NCBI GenBank assembly: GCA_947567595.1
Contig: CANOMQ010000035.1
Coordinates: 1 to 43,544 of the forward strand
Origin: an uncultured Lachnospiraceae bacterium
GTDB taxonomy: Bacteria; Bacillota; Clostridia; Lachnospirales; Lachnospiraceae
Direction of reading: 5' to 3'
DNA: 43,544 nt
Shown piece after piece: positions 1-43,544 of this stretch (the stretch's first letter is position 1; each line of letters opens with the position of its first letter). A program made the position numbers and the translations under genes. The notes under the pieces are model-generated. The model made no database searches. It worked only from the letters and a program-made list of their open reading frames with translations, and was not told the DNA's origin.

Positions 1-9
1 CAGGCGCAT

Positions 10-204
10 TTAATGTGAAGAATCTGGGTGCAGATAATTCGCCGAACAACACTTACGGATTCCCTCTGTCAGCTCCTCCAGCGTATAGGTGGTATTCTTT
101 TTGGGATCAAACTGCTTCAGCAGGCGCTCCACTTCCTCCTGCCGTTCCCGGTCCTGCTGTTCCTTTATAAAGCGCGCCGTGGCGAGGTCAAGTTCCTTCT
201 CCAT
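10..204 (-). CDS. small charged protein at the distal end of the machine operon
   Basis: A 64-residue protein that I do not recognise. It is rich in Glu, Lys, Arg and Gln, with a likely helical first half (about residues 1-32). It starts 18 bp after the stop of the preceding 257-residue gene, so it is probably co-transcribed with the cluster. No signal peptide or membrane segment is visible. It could be a small helical adaptor of the machine, but nothing in the sequence proves this. Only 9 bp remain before the window edge, so I cannot tell whether the operon continues. Confidence 0.6.
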   Translation of the reverse strand: MEKELDLATARFIKEQQDRERQEEVERLLKQFDPKKNTTYTLEELTEGIRKCCSANYLHPDSSH

Positions 205-222
205 ACCCGGGTCCTCCTGTTC

Positions 223-996
223 CTATATCATTAACAGTGTCTTATCTTTTTTTGGCGGCTGTCCGGAAGGCATCTTCCTGCCACCCGTTTCCATCAGGAT
301 GGCTTTTAATCCACTGTATATCTGTATGTTCGTGTAATCCATGTCCTGACCAAGCCTTACATTTAAATATGCCCTGACTGCCTCATACGGCATTGCCTCC
401 TTAAGCTGCAGGCAGTCCAAACAGAAAGCGCAGTCCCACGGATTCTGTATGGGAAAACGCATCATCTCCCCCGCAAAGCACTTAAAAATCTGAGGGCTGA
501 CACTGCCATGCCCCAAAGACGCATGGGGCGCGTGGATGATGTTCACCGTATCAAATTCCGTATCATAGTCGTAAAAATCCACGTACTCCGTCCGCAGCCT
601 TGCACCGGACTGGAGCTTAAAGCGTCCCAGTTCCAGTTCACATACGGCATCCGGCGGCTGTCCGTCCACGTAAACCCGCGAAAGATATTCCTCCTGCCCG
701 GCGCCGATGGTTTTGTCCAAAAATCGGACCTTTAAATACGTGGTCCTGCCGTCCGCGCTGCATTCGACCATACAGGGTTTCTCCAAAAAATAAATAACCG
801 TCTTGTAAAAAATCATTCCCGGCATGATTTTCAGCCCGCCGTCTGCTTCCCTGAGTTCGCATCCGGACAAAATCCCGTCACTGTAATCCTGATATTGTAT
901 GGCAGACAGGTTTCTCGGGTAATCCCTGAGATTATCCAGCATTTCTTTTTTCAGCAGTCTCTTAGCCTCAAAAACAGGATATGAATTGTGAAACAT
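223..996 (-). CDS. unknown protein, possible baseplate component
   Basis: A 257-residue protein without signal peptide or membrane segments. Near the N-terminus it has a pattern seen in baseplate shell proteins: a short strand, a helix with KKEMLDNLRDYP, then YSDGILSG and a strand ending in IMPGM (about residues 10-60). The type VI protein TssK and some phage baseplate proteins begin with a comparable 'activity/pG' fold. The rest is beta-rich with a helical C-terminus and a basic/proline tail. It follows the 235-residue gene by 20 bp and precedes the 64-residue gene by 18 bp. The coding region is secure; the baseplate idea is a weak inference from context and this N-terminal pattern. Confidence 0.65.
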   Translation of the reverse strand: MFHNSYPVFEAKRLLKKEMLDNLRDYPRNLSAIQYQDYSDGILSGCELREADGGLKIMPGMIFYKTVIYFLEKPCMVECSADGRTTYLKVRFLDKTIGAGQEEYLSRVYVDGQPPDAVCELELGRFKLQSGARLRTEYVDFYDYDTEFDTVNIIHAPHASLGHGSVSPQIFKCFAGEMMRFPIQNPWDCAFCLDCLQLKEAMPYEAVRAYLNVRLGQDMDYTNIQIYSGLKAILMETGGRKMPSGQPPKKDKTLLMI

Positions 997-1016
997 TGTT
1001 TTTCTCCCTCTTCTAC

Positions 1017-1724
1017 TCAGCAGATGGCAATTTCGCCCGTCTGCATGGTTTCCTCCACTCCGATAATCCCGAAATGGTACTCATAAAAAACCTCCACACG
1101 GTACCGGATATCCAGAAAGGTATCCACAAGGAACCGGATTCTCTGCTCCGTTTCCTGCTCTTTCTTCAACCCCGTATAAATCAGGATTTCGTCAAGGCAT
1201 TCATTGCTGTGGTAGACAATGCTGTCCTTTACCAGACAGTGGACCATGTCAAGGAACACCGCAAGGGCGCTTCCCACGCGGAAGCTGTTCATCCAGCCGC
1301 TGAGCAGGATTTCCTGCTCCTCCCTGCTCATGCCCAAAAGTACTGTCTTTGCCGCCTCCCCAAAGCCTCCCTGTAAAATCTCCTCCGCCAAAAGCTTTTT
1401 ATGGTAATCCGCCTTTGTCATTCCCTTACGGACGTCATTTTGCGCCAGCACATGGAGAATCAGGTTGGTGAGGCTCTCCCGCAGGGCAGGACATTCCGCT
1501 TCCTCCGGAGGAAACATGTTTTTAAAGATTTCATAGAACCGGTAATAGGTGTTGACCTCAAGCCGTATTTCCCGTGCTTCCCCGTCGTGAATCCATGCCT
1601 GATTGATGCAGGGCAGGGACATCTCCATGTAACCGCTTCCCAGCGGTGCATGAACAAAGCGGAGCCTGTTTTCCGGAATATGCTCTGCCTGCGCTTCCAA
1701 TAAAACCTCCCATAAATACCTCAT
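1017..1724 (-). CDS. unknown helical protein of the machine operon
   Basis: A 235-residue protein of unknown function, mostly alpha-helical with several conserved-looking aromatic positions and no signal peptide. Its start codon overlaps the stop of the upstream 438-residue gene by 4 bp, which implies translational coupling and near-equal production of the two. In type VI systems TssF and TssG are neighbours that bind each other. This long/short pair is in a comparable position, but I see no diagnostic motif, so that equivalence is only a suggestion. The next gene starts 20 bp downstream. Confidence 0.65.
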   Translation of the reverse strand: MRYLWEVLLEAQAEHIPENRLRFVHAPLGSGYMEMSLPCINQAWIHDGEAREIRLEVNTYYRFYEIFKNMFPPEEAECPALRESLTNLILHVLAQNDVRKGMTKADYHKKLLAEEILQGGFGEAAKTVLLGMSREEQEILLSGWMNSFRVGSALAVFLDMVHCLVKDSIVYHSNECLDEILIYTGLKKEQETEQRIRFLVDTFLDIRYRVEVFYEYHFGIIGVEETMQTGEIAIC

Positions 1725-3037
1725 ACCAGCACACCTCCGCAGTCATACTCGGGATAAATCCTCTGTACCTCCGATGTGAGAAAGCTTAAAATATCCCTTT
1801 GGAGCCATGCTTCCTTCTGCCCGGACCTGAAAAATAAAACCAGCTTGTCCTGCGCTTCCCTGTTCCTAAACTCATCCGTGATAAAAAGATTCATGGAGTA
1901 CGTTTCCTTTTTACCGGGAAATTCCCCTGCAACCCTGCAGTCCTGATACTGCACATAATCCTCGAGTCCAAAGCCTTTGATGAAATGCATGAGCTGCGTC
2001 TTTGTCCGTATGCTCTGGTTCCATTTTGCCTGATATTTTTCCGCAAAGCTTCCTGCCCGCCTGTTTCCAAGCACCGGATAGGTATAGCGGTCGATTTTTA
2101 GCTCCCTTGAGGCACGGATACAGTATATGTTCCACTTTTTTGCCTCGCTGGCGCCGCTGATAATCCGGAGCCGCTCCCCTGCCTGGCTGATGCTGCGGAT
2201 TTCCCTGTCATCATCTGCCAGATAGGCGTTCCCTGCCCCGTGCTCATGCAGTGAGATGATATGTTCAAAGCTGACATGGTCTTCACAGGGTACCGGGAAG
2301 CCGATGCTTTCCATGACCAGCTTTTGGATGTTCCACACCGGAATGACATCCTCCTTCACAATCCGGCTGTAGTCCCCGAACCGTACCGTCACCTGCCTTA
2401 TCCTTTCATTCCCCGTGATTTCCTCCGGAAGTCCTGTCACGACCACGTCCGCCATTTTATACAGATAGGGGGCGTTCACGGTCTGCCACGGTATCCCGTT
2501 TTTGACAAACAGATGGTACAGGTACGCTATCCTGTCAAGATAACCCTTATTTTCCCGCAGCCGCACTTCTATTTTCCATTCCTGCAAAGGCTCATCCGTT
2601 TCAATAATCCCCTCAAATACCGGGGGATTTTCCCACAGCCTCTGTATCTCAAGGTAGTCGCAGTGCAGCATTACCTTCATGAGTGGAAATGCCCCGTCCT
2701 CTTTTACCGCCGTAAGGATTTCCTTCATGTCATAGCTTTTTTCCGCCGCGTCATCCTCTGCAATCGGTGAAAACAGGTGATGGGAGGCATCAAAATATTC
2801 CCGTTCGACAATGCCTGTTCTTATATGGAAGCTGTCTGCATCGTAATCCGTCTCTTCCTTTATCCTCTGTTCCAGCCCTTCATACATCTGCAGGTTTGTT
2901 TCATACAGGGATAAAAATACGCCTTCCATCAGCTCCTTGAAGGCAACACGCTCCTTCAGGCTGTCGATGGACTGTATTTCCCTCTGTATGATTTCCTTCA
3001 TCCCGTCCACTGCGTTTTCCCTGTCCGTCCATCCCAT
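1721..3037 (-). CDS. unknown 438-residue protein, candidate baseplate/wedge subunit
   Basis: A large soluble-looking protein with a helical N-terminus (about residues 10-60) followed by mixed alpha/beta sequence. It has no recognised domain or signal peptide. The start may be the ATG at 3037 or the internal ATG at 3001; neither has a strong ribosome site at ideal spacing. The gene follows the Hsp70-like gene by 9 bp and overlaps the next gene by 4 bp. An N-terminal helical bundle followed by strand-rich domains is compatible with a TssF-like wedge protein, but this is inference from order and size. I recall relatives in Lachnospiraceae carrying unhelpful legacy names, which should not be taken as function. 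Confidence 0.65.
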   Translation of the reverse strand: MGWTDRENAVDGMKEIIQREIQSIDSLKERVAFKELMEGVFLSLYETNLQMYEGLEQRIKEETDYDADSFHIRTGIVEREYFDASHHLFSPIAEDDAAEKSYDMKEILTAVKEDGAFPLMKVMLHCDYLEIQRLWENPPVFEGIIETDEPLQEWKIEVRLRENKGYLDRIAYLYHLFVKNGIPWQTVNAPYLYKMADVVVTGLPEEITGNERIRQVTVRFGDYSRIVKEDVIPVWNIQKLVMESIGFPVPCEDHVSFEHIISLHEHGAGNAYLADDDREIRSISQAGERLRIISGASEAKKWNIYCIRASRELKIDRYTYPVLGNRRAGSFAEKYQAKWNQSIRTKTQLMHFIKGFGLEDYVQYQDCRVAGEFPGKKETYSMNLFITDEFRNREAQDKLVLFFRSGQKEAWLQRDILSFLTSEVQRIYPEYDCGGVLV

Positions 3038-3046
3038 AATCCGCGC

Positions 3047-5521
3047 CTACTTCCTTCCGTCAAAGAAATTCAATTCCCAAGTGTCATCTTCAAAATCAAA
3101 AAAGGTTTCACTGCCCTTATACAAGACCTCCTGATCCCTCAGAACCGGCAGGACCACAAATCCCCACCGTTCCTTTGCAATCCACACAAAGAACTTCATC
3201 TCGCCTTCCAAAATGATGTCCGTTTCCTCCTGAATCACCGTTCCGGCATAGGCTTCGTCAATTTCCTTCTGGGTTGTCTTTTCAAATTTTGAGGTATCAT
3301 ATGCAAAATAACAGGTTTTCAGCGGTTTTCCCTGCTCATCGTTCAGGTACAGGTCAAGCTGACTTCCAATGTGGAAGCGTGAGATACAGCCAATATGGTC
3401 CTCGGGATCAAGGCTGCGTATCAGGACTTTTTCCTTGTTTTCATGGGTATATGCCATAATCTCATAAGGCAGGCTGCCCACCCGGTATTTTTCATTCACT
3501 TCCATATAACCAAGCTTACAGTTCATGAAATAGGCAAGCGCCCCCTCAAGGCAGCACATTTTCAGTTCCGTTCCCGTATCGTCATGCGGTATCCCCTGTA
3601 TTCTTTTTCCCGGCACATACTGCTTAAGCGCTTCAAGAAACAGGCGTGATTTGCAGGACTGCCCCGTAAGCTTAATCATTTCATATTCCGCAAGCTCTCC
3701 CTGCTCAAACTTTTTGTCAAGGAAACGCTCCATCAGACCGTAAATGTCCGGCCGCAGAAGTTCTTCGATTTCATTGAGGTACAGGCATACCCTTATTGGA
3801 CGTTCAGGCGTTTCAAACTGCCCGTCCATGTCAAGGGACAGCTTCCATTTATCAAGCAAAATCCCTTCGCCTGCCTCCGTGGATACTTTTAACTCATAGC
3901 AGAAGTCCTTTTGGAAAAACTGCTTTTTAACTGCTTCTGCAAGTTCAAAAAGATAGTAATAATTGTTTTTTACGTAAAAATAATGCTCCCTGCTTTTCTC
4001 CCGGTATTCCTGAAACTGCGTCGGCAGGAATTTTTCTGATTTCCGGTACCGTCTTTCCAGTTCCTCATAGGCGGCTTTCCCTTCTCCAAATTCCCCGATT
4101 ACAAGTGCTTCTCTCTCCAGAAATCCAAACGCCTCCGCAATCCGTATCTTTAAAAGCTGCAGGATCCGGTAGGTCAGGTTGTTTCCGCCCAGATTCGTGT
4201 CGCCGTTCTCATAGCGCGTTTCCAGACTGACAATGTAGGATACCCTGTTATTCTCAATGCGGAAACGCCCGGATGTCAGATCCGTCGTTCCTCCCCCGCA
4301 GTCAATTACCAGTGTGTGGTACCATCTGCGTTCCTCGTACTTTTTGCCCTGAATCAGGTTGTTTATGCTGTGGAAAAGCACCGCCATTCCCTCATCCAGT
4401 TCGCAGTTGACCGTATATTCCGGAAGCAGCTCCTTAAAAAGCTGTCCGAACTTTTCCTTCTGTCGGATCGGCGCAAGCAGCTGAATATCGGTGAAGCTGC
4501 ATTTAAACTGCTGACGGGCAAGCTCCAAAAGATAATCCAGATAAGCCCTCAGCATTTCCTTTCTCGGAAAGCGGTACCTGCACCCGCTTTTGAGGATGAC
4601 GCTCTCCGTCCGGTCCGCATCGCTCACCCACCGCTTGATATCATAAAATACCGCCACATCCTCATCCCTGTAATTCTGACGGTTCATCTCCTGCGCATCA
4701 TACCCGAACACAAACTGCGTTTCGCCGCTCTCTTTTTCCCTCACGCCGATTATGCTTGGAATGATGGTATGCCCCTTGACGGCTGCCGTCCGCGTGCTTC
4801 CGTCCGGAAGGCAGATTCCCATCGTGGTGTTGGAGCTTCCAAAATCAATGACCAACGGCAGGTCCGCCTGCTGGATTTCCTTTTCCCTGATATCCAGAAG
4901 GGGAATACGCACTGTTTCCGCATAACCCGGAACGGGTGCAGGGCTGCCATGATAGCAGTCGTATAAATATTCCGATATCCTCTCATTCGGGAAATACAGG
5001 ATAAAATACCGGTGCTTTTCAAGCGGTTTCACCTCGACATCCCTGCCCTTGAAGAGATAGGTTTCATCCTGCACCTCCCCAAGGTAAAAACAGGTATATA
5101 CCCTGAGCGCCTCATCCACCAGCAGCAGATTCCCGCAGCAGGGTTTTTCATCGCAGCTGACGCGGTAGCCGTCCAGCTCGTTTAATTCCGTCCCCTGAAA
5201 AAGGGTGATTGTTCCGGGAACCGTAAGCTCCGGCGTTTCCCGGAAACGGACCTTACACCCGTCCAAAAACTGCTGTATGCTGTCCAGTCCGCCTTCATGG
5301 AATTCCCTGATATGACGGTATTCCCTCTGTCCGCGGAAGCGCATAATCAGCCGTATCAGCCCTTCCCTGTCCCCGTTTTTTGACATGGGAACCACCAGAC
5401 GTTCTTTCCTGCAGATTTCGCGCAGATGGAATGTCGTCATTTTTTCCAGCTCGCTCTGTCTGTAGGTACGGTTATCTGTTTCTTCCCGGGCGGGGTTCAG
5501 GGTATAAGTGTACTGGTTCAT
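3047..5521 (-). CDS. Hsp70-like actin-fold ATPase with SAP-like N-terminus
   Basis: An 824-residue protein. The phosphate-1 motif VIDFGSSNTTMG lies near residue 224 and the phosphate-2 motif VIDCGGGTTDLTSG near residue 402. Both are diagnostic of the Hsp70/actin ATPase fold. Before the ATPase come about 220 extra residues: a helix-rich stretch near residues 25-65 resembling SAP/Rho-N modules, then beta-rich sequence. The usual DnaK substrate-binding domain and EEVD-like tail are not evident, so this is a divergent Hsp70-like protein rather than DnaK. Its start overlaps the stop of the PP2C-like gene by 4 bp. A J-domain gene lies in the same operon, suggesting a dedicated chaperone pair for assembling or remodelling the machine. 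Confidence is high for the fold and low for the substrate. Confidence 0.88.
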   Translation of the reverse strand: MNQYTYTLNPAREETDNRTYRQSELEKMTTFHLREICRKERLVVPMSKNGDREGLIRLIMRFRGQREYRHIREFHEGGLDSIQQFLDGCKVRFRETPELTVPGTITLFQGTELNELDGYRVSCDEKPCCGNLLLVDEALRVYTCFYLGEVQDETYLFKGRDVEVKPLEKHRYFILYFPNERISEYLYDCYHGSPAPVPGYAETVRIPLLDIREKEIQQADLPLVIDFGSSNTTMGICLPDGSTRTAAVKGHTIIPSIIGVREKESGETQFVFGYDAQEMNRQNYRDEDVAVFYDIKRWVSDADRTESVILKSGCRYRFPRKEMLRAYLDYLLELARQQFKCSFTDIQLLAPIRQKEKFGQLFKELLPEYTVNCELDEGMAVLFHSINNLIQGKKYEERRWYHTLVIDCGGGTTDLTSGRFRIENNRVSYIVSLETRYENGDTNLGGNNLTYRILQLLKIRIAEAFGFLEREALVIGEFGEGKAAYEELERRYRKSEKFLPTQFQEYREKSREHYFYVKNNYYYLFELAEAVKKQFFQKDFCYELKVSTEAGEGILLDKWKLSLDMDGQFETPERPIRVCLYLNEIEELLRPDIYGLMERFLDKKFEQGELAEYEMIKLTGQSCKSRLFLEALKQYVPGKRIQGIPHDDTGTELKMCCLEGALAYFMNCKLGYMEVNEKYRVGSLPYEIMAYTHENKEKVLIRSLDPEDHIGCISRFHIGSQLDLYLNDEQGKPLKTCYFAYDTSKFEKTTQKEIDEAYAGTVIQEETDIILEGEMKFFVWIAKERWGFVVLPVLRDQEVLYKGSETFFDFEDDTWELNFFDGRK

Positions 5522-7248
5522 GTTCCCTCCTGCTGCATGGCGTCTTCTTCTGCCGCCTGTGTGCCTTCTTCCGTTTCTGTCTGTGTTTCTTCCTCTTCTG
5601 TCTCCTGTGTCTGCGTTTCTTCTTCCGCTTTCTTTTCTGCCTTGGCCGCAGCGCCTGCTTCCGCGGTCGCAATTTTCAGGTCAATTCCTTCCGCAAGCTC
5701 CGTCAGCTCCAGACGGTTATAGATTGCCTTTGCCGCCTGATAAAACGTGGCGGCGCTCTCATAGCTGCCCTCTGCCAGAAGTGCATTGCCCTGATTTTCC
5801 AGATCAATGGCATTCTGCTGGTCATTCGTCTTCTGCTCGTTTTCCATAGCCTTGCTGACAGCCTGTGCCTCTACCTGCTCCTGAATGCGGGCATCCTTCT
5901 CCATCTGCTGCGTTTCCAGCTTTTCCTCCGCAGCCGCCTGCAGTTCAAGCGCCTCCTGCTTTCCTTCAAGGAAATAGAGCTCCACGGCTTTTTGCTTTGC
6001 TTCCTTGTACAGCACAATGGCTCCCTGAATGTTGCCGTACTCCTCTTTTTTCTCGCCCTGCGCAATCAGGTCAAAGACGTGTATGTAGCCCTCCGTCTCG
6101 TCAAGCTGTCCCTCGATGTAGGAAAGTCCGGTGTTTCCTGTCTCCTGTGACATCCGTCTCGCCGTCAGGTACAGCTCCCGTGCCTTTTTATATTCGCCCT
6201 CCCGCAATGCCTCGTCAGACAGGTTTACCTGCTCCGCAAGCTTGGCATACATATCCGCTTCCTCATATTCCGGTTCGCGTTTTAAGGACTTTGCAAGGCT
6301 TTTTGCCTCTCCGTAATCCTGTGCCGCTTTTTGGAAATTATGATAGGCAAGGTACTGTGCGCCGCTCTCCATGTGCTGACGCATGGATTCCGTCTTTGTG
6401 CGCACGCTGCGGTAATGCATATACACCGCCACGGAGGCAATGGTGACGGCAAGGAGGACAGGCAGGGCAATCATCAGGATTTTTTTGACGGACAGCGGCT
6501 TTTTCGGCGACCTGTACACCTTGTTTACGGATGTCAGCGCGAGGGAATAATTGTCAATTTCGCTGTTTTCCTGATTTTTCAGGATGAAATCCTCGGTCCT
6601 GCTGAGAATGTCCTTTGTTTCCCCCGCATCATTGACAATCTGCAGGAATTCCTGTTCCCCGCACTGCTCCCACACGCCTCTTGTGAGCTGGATGATCAGT
6701 TCCCCGTCCTCCAGCTTCTTTTTCCCTGAGACCTGCAGCTTCGGGTTTCCCCTTTCCCCCAGAAATGAGTACAGGTTATTGCGCTCTTCATGGCGCGCCG
6801 CCTCATCCGGTATGAGCTGCCCCTGCTCAAGGAGGTTCTGTGTCAGGGACTGGTCCTTTGTCCGTTCCAGAATGCGGGCATTCCTGACAAGGTACAGGCG
6901 GCTGTTTCCGACATGGCAGAACCGCAGCTTCCGGTAATCCGTTACCGCAACCGCCACGGCAGCCTTTAAGTGCATTCCCGACCTTTGGTGCAAAAGCTCT
7001 GCGTGCGCCCTGCGCAGGTATCTTTTCAGGGTTCCCGCCCGCATCGAGGGAGCCTGCGTAAAATCCCGGATAATGCTCTCCACCACAAGCCTTGCGCTGT
7101 TGGACTCGGGGTCTTCGTCCAGACTGTCTGCAAGCACATAGCAGGCAAAATCATCCATTTCCACGAAACCGAAATAATCGCGGTTGGACAGCTTCTGTCC
7201 CTCCTCCGATATATGAAGCGTCTGAAATTCAGAATTAATTCTTCTCAT
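5518..7248 (-). CDS. membrane protein with N-terminal PP2C-like domain and C-terminal helical repeats
   Basis: A 576-residue protein in three parts. Residues 1 to about 245 resemble a PP2C phosphatase: NRDYFGFVEMDD, then VLADSLD, HVGNSRLY and finally DNYSLAL. A single membrane helix follows (about residues 254-277, LMIALPVLLAVTIASVAVY). Then comes a long TPR-like helical region and a Glu/Thr/Gln-rich tail. The usual catalytic triplets are altered: GDSR is GNSR and the glycine-rich DGMGG motif is absent. It may therefore be a pseudophosphatase that binds a phosphoprotein without cleaving it. The start has a good ribosome site (GGAGG) and overlaps the PP2C gene upstream by 14 bp. The role in regulating the machine is inferred from neighbours. 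Confidence 0.8.
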   Translation of the reverse strand: MRRINSEFQTLHISEEGQKLSNRDYFGFVEMDDFACYVLADSLDEDPESNSARLVVESIIRDFTQAPSMRAGTLKRYLRRAHAELLHQRSGMHLKAAVAVAVTDYRKLRFCHVGNSRLYLVRNARILERTKDQSLTQNLLEQGQLIPDEAARHEERNNLYSFLGERGNPKLQVSGKKKLEDGELIIQLTRGVWEQCGEQEFLQIVNDAGETKDILSRTEDFILKNQENSEIDNYSLALTSVNKVYRSPKKPLSVKKILMIALPVLLAVTIASVAVYMHYRSVRTKTESMRQHMESGAQYLAYHNFQKAAQDYGEAKSLAKSLKREPEYEEADMYAKLAEQVNLSDEALREGEYKKARELYLTARRMSQETGNTGLSYIEGQLDETEGYIHVFDLIAQGEKKEEYGNIQGAIVLYKEAKQKAVELYFLEGKQEALELQAAAEEKLETQQMEKDARIQEQVEAQAVSKAMENEQKTNDQQNAIDLENQGNALLAEGSYESAATFYQAAKAIYNRLELTELAEGIDLKIATAEAGAAAKAEKKAEEETQTQETEEEETQTETEEGTQAAEEDAMQQEGT

Positions 7249-8092
7249 TTATGCCTCCAGCCTTCTGTATCAGGATGACACTCCCGTTTTCCTTCTGTGG
7301 GTTTTCTTTTGACTCCGCCGCGCTGATGATGCGTTCCGCAAGCTCCTGCAAAGATGCCGTGACAATCAGGATATCCTCCAGCTCCCTCCATGAAAGCTCC
7401 TCAAAAATCCCTTTGCTTGCCAGAAGCACCTTGTCCCCTGCCTTTAACCGCACGGGCTGTTCACAGATTTCTATTTCGTGGAAGCCATCCTGCCCCAGAT
7501 AATTCCAGACGCGTTTTTCTTCCATGCTCCAGATGGTCTCCTGCCTTGACAGCTTTCCGTCTTCATAAGCCTGCGCCGCCAGCACGTCCATTGTCTGCCC
7601 TTTGCTGAGCGGAATGAGCTCCCCGCCCCTCAAAACGGCAACCCGGATATCGCCTGCCACCGCATAATGCAGACGGTTTTGATCCATAAATACTGCCCCT
7701 GCGCCCGCACCGCCCCTGCGCTCCCCTATCGTTCTTTGGATGCGCCTGTGTGCTTCCGAAAACGCGGTCCGGAAAAAATAGGCAGGATTGTTTAACTCCT
7801 GATATGGCTCGAACCTGTCAAGGATGGTATCCGCCGCAATCTGCGCGCAGACCTTTCCGGTATTTGCAATGCCGATTCCGTCCGCAACCACCGCCATGAT
7901 TCCGGCGGTACCGGTCCATAGCTGCGCCGTATCTGCCTGAATCTCACGGCTGCCCGTTGTCTGTGCTGTCCCTGTCAGGAACGCTTCCATCGCAATACAG
8001 TCTGTTTCTCTGTGCTGCAAAAGGCAGCGGCATACAAGCAGAATTATGTATAATGCACCTGCCGCGAATGTCAGCCCTATGCCGCCTGTCAT
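7235..8092 (-). CDS. PP2C-family serine/threonine phosphatase, membrane-anchored
   Basis: A 285-residue protein. An N-terminal hydrophobic segment (about residues 3-24) is followed by a PP2C-like domain. Family features visible are VVADGIG (metal-binding Asp), VAGDIRV (the GD motif) and a late DKVLLASKGIFEEL stretch in which the usual DG is replaced by KG. PP2C enzymes remove phosphate from Ser/Thr. In type VI systems such a phosphatase (PppA) opposes a kinase and acts on an FHA protein. Here two FHA genes lie immediately upstream and the start overlaps the zinc-ribbon/FHA stop by 4 bp. No kinase is visible in this window. The KG substitution makes full activity uncertain. Confidence 0.85.
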   Translation of the reverse strand: MTGGIGLTFAAGALYIILLVCRCLLQHRETDCIAMEAFLTGTAQTTGSREIQADTAQLWTGTAGIMAVVADGIGIANTGKVCAQIAADTILDRFEPYQELNNPAYFFRTAFSEAHRRIQRTIGERRGGAGAGAVFMDQNRLHYAVAGDIRVAVLRGGELIPLSKGQTMDVLAAQAYEDGKLSRQETIWSMEEKRVWNYLGQDGFHEIEICEQPVRLKAGDKVLLASKGIFEELSWRELEDILIVTASLQELAERIISAAESKENPQKENGSVILIQKAGGINEKN

Positions 8093-8586
8093 TTCAGATC
8101 ACCCCATGAAAAATTTTTCCCGCACAGGGGAACAAACAGGAAACGGCTCTGTCCCATGCTGATGACGTCATACGGGTTTAGTTCCATCGGCACATAGACC
8201 GGCTTTTCATTCAGGTATGCAATGCCCGCGGAATCACCCGGCAGAATCATGGTATTCAGGTTTTTGGGATCATAGACAATAATGGTATGGTTCTTACGGT
8301 TAATTTCATTGTCGCCGAGGATTTGAATATCCATGTCGTCACCCCTGCCGACAAAGTTTTTTCCCTCATGGACCTTGTAATCCGTTCCCACCCTTGCGCC
8401 CTCAATACAGATAATCCATCCGCATACCGGCTTTACCGGTTCGTCCAGTATCTCAACCGGAGGCTCAAACCCCGGGGGCTTTTCCGGCGATGCCTCCTCC
8501 TGCATTTTCATGCTGCAGTACGGACATATTTTTCCGTAGCGTCTGGAATTGTAAACATGACCGTTCGGACACTTTGCTAAACTCAT
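8089..8586 (-). CDS. zinc-ribbon plus FHA domain protein
   Basis: A 165-residue cytoplasmic protein. The N-terminus has a zinc ribbon: CPNGH near residues 6-10 and CPYC near residues 21-24, the single Cys and the CxxC pair plus His being the likely ligands. A proline-rich linker leads to an FHA domain (about residues 65-150) with VGRGDDMDIQI, INRKNHTIIVYD and a late YDVISMG segment. FHA domains bind phosphothreonine. It sits between a membrane FHA gene and the PP2C gene, a phospho-reader/eraser pair. The usual FHA Ser-x-x-His is Asn-Arg-Lys-Asn-His here, so binding may be altered. Domain calls are good; the partner is unknown. Confidence 0.88.
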   Translation of the reverse strand: MSLAKCPNGHVYNSRRYGKICPYCSMKMQEEASPEKPPGFEPPVEILDEPVKPVCGWIICIEGARVGTDYKVHEGKNFVGRGDDMDIQILGDNEINRKNHTIIVYDPKNLNTMILPGDSAGIAYLNEKPVYVPMELNPYDVISMGQSRFLFVPLCGKNFSWGDLK

Positions 8587-8649
8587 TCTGTTTTCCTCTC
8601 CTGTTCCCTATAGTAAAAACCACTTTCTTAATCCCTTACGCCTTTTTTG

Positions 8650-9219
8650 TCACGTCAAAAGCAGTTTTGTGTTCGCAATGTAAAGAATATCCCCTGCCGC
8701 AACCTTACATGGTCTGTGGATTACCCGGTAACACTCCCCGTCCTCCACCTTCCTTATTTTTACGCCGTTTTGGGATTCCAAATCCTCCACATACCACTGA
8801 TCCAGCGTAAAATTCAGCACGGCATGCTGGAAATCAATAAAGCTGCTGTACTCGCAGTCCAATAAATCAATATCCGGCTCCTGACTTTGATCCGATTTCC
8901 CGATAACCAGTGAAATACGCCCCTGCATATCCCACGATTTGACAGGTCTGTCCTGTCCGTCCAACAGCACAAGTTTCTGAACCCCATGTGTCCCGGCTGT
9001 CCCTGATTCTGATAACACGGCTCCTGTTTTATCCTTTCCAAGAAGGACGAAATCACATACTGCCCATACCATCGTGACCGCCGCCGCAAGTATCAGTGCA
9101 GGCAGATACCGCCATGCGTTCATTTCCTTCACCAGGCTGATAATAAGAACGGTCCCGCATAACAGAATCAGGCAGTCAAAAATCCGCTTTGTCTTTTTTC
9201 TGTTCCTTTCCTGCCCCAT
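8650..9219 (-). CDS. membrane FHA-domain protein
   Basis: A 189-residue protein, taking the ATG at 9219, which follows a strong GGGAGG ribosome site. The longer frame up to 9366 overlaps the J-domain gene and is probably not used. Two membrane helices (about residues 15-33 and 37-57) are followed by a cytoplasmic FHA domain: ISLVIGKSD, DIDLLDCEYSSFIDFQHAVL and VEDLESQNGVKI carry the family signature of Gly, Ser-x-x-His-like and Asn-Gly residues. It would bring phosphothreonine partners to the membrane. It begins 19 bp after the J-domain gene and is separated by 63 bp from the zinc-ribbon/FHA gene. Confidence 0.85.
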   Translation of the reverse strand: MGQERNRKKTKRIFDCLILLCGTVLIISLVKEMNAWRYLPALILAAAVTMVWAVCDFVLLGKDKTGAVLSESGTAGTHGVQKLVLLDGQDRPVKSWDMQGRISLVIGKSDQSQEPDIDLLDCEYSSFIDFQHAVLNFTLDQWYVEDLESQNGVKIRKVEDGECYRVIHRPCKVAAGDILYIANTKLLLT

Positions 9220-9238
9220 TTTCTTTTCCGCCTCCCAC

Positions 9239-9661
9239 CTATTTCCTGATACCAAAAAAAGCAGCGAACATTTCCTCCGGCACGACAGGGGCTTTTGGTT
9301 TTGCTGCCTTCTGTCCCCGGTAGGTTTCCATCCCTTTTCCGGGCTGAAAGCCAAAAAAGCGTTCAAACTGGCTCATGTCCGGAGCGCATGTTTCCGAAGG
9401 TTCTGCCGCTCCCTTACGGCTGCGTCCGGCGTCCGTATGTTTCCCAAAAGCTTTCAGACAGTCCGCATCATATTTTTTCCGCTGTTCCTCATTGCTTAAG
9501 CAGGAATACGCTTCCTGAATTTCATACATGCGTTCCTGTTTTACGGCATCGTCCTTAACCACGTCCGGATGGTACTGTTTTGCCAGCCTGCGGTATGCCT
9601 TTTTTATTTCCTCTGCCGGCGCCTGCCTGTCCACGCCCAATATCCTGTAATAATCCTTCAT
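9239..9661 (-). CDS. J-domain (DnaJ-like) co-chaperone
   Basis: A 140-residue protein. Residues 1-68 form a canonical J domain starting MKDYYRILGVDR, with the essential HPD tripeptide in QYHPDVV near residue 31. The zinc-finger and C-terminal domains of full DnaJ are absent. The tail instead has two short related motifs, FFGFQPG and FFGIRK. J domains stimulate Hsp70 ATPases, and the obvious partner is the Hsp70-like protein encoded in the same operon. This is the first gene after the hairpin that follows the tube-like genes, so its level may be lower than theirs. Confidence 0.93.
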   Translation of the reverse strand: MKDYYRILGVDRQAPAEEIKKAYRRLAKQYHPDVVKDDAVKQERMYEIQEAYSCLSNEEQRKKYDADCLKAFGKHTDAGRSRKGAAEPSETCAPDMSQFERFFGFQPGKGMETYRGQKAAKPKAPVVPEEMFAAFFGIRK

Positions 9662-9686
9662 TTTACGCCACCCGTAAATATCTGTT

Positions 9687-9715
9687 AAAAGGGCTGCCCG
9701 ACAGTAAGGCAGCCC
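9687..9715 (-). terminator. intercistronic hairpin after the tube-like genes
   Basis: A perfect 8-bp GC-rich stem, GGGCTGCC (9691-9698) and GGCAGCCC (9708-9715), with a 9-nt loop. On the minus strand it is followed by TTTT at 9687-9690. It lies between the second tube-like gene and the J-domain gene. The short T-run suggests a leaky terminator or an RNA 3'-end stabiliser, giving more transcript for the structural genes than for the downstream regulators. Confidence 0.75.
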
Positions 9716-9754
9716 CCTTTTCCCACATTCCCGTCAATTCTTCCTGCGGAAATG

Positions 9755-10183
9755 TTATGCAATGCTGTATCCGCCCTCAACTGAAACCTGTGCCATTTTA
9801 TCCTTCTTCTGCTTTATGATCAGCGTAAAGGTTCCCGTGCCTTCCAAATCCCCGTAGTTTTCCTTGTAATCCACGACGAACGCGTTGGGAAAAGTATACT
9901 TGCGGACCTCCTGCGAAGCCGAGATGACCTCTACCGTAACCTTGCGGTAGCAGTCGGCATTTTCCGCGGGAACAAGCGCCCACAGTCCAAGCTGCCTTGT
10001 CGAGTCAAAAGGATCGCCGTCAACCGCCGTCAGGACTTTCCCCGTAATGGTTATGGTGCTGCCAAGATCCGTTGACCTTGCATTGCTGTCCTGCGGAATG
10101 TCCGTCTTTATCTTTACGCCGGTAATAATTTCCTTGTCCAGTTCAATTGTGGAATTTCCCTCCACCTTTAATTTAAATCCCAT
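9755..10183 (-). CDS. tube-like protein, paralog 2
   Basis: A 142-residue beta-rich protein. It is clearly paralogous to the neighbouring 10243-10671 gene: both share SNARSTDLGST, ADCYRKV and PNAFVV at the same positions and the same total length. No signal peptide is present. Size, beta-strand periodicity, pairing and position directly after a sheath-like gene fit an Hcp/phage tail-tube subunit, which stacks in rings inside a contractile sheath. This is inference: I see no diagnostic Hcp motif. The start follows a GGAG ribosome site. Relatives may be listed under unrelated legacy protease names; no protease motif is visible. Confidence 0.75.
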   Translation of the reverse strand: MGFKLKVEGNSTIELDKEIITGVKIKTDIPQDSNARSTDLGSTITITGKVLTAVDGDPFDSTRQLGLWALVPAENADCYRKVTVEVISASQEVRKYTFPNAFVVDYKENYGDLEGTGTFTLIIKQKKDKMAQVSVEGGYSIA

Positions 10184-10242
10184 ATTATAATCATGCTCCT
10201 TTCATCTGCGGTTTCATGTCCTCCTGTTTTGGAAACATCCGC

Positions 10243-10671
10243 TTATTCCTCACTAAATCCGCCCTCAAATTTCAAATTGCTCATTTTATCCCTCTTCTGT
10301 TTGATGAGAAGCTTGAATGTACCGGCGCCGGTCTCATCTGTAAAGTCCTCCTCATATCCGACCACGAAAGCATTCGGCACGGTAATCTGACGCACAATCT
10401 GTGATGCGCTCACGACGTCAATCTTCACCTTGCGGTAGCAGTCGGCTTTTTCAGCCGGAACAAGCGACCATTTTGCCAGCTTGCTTGTGTCATCCGCCGC
10501 TTCGCCGCCCACCGGCGCCAAGATCTTTCCCTCAATCAGTACCGTGGAACCAAGGTCCGTCGATCTGGCATTTGAGTCAAGGGGAATATCCGCCCCGACA
10601 CGGACTCCCGTGATGCTGGTTTCCAGCAGGCTCACAGTCTCGCTTCCTTCAATGTTTACTCGCATTCCCAT
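10243..10671 (-). CDS. tube-like protein, paralog 1
   Basis: A 142-residue beta-rich protein, sister of the 9755-10183 gene, with conserved SNARSTDLGST, AEKADCYRKV and the C-terminal FKLLIKQKRDKM. It starts 41 bp after the sheath-like gene and is preceded by a strong AAGGAGG ribosome site, consistent with high expression. As in type VI and phage-like machines, the sheath gene is followed directly by tube-sized genes. Two paralogs could form alternating or stacked rings, or one could cap or initiate the tube. The structural role is inferred from size, pattern and gene order, not from a recognised family signature. Confidence 0.75.
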   Translation of the reverse strand: MGMRVNIEGSETVSLLETSITGVRVGADIPLDSNARSTDLGSTVLIEGKILAPVGGEAADDTSKLAKWSLVPAEKADCYRKVKIDVVSASQIVRQITVPNAFVVGYEEDFTDETGAGTFKLLIKQKRDKMSNLKFEGGFSEE

Positions 10672-10712
10672 TTTTAGTCCTCCTTTTTCTTATCCGTACA
10701 AAACGTACATAA

Positions 10713-12881
10713 TTATTCATTTCCAGCTTTTCTGATAAGCTGTACTTTCAGGTTTTTGGTTGTGTTTGCAAATGTCACAAGCACATCGCATATTCCGTTC
10801 TTTTCGTCAATGCTGTATTCCAGCTCGTCCCCGTCCTGAAGGATGGAGTTGACATACTGCCGGTCCGCATCCCACCTGCTTTTCTGGCTGCTGGGATTGT
10901 TGCTGAAAAACGTAAGGATTTTGTCCTGCTTGAAATCCCCGCTGTAAAAACGCAGCATACGTTCTATGTAGGTAACTACCAGCGTCTTGTATATGGGCTC
11001 AAACTCCGTTCCGTTGCTTAAGAGGTTACGCGCCTTATAGACGGTTATGCTCTTAATCTCCTGTCCCTTGTACTGCGCGTTATCGGAAGAAAAGACGAAG
11101 CCGAAGCCCGTGCGGTTAATGGAATTTTTAATCGCGTTGGTAAAACCGGAAATCTCCTTTGTCATGCTGGTTGTTGCAAGAAGCGCATTATCATTTGCCT
11201 CCACGTCAAACCGCACGCCGGGATATTCCATGCTGGTATTGCGGAACCGCTGCTTTAGGTATTCCGGGCACTGCCATGCCGCCACAATGCCTGCCGCTTC
11301 ATACGCTGCACCCACGTAAACCCCTTCTAGCCACATTTTCATCACGTCGTCCTTTTCCGCGGAAAGGGATACGTTGCCGTCTTCATCCATGACCATCCGC
11401 TTGTCCAAAATCAGACCGGATTTATCCTTGGGGATGATTGTCACATTCGGGATACAGGGCACGATGAACTCGCTGTATGTTTTTTTCATAAGCGGTGCAC
11501 ATTTTTCCTTATAAATGCTGACTCCCTCGGTTGCCACATAACTGAATGTCGTTTCCTCGCCGGAACAGAAGCTGAAAAACGTCGTAATCCGGTAAGGCTC
11601 AATGGCGTTCATCAGGGCTGCCACGCTCTCCATCGAATTATTCCCCTGTTTCTCTTCCCGTTTGTTTCCCGCGAAGCGGACTCTTTGGAGCTTTCCGCCT
11701 TCCGCATGGTTCAGCTCCACATCCGGCACGATTCCAAACCAAATCGTGTTGTCAAACTCGTTCTTATCATTTGTTGTATTCAGGTAAGCGATTAACCGCG
11801 GAAGGTTGCTCGCCTTTACCATCATGTCAAGCGGCAGGTTGGTAATCAGAAGCTTCGGCTGCATTCCTTTTTCCTTTACCTGATACTGGTCAAAAAAGGT
11901 TTTCACCCCTAGTATCTTTTCCATCAGGGGCTTGACAGCCTTCACAAAATCGTCCTTGCTTTTTTTGTAAAATTCAAGGTAGCTGTTGTAATTGCGCACC
12001 TCAAGCTCCCTGTTGACGCTGCTTTCCATTGTGGAATTTAACGGACAGAAGGTACGTACCACAAGATCCCGCACATAATCGGATTTGTTTTCATTGAGCG
12101 CATCATAATCCTCGCGGAACGTGTTCATGAGGCTTGTATTAATCTCATCATCCACCACGGCAAGACTGGTGCTTTCCTCCTGCTTCATCTCCAGTATCTT
12201 GAGCTCCCCGTCATCGCCCATGCTTAGCAGTCCGGCTTTAAAATCCGCCTGCCCCTGCCCTGTTTCCGGTCCCCCGAGCAGAAGGCGTGTCTTGATATCC
12301 TCGATTGCAAGCGGCAGCATTGCAAGGACATTATTGTAATTCTGGCTTGCCTGCTCGAACTGGTAATTCAGCTTATCGCCTAAGTCCAGCCGCTTGGGAT
12401 CCTCCTCATCAAGCTCCATGTATTTCCCGTAGGTATACTGGATTTCCCTGCGAACCTGACGGATGTCATCCATAATCTTCTTAGGTGAAATCATATCGAG
12501 AACATTACTGAATTTGAAATCCACGTTTGCAAGTCCCTGTGCGCCTTTTGTACTCATCAGCGTGATAAGCATGTTCAAAAGGTCGTTCGATTCGTTTAAC
12601 GGGATTTCCGTAATACAGTTTGTCGGGATATTTTCCGGCTTTACCGGACTGTAGCGGATGCTTCCTGTTGTCGCATCACACCACGAATACATTACCGGAC
12701 TGAATTTTTCCAAAAATTCCTCAAAGCTTGAGACCAGCAGTTCCCCGTTGATTTCCTTGATTTTCTCATCATCCAGGCTGCTTTTTCCCCGCACATCGCC
12801 AATCAGTGTCAACAGGTTGAGCCGTTCCGGATTGATTTCGGCAAACAGGATTGTCCTGTTTGTCTGTGTGATTGTTTCCAT
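10713..12881 (-). CDS. contractile-sheath-like protein
   Basis: A 722-residue protein starting at the ATG at 12881, 11 bp after AAGGAGG. A TTG at 12890 is too close to the ribosome site. Patterns resembling contractile sheath proteins are: a helical segment near residue 125 (SNVLDMISPKKIMDDIRQ) like the helix after the FsP motif of TssB; GVYVGAAYEAAGIVAAW near residue 525, like the 'aGlyArtD..rGvwkaPa' zone of phage sheaths; and a C-terminal helix VVTYIERMLRFY near residue 634 followed by a strand-rich end, as in TssC. The size suits a fused or enlarged TssB/TssC. It lies 27 bp after the VWA gene and just before two tube-like genes. This is inference from patterns; a structural prediction would settle it. 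Confidence 0.72.
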   Translation of the reverse strand: METITQTNRTILFAEINPERLNLLTLIGDVRGKSSLDDEKIKEINGELLVSSFEEFLEKFSPVMYSWCDATTGSIRYSPVKPENIPTNCITEIPLNESNDLLNMLITLMSTKGAQGLANVDFKFSNVLDMISPKKIMDDIRQVRREIQYTYGKYMELDEEDPKRLDLGDKLNYQFEQASQNYNNVLAMLPLAIEDIKTRLLLGGPETGQGQADFKAGLLSMGDDGELKILEMKQEESTSLAVVDDEINTSLMNTFREDYDALNENKSDYVRDLVVRTFCPLNSTMESSVNRELEVRNYNSYLEFYKKSKDDFVKAVKPLMEKILGVKTFFDQYQVKEKGMQPKLLITNLPLDMMVKASNLPRLIAYLNTTNDKNEFDNTIWFGIVPDVELNHAEGGKLQRVRFAGNKREEKQGNNSMESVAALMNAIEPYRITTFFSFCSGEETTFSYVATEGVSIYKEKCAPLMKKTYSEFIVPCIPNVTIIPKDKSGLILDKRMVMDEDGNVSLSAEKDDVMKMWLEGVYVGAAYEAAGIVAAWQCPEYLKQRFRNTSMEYPGVRFDVEANDNALLATTSMTKEISGFTNAIKNSINRTGFGFVFSSDNAQYKGQEIKSITVYKARNLLSNGTEFEPIYKTLVVTYIERMLRFYSGDFKQDKILTFFSNNPSSQKSRWDADRQYVNSILQDGDELEYSIDEKNGICDVLVTFANTTKNLKVQLIRKAGNE

Positions 12882-12908
12882 GCCTGTCAATTCCTCCTTA
12901 AATGTTTT

Positions 12909-14897
12909 TTACTGGAATGCCGCAATATAGTGGATTTCCAAATCATAACTGCCATCCGGAGAGGTGATGTAGATAATATCCCCGAAATGGATGCTATACT
13001 GTATCTGCATACATGCAATGGTGTTTCCAACCATCACTGCGGATTTTGACCTGTGATATAAAACCATGCTGCGGTTCTCGTCCGCAATCAAAAAAATCTC
13101 ATCCAGTTCCAGTATTCTCGCCTGCTCAGGATAATTCCCAAACAGGGAGCCAAGTGATACCCTGCCGTCCTTTACCTTGTTCATTTGGAACGAAAGCGGA
13201 GGGATTTCCTCACTTTCCGGCGGCTGCAGCACAAAATATGCGTCCAGCTTTCCGCAGAAATGGTTCTGTTTCTTTTCCTCAGTCAGCCGCTCCAGCTCCG
13301 GTTTCGGCTTATGTGTCAGTCTCCACAGAATAATTGTAACGACAGCGGCTGCCAGCAGGATAACCCACCAGTAGACCTGCCACAGCGGAAGAATCCTGAT
13401 ACGGTAAGCATACTGTATCGTGCTTTCCCCGTCGCTTACCTGTACTGCCACGATGGATGTCCCCACACTCTTAGGCGTAACCGTCAGCAGATTCCCATCC
13501 AGACGGGCGTCAATCCCCTCCTGTACATCCGCAATGGAATAGGAAAGTATGTCGCCGTCGCCATCCGTAAAATAATCATCCAAACATAACGTCCGGCTGC
13601 CCTCCAATAACGTACCGTCTTTTTCGGGAATGCTTCCGGTCGGTACTGTATTCGTTACCTCAATAAAAGCTGAAAATGTATGCTTTCCAAAATCATCTTC
13701 CAGCACTGCATCCAATCCGTATGTCCCCGCATGGGAAAAGCTTGCATTTCCTTTGAGTATCCCGTCCGATACATATGGTTCCTCCAGCGCTGCCCCTGAA
13801 TCACCACAGAAAGGAGACCACGAAAACGTTTCATAAAATGCAGCATCCGTTATCATTTCACCCTGACGGTTCTTAAAATATACCTGATATTCCTGATTTT
13901 GGTTTTTCCTTGCGGTTGTCGGTATCTCCAGTACGGGTATCAGTTCCCTGTAGCTGATTACGTAAGCCTGTAAATCCTGTCCCTCGTCCGTCTGCGAATG
14001 GATGACCAGTTCCTTTCCGCCGTTCCATGCATTCCCTATTTTCCCGACGGCATAATGCGACAGGTTGGTCATCGGGATTGCTTCCCCGCCATATGTAACT
14101 TCCGTTTCACCAACAGCCCCCGAAGAAATCAGCAGCACTTTTATTTCGTCCAGATACGGCGCATCGGGCACGTACCTGATTTCCTGAGTTCCTCCCGCAT
14201 ACATTCCGCTGGAAAGCTGATGGATTTCATAAATCAGGTTATCTTCAAAAATCCCGTAAAAAACTTCAATCAGGTTTTCGGGGCTTTGTACGGAATAGCC
14301 TTCCGCCCCCGTTTCGTCAGCGATTTCCTGTAATTCCGCTTTATTTCCATCGTACTGTCCAAAGGCTACCGTATAAATCTGTATGTTTTCCTCCGAACAC
14401 TGTCGGACGCATTGTGCCAGTTCCCTGTCTGACTGTTCCGCCGTCCGTTCACTGTCCTTTGGCAGATCCGTTTCCCCATCTGAAATCAGGACCATGACCT
14501 GCTTTGATGCTCCCCCTGCGGAAAACAAATCATATGCATAGGAAACACCCAGTCCGATATCCGTATCGCCGGAATACGTTATTGCACCGAGTTCTTCTTT
14601 CAAATTCTCCCTTATCCGTGTCTCTGCAATGGACTCAGGAGACGAAAAAGACAGTATGGTTTCGTTGTAAGCCACATATCCCACACGTATGCTTCCTGTC
14701 TGAACGGTATCGATAAATGCCTGTACCATGTTCAGCCCCATTTTCGACGGATCATTTGTTTTCATGGAACCGCTGCAGTCAATGACGAAAATAATGTCCA
14801 ACGGCGTTTTTTCTGAAATGATTTCCTCGGCATATACTGTCTGCGAAAAGGCAAGGCACAAAATCAGGCAGCAAAGCAGTATTCGGGTTCCTTTCAT
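12909..14897 (-). CDS. secreted/membrane VWA-domain protein
   Basis: A 662-residue protein using the ATG at 14897, 17 bp after the agrD1 stop. It has a signal peptide (MKGTRILLCCLILCLAFS). A von Willebrand A domain follows, with the metal site FVIDCSGSM near residue 40, a Thr in GDTDIGLG and VLISDGETD. Then come beta-sandwich-like repeats on the outside, a single membrane helix near residues 503-522 (WVILLAAAVVTIILW), and a cytoplasmic tail that looks FHA-like (GRVSLGSL, SMVLYHRSKSAVMVGN, HFGDIIYI). It could sense an extracellular ligand and pass the signal to the phospho-network or anchor the machine at the membrane. It is the first non-Agr gene of the operon. The FHA-like assignment of the tail is tentative. 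Confidence 0.85.
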   Translation of the reverse strand: MKGTRILLCCLILCLAFSQTVYAEEIISEKTPLDIIFVIDCSGSMKTNDPSKMGLNMVQAFIDTVQTGSIRVGYVAYNETILSFSSPESIAETRIRENLKEELGAITYSGDTDIGLGVSYAYDLFSAGGASKQVMVLISDGETDLPKDSERTAEQSDRELAQCVRQCSEENIQIYTVAFGQYDGNKAELQEIADETGAEGYSVQSPENLIEVFYGIFEDNLIYEIHQLSSGMYAGGTQEIRYVPDAPYLDEIKVLLISSGAVGETEVTYGGEAIPMTNLSHYAVGKIGNAWNGGKELVIHSQTDEGQDLQAYVISYRELIPVLEIPTTARKNQNQEYQVYFKNRQGEMITDAAFYETFSWSPFCGDSGAALEEPYVSDGILKGNASFSHAGTYGLDAVLEDDFGKHTFSAFIEVTNTVPTGSIPEKDGTLLEGSRTLCLDDYFTDGDGDILSYSIADVQEGIDARLDGNLLTVTPKSVGTSIVAVQVSDGESTIQYAYRIRILPLWQVYWWVILLAAAVVTIILWRLTHKPKPELERLTEEKKQNHFCGKLDAYFVLQPPESEEIPPLSFQMNKVKDGRVSLGSLFGNYPEQARILELDEIFLIADENRSMVLYHRSKSAVMVGNTIACMQIQYSIHFGDIIYITSPDGSYDLEIHYIAAFQ

Positions 14898-14914
14898 GAT
14901 TTTGCTTCCCTTTC

Positions 14915-15067
14915 CTACTTCAGGTTTCCCTTTGGTCTTTTGGGCTGATGGTAAATGGCTGCACATGCGGACGCTTTGCCATGCATGCTCTTTTCCACCT
15001 CATTGCGTGCAAGCTTCTCCACAGCCTTCAAAACCTTACCTGAAATGTTTCCCGTTTTCTTCATCAT
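14915..15067 (-). CDS. agrD: AgrD-type cyclic autoinducer precursor 1
   Basis: A 50-residue peptide gene overlapping the agrB1 stop as ATGA. The N-terminal half is amphipathic (KVLKAVEKLA). The likely ring is CAAIY at residues 35-39, preceded by KASA and followed by the charged tail HQPKRPKGNLK, the pattern of clostridial cyclic lactone autoinducers. AgrB would cleave the tail and close a five-residue thiolactone on Cys35. The next gene, encoding the VWA protein, starts 17 bp downstream, so the signal peptide gene is inside the machine operon. The ring boundaries are predicted from the Cys and the conserved tail, not measured. Confidence 0.92.
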   Translation of the reverse strand: MMKKTGNISGKVLKAVEKLARNEVEKSMHGKASACAAIYHQPKRPKGNLK

Positions 15068-15645
15068 ACCTTAACCTCCTGTTTCAATATTTTTGCCAGA
15101 CACATCAAGGCGGAACACAATATCATGGCAATCGACATAAAACATACATAAAGCCGGTTGATTTCCAGTACAGCCGAAACGGCAATGACCCCGGTCTCAA
15201 TCAATGCAAGCAGTCTCGCCGCCTTCTTGGTTTCCTGCAGTTCATGCTGATCCATATCCATATTGGGGTGGTTCACAGTCCCAATCATTTCAATGACAAG
15301 CACCGCCCAAACCAAAATTCCATACATCATGAAGGGCTTTTCCACCAATACAAACGCTGCCTGAATAACACCGACGTAAGTTACCACCGTCAGCAGATAG
15401 CACTGCCAAAATTTATCCGCATGATAACCTCCGGTTCGTTTCCGCAGGGAAAGAAAAAATATCAGAAAAATAACCGTGGAAACAAACTGATGAAAAAATA
15501 TACCAACCATTAACATACTTCCGACCGCAATCATATGTTCTGTCATGGTTATCAAAGCGTATTCATAGTATTCTCTGTCTGCTTTTTCTATGATGTTTTC
15601 CCTTTCCATTCGGTCAGCCAATTTTAATACTGCTTTCTCAACCAC
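15064..15645 (-). CDS. agrB: AgrB peptide-processing membrane protease 1
   Basis: A 193-residue polytopic membrane protein. The AgrB catalytic pair is visible in GGYHADKFWQC as His75 and Cys82. It processes and helps export the AgrD peptide encoded just downstream. The start is a GTG at 15645, ten bases after AAGGAG. A second candidate, the internal ATG encoding MERENII, would give a slightly short protein. Unlike the agr2 locus, agrB comes before agrD here. Its own promoter lies at 15669-15735, after the agrC1 terminator, so agrB1 opens the operon containing the sheath and tube genes. Confidence 0.95.
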   Translation of the reverse strand: MVEKAVLKLADRMERENIIEKADREYYEYALITMTEHMIAVGSMLMVGIFFHQFVSTVIFLIFFLSLRKRTGGYHADKFWQCYLLTVVTYVGVIQAAFVLVEKPFMMYGILVWAVLVIEMIGTVNHPNMDMDQHELQETKKAARLLALIETGVIAVSAVLEINRLYVCFMSIAMILCSALMCLAKILKQEVKV

Positions 15646-15668
15646 GCCGGCATATCTCCTTTTTCACC

Positions 15669-15735
15669 ACTATAGGAAAAAAATGGAATTAATCAATACT
15701 GTTTGCAGAATGTGCAGGTTTTTTGACAGAATTTG
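15669..15735 (-). promoter_or_regulatory. predicted LytTR-type promoter of agrB1D1 and the machine operon
   Basis: A -10 box TATAGT at 15669-15674. Twenty-eight bases upstream on the minus strand begin two related half-sites, TTGCAGAATGTG (15703-15714) and TGACAGAATTTG (15724-15735, written as plus strand), 21 bp apart. The two agr2/agr1 promoters have the same spacing with better-matched half-sites; the half-sites here match 6 and 8 of 12 positions. Direct repeats two helical turns apart are typical of LytTR regulators such as AgrA. Confidence 0.65.
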
Positions 15736-15757
15736 TAGATAAACAAGGTAAAACGGC

Positions 15758-15801
15758 AAAAAAATATCCCACAAACATGCCATCTGCCTGTTTATGGGAT
15801 A
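15758..15801 (-). terminator. terminator after agrC1
   Basis: A 13-bp stem with one G-U pair, arms 15765-15777 (TATCCCACAAACA) and 15789-15801 (TGTTTATGGGATA), with an 11-nt loop. It is followed on the minus strand by a T-run at 15758-15764. It closes the agrA1-agrC1 transcript just before the agrB1 promoter. Confidence 0.88.
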
Positions 15802-15808
15802 CCCTTAT

Positions 15809-17107
15809 TTATACGGGAATCACAATCGAAAAACAAAATTCCCCGTCTTCATCTTTTATCACGTAGGAACCTCCGTACTTTTTCGTAACTTCCGTAATGT
15901 TTTTAATTCCTAATCCATGCTCTTCTTTCCATACTGTTTTCGTGGTTTTTATCTCACCGTTCTCGTAAACCAGCGGATTTTGAAATGTATTTTTTATTCC
16001 GATTTTCACCATTCCATCCTCAATGGCAATTTTCAGCTTTATGACCTTTCTTTCCCCGCACTTCCCACACGCCTCAATCGCATTGTCCAGCAGGTTGCAC
16101 AGTAATGCCACGATATCCTGATCCGCCATTATCAGTCCCGACAGGTCACCAACCTTTATCAGAAGAACAATCCCTGACGCTTCCGCCTCCCTGTATTTGG
16201 CATTTAAAACGGCATTTATGATAACGTTGTTCGTATCAATGGTATCCATCCCACTGTCCAGCCCGCCATACAGCTCTTTTATGTACTCCTCCAGCTTTTC
16301 ATACTGCCTTTCTTTCAGCAGTGCCCGCATACAGACTATCTGATTTTTATATTCATGTGCCTTCTTTTTCTGCCTGTTGAAATGCTCCGACGCGGAACGG
16401 TACAGACCCGCCTGATTCTCTGCCTGAATCCGTAAAATCCTGTCTTCATAGGTCTGTTCCTTCCTCTCAACGATGTCATTGATAATATAAAATACCACAA
16501 TGTTTATTCCCAGCATTCCGAATGCGCTTACGGACAGGAGCATGACCTGACCGGACGTTTCAATATACCGGAAAACCGAGAGCATTGCCACGATTGTTAT
16601 GATTGTGAATACTGGGAACACCATAATCCTCAGCCAGTCCGTATCGGACAACAGGTCCGTTGGTTTTCCGCCCAGACGCTTCTTTATGACAAGGATACAC
16701 AGGAACACGATTGCTTTGCCAAGAAGGATGACAAGGACGCTTTCAATGCTGTACTGCCTCCCTTCCGCCTCATTTTCCAAATGAAACCTGTTGTTGGCAG
16801 AATATGCCAGATACTCCGTTGACAGCAGCATTGCCTGATAAAGCAGCGCCAGTATGAACGCTTTTCCAATTCTGATTTTGGCATATTGGAACATAAACAC
16901 GGCAAAAATGGAAACCATCACCGCTTCCTTTATCGCAAAAAAGCCGGACAGTTTCCTTGCTGCCACAAATACGAACAATCCTGCCAGCATGAACCAAATT
17001 CCGTCAGTCCGGCATCTGCGGCACCTGTTGCCAAATATTTCACAGAACATTTTACAGAGGAATACCTCAAAGAATATGATTAATACTTCGGATATGAAAT
17101 CAGACAT
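15809..17107 (-). CDS. agrC: AgrC-like sensor histidine kinase 1
   Basis: A 432-residue receptor kinase with several N-terminal membrane helices (about residues 1-215) that would bind the cyclic peptide. The dimerisation helix contains the likely phospho-His in KKAHEYKNQI near residue 250. The GHKL ATPase domain has an N box LLCNLLDNAIEA and a G box HGLGIKNI. It lies directly after agrA1, with its start next to the agrA1 stop, so the receptor and regulator are co-transcribed. The cognate signal is presumably AgrD1, but a second AgrD is encoded nearby and cross-recognition cannot be excluded. Confidence 0.95.
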   Translation of the reverse strand: MSDFISEVLIIFFEVFLCKMFCEIFGNRCRRCRTDGIWFMLAGLFVFVAARKLSGFFAIKEAVMVSIFAVFMFQYAKIRIGKAFILALLYQAMLLSTEYLAYSANNRFHLENEAEGRQYSIESVLVILLGKAIVFLCILVIKKRLGGKPTDLLSDTDWLRIMVFPVFTIITIVAMLSVFRYIETSGQVMLLSVSAFGMLGINIVVFYIINDIVERKEQTYEDRILRIQAENQAGLYRSASEHFNRQKKKAHEYKNQIVCMRALLKERQYEKLEEYIKELYGGLDSGMDTIDTNNVIINAVLNAKYREAEASGIVLLIKVGDLSGLIMADQDIVALLCNLLDNAIEACGKCGERKVIKLKIAIEDGMVKIGIKNTFQNPLVYENGEIKTTKTVWKEEHGLGIKNITEVTKKYGGSYVIKDEDGEFCFSIVIPV

Positions 17108-17830
17108 TTAGAATTCTCCTTGGTACTGCGTGAATTTATCCTTCACATCCGTATATTTTGCCCTAGACACTGCAACTTCCAGCCCGTCCGACAGCATCAC
17201 CCTGTATCCTGTAACGTTCCTGATGTATTTCAGATTTACAAGATAGCTTTTTTGAATCCTTATAAAGCTGCCTTCCCCGAGCATATCCTCCACTTCGTCC
17301 AGCTTCCCGTACATGGTATATATTTTCACCATGTCTTCCATGACATGGAACTCCAGCTTATGCAGCCTGCTCTCAACATACAGGAGGTTTTCCAGCTTCA
17401 CTTTTTTTCTTCCTTCCCTGAAATCAAACACTTTTTCCACTACCGAATTGAGCTTATCTATGATTGCATCCAGGCATTCCTGCACTGCAGCGGAAAAATT
17501 GGAGCCTCCCTTGAGCAGATAGCGCACCACGTCAAGCCGGTAACCTTCCAAAGAGTAGCTGATATACGCAGTGACAAATATAATGAACATCTCCCTGCTT
17601 ACTGCACGGATTTTTTGCGCAGCCTCAATGCCGTTCACCCCGTCCATGTTAATGTCTAAAAACACTGCCGTATAACGGGCAACTTCCGACCCAAGGGCAA
17701 CAAATTCCGCGCCTGATTCGAATATGTCTATCTCAAATACAATACGCTTCTCTGACAGACAGGCGGATATAAGCTTTTTCAGTTCTTCCGCAAAAATTTT
17801 TTCATCGTCACATATGGCAATTCTGAACAT
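17108..17830 (-). CDS. agrA: AgrA-like LytTR response regulator 1
   Basis: A 240-residue response regulator. The receiver domain (residues 1 to about 120) has CDDE near residues 8-11 and the phospho-Asp in FLDINMDG. The Lys before the usual Pro is present in YLLKGG. The C-terminal LytTR DNA-binding domain (about residues 140-238) contains LLYVES and GSFIRIQKSYLVN. LytTR proteins bind direct repeats two helical turns apart, and such repeats occur in its own promoter at 17943-17975 and at two other promoters in this window. That fits positive autoregulation. Confidence 0.95.
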   Translation of the reverse strand: MFRIAICDDEKIFAEELKKLISACLSEKRIVFEIDIFESGAEFVALGSEVARYTAVFLDINMDGVNGIEAAQKIRAVSREMFIIFVTAYISYSLEGYRLDVVRYLLKGGSNFSAAVQECLDAIIDKLNSVVEKVFDFREGRKKVKLENLLYVESRLHKLEFHVMEDMVKIYTMYGKLDEVEDMLGEGSFIRIQKSYLVNLKYIRNVTGYRVMLSDGLEVAVSRAKYTDVKDKFTQYQGEF

Positions 17831-17908
17831 CTGTTTAACACCTCTCCATCCATTATCTTCTGTTTTTTCAATGGTATCCTACGGGTCTCAACATAATTTA
17901 TTTCATTG

Positions 17909-17975
17909 ATTATAATCCAAAATGTCACAAAAACAAGCAAGATGTCAAAATTACGGGATTTGCTGTCAAAATTAC
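17909..17975 (-). promoter_or_regulatory. predicted LytTR-regulated promoter of agrA1C1
   Basis: A -10 box TATAAT at 17909-17914 on the minus strand. Two perfect half-sites TGTCAAAATTAC (plus strand) lie at 17943-17954 and 17964-17975, 21 bp apart. The near one begins after a 28-bp gap from the -10. The half-sites and the nine bases between them match the site at 18810-18842 almost exactly. No good -35 is present, as expected for an activator-dependent promoter. Confidence 0.8.
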
Positions 17976-17997
17976 CTTATCCGTTTTCCTTTTGCAA

Positions 17998-18034
17998 TAA
18001 AAAAACCGATTTCGTCTATTTCTTGAAACCGGTT
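17998..18034 (-). terminator. terminator overlapping the agrB2 stop
   Basis: A 10-bp stem with one G-U pair, arms 18004-18013 and 18025-18034 (AACCGATTTC and GAAACCGGTT on the plus strand), followed by a minus-strand T-run at 17998-18003. The last codons of agrB2 form part of the hairpin. Confidence 0.8.
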
Positions 18035-18597
18035 CTCATATTCTTGTATTTCCCCAATATCATCGTTATCACTGTCATGAAAAAGGTTACTGATATCAGG
18101 AAAACATAGCATTCCTTTTTCAGGGCAGCACATATTATTGCCAGTATTAAATCAACCAGCAAAAATATTTTCAGTTTTTTCTTAAAAAACATATTTTCTT
18201 CACTGTCCACTTCCCTGTTGATGTTCTCAACAGGATATAAAGCATAAACTGCAGCTTCTAAAATAAACAGGGCTATAAACGAAAACAGCATTGGGATATG
18301 GGCATACCTGACGATTAACAGGATCCCGGAAAATGTCAGGCATGATAAAACAAAACAGGAATGAAACTTGTCCAAATGCAGTCCTCCCGCATAGGAGCGC
18401 AGTGGAGCGAATATTAAAAAAAACAATATTCCTTCCATAAGCATATGTAAATACAATGACACGAACAGGCAAGACAATACAAACAGTCCTACTTCAATGG
18501 TCATTGTAAACCCATATTCGTACAGTTCCCTGTCCTCTTCTTTTACCATGCCCTTTTGAATGACATAATCCGTTAGGATTTCTTCAAGCCTTTTCAT
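18016..18597 (-). CDS. agrB: AgrB peptide-processing membrane protease 2
   Basis: A 193-residue polytopic membrane protein. The catalytic pair lies in GGLHLDKFHSC as His74 and Cys81. It should process AgrD2, whose stop codon ends 1 bp before this start. Length and topology match the family and AgrB1, but the two proteins differ clearly outside the catalytic segment, so this is not a recent duplication. It is followed at once by a terminator hairpin. Confidence 0.95.
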   Translation of the reverse strand: MKRLEEILTDYVIQKGMVKEEDRELYEYGFTMTIEVGLFVLSCLFVSLYLHMLMEGILFFLIFAPLRSYAGGLHLDKFHSCFVLSCLTFSGILLIVRYAHIPMLFSFIALFILEAAVYALYPVENINREVDSEENMFFKKKLKIFLLVDLILAIICAALKKECYVFLISVTFFMTVITMILGKYKNMRTGFKK

Positions 18598-18598
18598 G

Positions 18599-18745
18599 TT
18601 AGAACTTCCTGAATTTTCTTACTGCGTCAGGCTGCTTAGGCTGATGGTAAATCAAATGACACCTGCTATTTGCAGCAACAGAAAGTGTCCTGTTTGTAAC
18701 TGCTGTCAATACCTTCGCAATCAGTTTATTATCATTTTTTTTCAT
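18599..18745 (-). CDS. agrD: AgrD-type cyclic autoinducer precursor 2
   Basis: A 48-residue peptide gene one base upstream of agrB2, preceded by AAGGTGGGAT as ribosome site. The N-terminal part is amphipathic (KLIAKVLTAV). The predicted ring is CHLIY at residues 29-33, followed by HQPKQPDAV. The YHQPK context is identical to AgrD1 while three ring residues differ, so the two signals should be chemically distinct but processed alike. The order is agrD-agrB, the reverse of the agr1 locus. Confidence 0.92.
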   Translation of the reverse strand: MKKNDNKLIAKVLTAVTNRTLSVAANSRCHLIYHQPKQPDAVRKFRKF

Positions 18746-18775
18746 TTATCCCACCTTCTTTCCATTATTCTATCT

Positions 18776-18842
18776 ATTATACTCCTATAATTTTTCTTTT
18801 TTCTGATTCTGTCAAAAATACGGGATTTGCTGTCAAAATTAC
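18776..18842 (-). promoter_or_regulatory. predicted LytTR-regulated promoter of agrD2B2
   Basis: A -10 box TATAAT at 18776-18781. Half-sites TGTCAAAAATAC (18810-18821) and TGTCAAAATTAC (18831-18842) are 21 bp apart, again 28 bp from the -10. The distal half-site overlaps the last codons of agrC2. It is nearly identical to the agrA1C1 promoter element. Confidence 0.8.
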
Positions 18843-20113
18843 CCGAGATTTAAAACCATGGTCAAGGAAAATCTTCCGTTTTCCGTATCAATTATAGATT
18901 CTCCCTGATATTTATCCACAATTCGCTCAATTGATTTTAAACCATAACCGCATCTGTATTCCTTTGTTTTTGTTGATAAAATATTTCCGTTTCTGTTCCT
19001 CCTAATTTCCTTCTCATAAGGATTTTTTATTACGATAATCCATGCTTCCTTTTTAACACCCATTGAAATTTCAATTACTTTTTTACTGTTTTCACACTTT
19101 CTGACTGCCTCAATCGCATTGTCAATTGCATTCCCAAGAACGACTCCTATATCACACTGTTCTATTGGCAGTTCGTTTGGTATGAAAACTTTTAACCGAA
19201 AATCAATGCCGTATTCCCTTGCTGTAGTGTATTTAAAATTAATAATTGCGTCCACCGTACTGTTCCCACTGTTGGAAATATTCTCTGCATTGCTACAATT
19301 ATGTATGATTTTGTTCAAATTCTGAATAGCGCTTTCCTGATCACCATTCTCAAGACTTCCTTTCAAAACAGCAAGTTCATTAATCAGGTTATGTTTTTCA
19401 ATCCTGTATTCTTCCAACATTTTCTTTTGTTCCGTCATATTTTCCGAAATGATGCCAACCTGCTGTGCATACACAGTTCTTTCCTTTTCATGCATGAAAA
19501 CTTCACTTGTTTTGATATAGATTTCAAATATAATCACATTAAATAACAGCAGAATACTCATGATGATCATAGAGGAAAGATTATCGTTTCTGTTATAAAA
19601 TTCGTTAATTGCAATATAAATGCTGCCTACCGGTATCAATAACAAAAATAAGTAAAACTTATTCGGGAGCATTTCACCGTCTACCTTATTCCACATGGAT
19701 GATATGGCATAAACAAAAATAATCATAAGGATATTAGATATAACTACACCTTCTATATCCTGATTATACTGATCCGTTTGAACCAATCTAACAAGAAAGA
19801 ACACAAATACTTCCAATAACGAACCTACTGAAAAATAAAGAAACAGTAAAAAATATTTTCTCTTTCCTTCGCAATGGTATCTGCATACAGCCATTAACAG
19901 TATCAACACAATATCAATGAAAGATAATAACATGTTAATGTTTCCTCTTTTATATTGAAATATTATCTGAAATGCGCAATATACGATACATATTACTACT
20001 GATAAAAATGAAACCCTTTTCTTTTCAAAAAAATTCTTCCAATACCGATTTACAATCCATACTGTAGTAACTGCTACGACAAAATTAATAATACCATTCC
20101 CTATATTAAGCAT
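18839..20113 (-). CDS. agrC: AgrC-like sensor histidine kinase 2
   Basis: A 424-residue protein when started at the ATG at 20113, which follows GGGGGGTG and overlaps the agrA2 stop by 8 bp. The longer frame to 20194 would overlap agrA2 by 89 bp and is unlikely. N-terminal membrane helices (about residues 5-195) lead to a dimerisation helix with phospho-His in YRIEKHNLI. The GHKL ATPase domain has an N box VLGNAIDNAIEA and a G box CGYGLKSI. It probably senses the AgrD2 ring peptide. Confidence 0.94.
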   Translation of the reverse strand: MLNIGNGIINFVVAVTTVWIVNRYWKNFFEKKRVSFLSVVICIVYCAFQIIFQYKRGNINMLLSFIDIVLILLMAVCRYHCEGKRKYFLLFLYFSVGSLLEVFVFFLVRLVQTDQYNQDIEGVVISNILMIIFVYAISSMWNKVDGEMLPNKFYLFLLLIPVGSIYIAINEFYNRNDNLSSMIIMSILLLFNVIIFEIYIKTSEVFMHEKERTVYAQQVGIISENMTEQKKMLEEYRIEKHNLINELAVLKGSLENGDQESAIQNLNKIIHNCSNAENISNSGNSTVDAIINFKYTTAREYGIDFRLKVFIPNELPIEQCDIGVVLGNAIDNAIEAVRKCENSKKVIEISMGVKKEAWIIVIKNPYEKEIRRNRNGNILSTKTKEYRCGYGLKSIERIVDKYQGESIIDTENGRFSLTMVLNLG

Positions 20114-20834
20114 CAATTTCACCCCCCAACAGCCTGCTGTATTGTTCGCCAAAATGATTCTGCCTGTCCTCACTGACTGACAGTTTTCTCCCATTTGTCA
20201 GGATAACATTTGTTTTGGAGCGTGATTTTATGTGATGATAATTCACGAGATATGACTGATGTATTCTTAGAAACGGAATTTTGCCGCCTTCCATCTGTGT
20301 TTCCACTTCCGACAGCTTCCCGTTGAAGGTTTCCATCCTTCCATTTTTGATATGCACATTGATTTTTCTTCCCCGGCTCTCAAAATAAAGTATTTCCATG
20401 CATGATATCTTATGTTCTTCATTTTTATACCGATAAGTAAAATAAAATTTATTGTTCCCAATATTTTTGTTCGCATCTAAAAAAGTATCCCTGAAATATG
20501 CCGGCTCTATCGGTTTCTTGATGAAGTCAAATACATTTAGCCGAAAAAGCTCCATCAAATAATTATCGTATCCTGACACATAAACCAATAGAACATTTTC
20601 ATCCACTTCCCTGATATGTTTCGCTGTCGTGATTCCGTCCCCTTTTTTCATCTGAATGTCCAAATATATCAAATCATAAAATGTTCCTTTTAATATTTCT
20701 TCCTCTAATGATTCACCGTCATAAAACACATCTGTATTTACCGGAATATTTTCATTTTTGCAAATCTCAAACAGAAGCGCTTCTATCTGACCGGCAATCA
20801 CTTTTTCATCATCACAAACGGCAACCCTTATCAT
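20106..20834 (-). CDS. agrA: AgrA-like LytTR response regulator 2
   Basis: A 242-residue regulator. The receiver has VCDDEK, the phospho-Asp in YLDIQMKKGDG and the Lys-Pro of FIKKPIEP. The LytTR domain contains ILYFESRGRKINV and IPFLRIHQSYLVN. It is upstream of and coupled to agrC2. Since the agrD2 and agrA1 promoters carry nearly identical LytTR sites, either AgrA protein might act on both circuits. No clear LytTR repeat pair was seen upstream of agrA2 itself. Confidence 0.95.
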   Translation of the reverse strand: MIRVAVCDDEKVIAGQIEALLFEICKNENIPVNTDVFYDGESLEEEILKGTFYDLIYLDIQMKKGDGITTAKHIREVDENVLLVYVSGYDNYLMELFRLNVFDFIKKPIEPAYFRDTFLDANKNIGNNKFYFTYRYKNEEHKISCMEILYFESRGRKINVHIKNGRMETFNGKLSEVETQMEGGKIPFLRIHQSYLVNYHHIKSRSKTNVILTNGRKLSVSEDRQNHFGEQYSRLLGGEIDA

Positions 20835-20877
20835 TTATGTTCCTCTTGAGCGTTTTATACTTCTGCATCTCTGTATC

Positions 20878-21108
20878 CTAATCTTGAAAAAATTCATCAT
20901 ACGCTACATCTAAAATCATTTTTAACAGCTTCAAATCACTTGCCTTAATGTTTCTTCTGCCCGTTTCTATGTTAGCCAGTGTACTCCTTGACATGGCACT
21001 GCCCCGCAGCTGCATTCTCGCAACAGTTTCTTCCTGTGTCAGATTTCTTATCGTCCTTATTTTTTGAATATTCCTTCCCAATGGAATATCCGTTAAAATC
21101 CACTGCAT
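20878..21108 (-). CDS. XRE-family helix-turn-helix regulator
   Basis: A 76-residue protein with a single helix-turn-helix (about residues 10-62: NIQKIRTIRNLTQEETVARM, then SRSTLANIETGRRNI). The start is the ATG at 21108, 4 bases after GGAGGGG; the frame to 21138 lacks a ribosome site. It lies 43 bp upstream of agrA2 on the same strand and may share its transcript, so it could set basal expression of the agr2 circuit. It is too small to have a ligand domain. A -10-like TATACT lies at 21150-21155 with no good -35. Confidence 0.9.
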   Translation of the reverse strand: MQWILTDIPLGRNIQKIRTIRNLTQEETVARMQLRGSAMSRSTLANIETGRRNIKASDLKLLKMILDVAYDEFFQD

Positions 21109-21321
21109 TTTCCCCTCCACGTGACCTATCAGTAACAAAACTTTAGATTAGTATATACAAATATTTACAAATTATTGTCACTATCGGGTGGCAAAAAGCA
21201 AAAAAATTTTACATAATTAATTTTATAATTTATTATTAAAATTGTACATTATAAACTTAAACCCACACATTATCTTTTATCAAAAAAACAATATTTATAA
21301 GAGTATAAATTACTTATTGCA

Positions 21322-21429
21322 ATGGATAAGGCAAAAGATGAACTGATTAAGATCAAACTGGCGTATAATTCTTATTGTACAATAAATGAAAAGGTTATTA
21401 TAAACGGATATAGTCCAGTCGGATATTAA
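21322..21429 (+). CDS. possible 35-residue ORF
   Basis: ATG to TAA, 35 codons, beginning MDKAKDELIKIKLAY and ending NGYSPVGY. Its composition is protein-like, with a lysine-rich helix and then a strand-like end. No convincing ribosome site precedes it (the upstream bases are AT-rich). It is the only plus-strand candidate in this area, and could be chance or a remnant of a larger gene. Confidence 0.25.
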   Translation: MDKAKDELIKIKLAYNSYCTINEKVIINGYSPVGY

Positions 21430-21459
21430 TAATGAATATTTTTATTGACATTAGTATAA

Positions 21460-21531
21460 TTAGAAAACAAACAAGATAAAATTTGATATGACCATTCCTA
21501 TTAACCCTATGTACATTATAAGTTCAGACAT
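21460..21531 (-). CDS. 23-residue hydrophobic micropeptide
   Basis: ATG at 21531, seven bases after AAAGGAG, to TAA at 21460. The peptide (MSELIMYIGLIG, then MVISNFILFVF) is one membrane helix with an acidic N-terminus. A -10-like TATAAT lies upstream at 21579-21584. Size and composition resemble type I holin-like toxins and other small membrane regulators, but there is no family match I can name. The good ribosome site is the main support. Confidence 0.5.
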   Translation of the reverse strand: MSELIMYIGLIGMVISNFILFVF

Positions 21532-21633
21532 CAAATTTCTCCTTTATATCATTAATTGCTGAGCATCCGAAAATCCAAATTATACTTCCTTACAGATTTC
21601 TATCAGATTTTCCATGACCGGTCCACTGTCTAT

Positions 21634-21664
21634 AAAAAGAGCATCTGCCCAATTTGACAGATGC
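21634..21664 (-). terminator. terminator of the OmpR-like regulator operon
   Basis: Perfect 7-bp stem GCATCTG (21641-21647) and CAGATGC (21658-21664), with minus-strand TCTTTTT reading into 21634-21640. It lies 40 bp after the stop of the regulator gene. Confidence 0.9.
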
Positions 21665-21704
21665 TTTCTGCAATAAAAAATCATTGGCTTTCTATCAGGG
21701 CTCC

Positions 21705-22439
21705 TTATGATGCAGACTGGGCAAATGAATATCCAAATCCCCATCTTGTCAGGATGAACTGCGGCATTTTTTCATTATCCTCGATTTTTTTCCTAAGCTT
21801 CGCCACATGGTTTGCTACGGAATTCTCGCCCTCCACATAAGGCATCTTCCATGCCTGCTCATAGATTTCCTGCTTGCTCATTTCCTTCCCTGCATTTTCC
21901 ATCAGCACTCTCAAGACTTCCGTTTCATGCTTCATCAGCAGTATCTTCTGTCCATTTTTCTTTTGTACTTCTCCATTATTTACATTTAAAGTCAGCCCCG
22001 ACCTTGTGATGACCCCGCTTTCTAATGAAGTTCTCCTTGCCGCCTTTATTACGCGGTTGAAATTAATTACGGACCTGCATTTTGCCGCAAGCCTTATTGC
22101 CGGAATATCAAACGTAAGATAATCCGTTATTCCCATCCTATAGGCATGGACTACTTCCATATCACTCAATGATTTTCCTATCATAAATATCATGGACATT
22201 TTTTCCTTAAAAATCCGGGCAACCAAAATGTTCCCTGTACTGTCTGGCAAATGATCCTCCACAATAATAATGTCATAATCCGTATCCCTGACTTTTTCCA
22301 TAGCCGTTTCCGCAGAATTTACTACATCAACGTCTATGCCCTCCTCAGCAAAGTAACAACTATAATCCCTCCATTTGTCCCTGTCGCTAAAAACAACTAA
22401 AATTCTTCCTCCATTGCTCATTTGTAAGTTTGATTTCAT
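21705..22439 (-). CDS. atypical OmpR-family response regulator
   Basis: A 244-residue protein. A receiver-like domain (about residues 12-125) is followed by a winged-helix domain (about 150-240) with LLMKHETEVLRVLMENAG, SVANHVAKLRKKI and ILTRWGFGYSF, typical of OmpR/PhoB. The receiver is degenerate. The N-terminal acidic pair is FSDRD instead of DDE, and the conserved Lys of the 'DYLTKP' motif is Phe (DYLTFDIP). An Asp remains in VEDHLPD. It may work without phosphorylation. No histidine kinase is adjacent. It is the last gene of a minus-strand operon of plasmid-type genes; the start has GAGGAG seven bases upstream. Confidence 0.88.
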   Translation of the reverse strand: MKSNLQMSNGGRILVVFSDRDKWRDYSCYFAEEGIDVDVVNSAETAMEKVRDTDYDIIIVEDHLPDSTGNILVARIFKEKMSMIFMIGKSLSDMEVVHAYRMGITDYLTFDIPAIRLAAKCRSVINFNRVIKAARRTSLESGVITRSGLTLNVNNGEVQKKNGQKILLMKHETEVLRVLMENAGKEMSKQEIYEQAWKMPYVEGENSVANHVAKLRKKIEDNEKMPQFILTRWGFGYSFAQSAS

Positions 22440-22515
22440 TCACATACTCCTCAAATACTCTGCAGAGCGCATCCGCACACTGCATACTAATTAATAATCT
22501 GAAAGCAATCCGCCC

Positions 22516-23523
22516 TCACGCTATGAACCATTCCTGTGACGGAATGCAGGCAGTCACTTTAAGATCGCTGCCTATAATCCTTGTTTTGACCATGGAACTT
22601 GCAAAATCAAGCTGGTTTACCTTAAGCACTCTCTCACTGGTAACATATGTGTTTCCGTTAAAATCCTCCTTAAAACCTGCCAGAATTTTTGACAGCCTGT
22701 TTACACCCTCAAAATCCTCAACACAGAATACAAAAAGCGTATTTTCATATTTAGCGGCAAAGGCATCTTTTACCTTTATAAGCGTCGCCAGCTTCTCTTC
22801 AAACTTTAAAACCCTTTCCTGTTCACTTTCTATACGGTCATCAACGTTAAAATGCGCAGCTTCAAGTATTATATTCCAGTAAGCCCCATAATGCAAGCAC
22901 CTAATATAACCGTTCGGGTAAAACCTTCCTTTCTCACCATACCTCAGGGCATACGATGAATGCCTCCATTCTTCTATTTCTGCAACCTTTGACAACCTGC
23001 CCTCAAAAATACAGGCAACCTCACCGACATGAATACTCCTTAACACTCTTGTCGTGCACTGGGCGACCAGTCCGGTGTCATAATGGAATGACTTGTCCAG
23101 CCTTTCAGAATACATCTTAAAGCCCCTGTATGTAATGGTATAAACAAAAATGTTCCCTTTTCCTCCGCAGCTGTATTTCCTTCTCCATAAAAGCCCATAT
23201 TTTCCTAACGTCTGGAGCCTGCCGCCGAGACTGTCTGAATCCGCTATAATCGGCTTTTTGGGGAATTTCTCTACCATCCATTTCAGCCTGCCCGCCACCA
23301 TCTTAAGATCCGCATGCCCAAAAAAAGCGACTGCTTCAAGTATATACATATCCGAAAGGGTTATCTTTTCAGCCATCAGCAGTTCCTCGAGATAATCCAC
23401 ACTTTTGATATCACTTTTCGTTACCGGCTCAAGGCTGATGCCATTTCCATACCGGAATACAGAACTGTTTTTAAATCCCTCAGCTATCTTAACAAAATCC
23501 GCTATTTCCTTTTCTACTGCCAT
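22516..23523 (-). CDS. winged-helix plus C-terminal domain protein, copy A
   Basis: A 335-residue cytoplasmic protein. The N-terminal half looks like a winged helix: a helical stretch SDMYILEAVAFFGHADLKMV, then LGKYGLLWRRK and a strand pair ending TYRGFKMYSE (about residues 55-135). The C-terminal half is alpha/beta with NTLFVFCVEDFEGVNRLSK near residue 260. Two more proteins on this replicon (30918-32285 and 38951-39847) share this layout, including a strand followed by an acidic 'ED/DD' near the C-terminus. The layout recalls replication-relaxation family proteins of conjugative elements, but sequence similarity is weak. Function unknown. Confidence 0.75.
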   Translation of the reverse strand: MAVEKEIADFVKIAEGFKNSSVFRYGNGISLEPVTKSDIKSVDYLEELLMAEKITLSDMYILEAVAFFGHADLKMVAGRLKWMVEKFPKKPIIADSDSLGGRLQTLGKYGLLWRRKYSCGGKGNIFVYTITYRGFKMYSERLDKSFHYDTGLVAQCTTRVLRSIHVGEVACIFEGRLSKVAEIEEWRHSSYALRYGEKGRFYPNGYIRCLHYGAYWNIILEAAHFNVDDRIESEQERVLKFEEKLATLIKVKDAFAAKYENTLFVFCVEDFEGVNRLSKILAGFKEDFNGNTYVTSERVLKVNQLDFASSMVKTRIIGSDLKVTACIPSQEWFIA

Positions 23524-23556
23524 GTCAATTCACTCCCAAAAAAATCCTTATCACTT

Positions 23557-24639
23557 TTATACCGCACCACTATCCAGCTCCCTCCATTTTTTTGTATCAA
23601 CACGTTCTATCTTGTCAAGGCACCTTACCCGCAAATACTTTGTATCAGGTTTTATTTTTGACACAAATCCCGAATATTCTTCCCCCACAGGCACATAATC
23701 CACGCCATCCTGAAAGCTGCCTATGGCATTGAAATTGGGTATCCCGTCTATTTCCGCAAAAAAAGACCTTTTGGCTTTGCTGCTGTCAACAACCGTAAAT
23801 CTTACAGTCATCCCCACACTGAGTTTTTTAAGCGCAAGCTCCCATGGATCATATCCTGTCAGCTTATGATACTCTCGTCTCGAGCAGTTGAATACCGTCC
23901 TTTTGGGCATATTCCTGTACGTTTCTTCGTTTTCTTTCGTAATTTTTATGTTTCCGCCGTCCTGCCTTACGGACTGGCTCATTCCCGTTATAACAACATC
24001 CACAATACTTCCTACTACAGCTTCACGTTTCAGGTTTGGTGTATAAGCATTTGCCCATTCCTTTATGGGGATACGACCAAGTATGCCAAGACCACAGATG
24101 TCAATATATACAATCTGACGTACCTTTCCGCTGTCGGTATTGTCAAACACATCCGTTATCTGAGCCTTTGCCCGGACGTTCTTACCCTGCTCCAACAGGG
24201 ACACTATGCGTTCCACTGCCTGCTTTCTCGGTATTTCTTTTACTGCCATATGTGACACGTGTACTGTCATGTTCTCTTCGTCTATGGCGGTAACCTCTAC
24301 TGAATATACAGTTGAAAGACACAGCGCCCGATCATTTATCCTGCTTCTGTATCCCTTAATGTTTTTATTCAGCATTTTTATTGTCACTTCACCCGCATAG
24401 GCAATCAGATTATCATACCTGTCAATAACGGAAAACATGATTTCCAACTTTTCTTTTTTCTCCATCATTTCTTTATAATAGGAAATGCTACCCGCTTCCT
24501 GCAGGTCAAGCGTAAGGACCTGTTCCCCTCCCCTGCTTTCCGCAAACATATCATACCCTGAACCGATGTCCTCCGTTTCTTTTATGACGACTGTTTCCAT
24601 TAATTCTGTTTCCCTTGTTTCTTCCATATTTTTATCCAT
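23557..24639 (-). CDS. S1-like domain protein of plasmid operon
   Basis: A 360-residue protein with an acidic N-terminal region and, at about residues 145-235, a segment resembling an S1/OB fold (VRAKAQITDVFD, YIDICGLGILGRIPIKEWA, VVGSIVDVVITGM). A second OB-like stretch may follow near residues 280-350 (VGMTVRFTVVD, YSGFVSKIKPD). OB/S1 folds bind single-stranded nucleic acid. No signal or membrane segment is seen. It lies between the lipoprotein-like gene and the winged-helix gene. The fold call is moderate; the role is unknown. Confidence 0.65.
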   Translation of the reverse strand: MDKNMEETRETELMETVVIKETEDIGSGYDMFAESRGGEQVLTLDLQEAGSISYYKEMMEKKEKLEIMFSVIDRYDNLIAYAGEVTIKMLNKNIKGYRSRINDRALCLSTVYSVEVTAIDEENMTVHVSHMAVKEIPRKQAVERIVSLLEQGKNVRAKAQITDVFDNTDSGKVRQIVYIDICGLGILGRIPIKEWANAYTPNLKREAVVGSIVDVVITGMSQSVRQDGGNIKITKENEETYRNMPKRTVFNCSRREYHKLTGYDPWELALKKLSVGMTVRFTVVDSSKAKRSFFAEIDGIPNFNAIGSFQDGVDYVPVGEEYSGFVSKIKPDTKYLRVRCLDKIERVDTKKWRELDSGAV

Positions 24640-24658
24640 TTATCCAAACCTCCGTTTC

Positions 24659-25180
24659 CTATATTACATAAAAATAATTCACAAGCCCCACTACTATCAC
24701 AAATACCAGCACAACCGTATTAAGGTAAATGCATAAATTAAACATGCCAAACCTCCTGATCTGCTTGTTTTTTGTGGAAAAGATAGCAAGCATTGCCCCT
24801 ATAAGCGAATTTACGGCTATAATCTCCACGACATGCCTTTTTACCGCCCTGTAAAAACATGTCCACCAGTACAAAATCCTACGCGACCACTTATCAATGG
24901 CATTGTCACCTTCCCATGTTGAGATATCCAAACCGCCTCCCGGCTTTGTCAGTTCATAAAGTGAATCGTAATAGCTACGCTCCGCAGCGTCCGCCATCCT
25001 TCCGGAAGACTCCCGCGACCTTTCACCGTAAGCATCCCTGTTTTCCATGCCGTAAGTATCCGTTATGTTTTCCTGCACGTTTTCCTTACCACATCCTGCA
25101 AGTCCCACCACCATTGCGGTAAAATATGTTACCAGCAGCATTCTTTTCCACATAGCCGCAGCTTCTCTGCCCTTACTCAT
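24659..25180 (-). CDS. lipoprotein with C-terminal membrane helices
   Basis: A 173-residue protein. A signal region (MLLVTYFTAMVVGLAGC) ends in the lipobox LAGC, so the mature N-terminus is probably lipid-modified. A polar, acidic stretch (about residues 30-105) follows, then two membrane helices near residues 115-133 and 148-172. The lipid-plus-two-helix layout would suit a small transfer-channel subunit, and a coupling ATPase is encoded elsewhere on the replicon, but there is no diagnostic match. The start used is the ATG at 25180; the ATG at 25153 just before the signal peptide is also possible. Confidence 0.7.
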   Translation of the reverse strand: MSKGREAAAMWKRMLLVTYFTAMVVGLAGCGKENVQENITDTYGMENRDAYGERSRESSGRMADAAERSYYDSLYELTKPGGGLDISTWEGDNAIDKWSRRILYWWTCFYRAVKRHVVEIIAVNSLIGAMLAIFSTKNKQIRRFGMFNLCIYLNTVVLVFVIVVGLVNYFYVI

Positions 25181-25633
25181 TTATACAATTACCTTTTCCT
25201 TCAATTCATTTGGGAGTTTTGATATCTTCACACTCATGTCTTCACCGGATATCAGTTCAAGCTGTCCGTTTTCATAAAGATTTTCAGGTATCAGACCTGA
25301 ACTGAGTTTCACGTATTCAACTTTTCCCATCCTGATATCATTCACATTCAAGGACACTATCCTTTTAATGCTGTTCCCGGATACAATCCTCTCGGTTTCA
25401 CCATATACGAGCGAACTCGTGATTGATTTGATATGCATGCATCCCCGTTTTTCACGGTTGACATGTCCCCTTGTTCGCATGCCTTCAGGAATTTTCTCAT
25501 TATAGAGAATGACATCTCCCACTTTTGGCAGCATCCTGTCCATCCTTGGCACAACACGCTGCCTTCCACGCGGAATTCTTATTATTTTTGCACCAGAACA
25601 GTTTATGCTGCTGGCATGTACTTTGTTTTCCAT
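25181..25633 (-). CDS. unknown 150-residue plasmid protein
   Basis: A small, basic N-terminal, mixed alpha/beta protein without signal or membrane segment. I do not recognise it. The N-terminal half has a strand-turn pattern (KVGDVILYNEKIPEG, then MRTRGHV) compatible with a small beta-barrel. It is the first gene of the operon that ends at 21705. The start ATG at 25633 follows GGAGAACG. A promoter-like pair lies upstream at 25690-25717. Confidence 0.65.
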   Translation of the reverse strand: MENKVHASSINCSGAKIIRIPRGRQRVVPRMDRMLPKVGDVILYNEKIPEGMRTRGHVNREKRGCMHIKSITSSLVYGETERIVSGNSIKRIVSLNVNDIRMGKVEYVKLSSGLIPENLYENGQLELISGEDMSVKISKLPNELKEKVIV

Positions 25634-26102
25634 AACGTTCTCCTCCCTGCCTTGCCATACTTCTGTGTATTTTTTAGCACACTTTGCCCATTATATAAAA
25701 AATTTAATATTAGTAAAGAGATGTTATAAAAAAAATATAATTTAAATATGTCTTGGATATAAATCTACCTATTATTCCATATCTTATGTACAACACGTAA
25801 TCAGCATCACCCTGCTAAGTCTGCCTCCTTAATACGGCAAAAATAAAAATACATAAACAAAAAATCAGAACTCACTTCCAAATTTCTGCTTATGTATTTC
25901 ATTTCTTGCTAATTTTTCAATTAGACCAACCCTAACTAACAAAAATATCAAATGTATCAGTAAAATCCGACATTCCGAGGATTTTAAAACAACCGTAATA
26001 TTCCATCTGCCGCATCTTTCCGGTTCCTGCTTTCCTGCCTTTTGGAAAAGCAGCCCCACTTATAACACCCGAAACATATACAGTAACATTTTTACGGTCA
26101 CA
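25634..26102. other. intergenic segment between rep and the 25.6-kb operon
   Basis: The left end holds a promoter for the 25633 gene: TATAAT at 25690-25695 and TTTACT at 25712-25717 on the minus strand, spacer 16. The remainder (25720-26102) is AT-rich. A 64-codon minus-strand open frame at 25865-26059 lacks a ribosome site and protein-like composition. I see no other gene in it. Confidence 0.55.
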
Positions 26103-26900
26103 TTATTTACACTCTTCAATAATAACGGTTTCCCTGTTATGTACATGGTAACACATATTGACATAAAATTTTATTCCAACAACAGTCCTGCCTTTTTTTA
26201 TGTACGAATAATCCATGGCATACATTGTAACCCTGTTAATCTCATCCTTTGCCTTATCAAGGACCTTTATTTTAAAATTTGAAAATTCCTTATACTTGTC
26301 CACACATTCGCAGCATTCCTTTATCTCCTGTACGGATATATCTATATATATCCCTTCTTTTGGCAGTATTTTAGTCATGATGCGGCTCTGTAATAATTCA
26401 AAAATCCTGATTGCATACACGGATCTCATGGCAAGAACCTCCTGAAGCGTGTATTGCGTGTAATGATCCTTAAGATTGATGAGAAACGGCTTCAGTTCCT
26501 CATTCAGTTTTATGGAAATGCCCACATCCGGACTATACTCACATTTTGACACCCATGGAATTTTCATCCAGTTTCCCGACTTTCCCCGTTCTCCCCTAAC
26601 ATATACGGGATTTTTTATTATGTCATCCGTAATCTCATCCGCATATTTATATATATTGCTTTCGTCAACCTGCAAAAGCTTGGCAAAATCCTTTATTGTA
26701 ATGATGTACGGTTTCAATTCGTCATCTTCCTTAACAACCTGCATTATTGCACTTCGAATCAGTTTAGCACTGTTTAGTTTGAGTGCCTGCCTGCCCCCGA
26801 TCAGGCTGTTTGCCTGCACAACATAATTTCTTGGATCAGTACAAAAATTGAACACACACATCTGTCCATCCATCAATTTTTCTTTCTTTCCTCTTGCCAT
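26103..26900 (-). CDS. rep: Rep_3-family plasmid replication initiator
   Basis: A 265-residue protein taking the ATG at 26900, eight bases after AGGAGG; the frame to 26999 includes non-coding leader. Two winged-helix domains are expected. Visible family features are VVQANSLIGGRQALKL, ITIKDFAKLLQVDESNIYKY and the typical AIRIFELLQSRI near residue 180. Rep_3 (RepA/RepE-like) proteins bind iterons, open the origin and repress their own promoter as dimers. The iteron array starts 135 bp upstream, and inverted repeats lie between. This identifies the window as a replicon of its own. Confidence 0.93.
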   Translation of the reverse strand: MARGKKEKLMDGQMCVFNFCTDPRNYVVQANSLIGGRQALKLNSAKLIRSAIMQVVKEDDELKPYIITIKDFAKLLQVDESNIYKYADEITDDIIKNPVYVRGERGKSGNWMKIPWVSKCEYSPDVGISIKLNEELKPFLINLKDHYTQYTLQEVLAMRSVYAIRIFELLQSRIMTKILPKEGIYIDISVQEIKECCECVDKYKEFSNFKIKVLDKAKDEINRVTMYAMDYSYIKKGRTVVGIKFYVNMCYHVHNRETVIIEECK

Positions 26901-26921
26901 GTGCTTTTCCTCCTGGCACCG

Positions 26922-26940
26922 TATATCAGAATATGATATA
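26922..26940. promoter_or_regulatory. inverted repeat in the rep leader
   Basis: TATATCA and TGATATA, 7-bp arms with a 5-bp spacer, lying just upstream of the rep ribosome site. A second imperfect operator-like repeat (AGTAT-ATC-ATACT) is at 26975-26987. Rep_3 dimers usually repress rep from such inverted repeats, so autoregulation is likely but unproven. Confidence 0.6.
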
Positions 26941-27034
26941 ATTACTGTATGTATGGTATAAAATTCACATAATAAGTATATCATACTAAAGTATAGCATA
27001 AAATTACCAATTTTAAAATAGGTAATTTAAAAAG

Positions 27035-27782
27035 TGTAAAAAGGTAAGGTTTTTTAAGGTTTTATGTCCCTAAAAGTGTAAAAAGGTAAGATTATCGCTG
27101 TAAAAAGGTAAGATTAAAATGTAAAAAGGTAAGGTTTTTTATTTTGTGGATAACTCTTGGACATCTTGATATTACTGGAATAATTAACCATTCGATACCC
27201 CTGAGAATAGTTCTTAAGTATTAAGTATAAAAATATCTATTATATTTATTTAGCCGTTCAAAAATGTAAAAAAGTAAGCTTTTCCCATATATTCAATTCT
27301 TGATAAAAATATTCCATTTTTATGCCATAAGAATCCAAAAATATAGTTTTAACATAAAAATAAGAACTATTTTTTAATTTTATAATAAAAAAACATCTTA
27401 TTGTTTCCTATTAATAAACAAAAACTGTAAAAAGGTAAGGTTTTAATAAAAAATGCAATTTTTCTAACATTAAAATTTATTGGTTATCAAATTATTTCTT
27501 CTTATTTATATGTTTTTATATGTTACAACTGTAAAAAAGTAAGGTTTCTAATAAATTTTTTTGGTAAGAGTATAAAAGGAAAGTTTTTAATAAATAATCA
27601 ATCCTGTTTCAAGACCATAAATGTGTAAGATACACCTAAAATAATTTCTATTTTTCGAAACTGTAAAAAGGTAAGATTTCATGTGCTTTTCCGAAACTGT
27701 AAAAAGGTAAGGTTTCATGTGCTTTTCAAAAACTGTAAAAAAGTAAGGTTTCATATATTTTTTGAAACTGTAAAAAAGTAAG
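27035..27782 (+). repeat. iteron array of the replication origin
   Basis: Eleven copies of TGTAAAAA[A/G]GTAAG start at 27035, 27077, 27099, 27120, 27265, 27426, 27530, 27662, 27698, 27734 and 27769, with a degenerate copy near 27570. The left group has 21-22 bp spacing (42 bp between the first two). The last four are 35-36 bp apart and sit inside GAAAC...GTTTC arms. They are separated by AT-rich DNA (27280-27420, 27445-27525) suitable for strand opening. This is the expected binding array for the adjacent Rep protein. Confidence 0.93.
27145..27153. other. DnaA box
   Basis: TGTGGATAA, the exact reverse complement of the consensus TTATCCACA, between the first and second iteron groups. Host DnaA therefore probably helps Rep open the origin. 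Confidence 0.8.
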
Positions 27783-27831
27783 GTTTACTATCAATATAAT
27801 TCTCTTAGAATACAAAAACAAAAAATCGGAA

Positions 27832-27872
27832 TCCGGTTTCCAAGTTCAGTATTTGTGTTTTGGATTTCCGGA
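27832..27872 (-). other. imperfect hairpin at the end of the origin
   Basis: Arms TCCGGTTTCCAA (27832-27843) and TTGGATTTCCGGA (27860-27872) with a mismatch in the middle. On the minus strand it is followed, six bases on, by TTTTTTG. It could be a weak terminator for antisense transcription into the origin or a structural origin element. Confidence 0.35.
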
Positions 27873-27957
27873 TATAAAAATAATATAATTTTTCTCTTGA
27901 CTAAAGCATGGTTATTTTTGTCTAATATGCAGGATAACACTGGAAGGGAAAAGTTTT

Positions 27958-30003
27958 ATGAATGGTCTTAAAATTACGCCCTGTATTTATTATCTTTCGG
28001 ATAAAGGTCTTGAGGAACAGGAATGCCTGAAGCTGTTTGTTTTTTGGGGAGAAATATTTAAAGCAACTCCTAAGTTTATAGAAAAGTTCACGGATTATAT
28101 TGTAAATACGTCCGGTCTGTACTTTCGTCCTTTTAAAACAGATGAAATTATGCAGATGAAAAACAGAATAATTAAACCGCATGCAAAGCGCGTCAATCCC
28201 TACGGATGCTATGACATTACGCGTTATGGTACGTTTTTCAACATTAACGTACCCAAGGGCATATGTCAGGGCTGTCCGTACTCTACTTTTTATAAAAATG
28301 CACGAAATGATTCCGAAAAACTGTTTATAGCAGCCATACTGAATAAAATTCCCATTCCAAGCAAGATACGAATTCAAATGGAACTGTCAGGAGGCAAGGC
28401 TGCAAATACCATAATGCCTTCTGTTTTTACAGTGCAGGGGAAAGAAAAAAACAGAAGCAAGTTTGACATAATAGAGCTGAATGCATTTTTACTGAAATTC
28501 CTGTTATCGAACTATAATTTATTGGACCTTGACAGTAAGGATAATTTTACGGGATACATTAAAAAAAGTTTTAAAACAGGTCTGCTTAAAAATATGGAAT
28601 TGAATAATACATTTGACTATGTTTTTGAAATGTTATGCAGGGAATTGTCGGATATCAATGGTATTCACATAAGCAGCGAGGTTGATGAAAAAAGGATAAA
28701 CGATATTACGGAACAGATTACCCTGCCTTATAAATATGACCGCAGCCATGCCATTGATATTGTCAGTAAGAAGATTGCAAGCAATACGGATATCCAAAAC
28801 CCCGTTCATTCCGCAGCCGGCAGTGTACCGGTTATAATAGAACCTGTCGAAATTCCCATTTCCGTTAATAAAGTTAAAATCGCCGATAAAAACCCAATAA
28901 TACCGTTTGCTTCAAAGGATGAACCAATCCTTGGGCAATGCAGGAAAGGGGAAAATAAACAAATCCTTAAATCAGGGAAAGGCAGGCTCTGCGATCCGGA
29001 ACGGTACTACCCTGCCAATTATGAAGCGGAAGATAAATTTACACCAAAGAACATCATTACTGTTGGTGAAAACTCAAGTTTTCCATTTCTTGGACAGGTG
29101 GACAGCAATTATATGTTATCCGTGGAAAAATGCTCGCTCCATGATGATGAGGGACTCCTGATATATGATAACGATGGAAAATACTATTTTTACCGTTTCT
29201 GCCAATCAGAAAACAAACCGTTGAAGGAACTTGTGAGGCGGCGCCCTTTAATGATTACAATGAACAGTGTTGAACTTCATGCTGCTTTAAGGGAACATAA
29301 AATATATGAAAACAGGACCGCCGATCTGAAGGACATGTATGTGGCACTCAACCCGTGCGGTACCCTTCCACATACATTCAGACAATTGTTTGAAAAAATG
29401 TCCGGTGAAAATCTTCCTGACGATGAGGATTTTTATGTATATGCACTTAAACACTACAAGAGTGTCCATCAATCCTATTTGGAAAAAATATCTGATAACA
29501 ATGTCTTGGAAATTTTTGAATGCTATACTGCCGTTTCGGCTGCCATCGGATGTTCATGGCATACAGACGGCATATTTGAAGGAATTAACGATTTGTACGA
29601 AAGGAAGACACTTTTTGAATACCGCTCCCTTTGCCCAAAGGAATTATCCGTCAAGGTACAGGGCAGTTTTTACTGCTATAAGACAGAGGATTGCCCGGCA
29701 AATAACGAAAGATTTTATTCCGGGCTGGTCCATGAACTTGTAAAAATGGAATCCGTTAAACTGGGGAAAGTTATTGTATTAAACATTTCGGATAAGGGAT
29801 TATTCCTTTTTGCATTTGAAACCTGCGGTATTACGTATGAGCTGCTTCAATGGTCGTGCGTATATTTGGCAAGGAAATTAAACATAAAAAACAGCCATGT
29901 ACATTATTACAGGCAGGCTTTTGCCCTGAACGACGGAATGCTACAGCCGGATGCCTCGGATAAAAAAGACCGTAAGAATGTTTTCCGCATGGATTTATGT
30001 TGA
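27958..30003 (+). CDS. unknown 681-residue origin-proximal protein
   Basis: A large cytoplasmic protein that I cannot assign. The N-terminal part contains a Cys-rich CQGCPYS motif (near residue 103) and helical sequence to about residue 280; a basic linker follows. Residues 380-480 (FLGQVDSNYMLSVEKC, LLIYDNDGKYYFYRF, LMITMNSVELHAAL, LKDMYVALNP) loosely resemble the order of strands in a 3'-5' exonuclease domain, but the usual Asp-Glu motif is not plain. The start has GGAAGGG nine bases before ATG. As the first gene rightward from the iterons it may assist replication. That is inference from position. Confidence 0.8.
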   Translation: MNGLKITPCIYYLSDKGLEEQECLKLFVFWGEIFKATPKFIEKFTDYIVNTSGLYFRPFKTDEIMQMKNRIIKPHAKRVNPYGCYDITRYGTFFNINVPKGICQGCPYSTFYKNARNDSEKLFIAAILNKIPIPSKIRIQMELSGGKAANTIMPSVFTVQGKEKNRSKFDIIELNAFLLKFLLSNYNLLDLDSKDNFTGYIKKSFKTGLLKNMELNNTFDYVFEMLCRELSDINGIHISSEVDEKRINDITEQITLPYKYDRSHAIDIVSKKIASNTDIQNPVHSAAGSVPVIIEPVEIPISVNKVKIADKNPIIPFASKDEPILGQCRKGENKQILKSGKGRLCDPERYYPANYEAEDKFTPKNIITVGENSSFPFLGQVDSNYMLSVEKCSLHDDEGLLIYDNDGKYYFYRFCQSENKPLKELVRRRPLMITMNSVELHAALREHKIYENRTADLKDMYVALNPCGTLPHTFRQLFEKMSGENLPDDEDFYVYALKHYKSVHQSYLEKISDNNVLEIFECYTAVSAAIGCSWHTDGIFEGINDLYERKTLFEYRSLCPKELSVKVQGSFYCYKTEDCPANNERFYSGLVHELVKMESVKLGKVIVLNISDKGLFLFAFETCGITYELLQWSCVYLARKLNIKNSHVHYYRQAFALNDGMLQPDASDKKDRKNVFRMDLC

Positions 30004-30019
30004 TGGCGGAGGGATGGAA

Positions 30020-30523
30020 ATGAAGAATGTTATAAAAAAAATCTATCGGAAATCAAACCAAATTTTTTCATGCCTGATAATTGGACTGCTGGTTTCAGCC
30101 GTATTGAATGCTGCCGTCTGTCAGACTGTTGAAGTTTCAGGAAGCAGCATGGAACCCACGTTCCATGACGGAAATAAACTCCTTATGGAAAAGATATCAT
30201 ACAGGTTTCGTTTTCCTGAGCGTTTTGATGTTATCGTATTTCCGCGGAACGGAAATTATTTCCTGATTAAACGTATCATAGGAATGCCAAATGAAACCGT
30301 ATTTATAGACAGCGCTGGTAATATATTCGTAGACGGACAGGTTTTGGAAGAAAATTACGGTATGGAAGAAATATCTGATGCGGGATTAGCCGGAAAAACC
30401 GTTACGCTTGGAGATAATGAATACTTTGTCTTGGGTGACAACAGAAACGCTTCCATGGATTCCAGAAGTGAAAAAATCGGCAATGTCAGGCTGGAAGACA
30501 TTACCGGTAAAATTATGAGGTAA
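30020..30523 (+). CDS. lepB: type I signal peptidase
   Basis: A 167-residue membrane peptidase. One N-terminal helix (about residues 14-34) is followed by the catalytic Ser in VSGSSMEPT and the general-base Lys in FLIKRIIG, with GDNRNASMDSR near the end, all family hallmarks. The start is the ATG at 30020, six bases after GGAGGG; the upstream frame overlaps the 681-residue gene. It removes signal peptides from exported proteins. A plasmid-borne copy may serve exported transfer or surface proteins. The 117-residue gene follows 2 bp downstream. Confidence 0.95.
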   Translation: MKNVIKKIYRKSNQIFSCLIIGLLVSAVLNAAVCQTVEVSGSSMEPTFHDGNKLLMEKISYRFRFPERFDVIVFPRNGNYFLIKRIIGMPNETVFIDSAGNIFVDGQVLEENYGMEEISDAGLAGKTVTLGDNEYFVLGDNRNASMDSRSEKIGNVRLEDITGKIMR

Positions 30524-30525
30524 AT

Positions 30526-30879
30526 GTGCAATATAAAAGATTTTATAATTTATATAATGATTACAATTTTATGCTTTTAAGTGCAGTACACTATGGCGTT
30601 TATTCCGAGAATTTATTTAAGAGCATACAGGACAGACTTGAAAAGTGCATATGCGGTATGCTTTTCAAACCCGAGTGCATGGAGTATAAAAATTCCTTAA
30701 AGGAACTGTACGGGTATGTTATTCGGGGAGAAGATATCAGAGGATTTCAGCCATTGGTCCGTGAACTGTATAAGAAAATGACATATAAGAGGATATTAAA
30801 GGACATTTTGGTTTATGCGGCATGTTTTTGCCTGTGCACTTTCACGGGGATAATCCTTAAAAAACCGTTATTTCATTAA
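30526..30879 (+). CDS. unknown small protein with C-terminal membrane helix
   Basis: A 117-residue protein using GTG at 30526, a few bases after GAGGTAAAT. It is mostly helical and basic, with one membrane helix near the C-terminus (about residues 90-113, LVYAACFCLCTFTGIIL). It follows lepB by 2 bp, and its stop overlaps an ATG of the next frame (TAATG). Function unknown; it may be a membrane partner of the peptidase. Confidence 0.6.
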   Translation: MQYKRFYNLYNDYNFMLLSAVHYGVYSENLFKSIQDRLEKCICGMLFKPECMEYKNSLKELYGYVIRGEDIRGFQPLVRELYKKMTYKRILKDILVYAACFCLCTFTGIILKKPLFH

Positions 30880-30917
30880 TGCCGCCGATAATTTTATACA
30901 TAAAAAGGCGAATGTGT

Positions 30918-32285
30918 ATGGAAAATATATTAAATCCACAGACTCAGAGTATTGAAATATTTTCCCTGATGCTTTCAGGGGAAATAAAACTTTCAGTGAA
31001 AGCCCGTAAATATGTATTTTATATGTATTTATTGCTTTTCGGAAGCTGTACGCGTGAAATGGTACCACTGCTGTTAGGGGCGGCGGATAAATCGAACCAT
31101 TCTTCCGGCTGCAAAATAAATTACACGGATGCGAAGATGACAGATAATTTTATATCAAACCGCTTAAAATCCAAGGACATATTAAGAATGACTGTAAAAA
31201 ACAGGATTTTATATAAACTTACGCCAAAGGGATATAAAGAGCTTTCAAACTTTTTGTCCGGTCAGCAAAAGGTGGAAGGAATGGGAAGCACATACATAAA
31301 ATGGTGTGATACTGATGCCTGCGGCGTGATTTGCAAAAACAGTGTCCATTCATCAGTAGTGGGTGTTGTTTTTATCCATATAGCCTTAAGATGCAGTTTT
31401 ACGGTTGCCGACTTTAAACTGAATACACCTTTGGACAAACATGGAAATATCAGGGCGGGAATGTTTGACCAGTCAAAAAACAGGTTTCGTTCCGATGCAT
31501 ATCTTAAACTCTGTCATCCATGCAGGCAGGATTTTTTTTTCGAGAATGATATGGGTACTGAACGTGAAGACGCAGTTGTGGCAAAGCTGGAACGTTATGT
31601 TGCGCTTATTTTTTCCGCGGAACGTGATTTATGCAGTACGTCTGTTCATTTCTCGATAGGCGATTACCATGTAAACAGGGAATATATGAACCTGCAGATG
31701 CCAAGCAAGTACACAATGCAGGTTTACAGGTCCTGTGTGAGCGTTCTTTTTGCTGCCTCGGGAATAAACACAAACATGCCTGTCTCAACGGATAAAACAA
31801 CGGACTTCCTGCTTTCATACCCAAATCTAAGGCATGGCGGGATTAATGCATATATGAAACTTATTGAAAAGCACATTCATGAATTTTCCTACCGTGGAAA
31901 ATATACGGAAATTCATGACAGTGACCAGATTACTGAAAAAACCATACAAAACAGCCTTAAGGAATATGACAATATCTGTTTTTTCCAAGCAGGCGTCACA
32001 TATTATCCTTTCGCAAACTGCTACAGCCTGCACCATAATAAAGGAAGCTTCAGGTATTCGTTTGAAAACATATCAAATGATATATCCGCAAGGATGAGGA
32101 TAGAGAGGTATCTTAATGACGGCGCGCCGGATATTCCGTTCCTACAGATATTTGTTGTCTATTCGGATGACATTTACTCATTAAAATATGTGGAATCCCT
32201 GAAAACGGATTATGGAATCCCTGCAGACAGGCAGACAAACATTCATTTTGAACAGCTGCAGTACAAGGACTGGCTATCTGATTGA
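30918..32285 (+). CDS. winged-helix plus C-terminal domain protein, copy B
   Basis: A 455-residue protein if started at 30918, seven bases after AAGGCG. Starts at 30912 or at 30879 (which overlaps the previous stop) are possible. The N-terminal region is winged-helix-like (SVKARKYVFYMYLLLFG, LYKLTPKGYKEL near residues 95-125). A central helical part and a C-terminal alpha/beta region with QIFVVYSDDIYSLKYVESL follow. The strand plus acidic pair near the C-terminus matches copies A (22516-23523) and C (38951-39847). It lies 41 bp upstream of parA1. Function unknown. Confidence 0.75.
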   Translation: MENILNPQTQSIEIFSLMLSGEIKLSVKARKYVFYMYLLLFGSCTREMVPLLLGAADKSNHSSGCKINYTDAKMTDNFISNRLKSKDILRMTVKNRILYKLTPKGYKELSNFLSGQQKVEGMGSTYIKWCDTDACGVICKNSVHSSVVGVVFIHIALRCSFTVADFKLNTPLDKHGNIRAGMFDQSKNRFRSDAYLKLCHPCRQDFFFENDMGTEREDAVVAKLERYVALIFSAERDLCSTSVHFSIGDYHVNREYMNLQMPSKYTMQVYRSCVSVLFAASGINTNMPVSTDKTTDFLLSYPNLRHGGINAYMKLIEKHIHEFSYRGKYTEIHDSDQITEKTIQNSLKEYDNICFFQAGVTYYPFANCYSLHHNKGSFRYSFENISNDISARMRIERYLNDGAPDIPFLQIFVVYSDDIYSLKYVESLKTDYGIPADRQTNIHFEQLQYKDWLSD

Positions 32286-32326
32286 AAACTCATTATGGAA
32301 CATTATATTAAGGACGGAGGAAATTT

Positions 32327-33172
32327 ATGAATAAGGTTATTGGATTCATTACGGAAAAAGGAGGCGTATCAAAGACAATGTCCTCAGTAAATCTTGCACA
32401 TATCCTTGCGGTATCCGGTTACCGTGTCCTTTTTTTGGACATGGACGCTCAGATGAATGCGACAGACATGCTTATGATGGGGACGGAATATGAATGTCCT
32501 GACCATTTGAACCTGTTATGCAGCAAGATGGAGGATAAGGCAGAACTGTATGCAGAGTACATATACGAATCCAATTTTGATTCGATAGACTGCGTGCCCG
32601 GATCAGCCGCATTAAAAGAGGTAATCTATAGCATTCATTCCGCATCTCAAAGTGACTTTTCCGTGTTTACCTGCATGCGCCGCAATATCGGTCTTGTAAA
32701 AGGCGATTACGATTACATCATAATTGATACCAACCCGGGCGATACAACGCTTACAAGGTGCGCAATATGTGCCTGTGACGGAATACTCTCTCCCATCAAG
32801 GCGGACAATTTTTCTTTCAGCGGTGTTACCGGACTGCTCCAAACGATAATTGACCTAAAACAGCTCTACAATGTGCCAATAGAGTTCATGGGAATGTTTT
32901 TTGCGGACGTCAATTTAAATTCTTCAGGATACAAAAGGGTTAAAGCATGGTATGAGGAAAATTATAGGGACTATATTTTACCTGTTTCAATCAGGCATTC
33001 CGTTCAGGTTTCCGATTCCACACTCAGGTACCTTCCGCTGCTCATAGCCTGTAAAAGACATGGAACGACAGACGATTATATAAACCTTGCAAAAACCCTT
33101 AACCTGATTGACGAGGCTCATGATAAAAGGCTGGAGCAGTATCTTGCCCCGCGTAAGGCAAAGCACTGCTGA
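32327..33172 (+). CDS. parA: ParA-type partition ATPase 1
   Basis: A 281-residue ATPase. The deviant Walker A motif EKGGVSKTMSS lies at residues 9-19, followed by LFLDMDAQMNATDML and DYIIIDTNPGDT (Walker B region), all typical of ParA/MinD. There is no N-terminal DNA-binding extension. ParA moves plasmid copies apart using ParB bound at parS. The start ATG follows GGAGG. The partner parB begins 32 bp downstream. Confidence 0.95.
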   Translation: MNKVIGFITEKGGVSKTMSSVNLAHILAVSGYRVLFLDMDAQMNATDMLMMGTEYECPDHLNLLCSKMEDKAELYAEYIYESNFDSIDCVPGSAALKEVIYSIHSASQSDFSVFTCMRRNIGLVKGDYDYIIIDTNPGDTTLTRCAICACDGILSPIKADNFSFSGVTGLLQTIIDLKQLYNVPIEFMGMFFADVNLNSSGYKRVKAWYEENYRDYILPVSIRHSVQVSDSTLRYLPLLIACKRHGTTDDYINLAKTLNLIDEAHDKRLEQYLAPRKAKHC

Positions 33173-33204
33173 CATAAGGAAATACATGGAATAAGAGGTA
33201 AGAT

Positions 33205-34395
33205 ATGGGTATTGTAAATAAAGGGAAGGACATAAACATGCTGATGGGAGTCAGTTCAAATCCCGGCAGGAATATGGACATCGGGAACCTCATAAAGAAA
33301 ACGAAGGAAATTGACCTCCGCCATACCGTTTTTATTGACAGGGCGGATATTGTACCGAATCCTGAAAATGAAAAACGTTTCCCACAGACGGATATAGAGG
33401 AGCTGAAGGAATGGATTTATTTCAGAAAAAAGCTTTACCATGACCTGATTGTCGTACCTGTTGACGGGACAAGAAAATATATGATTGTTGACGGGGAACG
33501 CAGGTATCGGGCGGTTATGTCATTAAATAATGAACAGTATTCGGAAGTATTCCCTATGGGAATAAACTGTAACGTGTTTCCTGCGTCCACGGACAGTACC
33601 CTTCTGAAACTTGATTCAACGCTTGCAAATTATCTGCAAAGGCATACGGACGTATATCTGCGCAGGTAGGAAATCCTTGATCTGCATGATTGCCTTACGG
33701 ATTTAAAGGAACGTAAAATTATTGACCGTGATGTTGTCGGTCATATGGCGGATATCCTTGGAATAAAAGAGAGACAGTTAAAAAATTACATCAATACTGC
33801 CCGTCTTATTCCCGAATTTGAAGGGATGCTTCAGGAAGGAACAATAACTTTACGTGATGCAGTGCGTTTTTCGGCGCTTGACAGGGATTCACAGATGTTT
33901 CTGTTTAAAAAATACTCCGGTGGAGGTACTGTTTCAGGTTCGGATTTTTCCAAAGCAAAGGAATTAAGCAGAATCAGGGAGGCTGAACAAAGCCTTAAGG
34001 ATATTTCTGAAAGCTTGGAAAAGCAGAAAAAACTGTATGAGAATGAGCATGAAGAATTGTTTTCGCTTTCCCAAAAAACAAGAAACAAGGAAAAAATAAG
34101 ACGTCAGGAAAAAAGGGAATTAAAAGCCAAACAAAGGCTGTTGAAGGAGGAAAAACGTTATAAAGATGCTTCTGATATCCTTGAAAAAATAAAACAGCAG
34201 GTTTGTGATGACGGAAAAGGAAGCTGCTATGATGCAGATACTGTTTTAACCTCCATCATGACAAACTTGGAAAAAATTGAAAGGAATCCGATCCTCATTT
34301 TAAGTAATAAAAAATTGAAATCTTCCTTAAAGGACATATGCAACAGGTTTCTCAGGATTGTTAATATTGATGAGGAGATGTATCCGGATACCTAA
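33205..34395 (+). pseudogene. parB: parB interrupted by an in-frame TAG
   Basis: One reading frame runs from ATG 33205 to TAA 34395, broken only by TAG at 33667-33669. Before it lies the ParB N-terminal domain (DLIVVPVDGTRKYMIVDGER). After it comes the helix-turn-helix (HMADILGIKERQLKNY, then INTARLIPEFEGML) and a long coiled coil near the C-terminus. The codon lies between YLRR and EILDLHD. A C-to-T change from CAG (Gln) would explain it. TAG is used as a normal stop by other genes here, so general readthrough is unlikely. An ATG at 33745 could restart the C-terminal part. Confidence 0.85.
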
Positions 34396-34410
34396 TCTGA
34401 TATAATTTAA

Positions 34411-34684
34411 AATATATTTCTAATATATTTCTAACATAATTTATATTAGAATAGAAATAAAGATTTGAAAGAACTCTTGAAAACAAGAATATAAAGAGTT
34501 CTTTTTTAATTTATTTTATAATGTAATTTAAACTTATGATAAAATAGATTAGAAATATATTTTAAAACTATTTTATAATTAGTTTAAAATACATTATTTT
34601 TTTTATTTCAAATATAATTGTAATTCAGATATAAATACTAATATAATTTAATTATATTAGAAAATCTATTAGAAATATATTTTA
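34411..34684. repeat. AT-rich centromere-like repeats upstream of parA2
   Basis: The 13-mer TTAGAAATATATT occurs in inverse orientation at 34411-34423 and 34422-34434, and in direct orientation at 34549-34561 and 34669-34681, the latter two extended to TTAGAAATATATTTTA. Similar copies follow the second gene of the locus (36019-36045). Repeats flanking a ParA/ribbon-helix-helix pair are the usual form of a type Ib centromere. Confidence 0.65.
34471..34507 (+). terminator. terminator after parAB
   Basis: Stem GAACTCTT (34471-34478) and AAGAGTTC (34494-34501) followed by TTTTTT (34502-34507), 75 bp after the parB stop. Confidence 0.9.
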
Positions 34685-34703
34685 AATACATTATAAAATG
34701 CGA

Positions 34704-34748
34704 TTGACATACAAATACAATTATACTATAATTTAAATTATAGTATAA
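34704..34748 (+). promoter_or_regulatory. consensus promoter with 28-bp palindrome upstream of parA2
   Basis: TTGACA at 34704-34709, 17-bp spacer, TATAAT at 34727-34732: a perfect sigma-70/A match. The -10 lies inside a perfect palindrome at 34721-34748 with 14-bp arms TTATACTATAATTT. A repressor bound there would block the promoter, most plausibly the ribbon-helix-helix protein of this operon. Confidence 0.9.
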
Positions 34749-34790
34749 ATCTATTTTCTAACGGTCTATTAATGAAAGGGAGGCGGATAA

Positions 34791-35594
34791 ATGAAGATAA
34801 TAACAATGGCAACGCTCAAGGGCGGTGCAGGAAAAACGATGAACACATTTAATATTGCGGGAATTTTGGCGGAAAAACACAGGGTTCTGCTGATAGATGT
34901 TGATCCCCAATGTAATCTTTCAAACAACTGCGGGGTTGATATAGCGGATCCTGATTTGAAAACCGTCAGGGATATATTGGGGAAACAGCCTGAAGACCAG
35001 CCGGCTCCGGAAGAGGTTATATACAAAATGCCCATTACGGATTTGCCGAACCTTGATGTTATACCGTCCAGCATAATGCTGTTTGATACGGAAATGAATA
35101 TGGTAAATGCCACGGGGCGGGAAAACTTCCTGAAATATTATATTGACGATAACAGGGAATACTTTCAGAACACATACGATTACATTCTGATAGATACAAA
35201 CCCTTCGATGAGCATAATTAATATCAATGCCTTCTATATTGCCGACAGCATAGTCCTCACCAGTGATGTTTCGACAAACAGTGTCAGCGGTGCGGAACTG
35301 TTCTGTTCGTTATGGAAAAGCAAGAGAAAACCCCTTCGCAAGGAAAACAATATTGCGGCACTGATACTGTGCAACTTTGACAAGCGTACAAACTTGGGAA
35401 AGGATTTGATTGAATACACGGGCGATGCGTCGTTTTCACAGGACATAATAATCAAGACGGTAGTTCCTGCAACGGTGAAACTGAAAAATACGGAAGTGGA
35501 GCATCAGCCTGTTAATGTTTTGTACCCGAAGGATGAGATAAGGAAAACATACGATAGGATTGTTGATGAGCTTAGGGAAAAGGGGGTATTGTGA
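34791..35594 (+). CDS. parA: ParA-type partition ATPase 2
   Basis: A 267-residue ATPase with the canonical deviant Walker A LKGGAGKTMNT (residues 8-18), VLLIDVDPQCNLSN and DYILIDTNPSMS. It has no N-terminal helix-turn-helix, as in type Ib (ParF-like) systems, which pair with a small ribbon-helix-helix protein. That partner gene overlaps the stop (TGATG). It differs clearly from ParA1, so this is a separate partition system rather than a duplicate. Confidence 0.95.
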   Translation: MKIITMATLKGGAGKTMNTFNIAGILAEKHRVLLIDVDPQCNLSNNCGVDIADPDLKTVRDILGKQPEDQPAPEEVIYKMPITDLPNLDVIPSSIMLFDTEMNMVNATGRENFLKYYIDDNREYFQNTYDYILIDTNPSMSIININAFYIADSIVLTSDVSTNSVSGAELFCSLWKSKRKPLRKENNIAALILCNFDKRTNLGKDLIEYTGDASFSQDIIIKTVVPATVKLKNTEVEHQPVNVLYPKDEIRKTYDRIVDELREKGVL

Positions 35595-36013
35595 TGGGAG
35601 ATGCAGCGACTCGGTTTGACGATATTGTAAATAAGGAAGAAAAGAAAAGAAGGACAAATGCTTTTGTGAAATCCAATAGCACTTTAAAGGGGGCTTCCGA
35701 TAAGGAGAATACTGACCTCGGAAATAATGCCGCGCCTCCTGAGGATGATGTGCCCATACCGCAAAAAGCTGAAACCATTCAAAATGATGAGAAGCCGCAG
35801 CCGGAAAAACGGGAAAACGTAAAGAAAAACCTGGTTTTGGACAAATCGGGGAAGCTGGACTTGAAATCCCTGATTAATGCCAAGGACGGTGATTCAAAAA
35901 GCTATTCCTTGTACCTGAAGGAAAAAACATATAAGGAATTAGAAAAACTGGCGAAGTCAAAGAATGTATCCGTTTCAAGGGCATTAAATGATATCTTGGA
36001 TTCTATTTTATAA
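35594..36013 (+). CDS. ribbon-helix-helix partition partner
   Basis: A 139-residue protein from the ATG at 35594 (GTG at 35591 is less likely), preceded by AGGGGG. Its first 90 residues are polar and probably disordered. The C-terminal 50 form a ribbon-helix-helix domain: strand KSYSLYLKEKTYKELEKLA, helix VSRALNDIL. Such proteins bind the centromere, stimulate ParA and repress the operon. The flanking repeats and the palindromic promoter are the likely targets. Confidence 0.85.
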   Translation: MGDAATRFDDIVNKEEKKRRTNAFVKSNSTLKGASDKENTDLGNNAAPPEDDVPIPQKAETIQNDEKPQPEKRENVKKNLVLDKSGKLDLKSLINAKDGDSKSYSLYLKEKTYKELEKLAKSKNVSVSRALNDILDSIL

Positions 36014-36018
36014 TCTAG

Positions 36019-36045
36019 TTGAAATATATTAGAAATATATTAGAA
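36019..36045. repeat. downstream copies of the centromere-like repeat
   Basis: Two adjacent near copies, TTGAAATATATT (36019-36030) and TTAGAAATATATT (36029-36041), and the start of a third (TTAGAAA). They match the 13-mer seen upstream of parA2, so the partition genes are bracketed by the same repeat. Confidence 0.6.
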
Positions 36046-36117
36046 AACTATTATATTATAAAATATATTTCCATTAAATTAAAAACATATTTTATAATGC
36101 ATTTACAGCAGGCAATT

Positions 36118-36146
36118 AAAAGGAAGGTATATATCTTCCTTTTTTT
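36118..36146 (+). terminator. terminator after the second partition locus
   Basis: Stem AAAAGGAAG (36118-36126) and CTTCCTTTT (36135-36143) with a T-run continuing to 36146. It separates the partition operon from the transfer-like genes. Confidence 0.88.
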
Positions 36147-36209
36147 ATTATAAAGATATTGACTAAATGGTATGTTTTTTTGTTTAATCGGGAAATGGGG
36201 GAATTGAAT

Positions 36210-38918
36210 ATGAACAATATAAGACTCGTATCAGACAGAGTAATGCAGTTGGTAGAGAAGATAAAAAAACATGAAAATAAGGAAATACCGGCAGGGTATA
36301 CGGTAATTGCCGTTGCCGGGATATATTCGTTTTCAAATCTGATAAGGACTGTCATATCCGTTATTGCACAGAGAAATTCATATATAAATATGTCAGCAGC
36401 GTCCGTGCTGGCAGCCGTCCTGTTCCAGCTTGCGGCATTCGTGGCGTTGACGCATTATGATTACTGGAATTACCATAAAAGGAAGCTGCTGTTTGTCGGC
36501 GTGATGGCATTCACACTGGTAACAGCGGCATCGGGGATTTTTACCTATCTGTACGGGATAACACTGCGCCCGCTGGTATTCATGCTTCCGGTGACGGAGG
36601 ACATATCACCCGCAATGATCATAAACACGTCAAGGCTGTTGGATACCGTTTTTACGGCACTGCCGTCCGCGGCGCTTGCTTACAGGGTATTTTCCCTTTT
36701 GGGTGACGGGGAAGTAAGGAAAGGGATATACGGATTTAAGATTGACAAGATTATAGACATGCGGAAAGATAAAAGATTTAAGTATGACCTGAAGTTCTTA
36801 AGGCGTATGGACACGGGACTGCCGTATGTCATCAAGATGAAGGACAGGCAGCTCCATGCCTCCATAGGGGGAGCCACGGGGGCGGCAAAGACATCCACCG
36901 TCCTGACCATTTCCATAGCAAATGACCTTGACCAGAAAGCATTCAACGAGGATTACTGCAAAAAAGAACTTGAGAAGAGAATGGATTCGGATATTGCGAA
37001 AAACAGGATGTTCCATGACAGGGATTTTAAGATGAAGTATTTCACCGGACTGACAAAAGAAGGGGAGCATTTCATAGACGGTCTCATGGAAAAGGCTCCA
37101 AGCGCGGGCATAACGTGCCTTGCACCGAATGAATCATTCAGCGATGAAATTTATATGCTTGCGACAAACAGGGGGTTCAAAGTAAACAGGGTCGATCCCA
37201 TACTGACCGAAAATGACGAGCATAAGGAGGGGTTTATAGGTTTCAATCCCCTTTACATCCCGGAAAGGCTTACGGGAATAAAGAGGGAGCTGGACATATT
37301 CAAGAAGGCGAAGCTGTTTGCGGATGTCCTGCAGGCGCTCTATGACATGAGCGGATCGAGTGATGTTTATTTTGCGAAGCTGAACAAAAATGTGACGACG
37401 GCATTTACGATACTCCTGCTTGTGACGATGGAATATGTCCATCCCGGACACCACGTTACGCCGGAGGACGTGCAGCGGCTTGTGGACGATTTTGACCTTG
37501 TAAAGCCGTATTATTATGCACTGCTGAAAAATTACGGTGACAATGACGATGTTTTTGACGCGGCGGGAAACCCGATTCCTGCAAGGCTCAGGGACATAAA
37601 CTGCGGCAGGTACCAGTTTATCGTGCCTTTGGTGAACAATGACATTTTAAGCGAGAACGGCAGGAAGCAGATGGAGAACCAGATAAGGGGACTGCGTACA
37701 ATTATGTCGGATTTCATCAATAACCCGATCATCCATGACGTTTTCTGCGTGCAGGAAAGCATTGACATTGATAAAATCCTTGAGGAGGGAGAGATAACCG
37801 TCGTGAATTATGCTCTTGAACTGGGAATGTGTGAGGCTACGGCGTTCGGTCTGTTCTTTTCACTGTCCTTCAACAATGCCGTTGTAAGGCGCCCGGGTAC
37901 GGAATTTACAAGGCTCCCGCATTATTACTACATAGACGAGTTCCCGATACTGCTCCATTCGGATCAGGAGCAGATGTTTACCATGTTCCGCCAGTACAAC
38001 GTCAGCAACATGGTTGCGTTCCAGACCTATGACCTCTTTGACAAGACGCCGGTTACAAGGTTCTTAAAGGGTGTCGTGATGAATAATACCGCGCACCAGG
38101 TAGTGTTCGGGCGCGTTTCCGTCAATGAGATGGATATGTTTTCAAAGCTGGCGGGAAAGGAACTGCAGACCATAAGCCGGGATACGGTGTCGGAAACGCC
38201 CATTTCCGATCCCGACACGAAAAAGTCCTTTTCAAGCAGGATTACGCCCACATGGGTAAATGCAAGGGAGGGCGCGGATTTCAGGTATAAGGATTTCAGG
38301 GAAGTGTCGGTTTTTACGGTGGATCAGGGCAGCCCGAAGACGGTGTTTGACTGTAAGGTATCGTTTTTGGACAAAAAGAGGAGAAATTCCGTAACCAGCA
38401 GGTATGCCGTGGACTGGGATAAATATGAAACAGTCAGCATGGTAGATGAGGCAGGTGATGCCGAAAAAACGGTTACGGAAAATCCGGTAAAATTATCCGG
38501 GACGGATAAAACATCCGGGACAGGGCAGGGTGGGACAGCGGACGGCAGGGAGGACGGTCGTGATGCGGGTATGGATACTTCTTTTGGTGACGGCATGGAA
38601 AAAATATCCGGACAGGTTATGGAAGACGGCACTGTTCCTGACAGGGTAAACCCGCGGAATGCAATCCATACTGCCGAACCGGGAGACCTGACGGATCTGT
38701 TTTCGGTAAATGAAACCGGGGAGGATCCGGATGAAAATGAGGAACTCCTGCAGAAATATTACGAAAAACTGATGAAGCAAGAAGAACAGAACAGGCAGTT
38801 CGAGGCGTATGGGCAGGACGGGGAACAACAGCCCTGCAACAGCAGCCTGCTTGATTCCGATGCGGATACGGGTTGTTTTGACATGTCAATTGACGGGTTC
38901 GGGATGACCGATGATTAG
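36210..38918 (+). CDS. VirD4/TraG-like coupling ATPase
   Basis: A 902-residue protein with the start at 36210 (GGGGGA upstream); the frame extends to 36159. Three or four N-terminal membrane helices (about residues 30-150) precede a P-loop near residue 220, GGATGAAKTST, in which the second conserved Gly is Ala. A Walker B-like YYYIDEFPILLHSD lies near residue 570. The remaining sequence matches the TraG/VirD4 layout: a FRQYN...FQTYDLF segment and an acidic, Gly-rich tail. Coupling proteins bring DNA to the type IV channel. No relaxase or channel genes are in the window. The Ala in the P-loop may lower activity. Confidence 0.85.
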   Translation: MNNIRLVSDRVMQLVEKIKKHENKEIPAGYTVIAVAGIYSFSNLIRTVISVIAQRNSYINMSAASVLAAVLFQLAAFVALTHYDYWNYHKRKLLFVGVMAFTLVTAASGIFTYLYGITLRPLVFMLPVTEDISPAMIINTSRLLDTVFTALPSAALAYRVFSLLGDGEVRKGIYGFKIDKIIDMRKDKRFKYDLKFLRRMDTGLPYVIKMKDRQLHASIGGATGAAKTSTVLTISIANDLDQKAFNEDYCKKELEKRMDSDIAKNRMFHDRDFKMKYFTGLTKEGEHFIDGLMEKAPSAGITCLAPNESFSDEIYMLATNRGFKVNRVDPILTENDEHKEGFIGFNPLYIPERLTGIKRELDIFKKAKLFADVLQALYDMSGSSDVYFAKLNKNVTTAFTILLLVTMEYVHPGHHVTPEDVQRLVDDFDLVKPYYYALLKNYGDNDDVFDAAGNPIPARLRDINCGRYQFIVPLVNNDILSENGRKQMENQIRGLRTIMSDFINNPIIHDVFCVQESIDIDKILEEGEITVVNYALELGMCEATAFGLFFSLSFNNAVVRRPGTEFTRLPHYYYIDEFPILLHSDQEQMFTMFRQYNVSNMVAFQTYDLFDKTPVTRFLKGVVMNNTAHQVVFGRVSVNEMDMFSKLAGKELQTISRDTVSETPISDPDTKKSFSSRITPTWVNAREGADFRYKDFREVSVFTVDQGSPKTVFDCKVSFLDKKRRNSVTSRYAVDWDKYETVSMVDEAGDAEKTVTENPVKLSGTDKTSGTGQGGTADGREDGRDAGMDTSFGDGMEKISGQVMEDGTVPDRVNPRNAIHTAEPGDLTDLFSVNETGEDPDENEELLQKYYEKLMKQEEQNRQFEAYGQDGEQQPCNSSLLDSDADTGCFDMSIDGFGMTDD

Positions 38919-38950
38919 GGGACCGTCAATGAAGGAAAAGGGGGATACAT

Positions 38951-39847
38951 ATGAAGAAATGTTCCTGTTTTGCGTACAGGGAAAATCTTTTAAGGGAGTG
39001 CCATAATAAAAAGACGGGAATCAGCGGAAAAGAGGCGGCGGCACTTATGGAAAGGAATAAGATTGACGAATGCCATATGGGTATTATAAAAGCGCTGGGG
39101 ATTATGGTGTTTGCGGGCAAAAACCACATTGCGCGTTACATGGGGCATGTCCAGCCAGAAAAGGACAATAATACGGACCTTGACCTTGCCAAAAAGCTGA
39201 AGCAGCTCTGCGATTACGGCATTGTGATGTCGGTGTGTTTTTACCAGTCGGATAACCCGTGCGGTTACAGGACCTGTAACATATATTTTCTTACACGGGG
39301 AGGCAGGGACATGTTTGCAGGCGGGGACAGAGCCGGGGACGGCAGTGGGGTGCTGCCCGATATGGACAGCAGGGACGGCATAGCAGGCATTTTAAACAGG
39401 GCTGCCTTTAATTCGTTTTATGTCAGCAGCCTTTCGTATGACATAAAATATTATTTTTCATACCGTGCGGGCAGGGCGGTGATAGAGTGCAGGCTTGTAA
39501 TCCTTTCAGATAAATACCCGGAGGGGCTGGTCAATGTGTGCGTGATACCTGTAAGGAAAATGGCAGGAAGCAGTGCGGAGTGTGCTTCAAAAATACGGGC
39601 GGCACAGGAGCATTTCCGGCAGAAAAGGATTAAAAAACCGTGGTTTGTCATGGTCTGCGAGGACGATGCCCATGAACGTGAACTGTACGGTTACCTTACG
39701 GAATGCAGTACCATTGAGAAAACCGTCATGTGCATGACAAAGGATACTTACCTGATACGGAGTGACGCGGATGCATTTGATAACATTGCAGCATATACGA
39801 AGAACGGGAAGGAACTGGTATCGGAATATAAAAAAATCATTTTCTGA
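38951..39847 (+). CDS. winged-helix plus C-terminal domain protein, copy C
   Basis: A 298-residue protein starting 32 bp after the coupling ATPase. The N-terminal region is winged-helix-like (TGISGKEAAALMERN, KALGIMVFAG, LCDYGIVMSVCF, then a strand pair ending YFLTRGGRDMF; about residues 20-125). The C-terminal part is alpha/beta, with PWFVMVCEDDAHERELYGYL near residue 235. Among the three related proteins here, this has the clearest 'CEDD' motif. The pairing with a coupling ATPase resembles replication-relaxation proteins of mobile elements. Function is inferred weakly from that context. Confidence 0.78.
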   Translation: MKKCSCFAYRENLLRECHNKKTGISGKEAAALMERNKIDECHMGIIKALGIMVFAGKNHIARYMGHVQPEKDNNTDLDLAKKLKQLCDYGIVMSVCFYQSDNPCGYRTCNIYFLTRGGRDMFAGGDRAGDGSGVLPDMDSRDGIAGILNRAAFNSFYVSSLSYDIKYYFSYRAGRAVIECRLVILSDKYPEGLVNVCVIPVRKMAGSSAECASKIRAAQEHFRQKRIKKPWFVMVCEDDAHERELYGYLTECSTIEKTVMCMTKDTYLIRSDADAFDNIAAYTKNGKELVSEYKKIIF

Positions 39848-39916
39848 TTGATGATGGCAGCTATCCGACACAGTGGGGACTGAATACAGCAACATCAGGC
39901 AGTTTGGATTTACATA

Positions 39917-39944
39917 TTGACAATTACAGGGTTTTTCATATATT
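39917..39944 (+). promoter_or_regulatory. predicted promoter upstream of the primase-like gene
   Basis: TTGACA at 39917-39922 and TATATT at 39939-39944 (spacer 16). A hairpin terminator follows about 55 bp downstream (40000-40033), before the coding gene at 40106. Confidence 0.65.
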
Positions 39945-39999
39945 ATGGTATCCGTATTTATTATTTTATTATGTATTGGGGCGCGTCCTGCACCTGTAG

Positions 40000-40033
40000 G
40001 CATTACCGTATCATGCGGTGGTGCTGTTTTTTT
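40000..40033 (+). terminator. terminator in the leader of the primase-like gene
   Basis: Nine-pair stem with two G-U pairs, GCATTACCG (40000-40008) and CGGTGGTGC (40016-40024), 7-nt loop, followed by TGTTTTTTT. It lies downstream of a good promoter and upstream of the gene, so it may act as an attenuator or define a short RNA. Confidence 0.75.
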
Positions 40034-40105
40034 GTCGTAAAACAGGGCAGCCGAGTACGAAGGAAAGGCATCTGTTATGAAAAATTTTAAGAACGGAGGT
40101 GTCAC

Positions 40106-41425
40106 ATGGCATCGGGAGTATTTAGGAATGTCACCGCATCCGAACCGTGCCCGGTATGCGGCGGTACGGACTGGTGCAGCTGGTTCCCTAAAAGGGACGG
40201 GGACGGATACCTTTTATCCTGCAAGAGGGCATGCAGGGACGGTTACGGCAATTCTGACGTGGCTGGAAAAGACGGAAGGATGTACCGTTTCATTTCGGAA
40301 AAAAACAACCAGTATATTTACGGGGAACGCCGGTCTGACAGGGGGAATCCCATGGCGGGCGGCAGAAAGCCGAAAAAAGGACCGAGGCATGTAGGGAAAG
40401 TAAAGCCGGCAAGCGATGAACCCCTTGACTGTGTGTACAGGACGATTCTTAAAAACCTGCATTTGGAGGACAGGCACAGGGAATACCTGCATGGGGAGGG
40501 ATGGAGCGACAGCATGATAGAAAGGTCGCTTATAAAATCATTTCCTGAAAATGACTATGCAAGGGAGAACGGATACAGTCCCAAAGGCTACGGTCCGACA
40601 AACCCGACCAGAAGGGAGCTTGCAAAAACCGTACTGGAGGAGCTTGGCATCAGCTCGTTGAAAGGTGTTCCGGGCGCTTATTTAAAGGAAACCGGCAACG
40701 GAAAGGGGTACTGGACCTTTTCGGGCGCCAGCGGGCTTCTGCTTCCCATATACAACCATAAAGGCGATGTGTTCCGGTTGCGCATACGCCTTGATTACAT
40801 GGGGATAAGGAAATGCCGTCTTGAGAACGGCGTGCCCGCGTTTACCGAAGGGGATAAAACATACTGCCTTGATATGTCAGGACCGTACAGGAATAACAAC
40901 GGCACAAAGGAAAGGGTAAAGCTTGATGATTTCACCGGCAAGATAAGACCGTTCCAGTCCTTCTATGCTGATCCGGCAATGCTCAGCCAGGGAATCATTA
41001 AAAACACCTATAAGTACGGGTGCGAATCAAAGAACCATGTGTCGTGCTACCGTAAAAATGAGGATTATACGGATATCTGTCTGATAACGGAAGGGGAAAA
41101 GAAAGGGCAGTATGCAAATTTCCGGCTTAATATTCCGGTATATTCGCTTCCCGGCGTAAATTCTTACGGGCTTTTATTTGAGGAGGACGAGAATGGCAAA
41201 ACGCCGCTTGGCTATATGCCCAATGGAAAAAAAACCATATTTGTGGTGGCGTTTGATGCGGACAAGCATACAAACAGGACAGTCATGAGCTATCAGGAGG
41301 CGCTGGTGGGCAAACTGAAGGAAAACGGTTACATGGCTGCGACAGCGGACTGGGATGTTTCCCTTGGAAAAGGGATTGACGACCTTCTGTGCAGGGGGTA
41401 CATTCCGGAATTTAGCCTCAGGTAA
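40106..41425 (+). CDS. zinc-ribbon and TOPRIM primase-like protein
   Basis: A 439-residue protein. The N-terminal zinc ribbon has CPVCGG (residues 15-20) and two further Cys in CKRAC (34-38). The TOPRIM-like part has LITEGEKKG near residue 327 and VVAFDADKH near residue 380, followed by WDVSLGKGIDDLL. These are the acidic and Lys residues expected for a primase nucleotidyl-transfer site. The length is shorter than DnaG and lacks its helicase-binding tail. Such proteins are common on plasmids and conjugative elements and probably prime the transferred or replicated strand. A GGAGGT site precedes the ATG. Confidence 0.82.
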   Translation: MASGVFRNVTASEPCPVCGGTDWCSWFPKRDGDGYLLSCKRACRDGYGNSDVAGKDGRMYRFISEKNNQYIYGERRSDRGNPMAGGRKPKKGPRHVGKVKPASDEPLDCVYRTILKNLHLEDRHREYLHGEGWSDSMIERSLIKSFPENDYARENGYSPKGYGPTNPTRRELAKTVLEELGISSLKGVPGAYLKETGNGKGYWTFSGASGLLLPIYNHKGDVFRLRIRLDYMGIRKCRLENGVPAFTEGDKTYCLDMSGPYRNNNGTKERVKLDDFTGKIRPFQSFYADPAMLSQGIIKNTYKYGCESKNHVSCYRKNEDYTDICLITEGEKKGQYANFRLNIPVYSLPGVNSYGLLFEEDENGKTPLGYMPNGKKTIFVVAFDADKHTNRTVMSYQEALVGKLKENGYMAATADWDVSLGKGIDDLLCRGYIPEFSLR

Positions 41426-41436
41426 TCCGAATGCAC

Positions 41437-41466
41437 AAAAAAGGATGGTTCTGCCATCTTTTTTTG
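41437..41466 (+). terminator. terminator after the primase-like gene
   Basis: Stem GATGG (41444-41448) and CCATC (41454-41458), extended by A-run/T-run pairing, T-run to about 41465. Confidence 0.85.
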
Positions 41467-41523
41467 CTGTATAAGGGGATTCAATGATATATTCCGCTCA
41501 CCAATCAGATGTTTTAATTTGTC

Positions 41524-41552
41524 TTGCAATTGAAATTATCATAAGTTATACT
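41524..41552 (+). promoter_or_regulatory. predicted promoter of the Rpn-like gene
   Basis: TTGCAA at 41524-41529, 17-bp spacer, TATACT at 41547-41552, 22 bp before the start ATG. An AAGGAG ribosome site lies between. Confidence 0.7.
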
Positions 41553-41574
41553 GAAATATATAAGGAGACAATAC

Positions 41575-42456
41575 ATGGAAGATGTAAAAGTACAATGGCA
41601 TGCGGGATTTGTGTCGGCAATGGATTTGGAGCTGGCGCAGAACAGGTCTGATTTGGAATACCATAAGGAATACAATCTTAACACAAAACCACTGGAAGTA
41701 GACCTGTTGGTTATCAAGAAGGATTCGGGTATTCAAATCACAAATGAAATAGGAAAGCTGTTTCGGGGTCATAATATTGTGGAATACAAGTCGCCGCTCG
41801 ATCATTTGGATATCGACAGCTTTTACAAGACGGGTGCGTTTGCAGGATTATATAAGGCTTATGGCAAAACGGTAGACGAGCGCAAAGCCGAGGATATTAC
41901 GGTATCTATGATCCGTGAAAGAAAACCCGCAGGCTTGTTTGAATATTTTAAAGGGCATGGTATTAAGGTCACGAATCCATATAAGGGAATATATTATGTA
42001 ATGGATGCCGTTTTGTTCCCCACACAGCTCATTGTTACAAAAGAACTGGACGAGGAGGGACATGTATGGCTGAAGGCATTGTCCGGCAGAATGCAGAAGC
42101 AGCAGATGCGGAAGCTGCTCGAAAAAATAGAGAAATTAGATGCAAGATTTGACAGGGAACTTGCCGATTCGGTACTGCAGGTAAGTATCAGCGCAAATAA
42201 ACAGGTTATTGAAGAACTGAGAGGGGATGAACATATGTGTCAGGCGTTGTTGGAAATAATGGAACCGGAAATCAATAAAATAAAGGAAACGCTTAAGGAA
42301 GAAGTAACCAAAGAAGTAACCATACAAGAGAGGCAGAAAGGAATCAGAAGTGCAGTTGTCGCTTTACGTGTCTGCGGTCAGGGAGACACTACAATTAAGA
42401 GGGCAATTATGGAAGCATACGGCATCCCTGAAAGCGAAGTGGAAGAATATTTATAA
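41575..42456 (+). CDS. Rpn-like PD-(D/E)XK nuclease family protein
   Basis: A 293-residue protein. The nuclease core is visible in LEVDLLVIKK and the strand IVEYKSPLDHLD (the E-x-K of the PD-(D/E)XK fold) followed by SFYKTGAFAGLYKAYG, the signature of the Rpn/putative transposase family common in Lachnospiraceae. A helical region and an alpha-helical C-terminus with EEVTKEVTIQERQKG follow. These proteins act as DNA endonucleases in recombination or phage defence in a few studied cases; its specific role here is unknown. It has its own promoter and is monocistronic. Confidence 0.88.
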   Translation: MEDVKVQWHAGFVSAMDLELAQNRSDLEYHKEYNLNTKPLEVDLLVIKKDSGIQITNEIGKLFRGHNIVEYKSPLDHLDIDSFYKTGAFAGLYKAYGKTVDERKAEDITVSMIRERKPAGLFEYFKGHGIKVTNPYKGIYYVMDAVLFPTQLIVTKELDEEGHVWLKALSGRMQKQQMRKLLEKIEKLDARFDRELADSVLQVSISANKQVIEELRGDEHMCQALLEIMEPEINKIKETLKEEVTKEVTIQERQKGIRSAVVALRVCGQGDTTIKRAIMEAYGIPESEVEEYL

Positions 42457-42591
42457 GTCTGCATTTTTATGCGATCATGTGTTTTAAAACGTTTAATTCC
42501 GTTTTACATTTTTCACATGGGAAAAGGCTTCCAAAGTATAATATGTGATTAAAGCGAAGAACAAAACAAATATGGATTGGGTTTGTAAACC

Positions 42592-42630
42592 AAAAAGCAG
42601 CATGACCTCAAATCGCGCTGCTTTTTCTTA
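42592..42630. terminator. bidirectional terminator between converging genes
   Basis: Perfect stem AAAAAGCAGC (42592-42601) and GCTGCTTTTT (42617-42626), with T-runs on both strands. It separates the plus-strand Rpn-like gene from the minus-strand ribbon-helix-helix gene. Confidence 0.9.
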
Positions 42631-42669
42631 TTTCACAATTTGGAATTTTCAGACAGGTTCCCAGTGGAA

Positions 42670-42849
42670 TTACTCACTGTTTTTCTGCTTACTTTCATTA
42701 TCCCTTTCCAAGGAATCTAGTCCCAAACGGATCAGTTCCACGGTCGCTTCTGAACGTGTTTGGAAACGGCGCTCAAATCGAAAGTTTTCAATTCTTTGGA
42801 ACAATTCATTATCTACAGAAACAGTATATCTAGGCTTGTTGGTAGCCAT
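42670..42849 (-). CDS. ribbon-helix-helix regulator (minus copy)
   Basis: A 59-residue protein, taking the ATG at 42849 after GAGGTG (an upstream GTG/ATG pair at 42858 is closer to the ribosome site but less likely). The strand PRYTVSVDNELFQRIENF is followed by two helices with RSEATVELIRLGLDSLE, the ribbon-helix-helix fold. It is divergent from the gene at 42991 and shares its C-terminal phrase RLGLDSL with RRGLDSL there. It is probably a repressor acting on the region between them. Confidence 0.88.
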   Translation of the reverse strand: MATNKPRYTVSVDNELFQRIENFRFERRFQTRSEATVELIRLGLDSLERDNESKQKNSE

Positions 42850-42868
42850 CTGCATCACCTCGATTCTT

Positions 42869-42946
42869 ATTATACATCAGTACACCAAAGATGTAAAGAA
42901 TAAGTTATTCAAAAACTATTGACAGTGGTTAGTGGTGTACTATAAT
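42869..42946. promoter_or_regulatory. divergent promoter region with shared operator motif
   Basis: Minus promoter: TTTACA (42892-42897) and TATAAT (42869-42874), spacer 17. Plus promoter: TTGACA (42919-42924) and TATAAT (42941-42946), spacer 16. Both spacers contain TGGTGTACT on the sense strand of their own promoter, so the motif occurs as an inverted pair. Ribbon-helix-helix proteins encoded on either side are the likely binders. Confidence 0.8.
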
Positions 42947-42990
42947 AACAGCAAAGGTTCACTGAACCACCAGCGGAGGAAGGTGAAATA

Positions 42991-43188
42991 ATGGATGCTG
43001 ATTTAAGAACCTTCACAATATCTGTAACGCCGGGCATGGAGGCTAAAATGGATTTGGTGAAAAAAGAACGCTATTACAAGGAGACCCAAAATGACATGAT
43101 CAGGGACTTAATAAGACGTGGGCTGGATTCTTTGAAAAATGAATCGTGTAATGGACGACAGCATACATCAAAATGCAATGAAAAATGA
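42991..43188 (+). CDS. ribbon-helix-helix regulator (plus copy)
   Basis: A 65-residue protein preceded by GGAGGAAGGTG. The strand RTFTISVTPGMEAKMDLV is followed by helices with TQNDMIRDLIRRGLDSLK, a ribbon-helix-helix fold. It resembles the minus-strand neighbour only in the last helix, so the two are not recent duplicates. A further gene starts 66 bp downstream in the same direction. Confidence 0.88.
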   Translation: MDADLRTFTISVTPGMEAKMDLVKKERYYKETQNDMIRDLIRRGLDSLKNESCNGRQHTSKCNEK

Positions 43189-43254
43189 AATGTGTTTTTG
43201 TTGGAAAAGGCACTATGGACGACAGTTTATTCATATTTGAGCAAGGAGGGGCAT

Positions 43255-43521
43255 ATGAAAGCGGTAAAGATAGGTACAAGGGTTGTGATATACAATGACA
43301 CTGTGACAAGTTATGACAGACTTCCGGCAAAGACCTATATCATAGGATTTGAAAAACTGTCAGGGTTTTATTTGGACGAGTATGCGGACATCGTGGTGGG
43401 GGAGGATAAAATCTATGGCGGGCACATGCAGAAGGTAGGAAAGGTGATGCGGTCTTATGAAAAGGCTGACAGGAATCTTGGCGTTATCCGGTTCTTTCTG
43501 AACTTTGGGTATGATAGGTAA
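43255..43521 (+). CDS. unknown small protein beside the ribbon-helix-helix gene
   Basis: An 88-residue protein from the ATG at 43255, a few bases after AAGGAGG; the longer frame to 43192 lacks a ribosome site. It is beta-rich at the start (KAVKIGTRVVIYNDTV) with helical sequence later, and has no signal peptide. Its place after a small DNA-binding gene would suit a toxin of a toxin-antitoxin pair, but no toxin motif is visible. The window ends 23 bp after its stop. Confidence 0.6.
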   Translation: MKAVKIGTRVVIYNDTVTSYDRLPAKTYIIGFEKLSGFYLDEYADIVVGEDKIYGGHMQKVGKVMRSYEKADRNLGVIRFFLNFGYDR

Positions 43522-43544
43522 TAAAAGAACAGGTCAAAGATCTG

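Follow-up and report, generated by a model that had tools for sequence, protein, structure and literature searches.

A Lachnospiraceae gene cluster with Hcp-like tube proteins and an Hsp70-like chaperone pair: a probable type VI-like contractile injection machine of monoderm Bacillota

A single minus-strand operon in an uncultured member of the Lachnospiraceae, an abundant gut family, probably encodes the structural and control part of a monoderm Bacillota injection machine, contractile and attached to the cell, that works in the manner of a type VI secretion system (T6SS); we put the probability of this reading at about 0.7. The window analysed here is a whole contig (C35) of 43,544 bases from a genome of 4.16 Mb in 99 contigs. 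A contractile-injection or type VI-like machine was already the original prediction for this DNA, and it is still the best explanation of the gene content and linkage, the tube protein family, the VgrG- and PAAR-like genes found in relatives, a baseplate-like structural model (of moderate score) and a weakly TssB-like N-terminus in the sheath candidate.

Between positions 17830 and 223 the minus strand carries one series of genes, with a LytTR regulator gene first and the gene for a 257-aa protein last (Table 1). The tight operon itself spans 223-14966 and is adjoined by agrBD and genes for a kinase and a regulator (14915-17830). Neighbouring genes, from that of the VWA protein as far as that of the 257-aa protein, are separated by gaps of -128 to +93 bp, with -4 overlaps in three cases. 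Every gene that had been named beforehand was found at its place and on its strand, and the J-domain protein (DnaJ, 9.6e-23), the two FHA proteins, the two PP2C proteins and the VWA protein are all matched by family models, one FHA and one PP2C protein below the cut-off. The contig, which is not closed, is likely to be a plasmid, as had been proposed, because its right half carries a Rep3 initiator gene, parA, a TraG/D-like gene and a second agr set. A search of viral contigs with two peptide patterns, a method of low sensitivity, found relatives in 0 of 30 stretches, which hints that this is not a present-day phage.

Table 1. Features of the minus-strand gene series, in the order of the strand (first gene at the top)
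Feature	Position	Strand	Evidence
LytTR response regulator, AgrA-like	17108..17830	-	Pfam LytTR 3.7e-17, Response_reg 3.3e-13
GHKL sensor kinase, AgrC-like	15809..17107	-	Pfam HATPase_c_5 6.9e-27
AgrB peptide-processing membrane protein	15064..15645	-	Pfam AgrB 7.8e-37
AgrD-type cyclic lactone peptide precursor, 50 aa	14915..15067	-	small-ORF scan; NCBIfam TIGR04223 8.6e-8, above cut-off
Membrane VWA protein	12909..14966	-	Pfam VWA 4.3e-16; hydropathy segments 29-47, 528-546
Candidate contractile sheath, TssB-like N-terminus, 722-725 aa	10713..12890	-	hhalign against TssB
Tube protein 1, Hcp/TssD-like, 142 aa	10243..10671	-	Pfam TssD 0.0098, below cut-off; family-level support
Tube protein 2, Hcp/TssD-like, 142 aa	9755..10183	-	Pfam TssD 0.0014, below cut-off; family-level support
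J-domain protein	9239..9661	-	Pfam DnaJ 9.6e-23
Membrane FHA protein, two TM segments then FHA	8650..9366	-	Pfam FHA 1.8e-6; hydropathy
Cytosolic FHA-like protein, N-terminal Cys motif (by eye)	8089..8586	-	Pfam Yop-YscD_cpl 1.4e-7, FHA 9.2e-4, both just below cut-off
PP2C phosphatase 1, N-terminal TM	7235..8092	-	Pfam PP2C_2 3.1e-7; hydropathy
PP2C phosphatase 2, one TM, TPR-like C-terminal part	5518..7248	-	NCBIfam Stp1 2.1e-19, below model cut-off; Pfam TPR_2 0.0013, below cut-off; hydropathy
Hsp70-like ATPase, 824 aa	3047..5521	-	NCBIfam DnaK 0.0073; family profile against PDB DnaK 0.055
Probable baseplate wedge protein, TssF/gp6-like, 438 aa	1721..3037	-	predicted structure
Conserved 235-aa protein, candidate second baseplate part	1017..1724	-	linkage, 36/39 loci, divergent clusters too
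Conserved 257-aa protein, candidate third baseplate part	223..996	-	linkage, 26/39 loci
ORF of 64 codons at the contig end	10..204	-	no match by p200 profile

As judged from profile searches at the family level, the two 142-aa proteins, which are 56% identical to each other, belong to the Hcp/TssD-type tube family, so that the tube of the T6SS has a counterpart in this operon and the expectation of two tube-sized paralogs is borne out. Among 20 aligned relatives of these proteins, 13 match Pfam TssD (best 3.2e-5) and 4 match the T4 tube protein gp19 weakly (best 0.0014), and when the family profile was run against the PDB, the sole chain returned up to an E-value of 10 was Hcp1 (0.0028). The tube protein has no match in NCBIfam, and comparison of the family with a proteobacterial Hcp profile by hhalign gave 0.2% only.

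The gene next to the tube genes encodes the probable contractile sheath, a protein of 725 residues from a TTG start or 722 from an ATG; none of the other nine proteins compared is as well conserved (82-86% identity with three relatives in the family, 58% with Pseudobacteroides). The T6SS profiles against which it was set in hhalign drew on E. coli W together with eight plasmid clusters and had 5 to 7 sequences each. Of 12 such profiles the best for the whole protein was TssB, at a probability of 6.7. A sub-profile of the N-terminal 180 columns, selected after that result, reached a probability of 24.9 with TssB (E 7.8e-4), with ten other T6SS families at 1.5 or less; under a relaxed setting the alignment passes through two TssB motifs in order, and none of 400 column shuffles attained the observed score (highest 25.0 vs 29.1). 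TssC was unmatched by profile comparison. (It should be noted that the clusters' VgrG-like proteins, used as a control, matched T6SS VgrG at 98.4%, and that the tube missed Hcp in the same comparison, so that an absent match here is not proof of absence.) Neither Pfam nor the PDB gave a T6SS or phage-sheath match for the candidate, and 26 divergent members likewise brought up no sheath family, only single, scattered and weak Pfam matches. The claim of a sheath-like protein is probable, with weak support from the TssB-like N-terminus. An AlphaFold model from a 20-row alignment, which was too shallow, had a pLDDT of 48.6, and its Foldseek matches were disregarded. Two other resemblances were dropped: the weak one to parvovirus NS1 that shallower queries had shown was lost once a deeper profile was used, and neither profile reproduced the single protein's match to a designed repeat protein (2.5e-5).

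For the 438-aa protein the predicted structure (pLDDT 85.5) points to a probable baseplate wedge of the TssF/gp6 kind. Its first PDB matches are baseplate chains of contractile injection systems (CIS) and T6SSs: Foldseek puts a Streptomyces CIS baseplate chain first, the model resembles the CIS baseplate chains 9gtp_2G, 9gtp_1G and 7b5h_AH, and in VIA-align the nearest is a T6SS baseplate chain. The structural check that had been proposed for this protein accordingly returned baseplate-like matches, but at moderate scores and low TM-scores. The 235-aa and 257-aa proteins, neither of which has an informative match in Pfam, PHROGs, NCBIfam or the Tss profiles, are possible further baseplate parts in view of their linkage. 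A likeness noted by eye between the 257-aa protein and a protein of contig C11 came to 1.5% in profile comparison and was dropped. When 16 families were compared with the profiles of 5 to 7 sequences each, nothing exceeded 2.0% for TssE, TssG or TssK.

It had been suggested that the spike, recycler and effectors may lie outside the window. Spike, tip and effector genes are indeed found there, downstream in the clusters of relatives and at other places in the genome, but no recycler of the ClpV type was matched in the ten proteins scanned from relatives. In one relative's cluster two proteins are VgrG-like, matching Phage_GPD at 1.5e-9 and 7.4e-10, and a DUF4280 protein is encoded too (4.3e-18, above cut-off); another relative has matches to vgr_GE (1.4e-15) and to the PAAR-like IglG (2.1e-9), both below the model cut-offs. 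Rhs effector genes follow as well; three Rhs proteins align over about 2,250-2,285 residues and leave the C-terminal tip unaligned. In a relative, DUF4280 (1.9e-6) is fused to an AHH nuclease domain (1.5e-4, just below cut-off), and an Imm11-like gene (3.1e-9) adjoins the fusion gene. The genome of the window itself holds a second machine of the same kind on contig C18, with a sheath 57% identical, VgrG-like genes, an Hsp70-like gene, the 438-, 235- and 257-aa genes and a DUF4280 gene, as well as VgrG-like clusters near the ends of contigs C30 and C41.

The earlier call of an Hsp70-like ATPase with a J-domain protein is firm for the latter, but the library match to Hsp70 is weak in the window copy. 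The ATPase does have motifs of the Hsp70/actin type, recognised by eye, and a divergent relative matches Pfam SrfB (4.1e-7, above cut-off), a name that belongs to Salmonella SrfABC; the likeness to that system concerns this protein. An AAA+ protein or ClpV-type recycler was matched neither among the 16 operon proteins in Pfam, nor among ten proteins from relatives, nor by the TssH profile in a comparison of 16 families, and as far as sequence goes the cluster appears to lack a ClpV/TssH counterpart. The Hsp70-like ATPase is a candidate either for a substitute recycler or for an assembly chaperone; a housekeeping Clp ATPase, such as the product of a ClpA-like ORF (by eye) on contig C7, could also serve as recycler.

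Hydropathy places membrane segments in four proteins, namely the VWA protein, the membrane FHA protein and both phosphatases, and in none of the tube, sheath, 438-, 235- or 257-aa proteins. The VWA protein, laid out as a signal-like segment, a VWA domain, one C-terminal TM segment and a cytosolic tail, is a candidate contact sensor or anchor. The ORF of the membrane FHA protein shares 128 bp with the J gene and probably has its true start further in. No kinase was matched within the operon in the window; a Ser/Thr kinase gene lies beside the machine in two of 44 related loci (L042 and L044), in L063, and in three of 12 loci from a phylum sample (L105, L108 and L110). Of T6SS membrane proteins, the TssL profile was unmatched and the 16 operon proteins gave no IcmF or DotU match in Pfam.

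Genome contigs queried with the 722-aa protein yielded the 44 loci, at best-segment identities of 57-98%, in sequences titled Lachnospiraceae and related clostridia, a Peptostreptococcaceae bin, Pseudobacteroides and Acetivibrio. Gene content was counted in the 39 that extend at least 9 kb past the sheath gene, using profiles built partly from these same loci. The Hsp70-like gene occurs in all 39, at least one tube gene in 38 and a pair of them in as many, both FHA and both phosphatase genes in 38 each, the J and VWA genes in 36 each, the 438-aa gene in 37, the 235-aa gene in 36, and the 257-aa gene, which often falls past the fetched end, in 26. Because these core genes recur in nearly all 39 loci, their grouping is not chance. 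Of the 399 core genes counted over all 44 loci, 396 share the strand of the sheath gene, and the other three are all in L044. In genome samples that overlap in part, the sheath protein was present in 13 of 398 genomes of an even sample of the phylum Bacillota and in 15 of 299 genomes of the window's own family (the window's genome being counted in both), and in 42 of 189 genomes of another family (f39). Twelve loci from the phylum sample, some of which stop at contig ends, have the tube gene (12), the Hsp70-like and 235-aa genes (9 each), a VgrG-like gene (8), and the two FHA genes and the PP2C gene (7 each); two of the twelve, the divergent, smaller clusters L101 and L102, have no matched FHA, PP2C or J genes. 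Sixteen loci taken from weaker-scoring matches in f39 retain the sheath (16/16), tube (14/16) and 438-aa (13/16) genes. The machine reading had been staked on homologous clusters not lacking machine-like genes, and the relatives do hold tube, VgrG-like and PAAR-like genes.

A complete Agr module (AgrB, AgrD, GHKL kinase and LytTR regulator) stands at the head of the series, with agrD overlapping the ends of both agrB and the VWA ORF, and a second agrBD, kinase and regulator set lies at 18016-20834, its kinase and regulator assigned by similarity to the first. Among the 44 related loci AgrB was found at 10 and LytTR regulators at 17, counts that are lower bounds given the narrow AgrB profile. 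Agr thus seems not to be a constant component of the machine cluster, but it may control the operon in the window.

Taken together, these features suggest how the machine may work. The Hcp-like proteins would stack as a tube within a sheath made of one large protein of the TssB/TssC type, and the 438-aa protein with the 235- and 257-aa proteins would form a baseplate on the cytoplasmic membrane, bearing a tip made up of VgrG-like proteins, DUF4280/PAAR-like proteins and polymorphic Rhs effectors. An Agr density signal would raise expression, probably at high density. The VWA, FHA and PP2C membrane proteins would anchor the baseplate and act as a phosphorylation switch triggered by contact, which would be sensed by the outward VWA domain and passed on as altered phosphorylation read by FHA. 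Contraction of the sheath would then drive the tube, VgrG, the PAAR-like tip and the effector out and into a neighbouring cell, and the Hsp70-like ATPase and J protein would assemble or recycle the sheath in place of ClpV. We infer these events (contraction, anchoring, secretion, trigger, the chaperone role and Agr control) from the genes. On this reading the system belongs to the contractile injection machines and possibly forms a new class among them. The specific proposal, to which we give a little less than an even chance, is such a new class, a membrane-anchored machine of monoderm bacteria, gut Lachnospiraceae among them, in which Hsp70/J stands in for ClpV, a one-piece sheath for TssB/TssC, and an outward VWA protein with FHA/PP2C (and a Ser/Thr kinase in some relatives) for the TssJLM trigger, the plasmid-borne copy being under quorum control.

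Such a machine shares with T6SSs (i-iii) the Hcp/TssD-like tube, FHA and PP2C proteins and the TssB-like start of the sheath candidate, as well as the 438-aa model nearest a T6SS baseplate chain in VIA-align and, through its relatives, VgrG-like, PAAR-like (IglG/DUF4280) and Rhs proteins. These counterparts, the TssF-like protein among them, would be expected if the operon encoded a true, divergent T6SS subtype rather than a separate class, an alternative that overlaps the preferred reading, which concerns the mode of working. Unlike the T6SS, the system has Bacillota hosts, one large sheath candidate instead of TssB plus TssC, an Hsp70-like ATPase and J protein in the operon, a VWA membrane protein and adjoining Agr genes, and TssC, TssE, TssG, TssK, TssA, TssL and TssH were all unmatched in a profile comparison of limited sensitivity that also missed Hcp for the tube. 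We regard true T6SS membership as rather unlikely, though deserving of serious consideration.

Another possibility is an extracellular, phage-tail-like particle released by lysis, of the R-type bacteriocin or eCIS kind, in which the signalling genes are carried by chance. Streptomyces/Anabaena-type CIS and Afp/PVC-type eCIS (PLTS) are among the closest known systems, the Streptomyces CIS chain that heads the Foldseek list fits this idea, and a separate cluster on contig C11 that looks eCIS-like by eye suggests that the lineage may use such particles. The five window families compared with single proteins of the C11 cluster, however, gave 2.4% or less in hhalign; four of the control proteins have membrane segments; and no phage-type sheath, LysM, tape-measure, tail-fibre or AAA+ protein was matched among the operon proteins of this cluster, which is cut at the window's left edge, in Pfam (16 proteins) or in NCBIfam and PHROGs subsets (9 and 7), with fibre, tape-measure, LysM and AAA+ unmatched also in ten proteins from relatives. 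Release by lysis is improbable on this evidence. Still more doubtful is a domesticated intracellular device, a stress, scaffold or developmental structure assembled from tail-like parts with no contractile weapon: a regulated assembly inside the cell could make use of the chaperone, FHA and phosphatase genes, and the minimal clusters L101 and L102 do without matched phospho-control genes, but the machine of relatives is linked to genes for Rhs and DUF4280-nuclease effectors that have immunity-like neighbours.

The T6SS has been described as widespread in Gram-negative bacteria, with CIS known in Gram-positive Streptomyces (PMC12210884); T6SS-like CIS have been reported in haloarchaea since 2024 (PMC11566945), and eCIS/PLTS clusters of Firmicutes have been listed (PMC4122934). 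A 2021 survey of PAAR proteins recorded Firmicutes PAAR_H2 (DUF4280) genes that lie beside Phage_GPD genes where T6SS and eCIS genes are lacking, and its authors speculated that Gram-positive bacteria have an "unknown phage-like translocation system" (PMC8651086). That pairing fits the downstream part of clusters such as the present one, although the survey's passages on it make no mention of genes for a sheath, tube, baseplate, chaperone or control protein. The open-access literature, from which preprints and many subscription journals fall outside, yielded no description of a system of this type, in line with the original view of it as a candidate undescribed system. A contractile injection machine of the kind preferred here would extend these machines by a further line, in gut commensals that are Gram-positive, and would point to a way in which Lachnospiraceae fight their neighbours. 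It would also provide an Hsp70-driven counterpart to ClpV and explain why that survey met orphan DUF4280/Phage_GPD genes in Firmicutes (PMC8651086). Named strains among the matches, such as Lacrimispora algidixylanolytica SPL73, Pseudobacteroides cellulosolvens ATCC 35603 and [Clostridium] clostridioforme AGR2157, make it testable.

At the left edge, base 10, where the stretch originally singled out begins, is the end of the 64-codon ORF. By eye this ORF is like the start of a gene for a protein of about 200 residues (p200), an assignment rejected for want of a profile match. The first 52 bases of the contig also terminate contigs C7 and C79, its possible continuations; neither the last 19.3 kb of C7 nor the whole of C79 contains machine genes, and a regulator-like ORF is present in that part of C7.

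Bases 1-52 of the window recur at the right ends of two other contigs of the same genome, C7 and C79. Because these first 52 bases are repeated, the sequence suggests that a multi-copy element may interrupt the machine cluster at the window's left edge. The window also holds a second agr set, which has its own kinase and its own regulator (see the table).

Second agr set in the window
Feature	Window position	Remark
Second agrBD with own kinase and own regulator	18016-20834	Directly upstream of the first agr set
AgrD of the second set	18599-18745	TIGR04223, 9.2e-8

The same genome carries a further machine of the window's kind, which looks complete (C18:27000-65065; loci L081 and L082). It has a single tube gene, along with three VgrG-like genes; a J gene is absent from its ORF listing, in which the picking of ORFs can hide short genes. 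An eCIS-like phage-tail cluster was recognised by eye on contig C11 (67000-104000; locus L085, and L113 5099-18127), and inspection by eye assigned to it a 579-aa sheath-like protein, two tube-sized proteins and baseplate-sized proteins. A DUF4280 domain is found on C11 near this cluster.

Among related loci, candidate sheath genes can be paired. Acetivibrio alkalicellulosi has two near each other with a tube gene in between (L048 6950-12187); compared with the candidate sheath of the window, these two show identities of about 50% and 57%. Another locus has two in tandem (L155 2998-7534).

A p177-family Imm11/Imm43-like gene is present in the divergent, smaller machine form at L102 (7384-7953). 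Since relatives of this gene recur in such clusters, its product may serve as a structural adaptor instead of conferring immunity. A divergent machine branch (L145-L160), from bacterial family f39, encodes an Hsp70-like protein of ~530 aa and a protein of ~1000 aa, whose L102 relative has a weak HSP70 match (0.0046). With the additional Hsp70/actin-like ORFs seen there by eye, each machine of this branch perhaps has several Hsp70-like ATPases.
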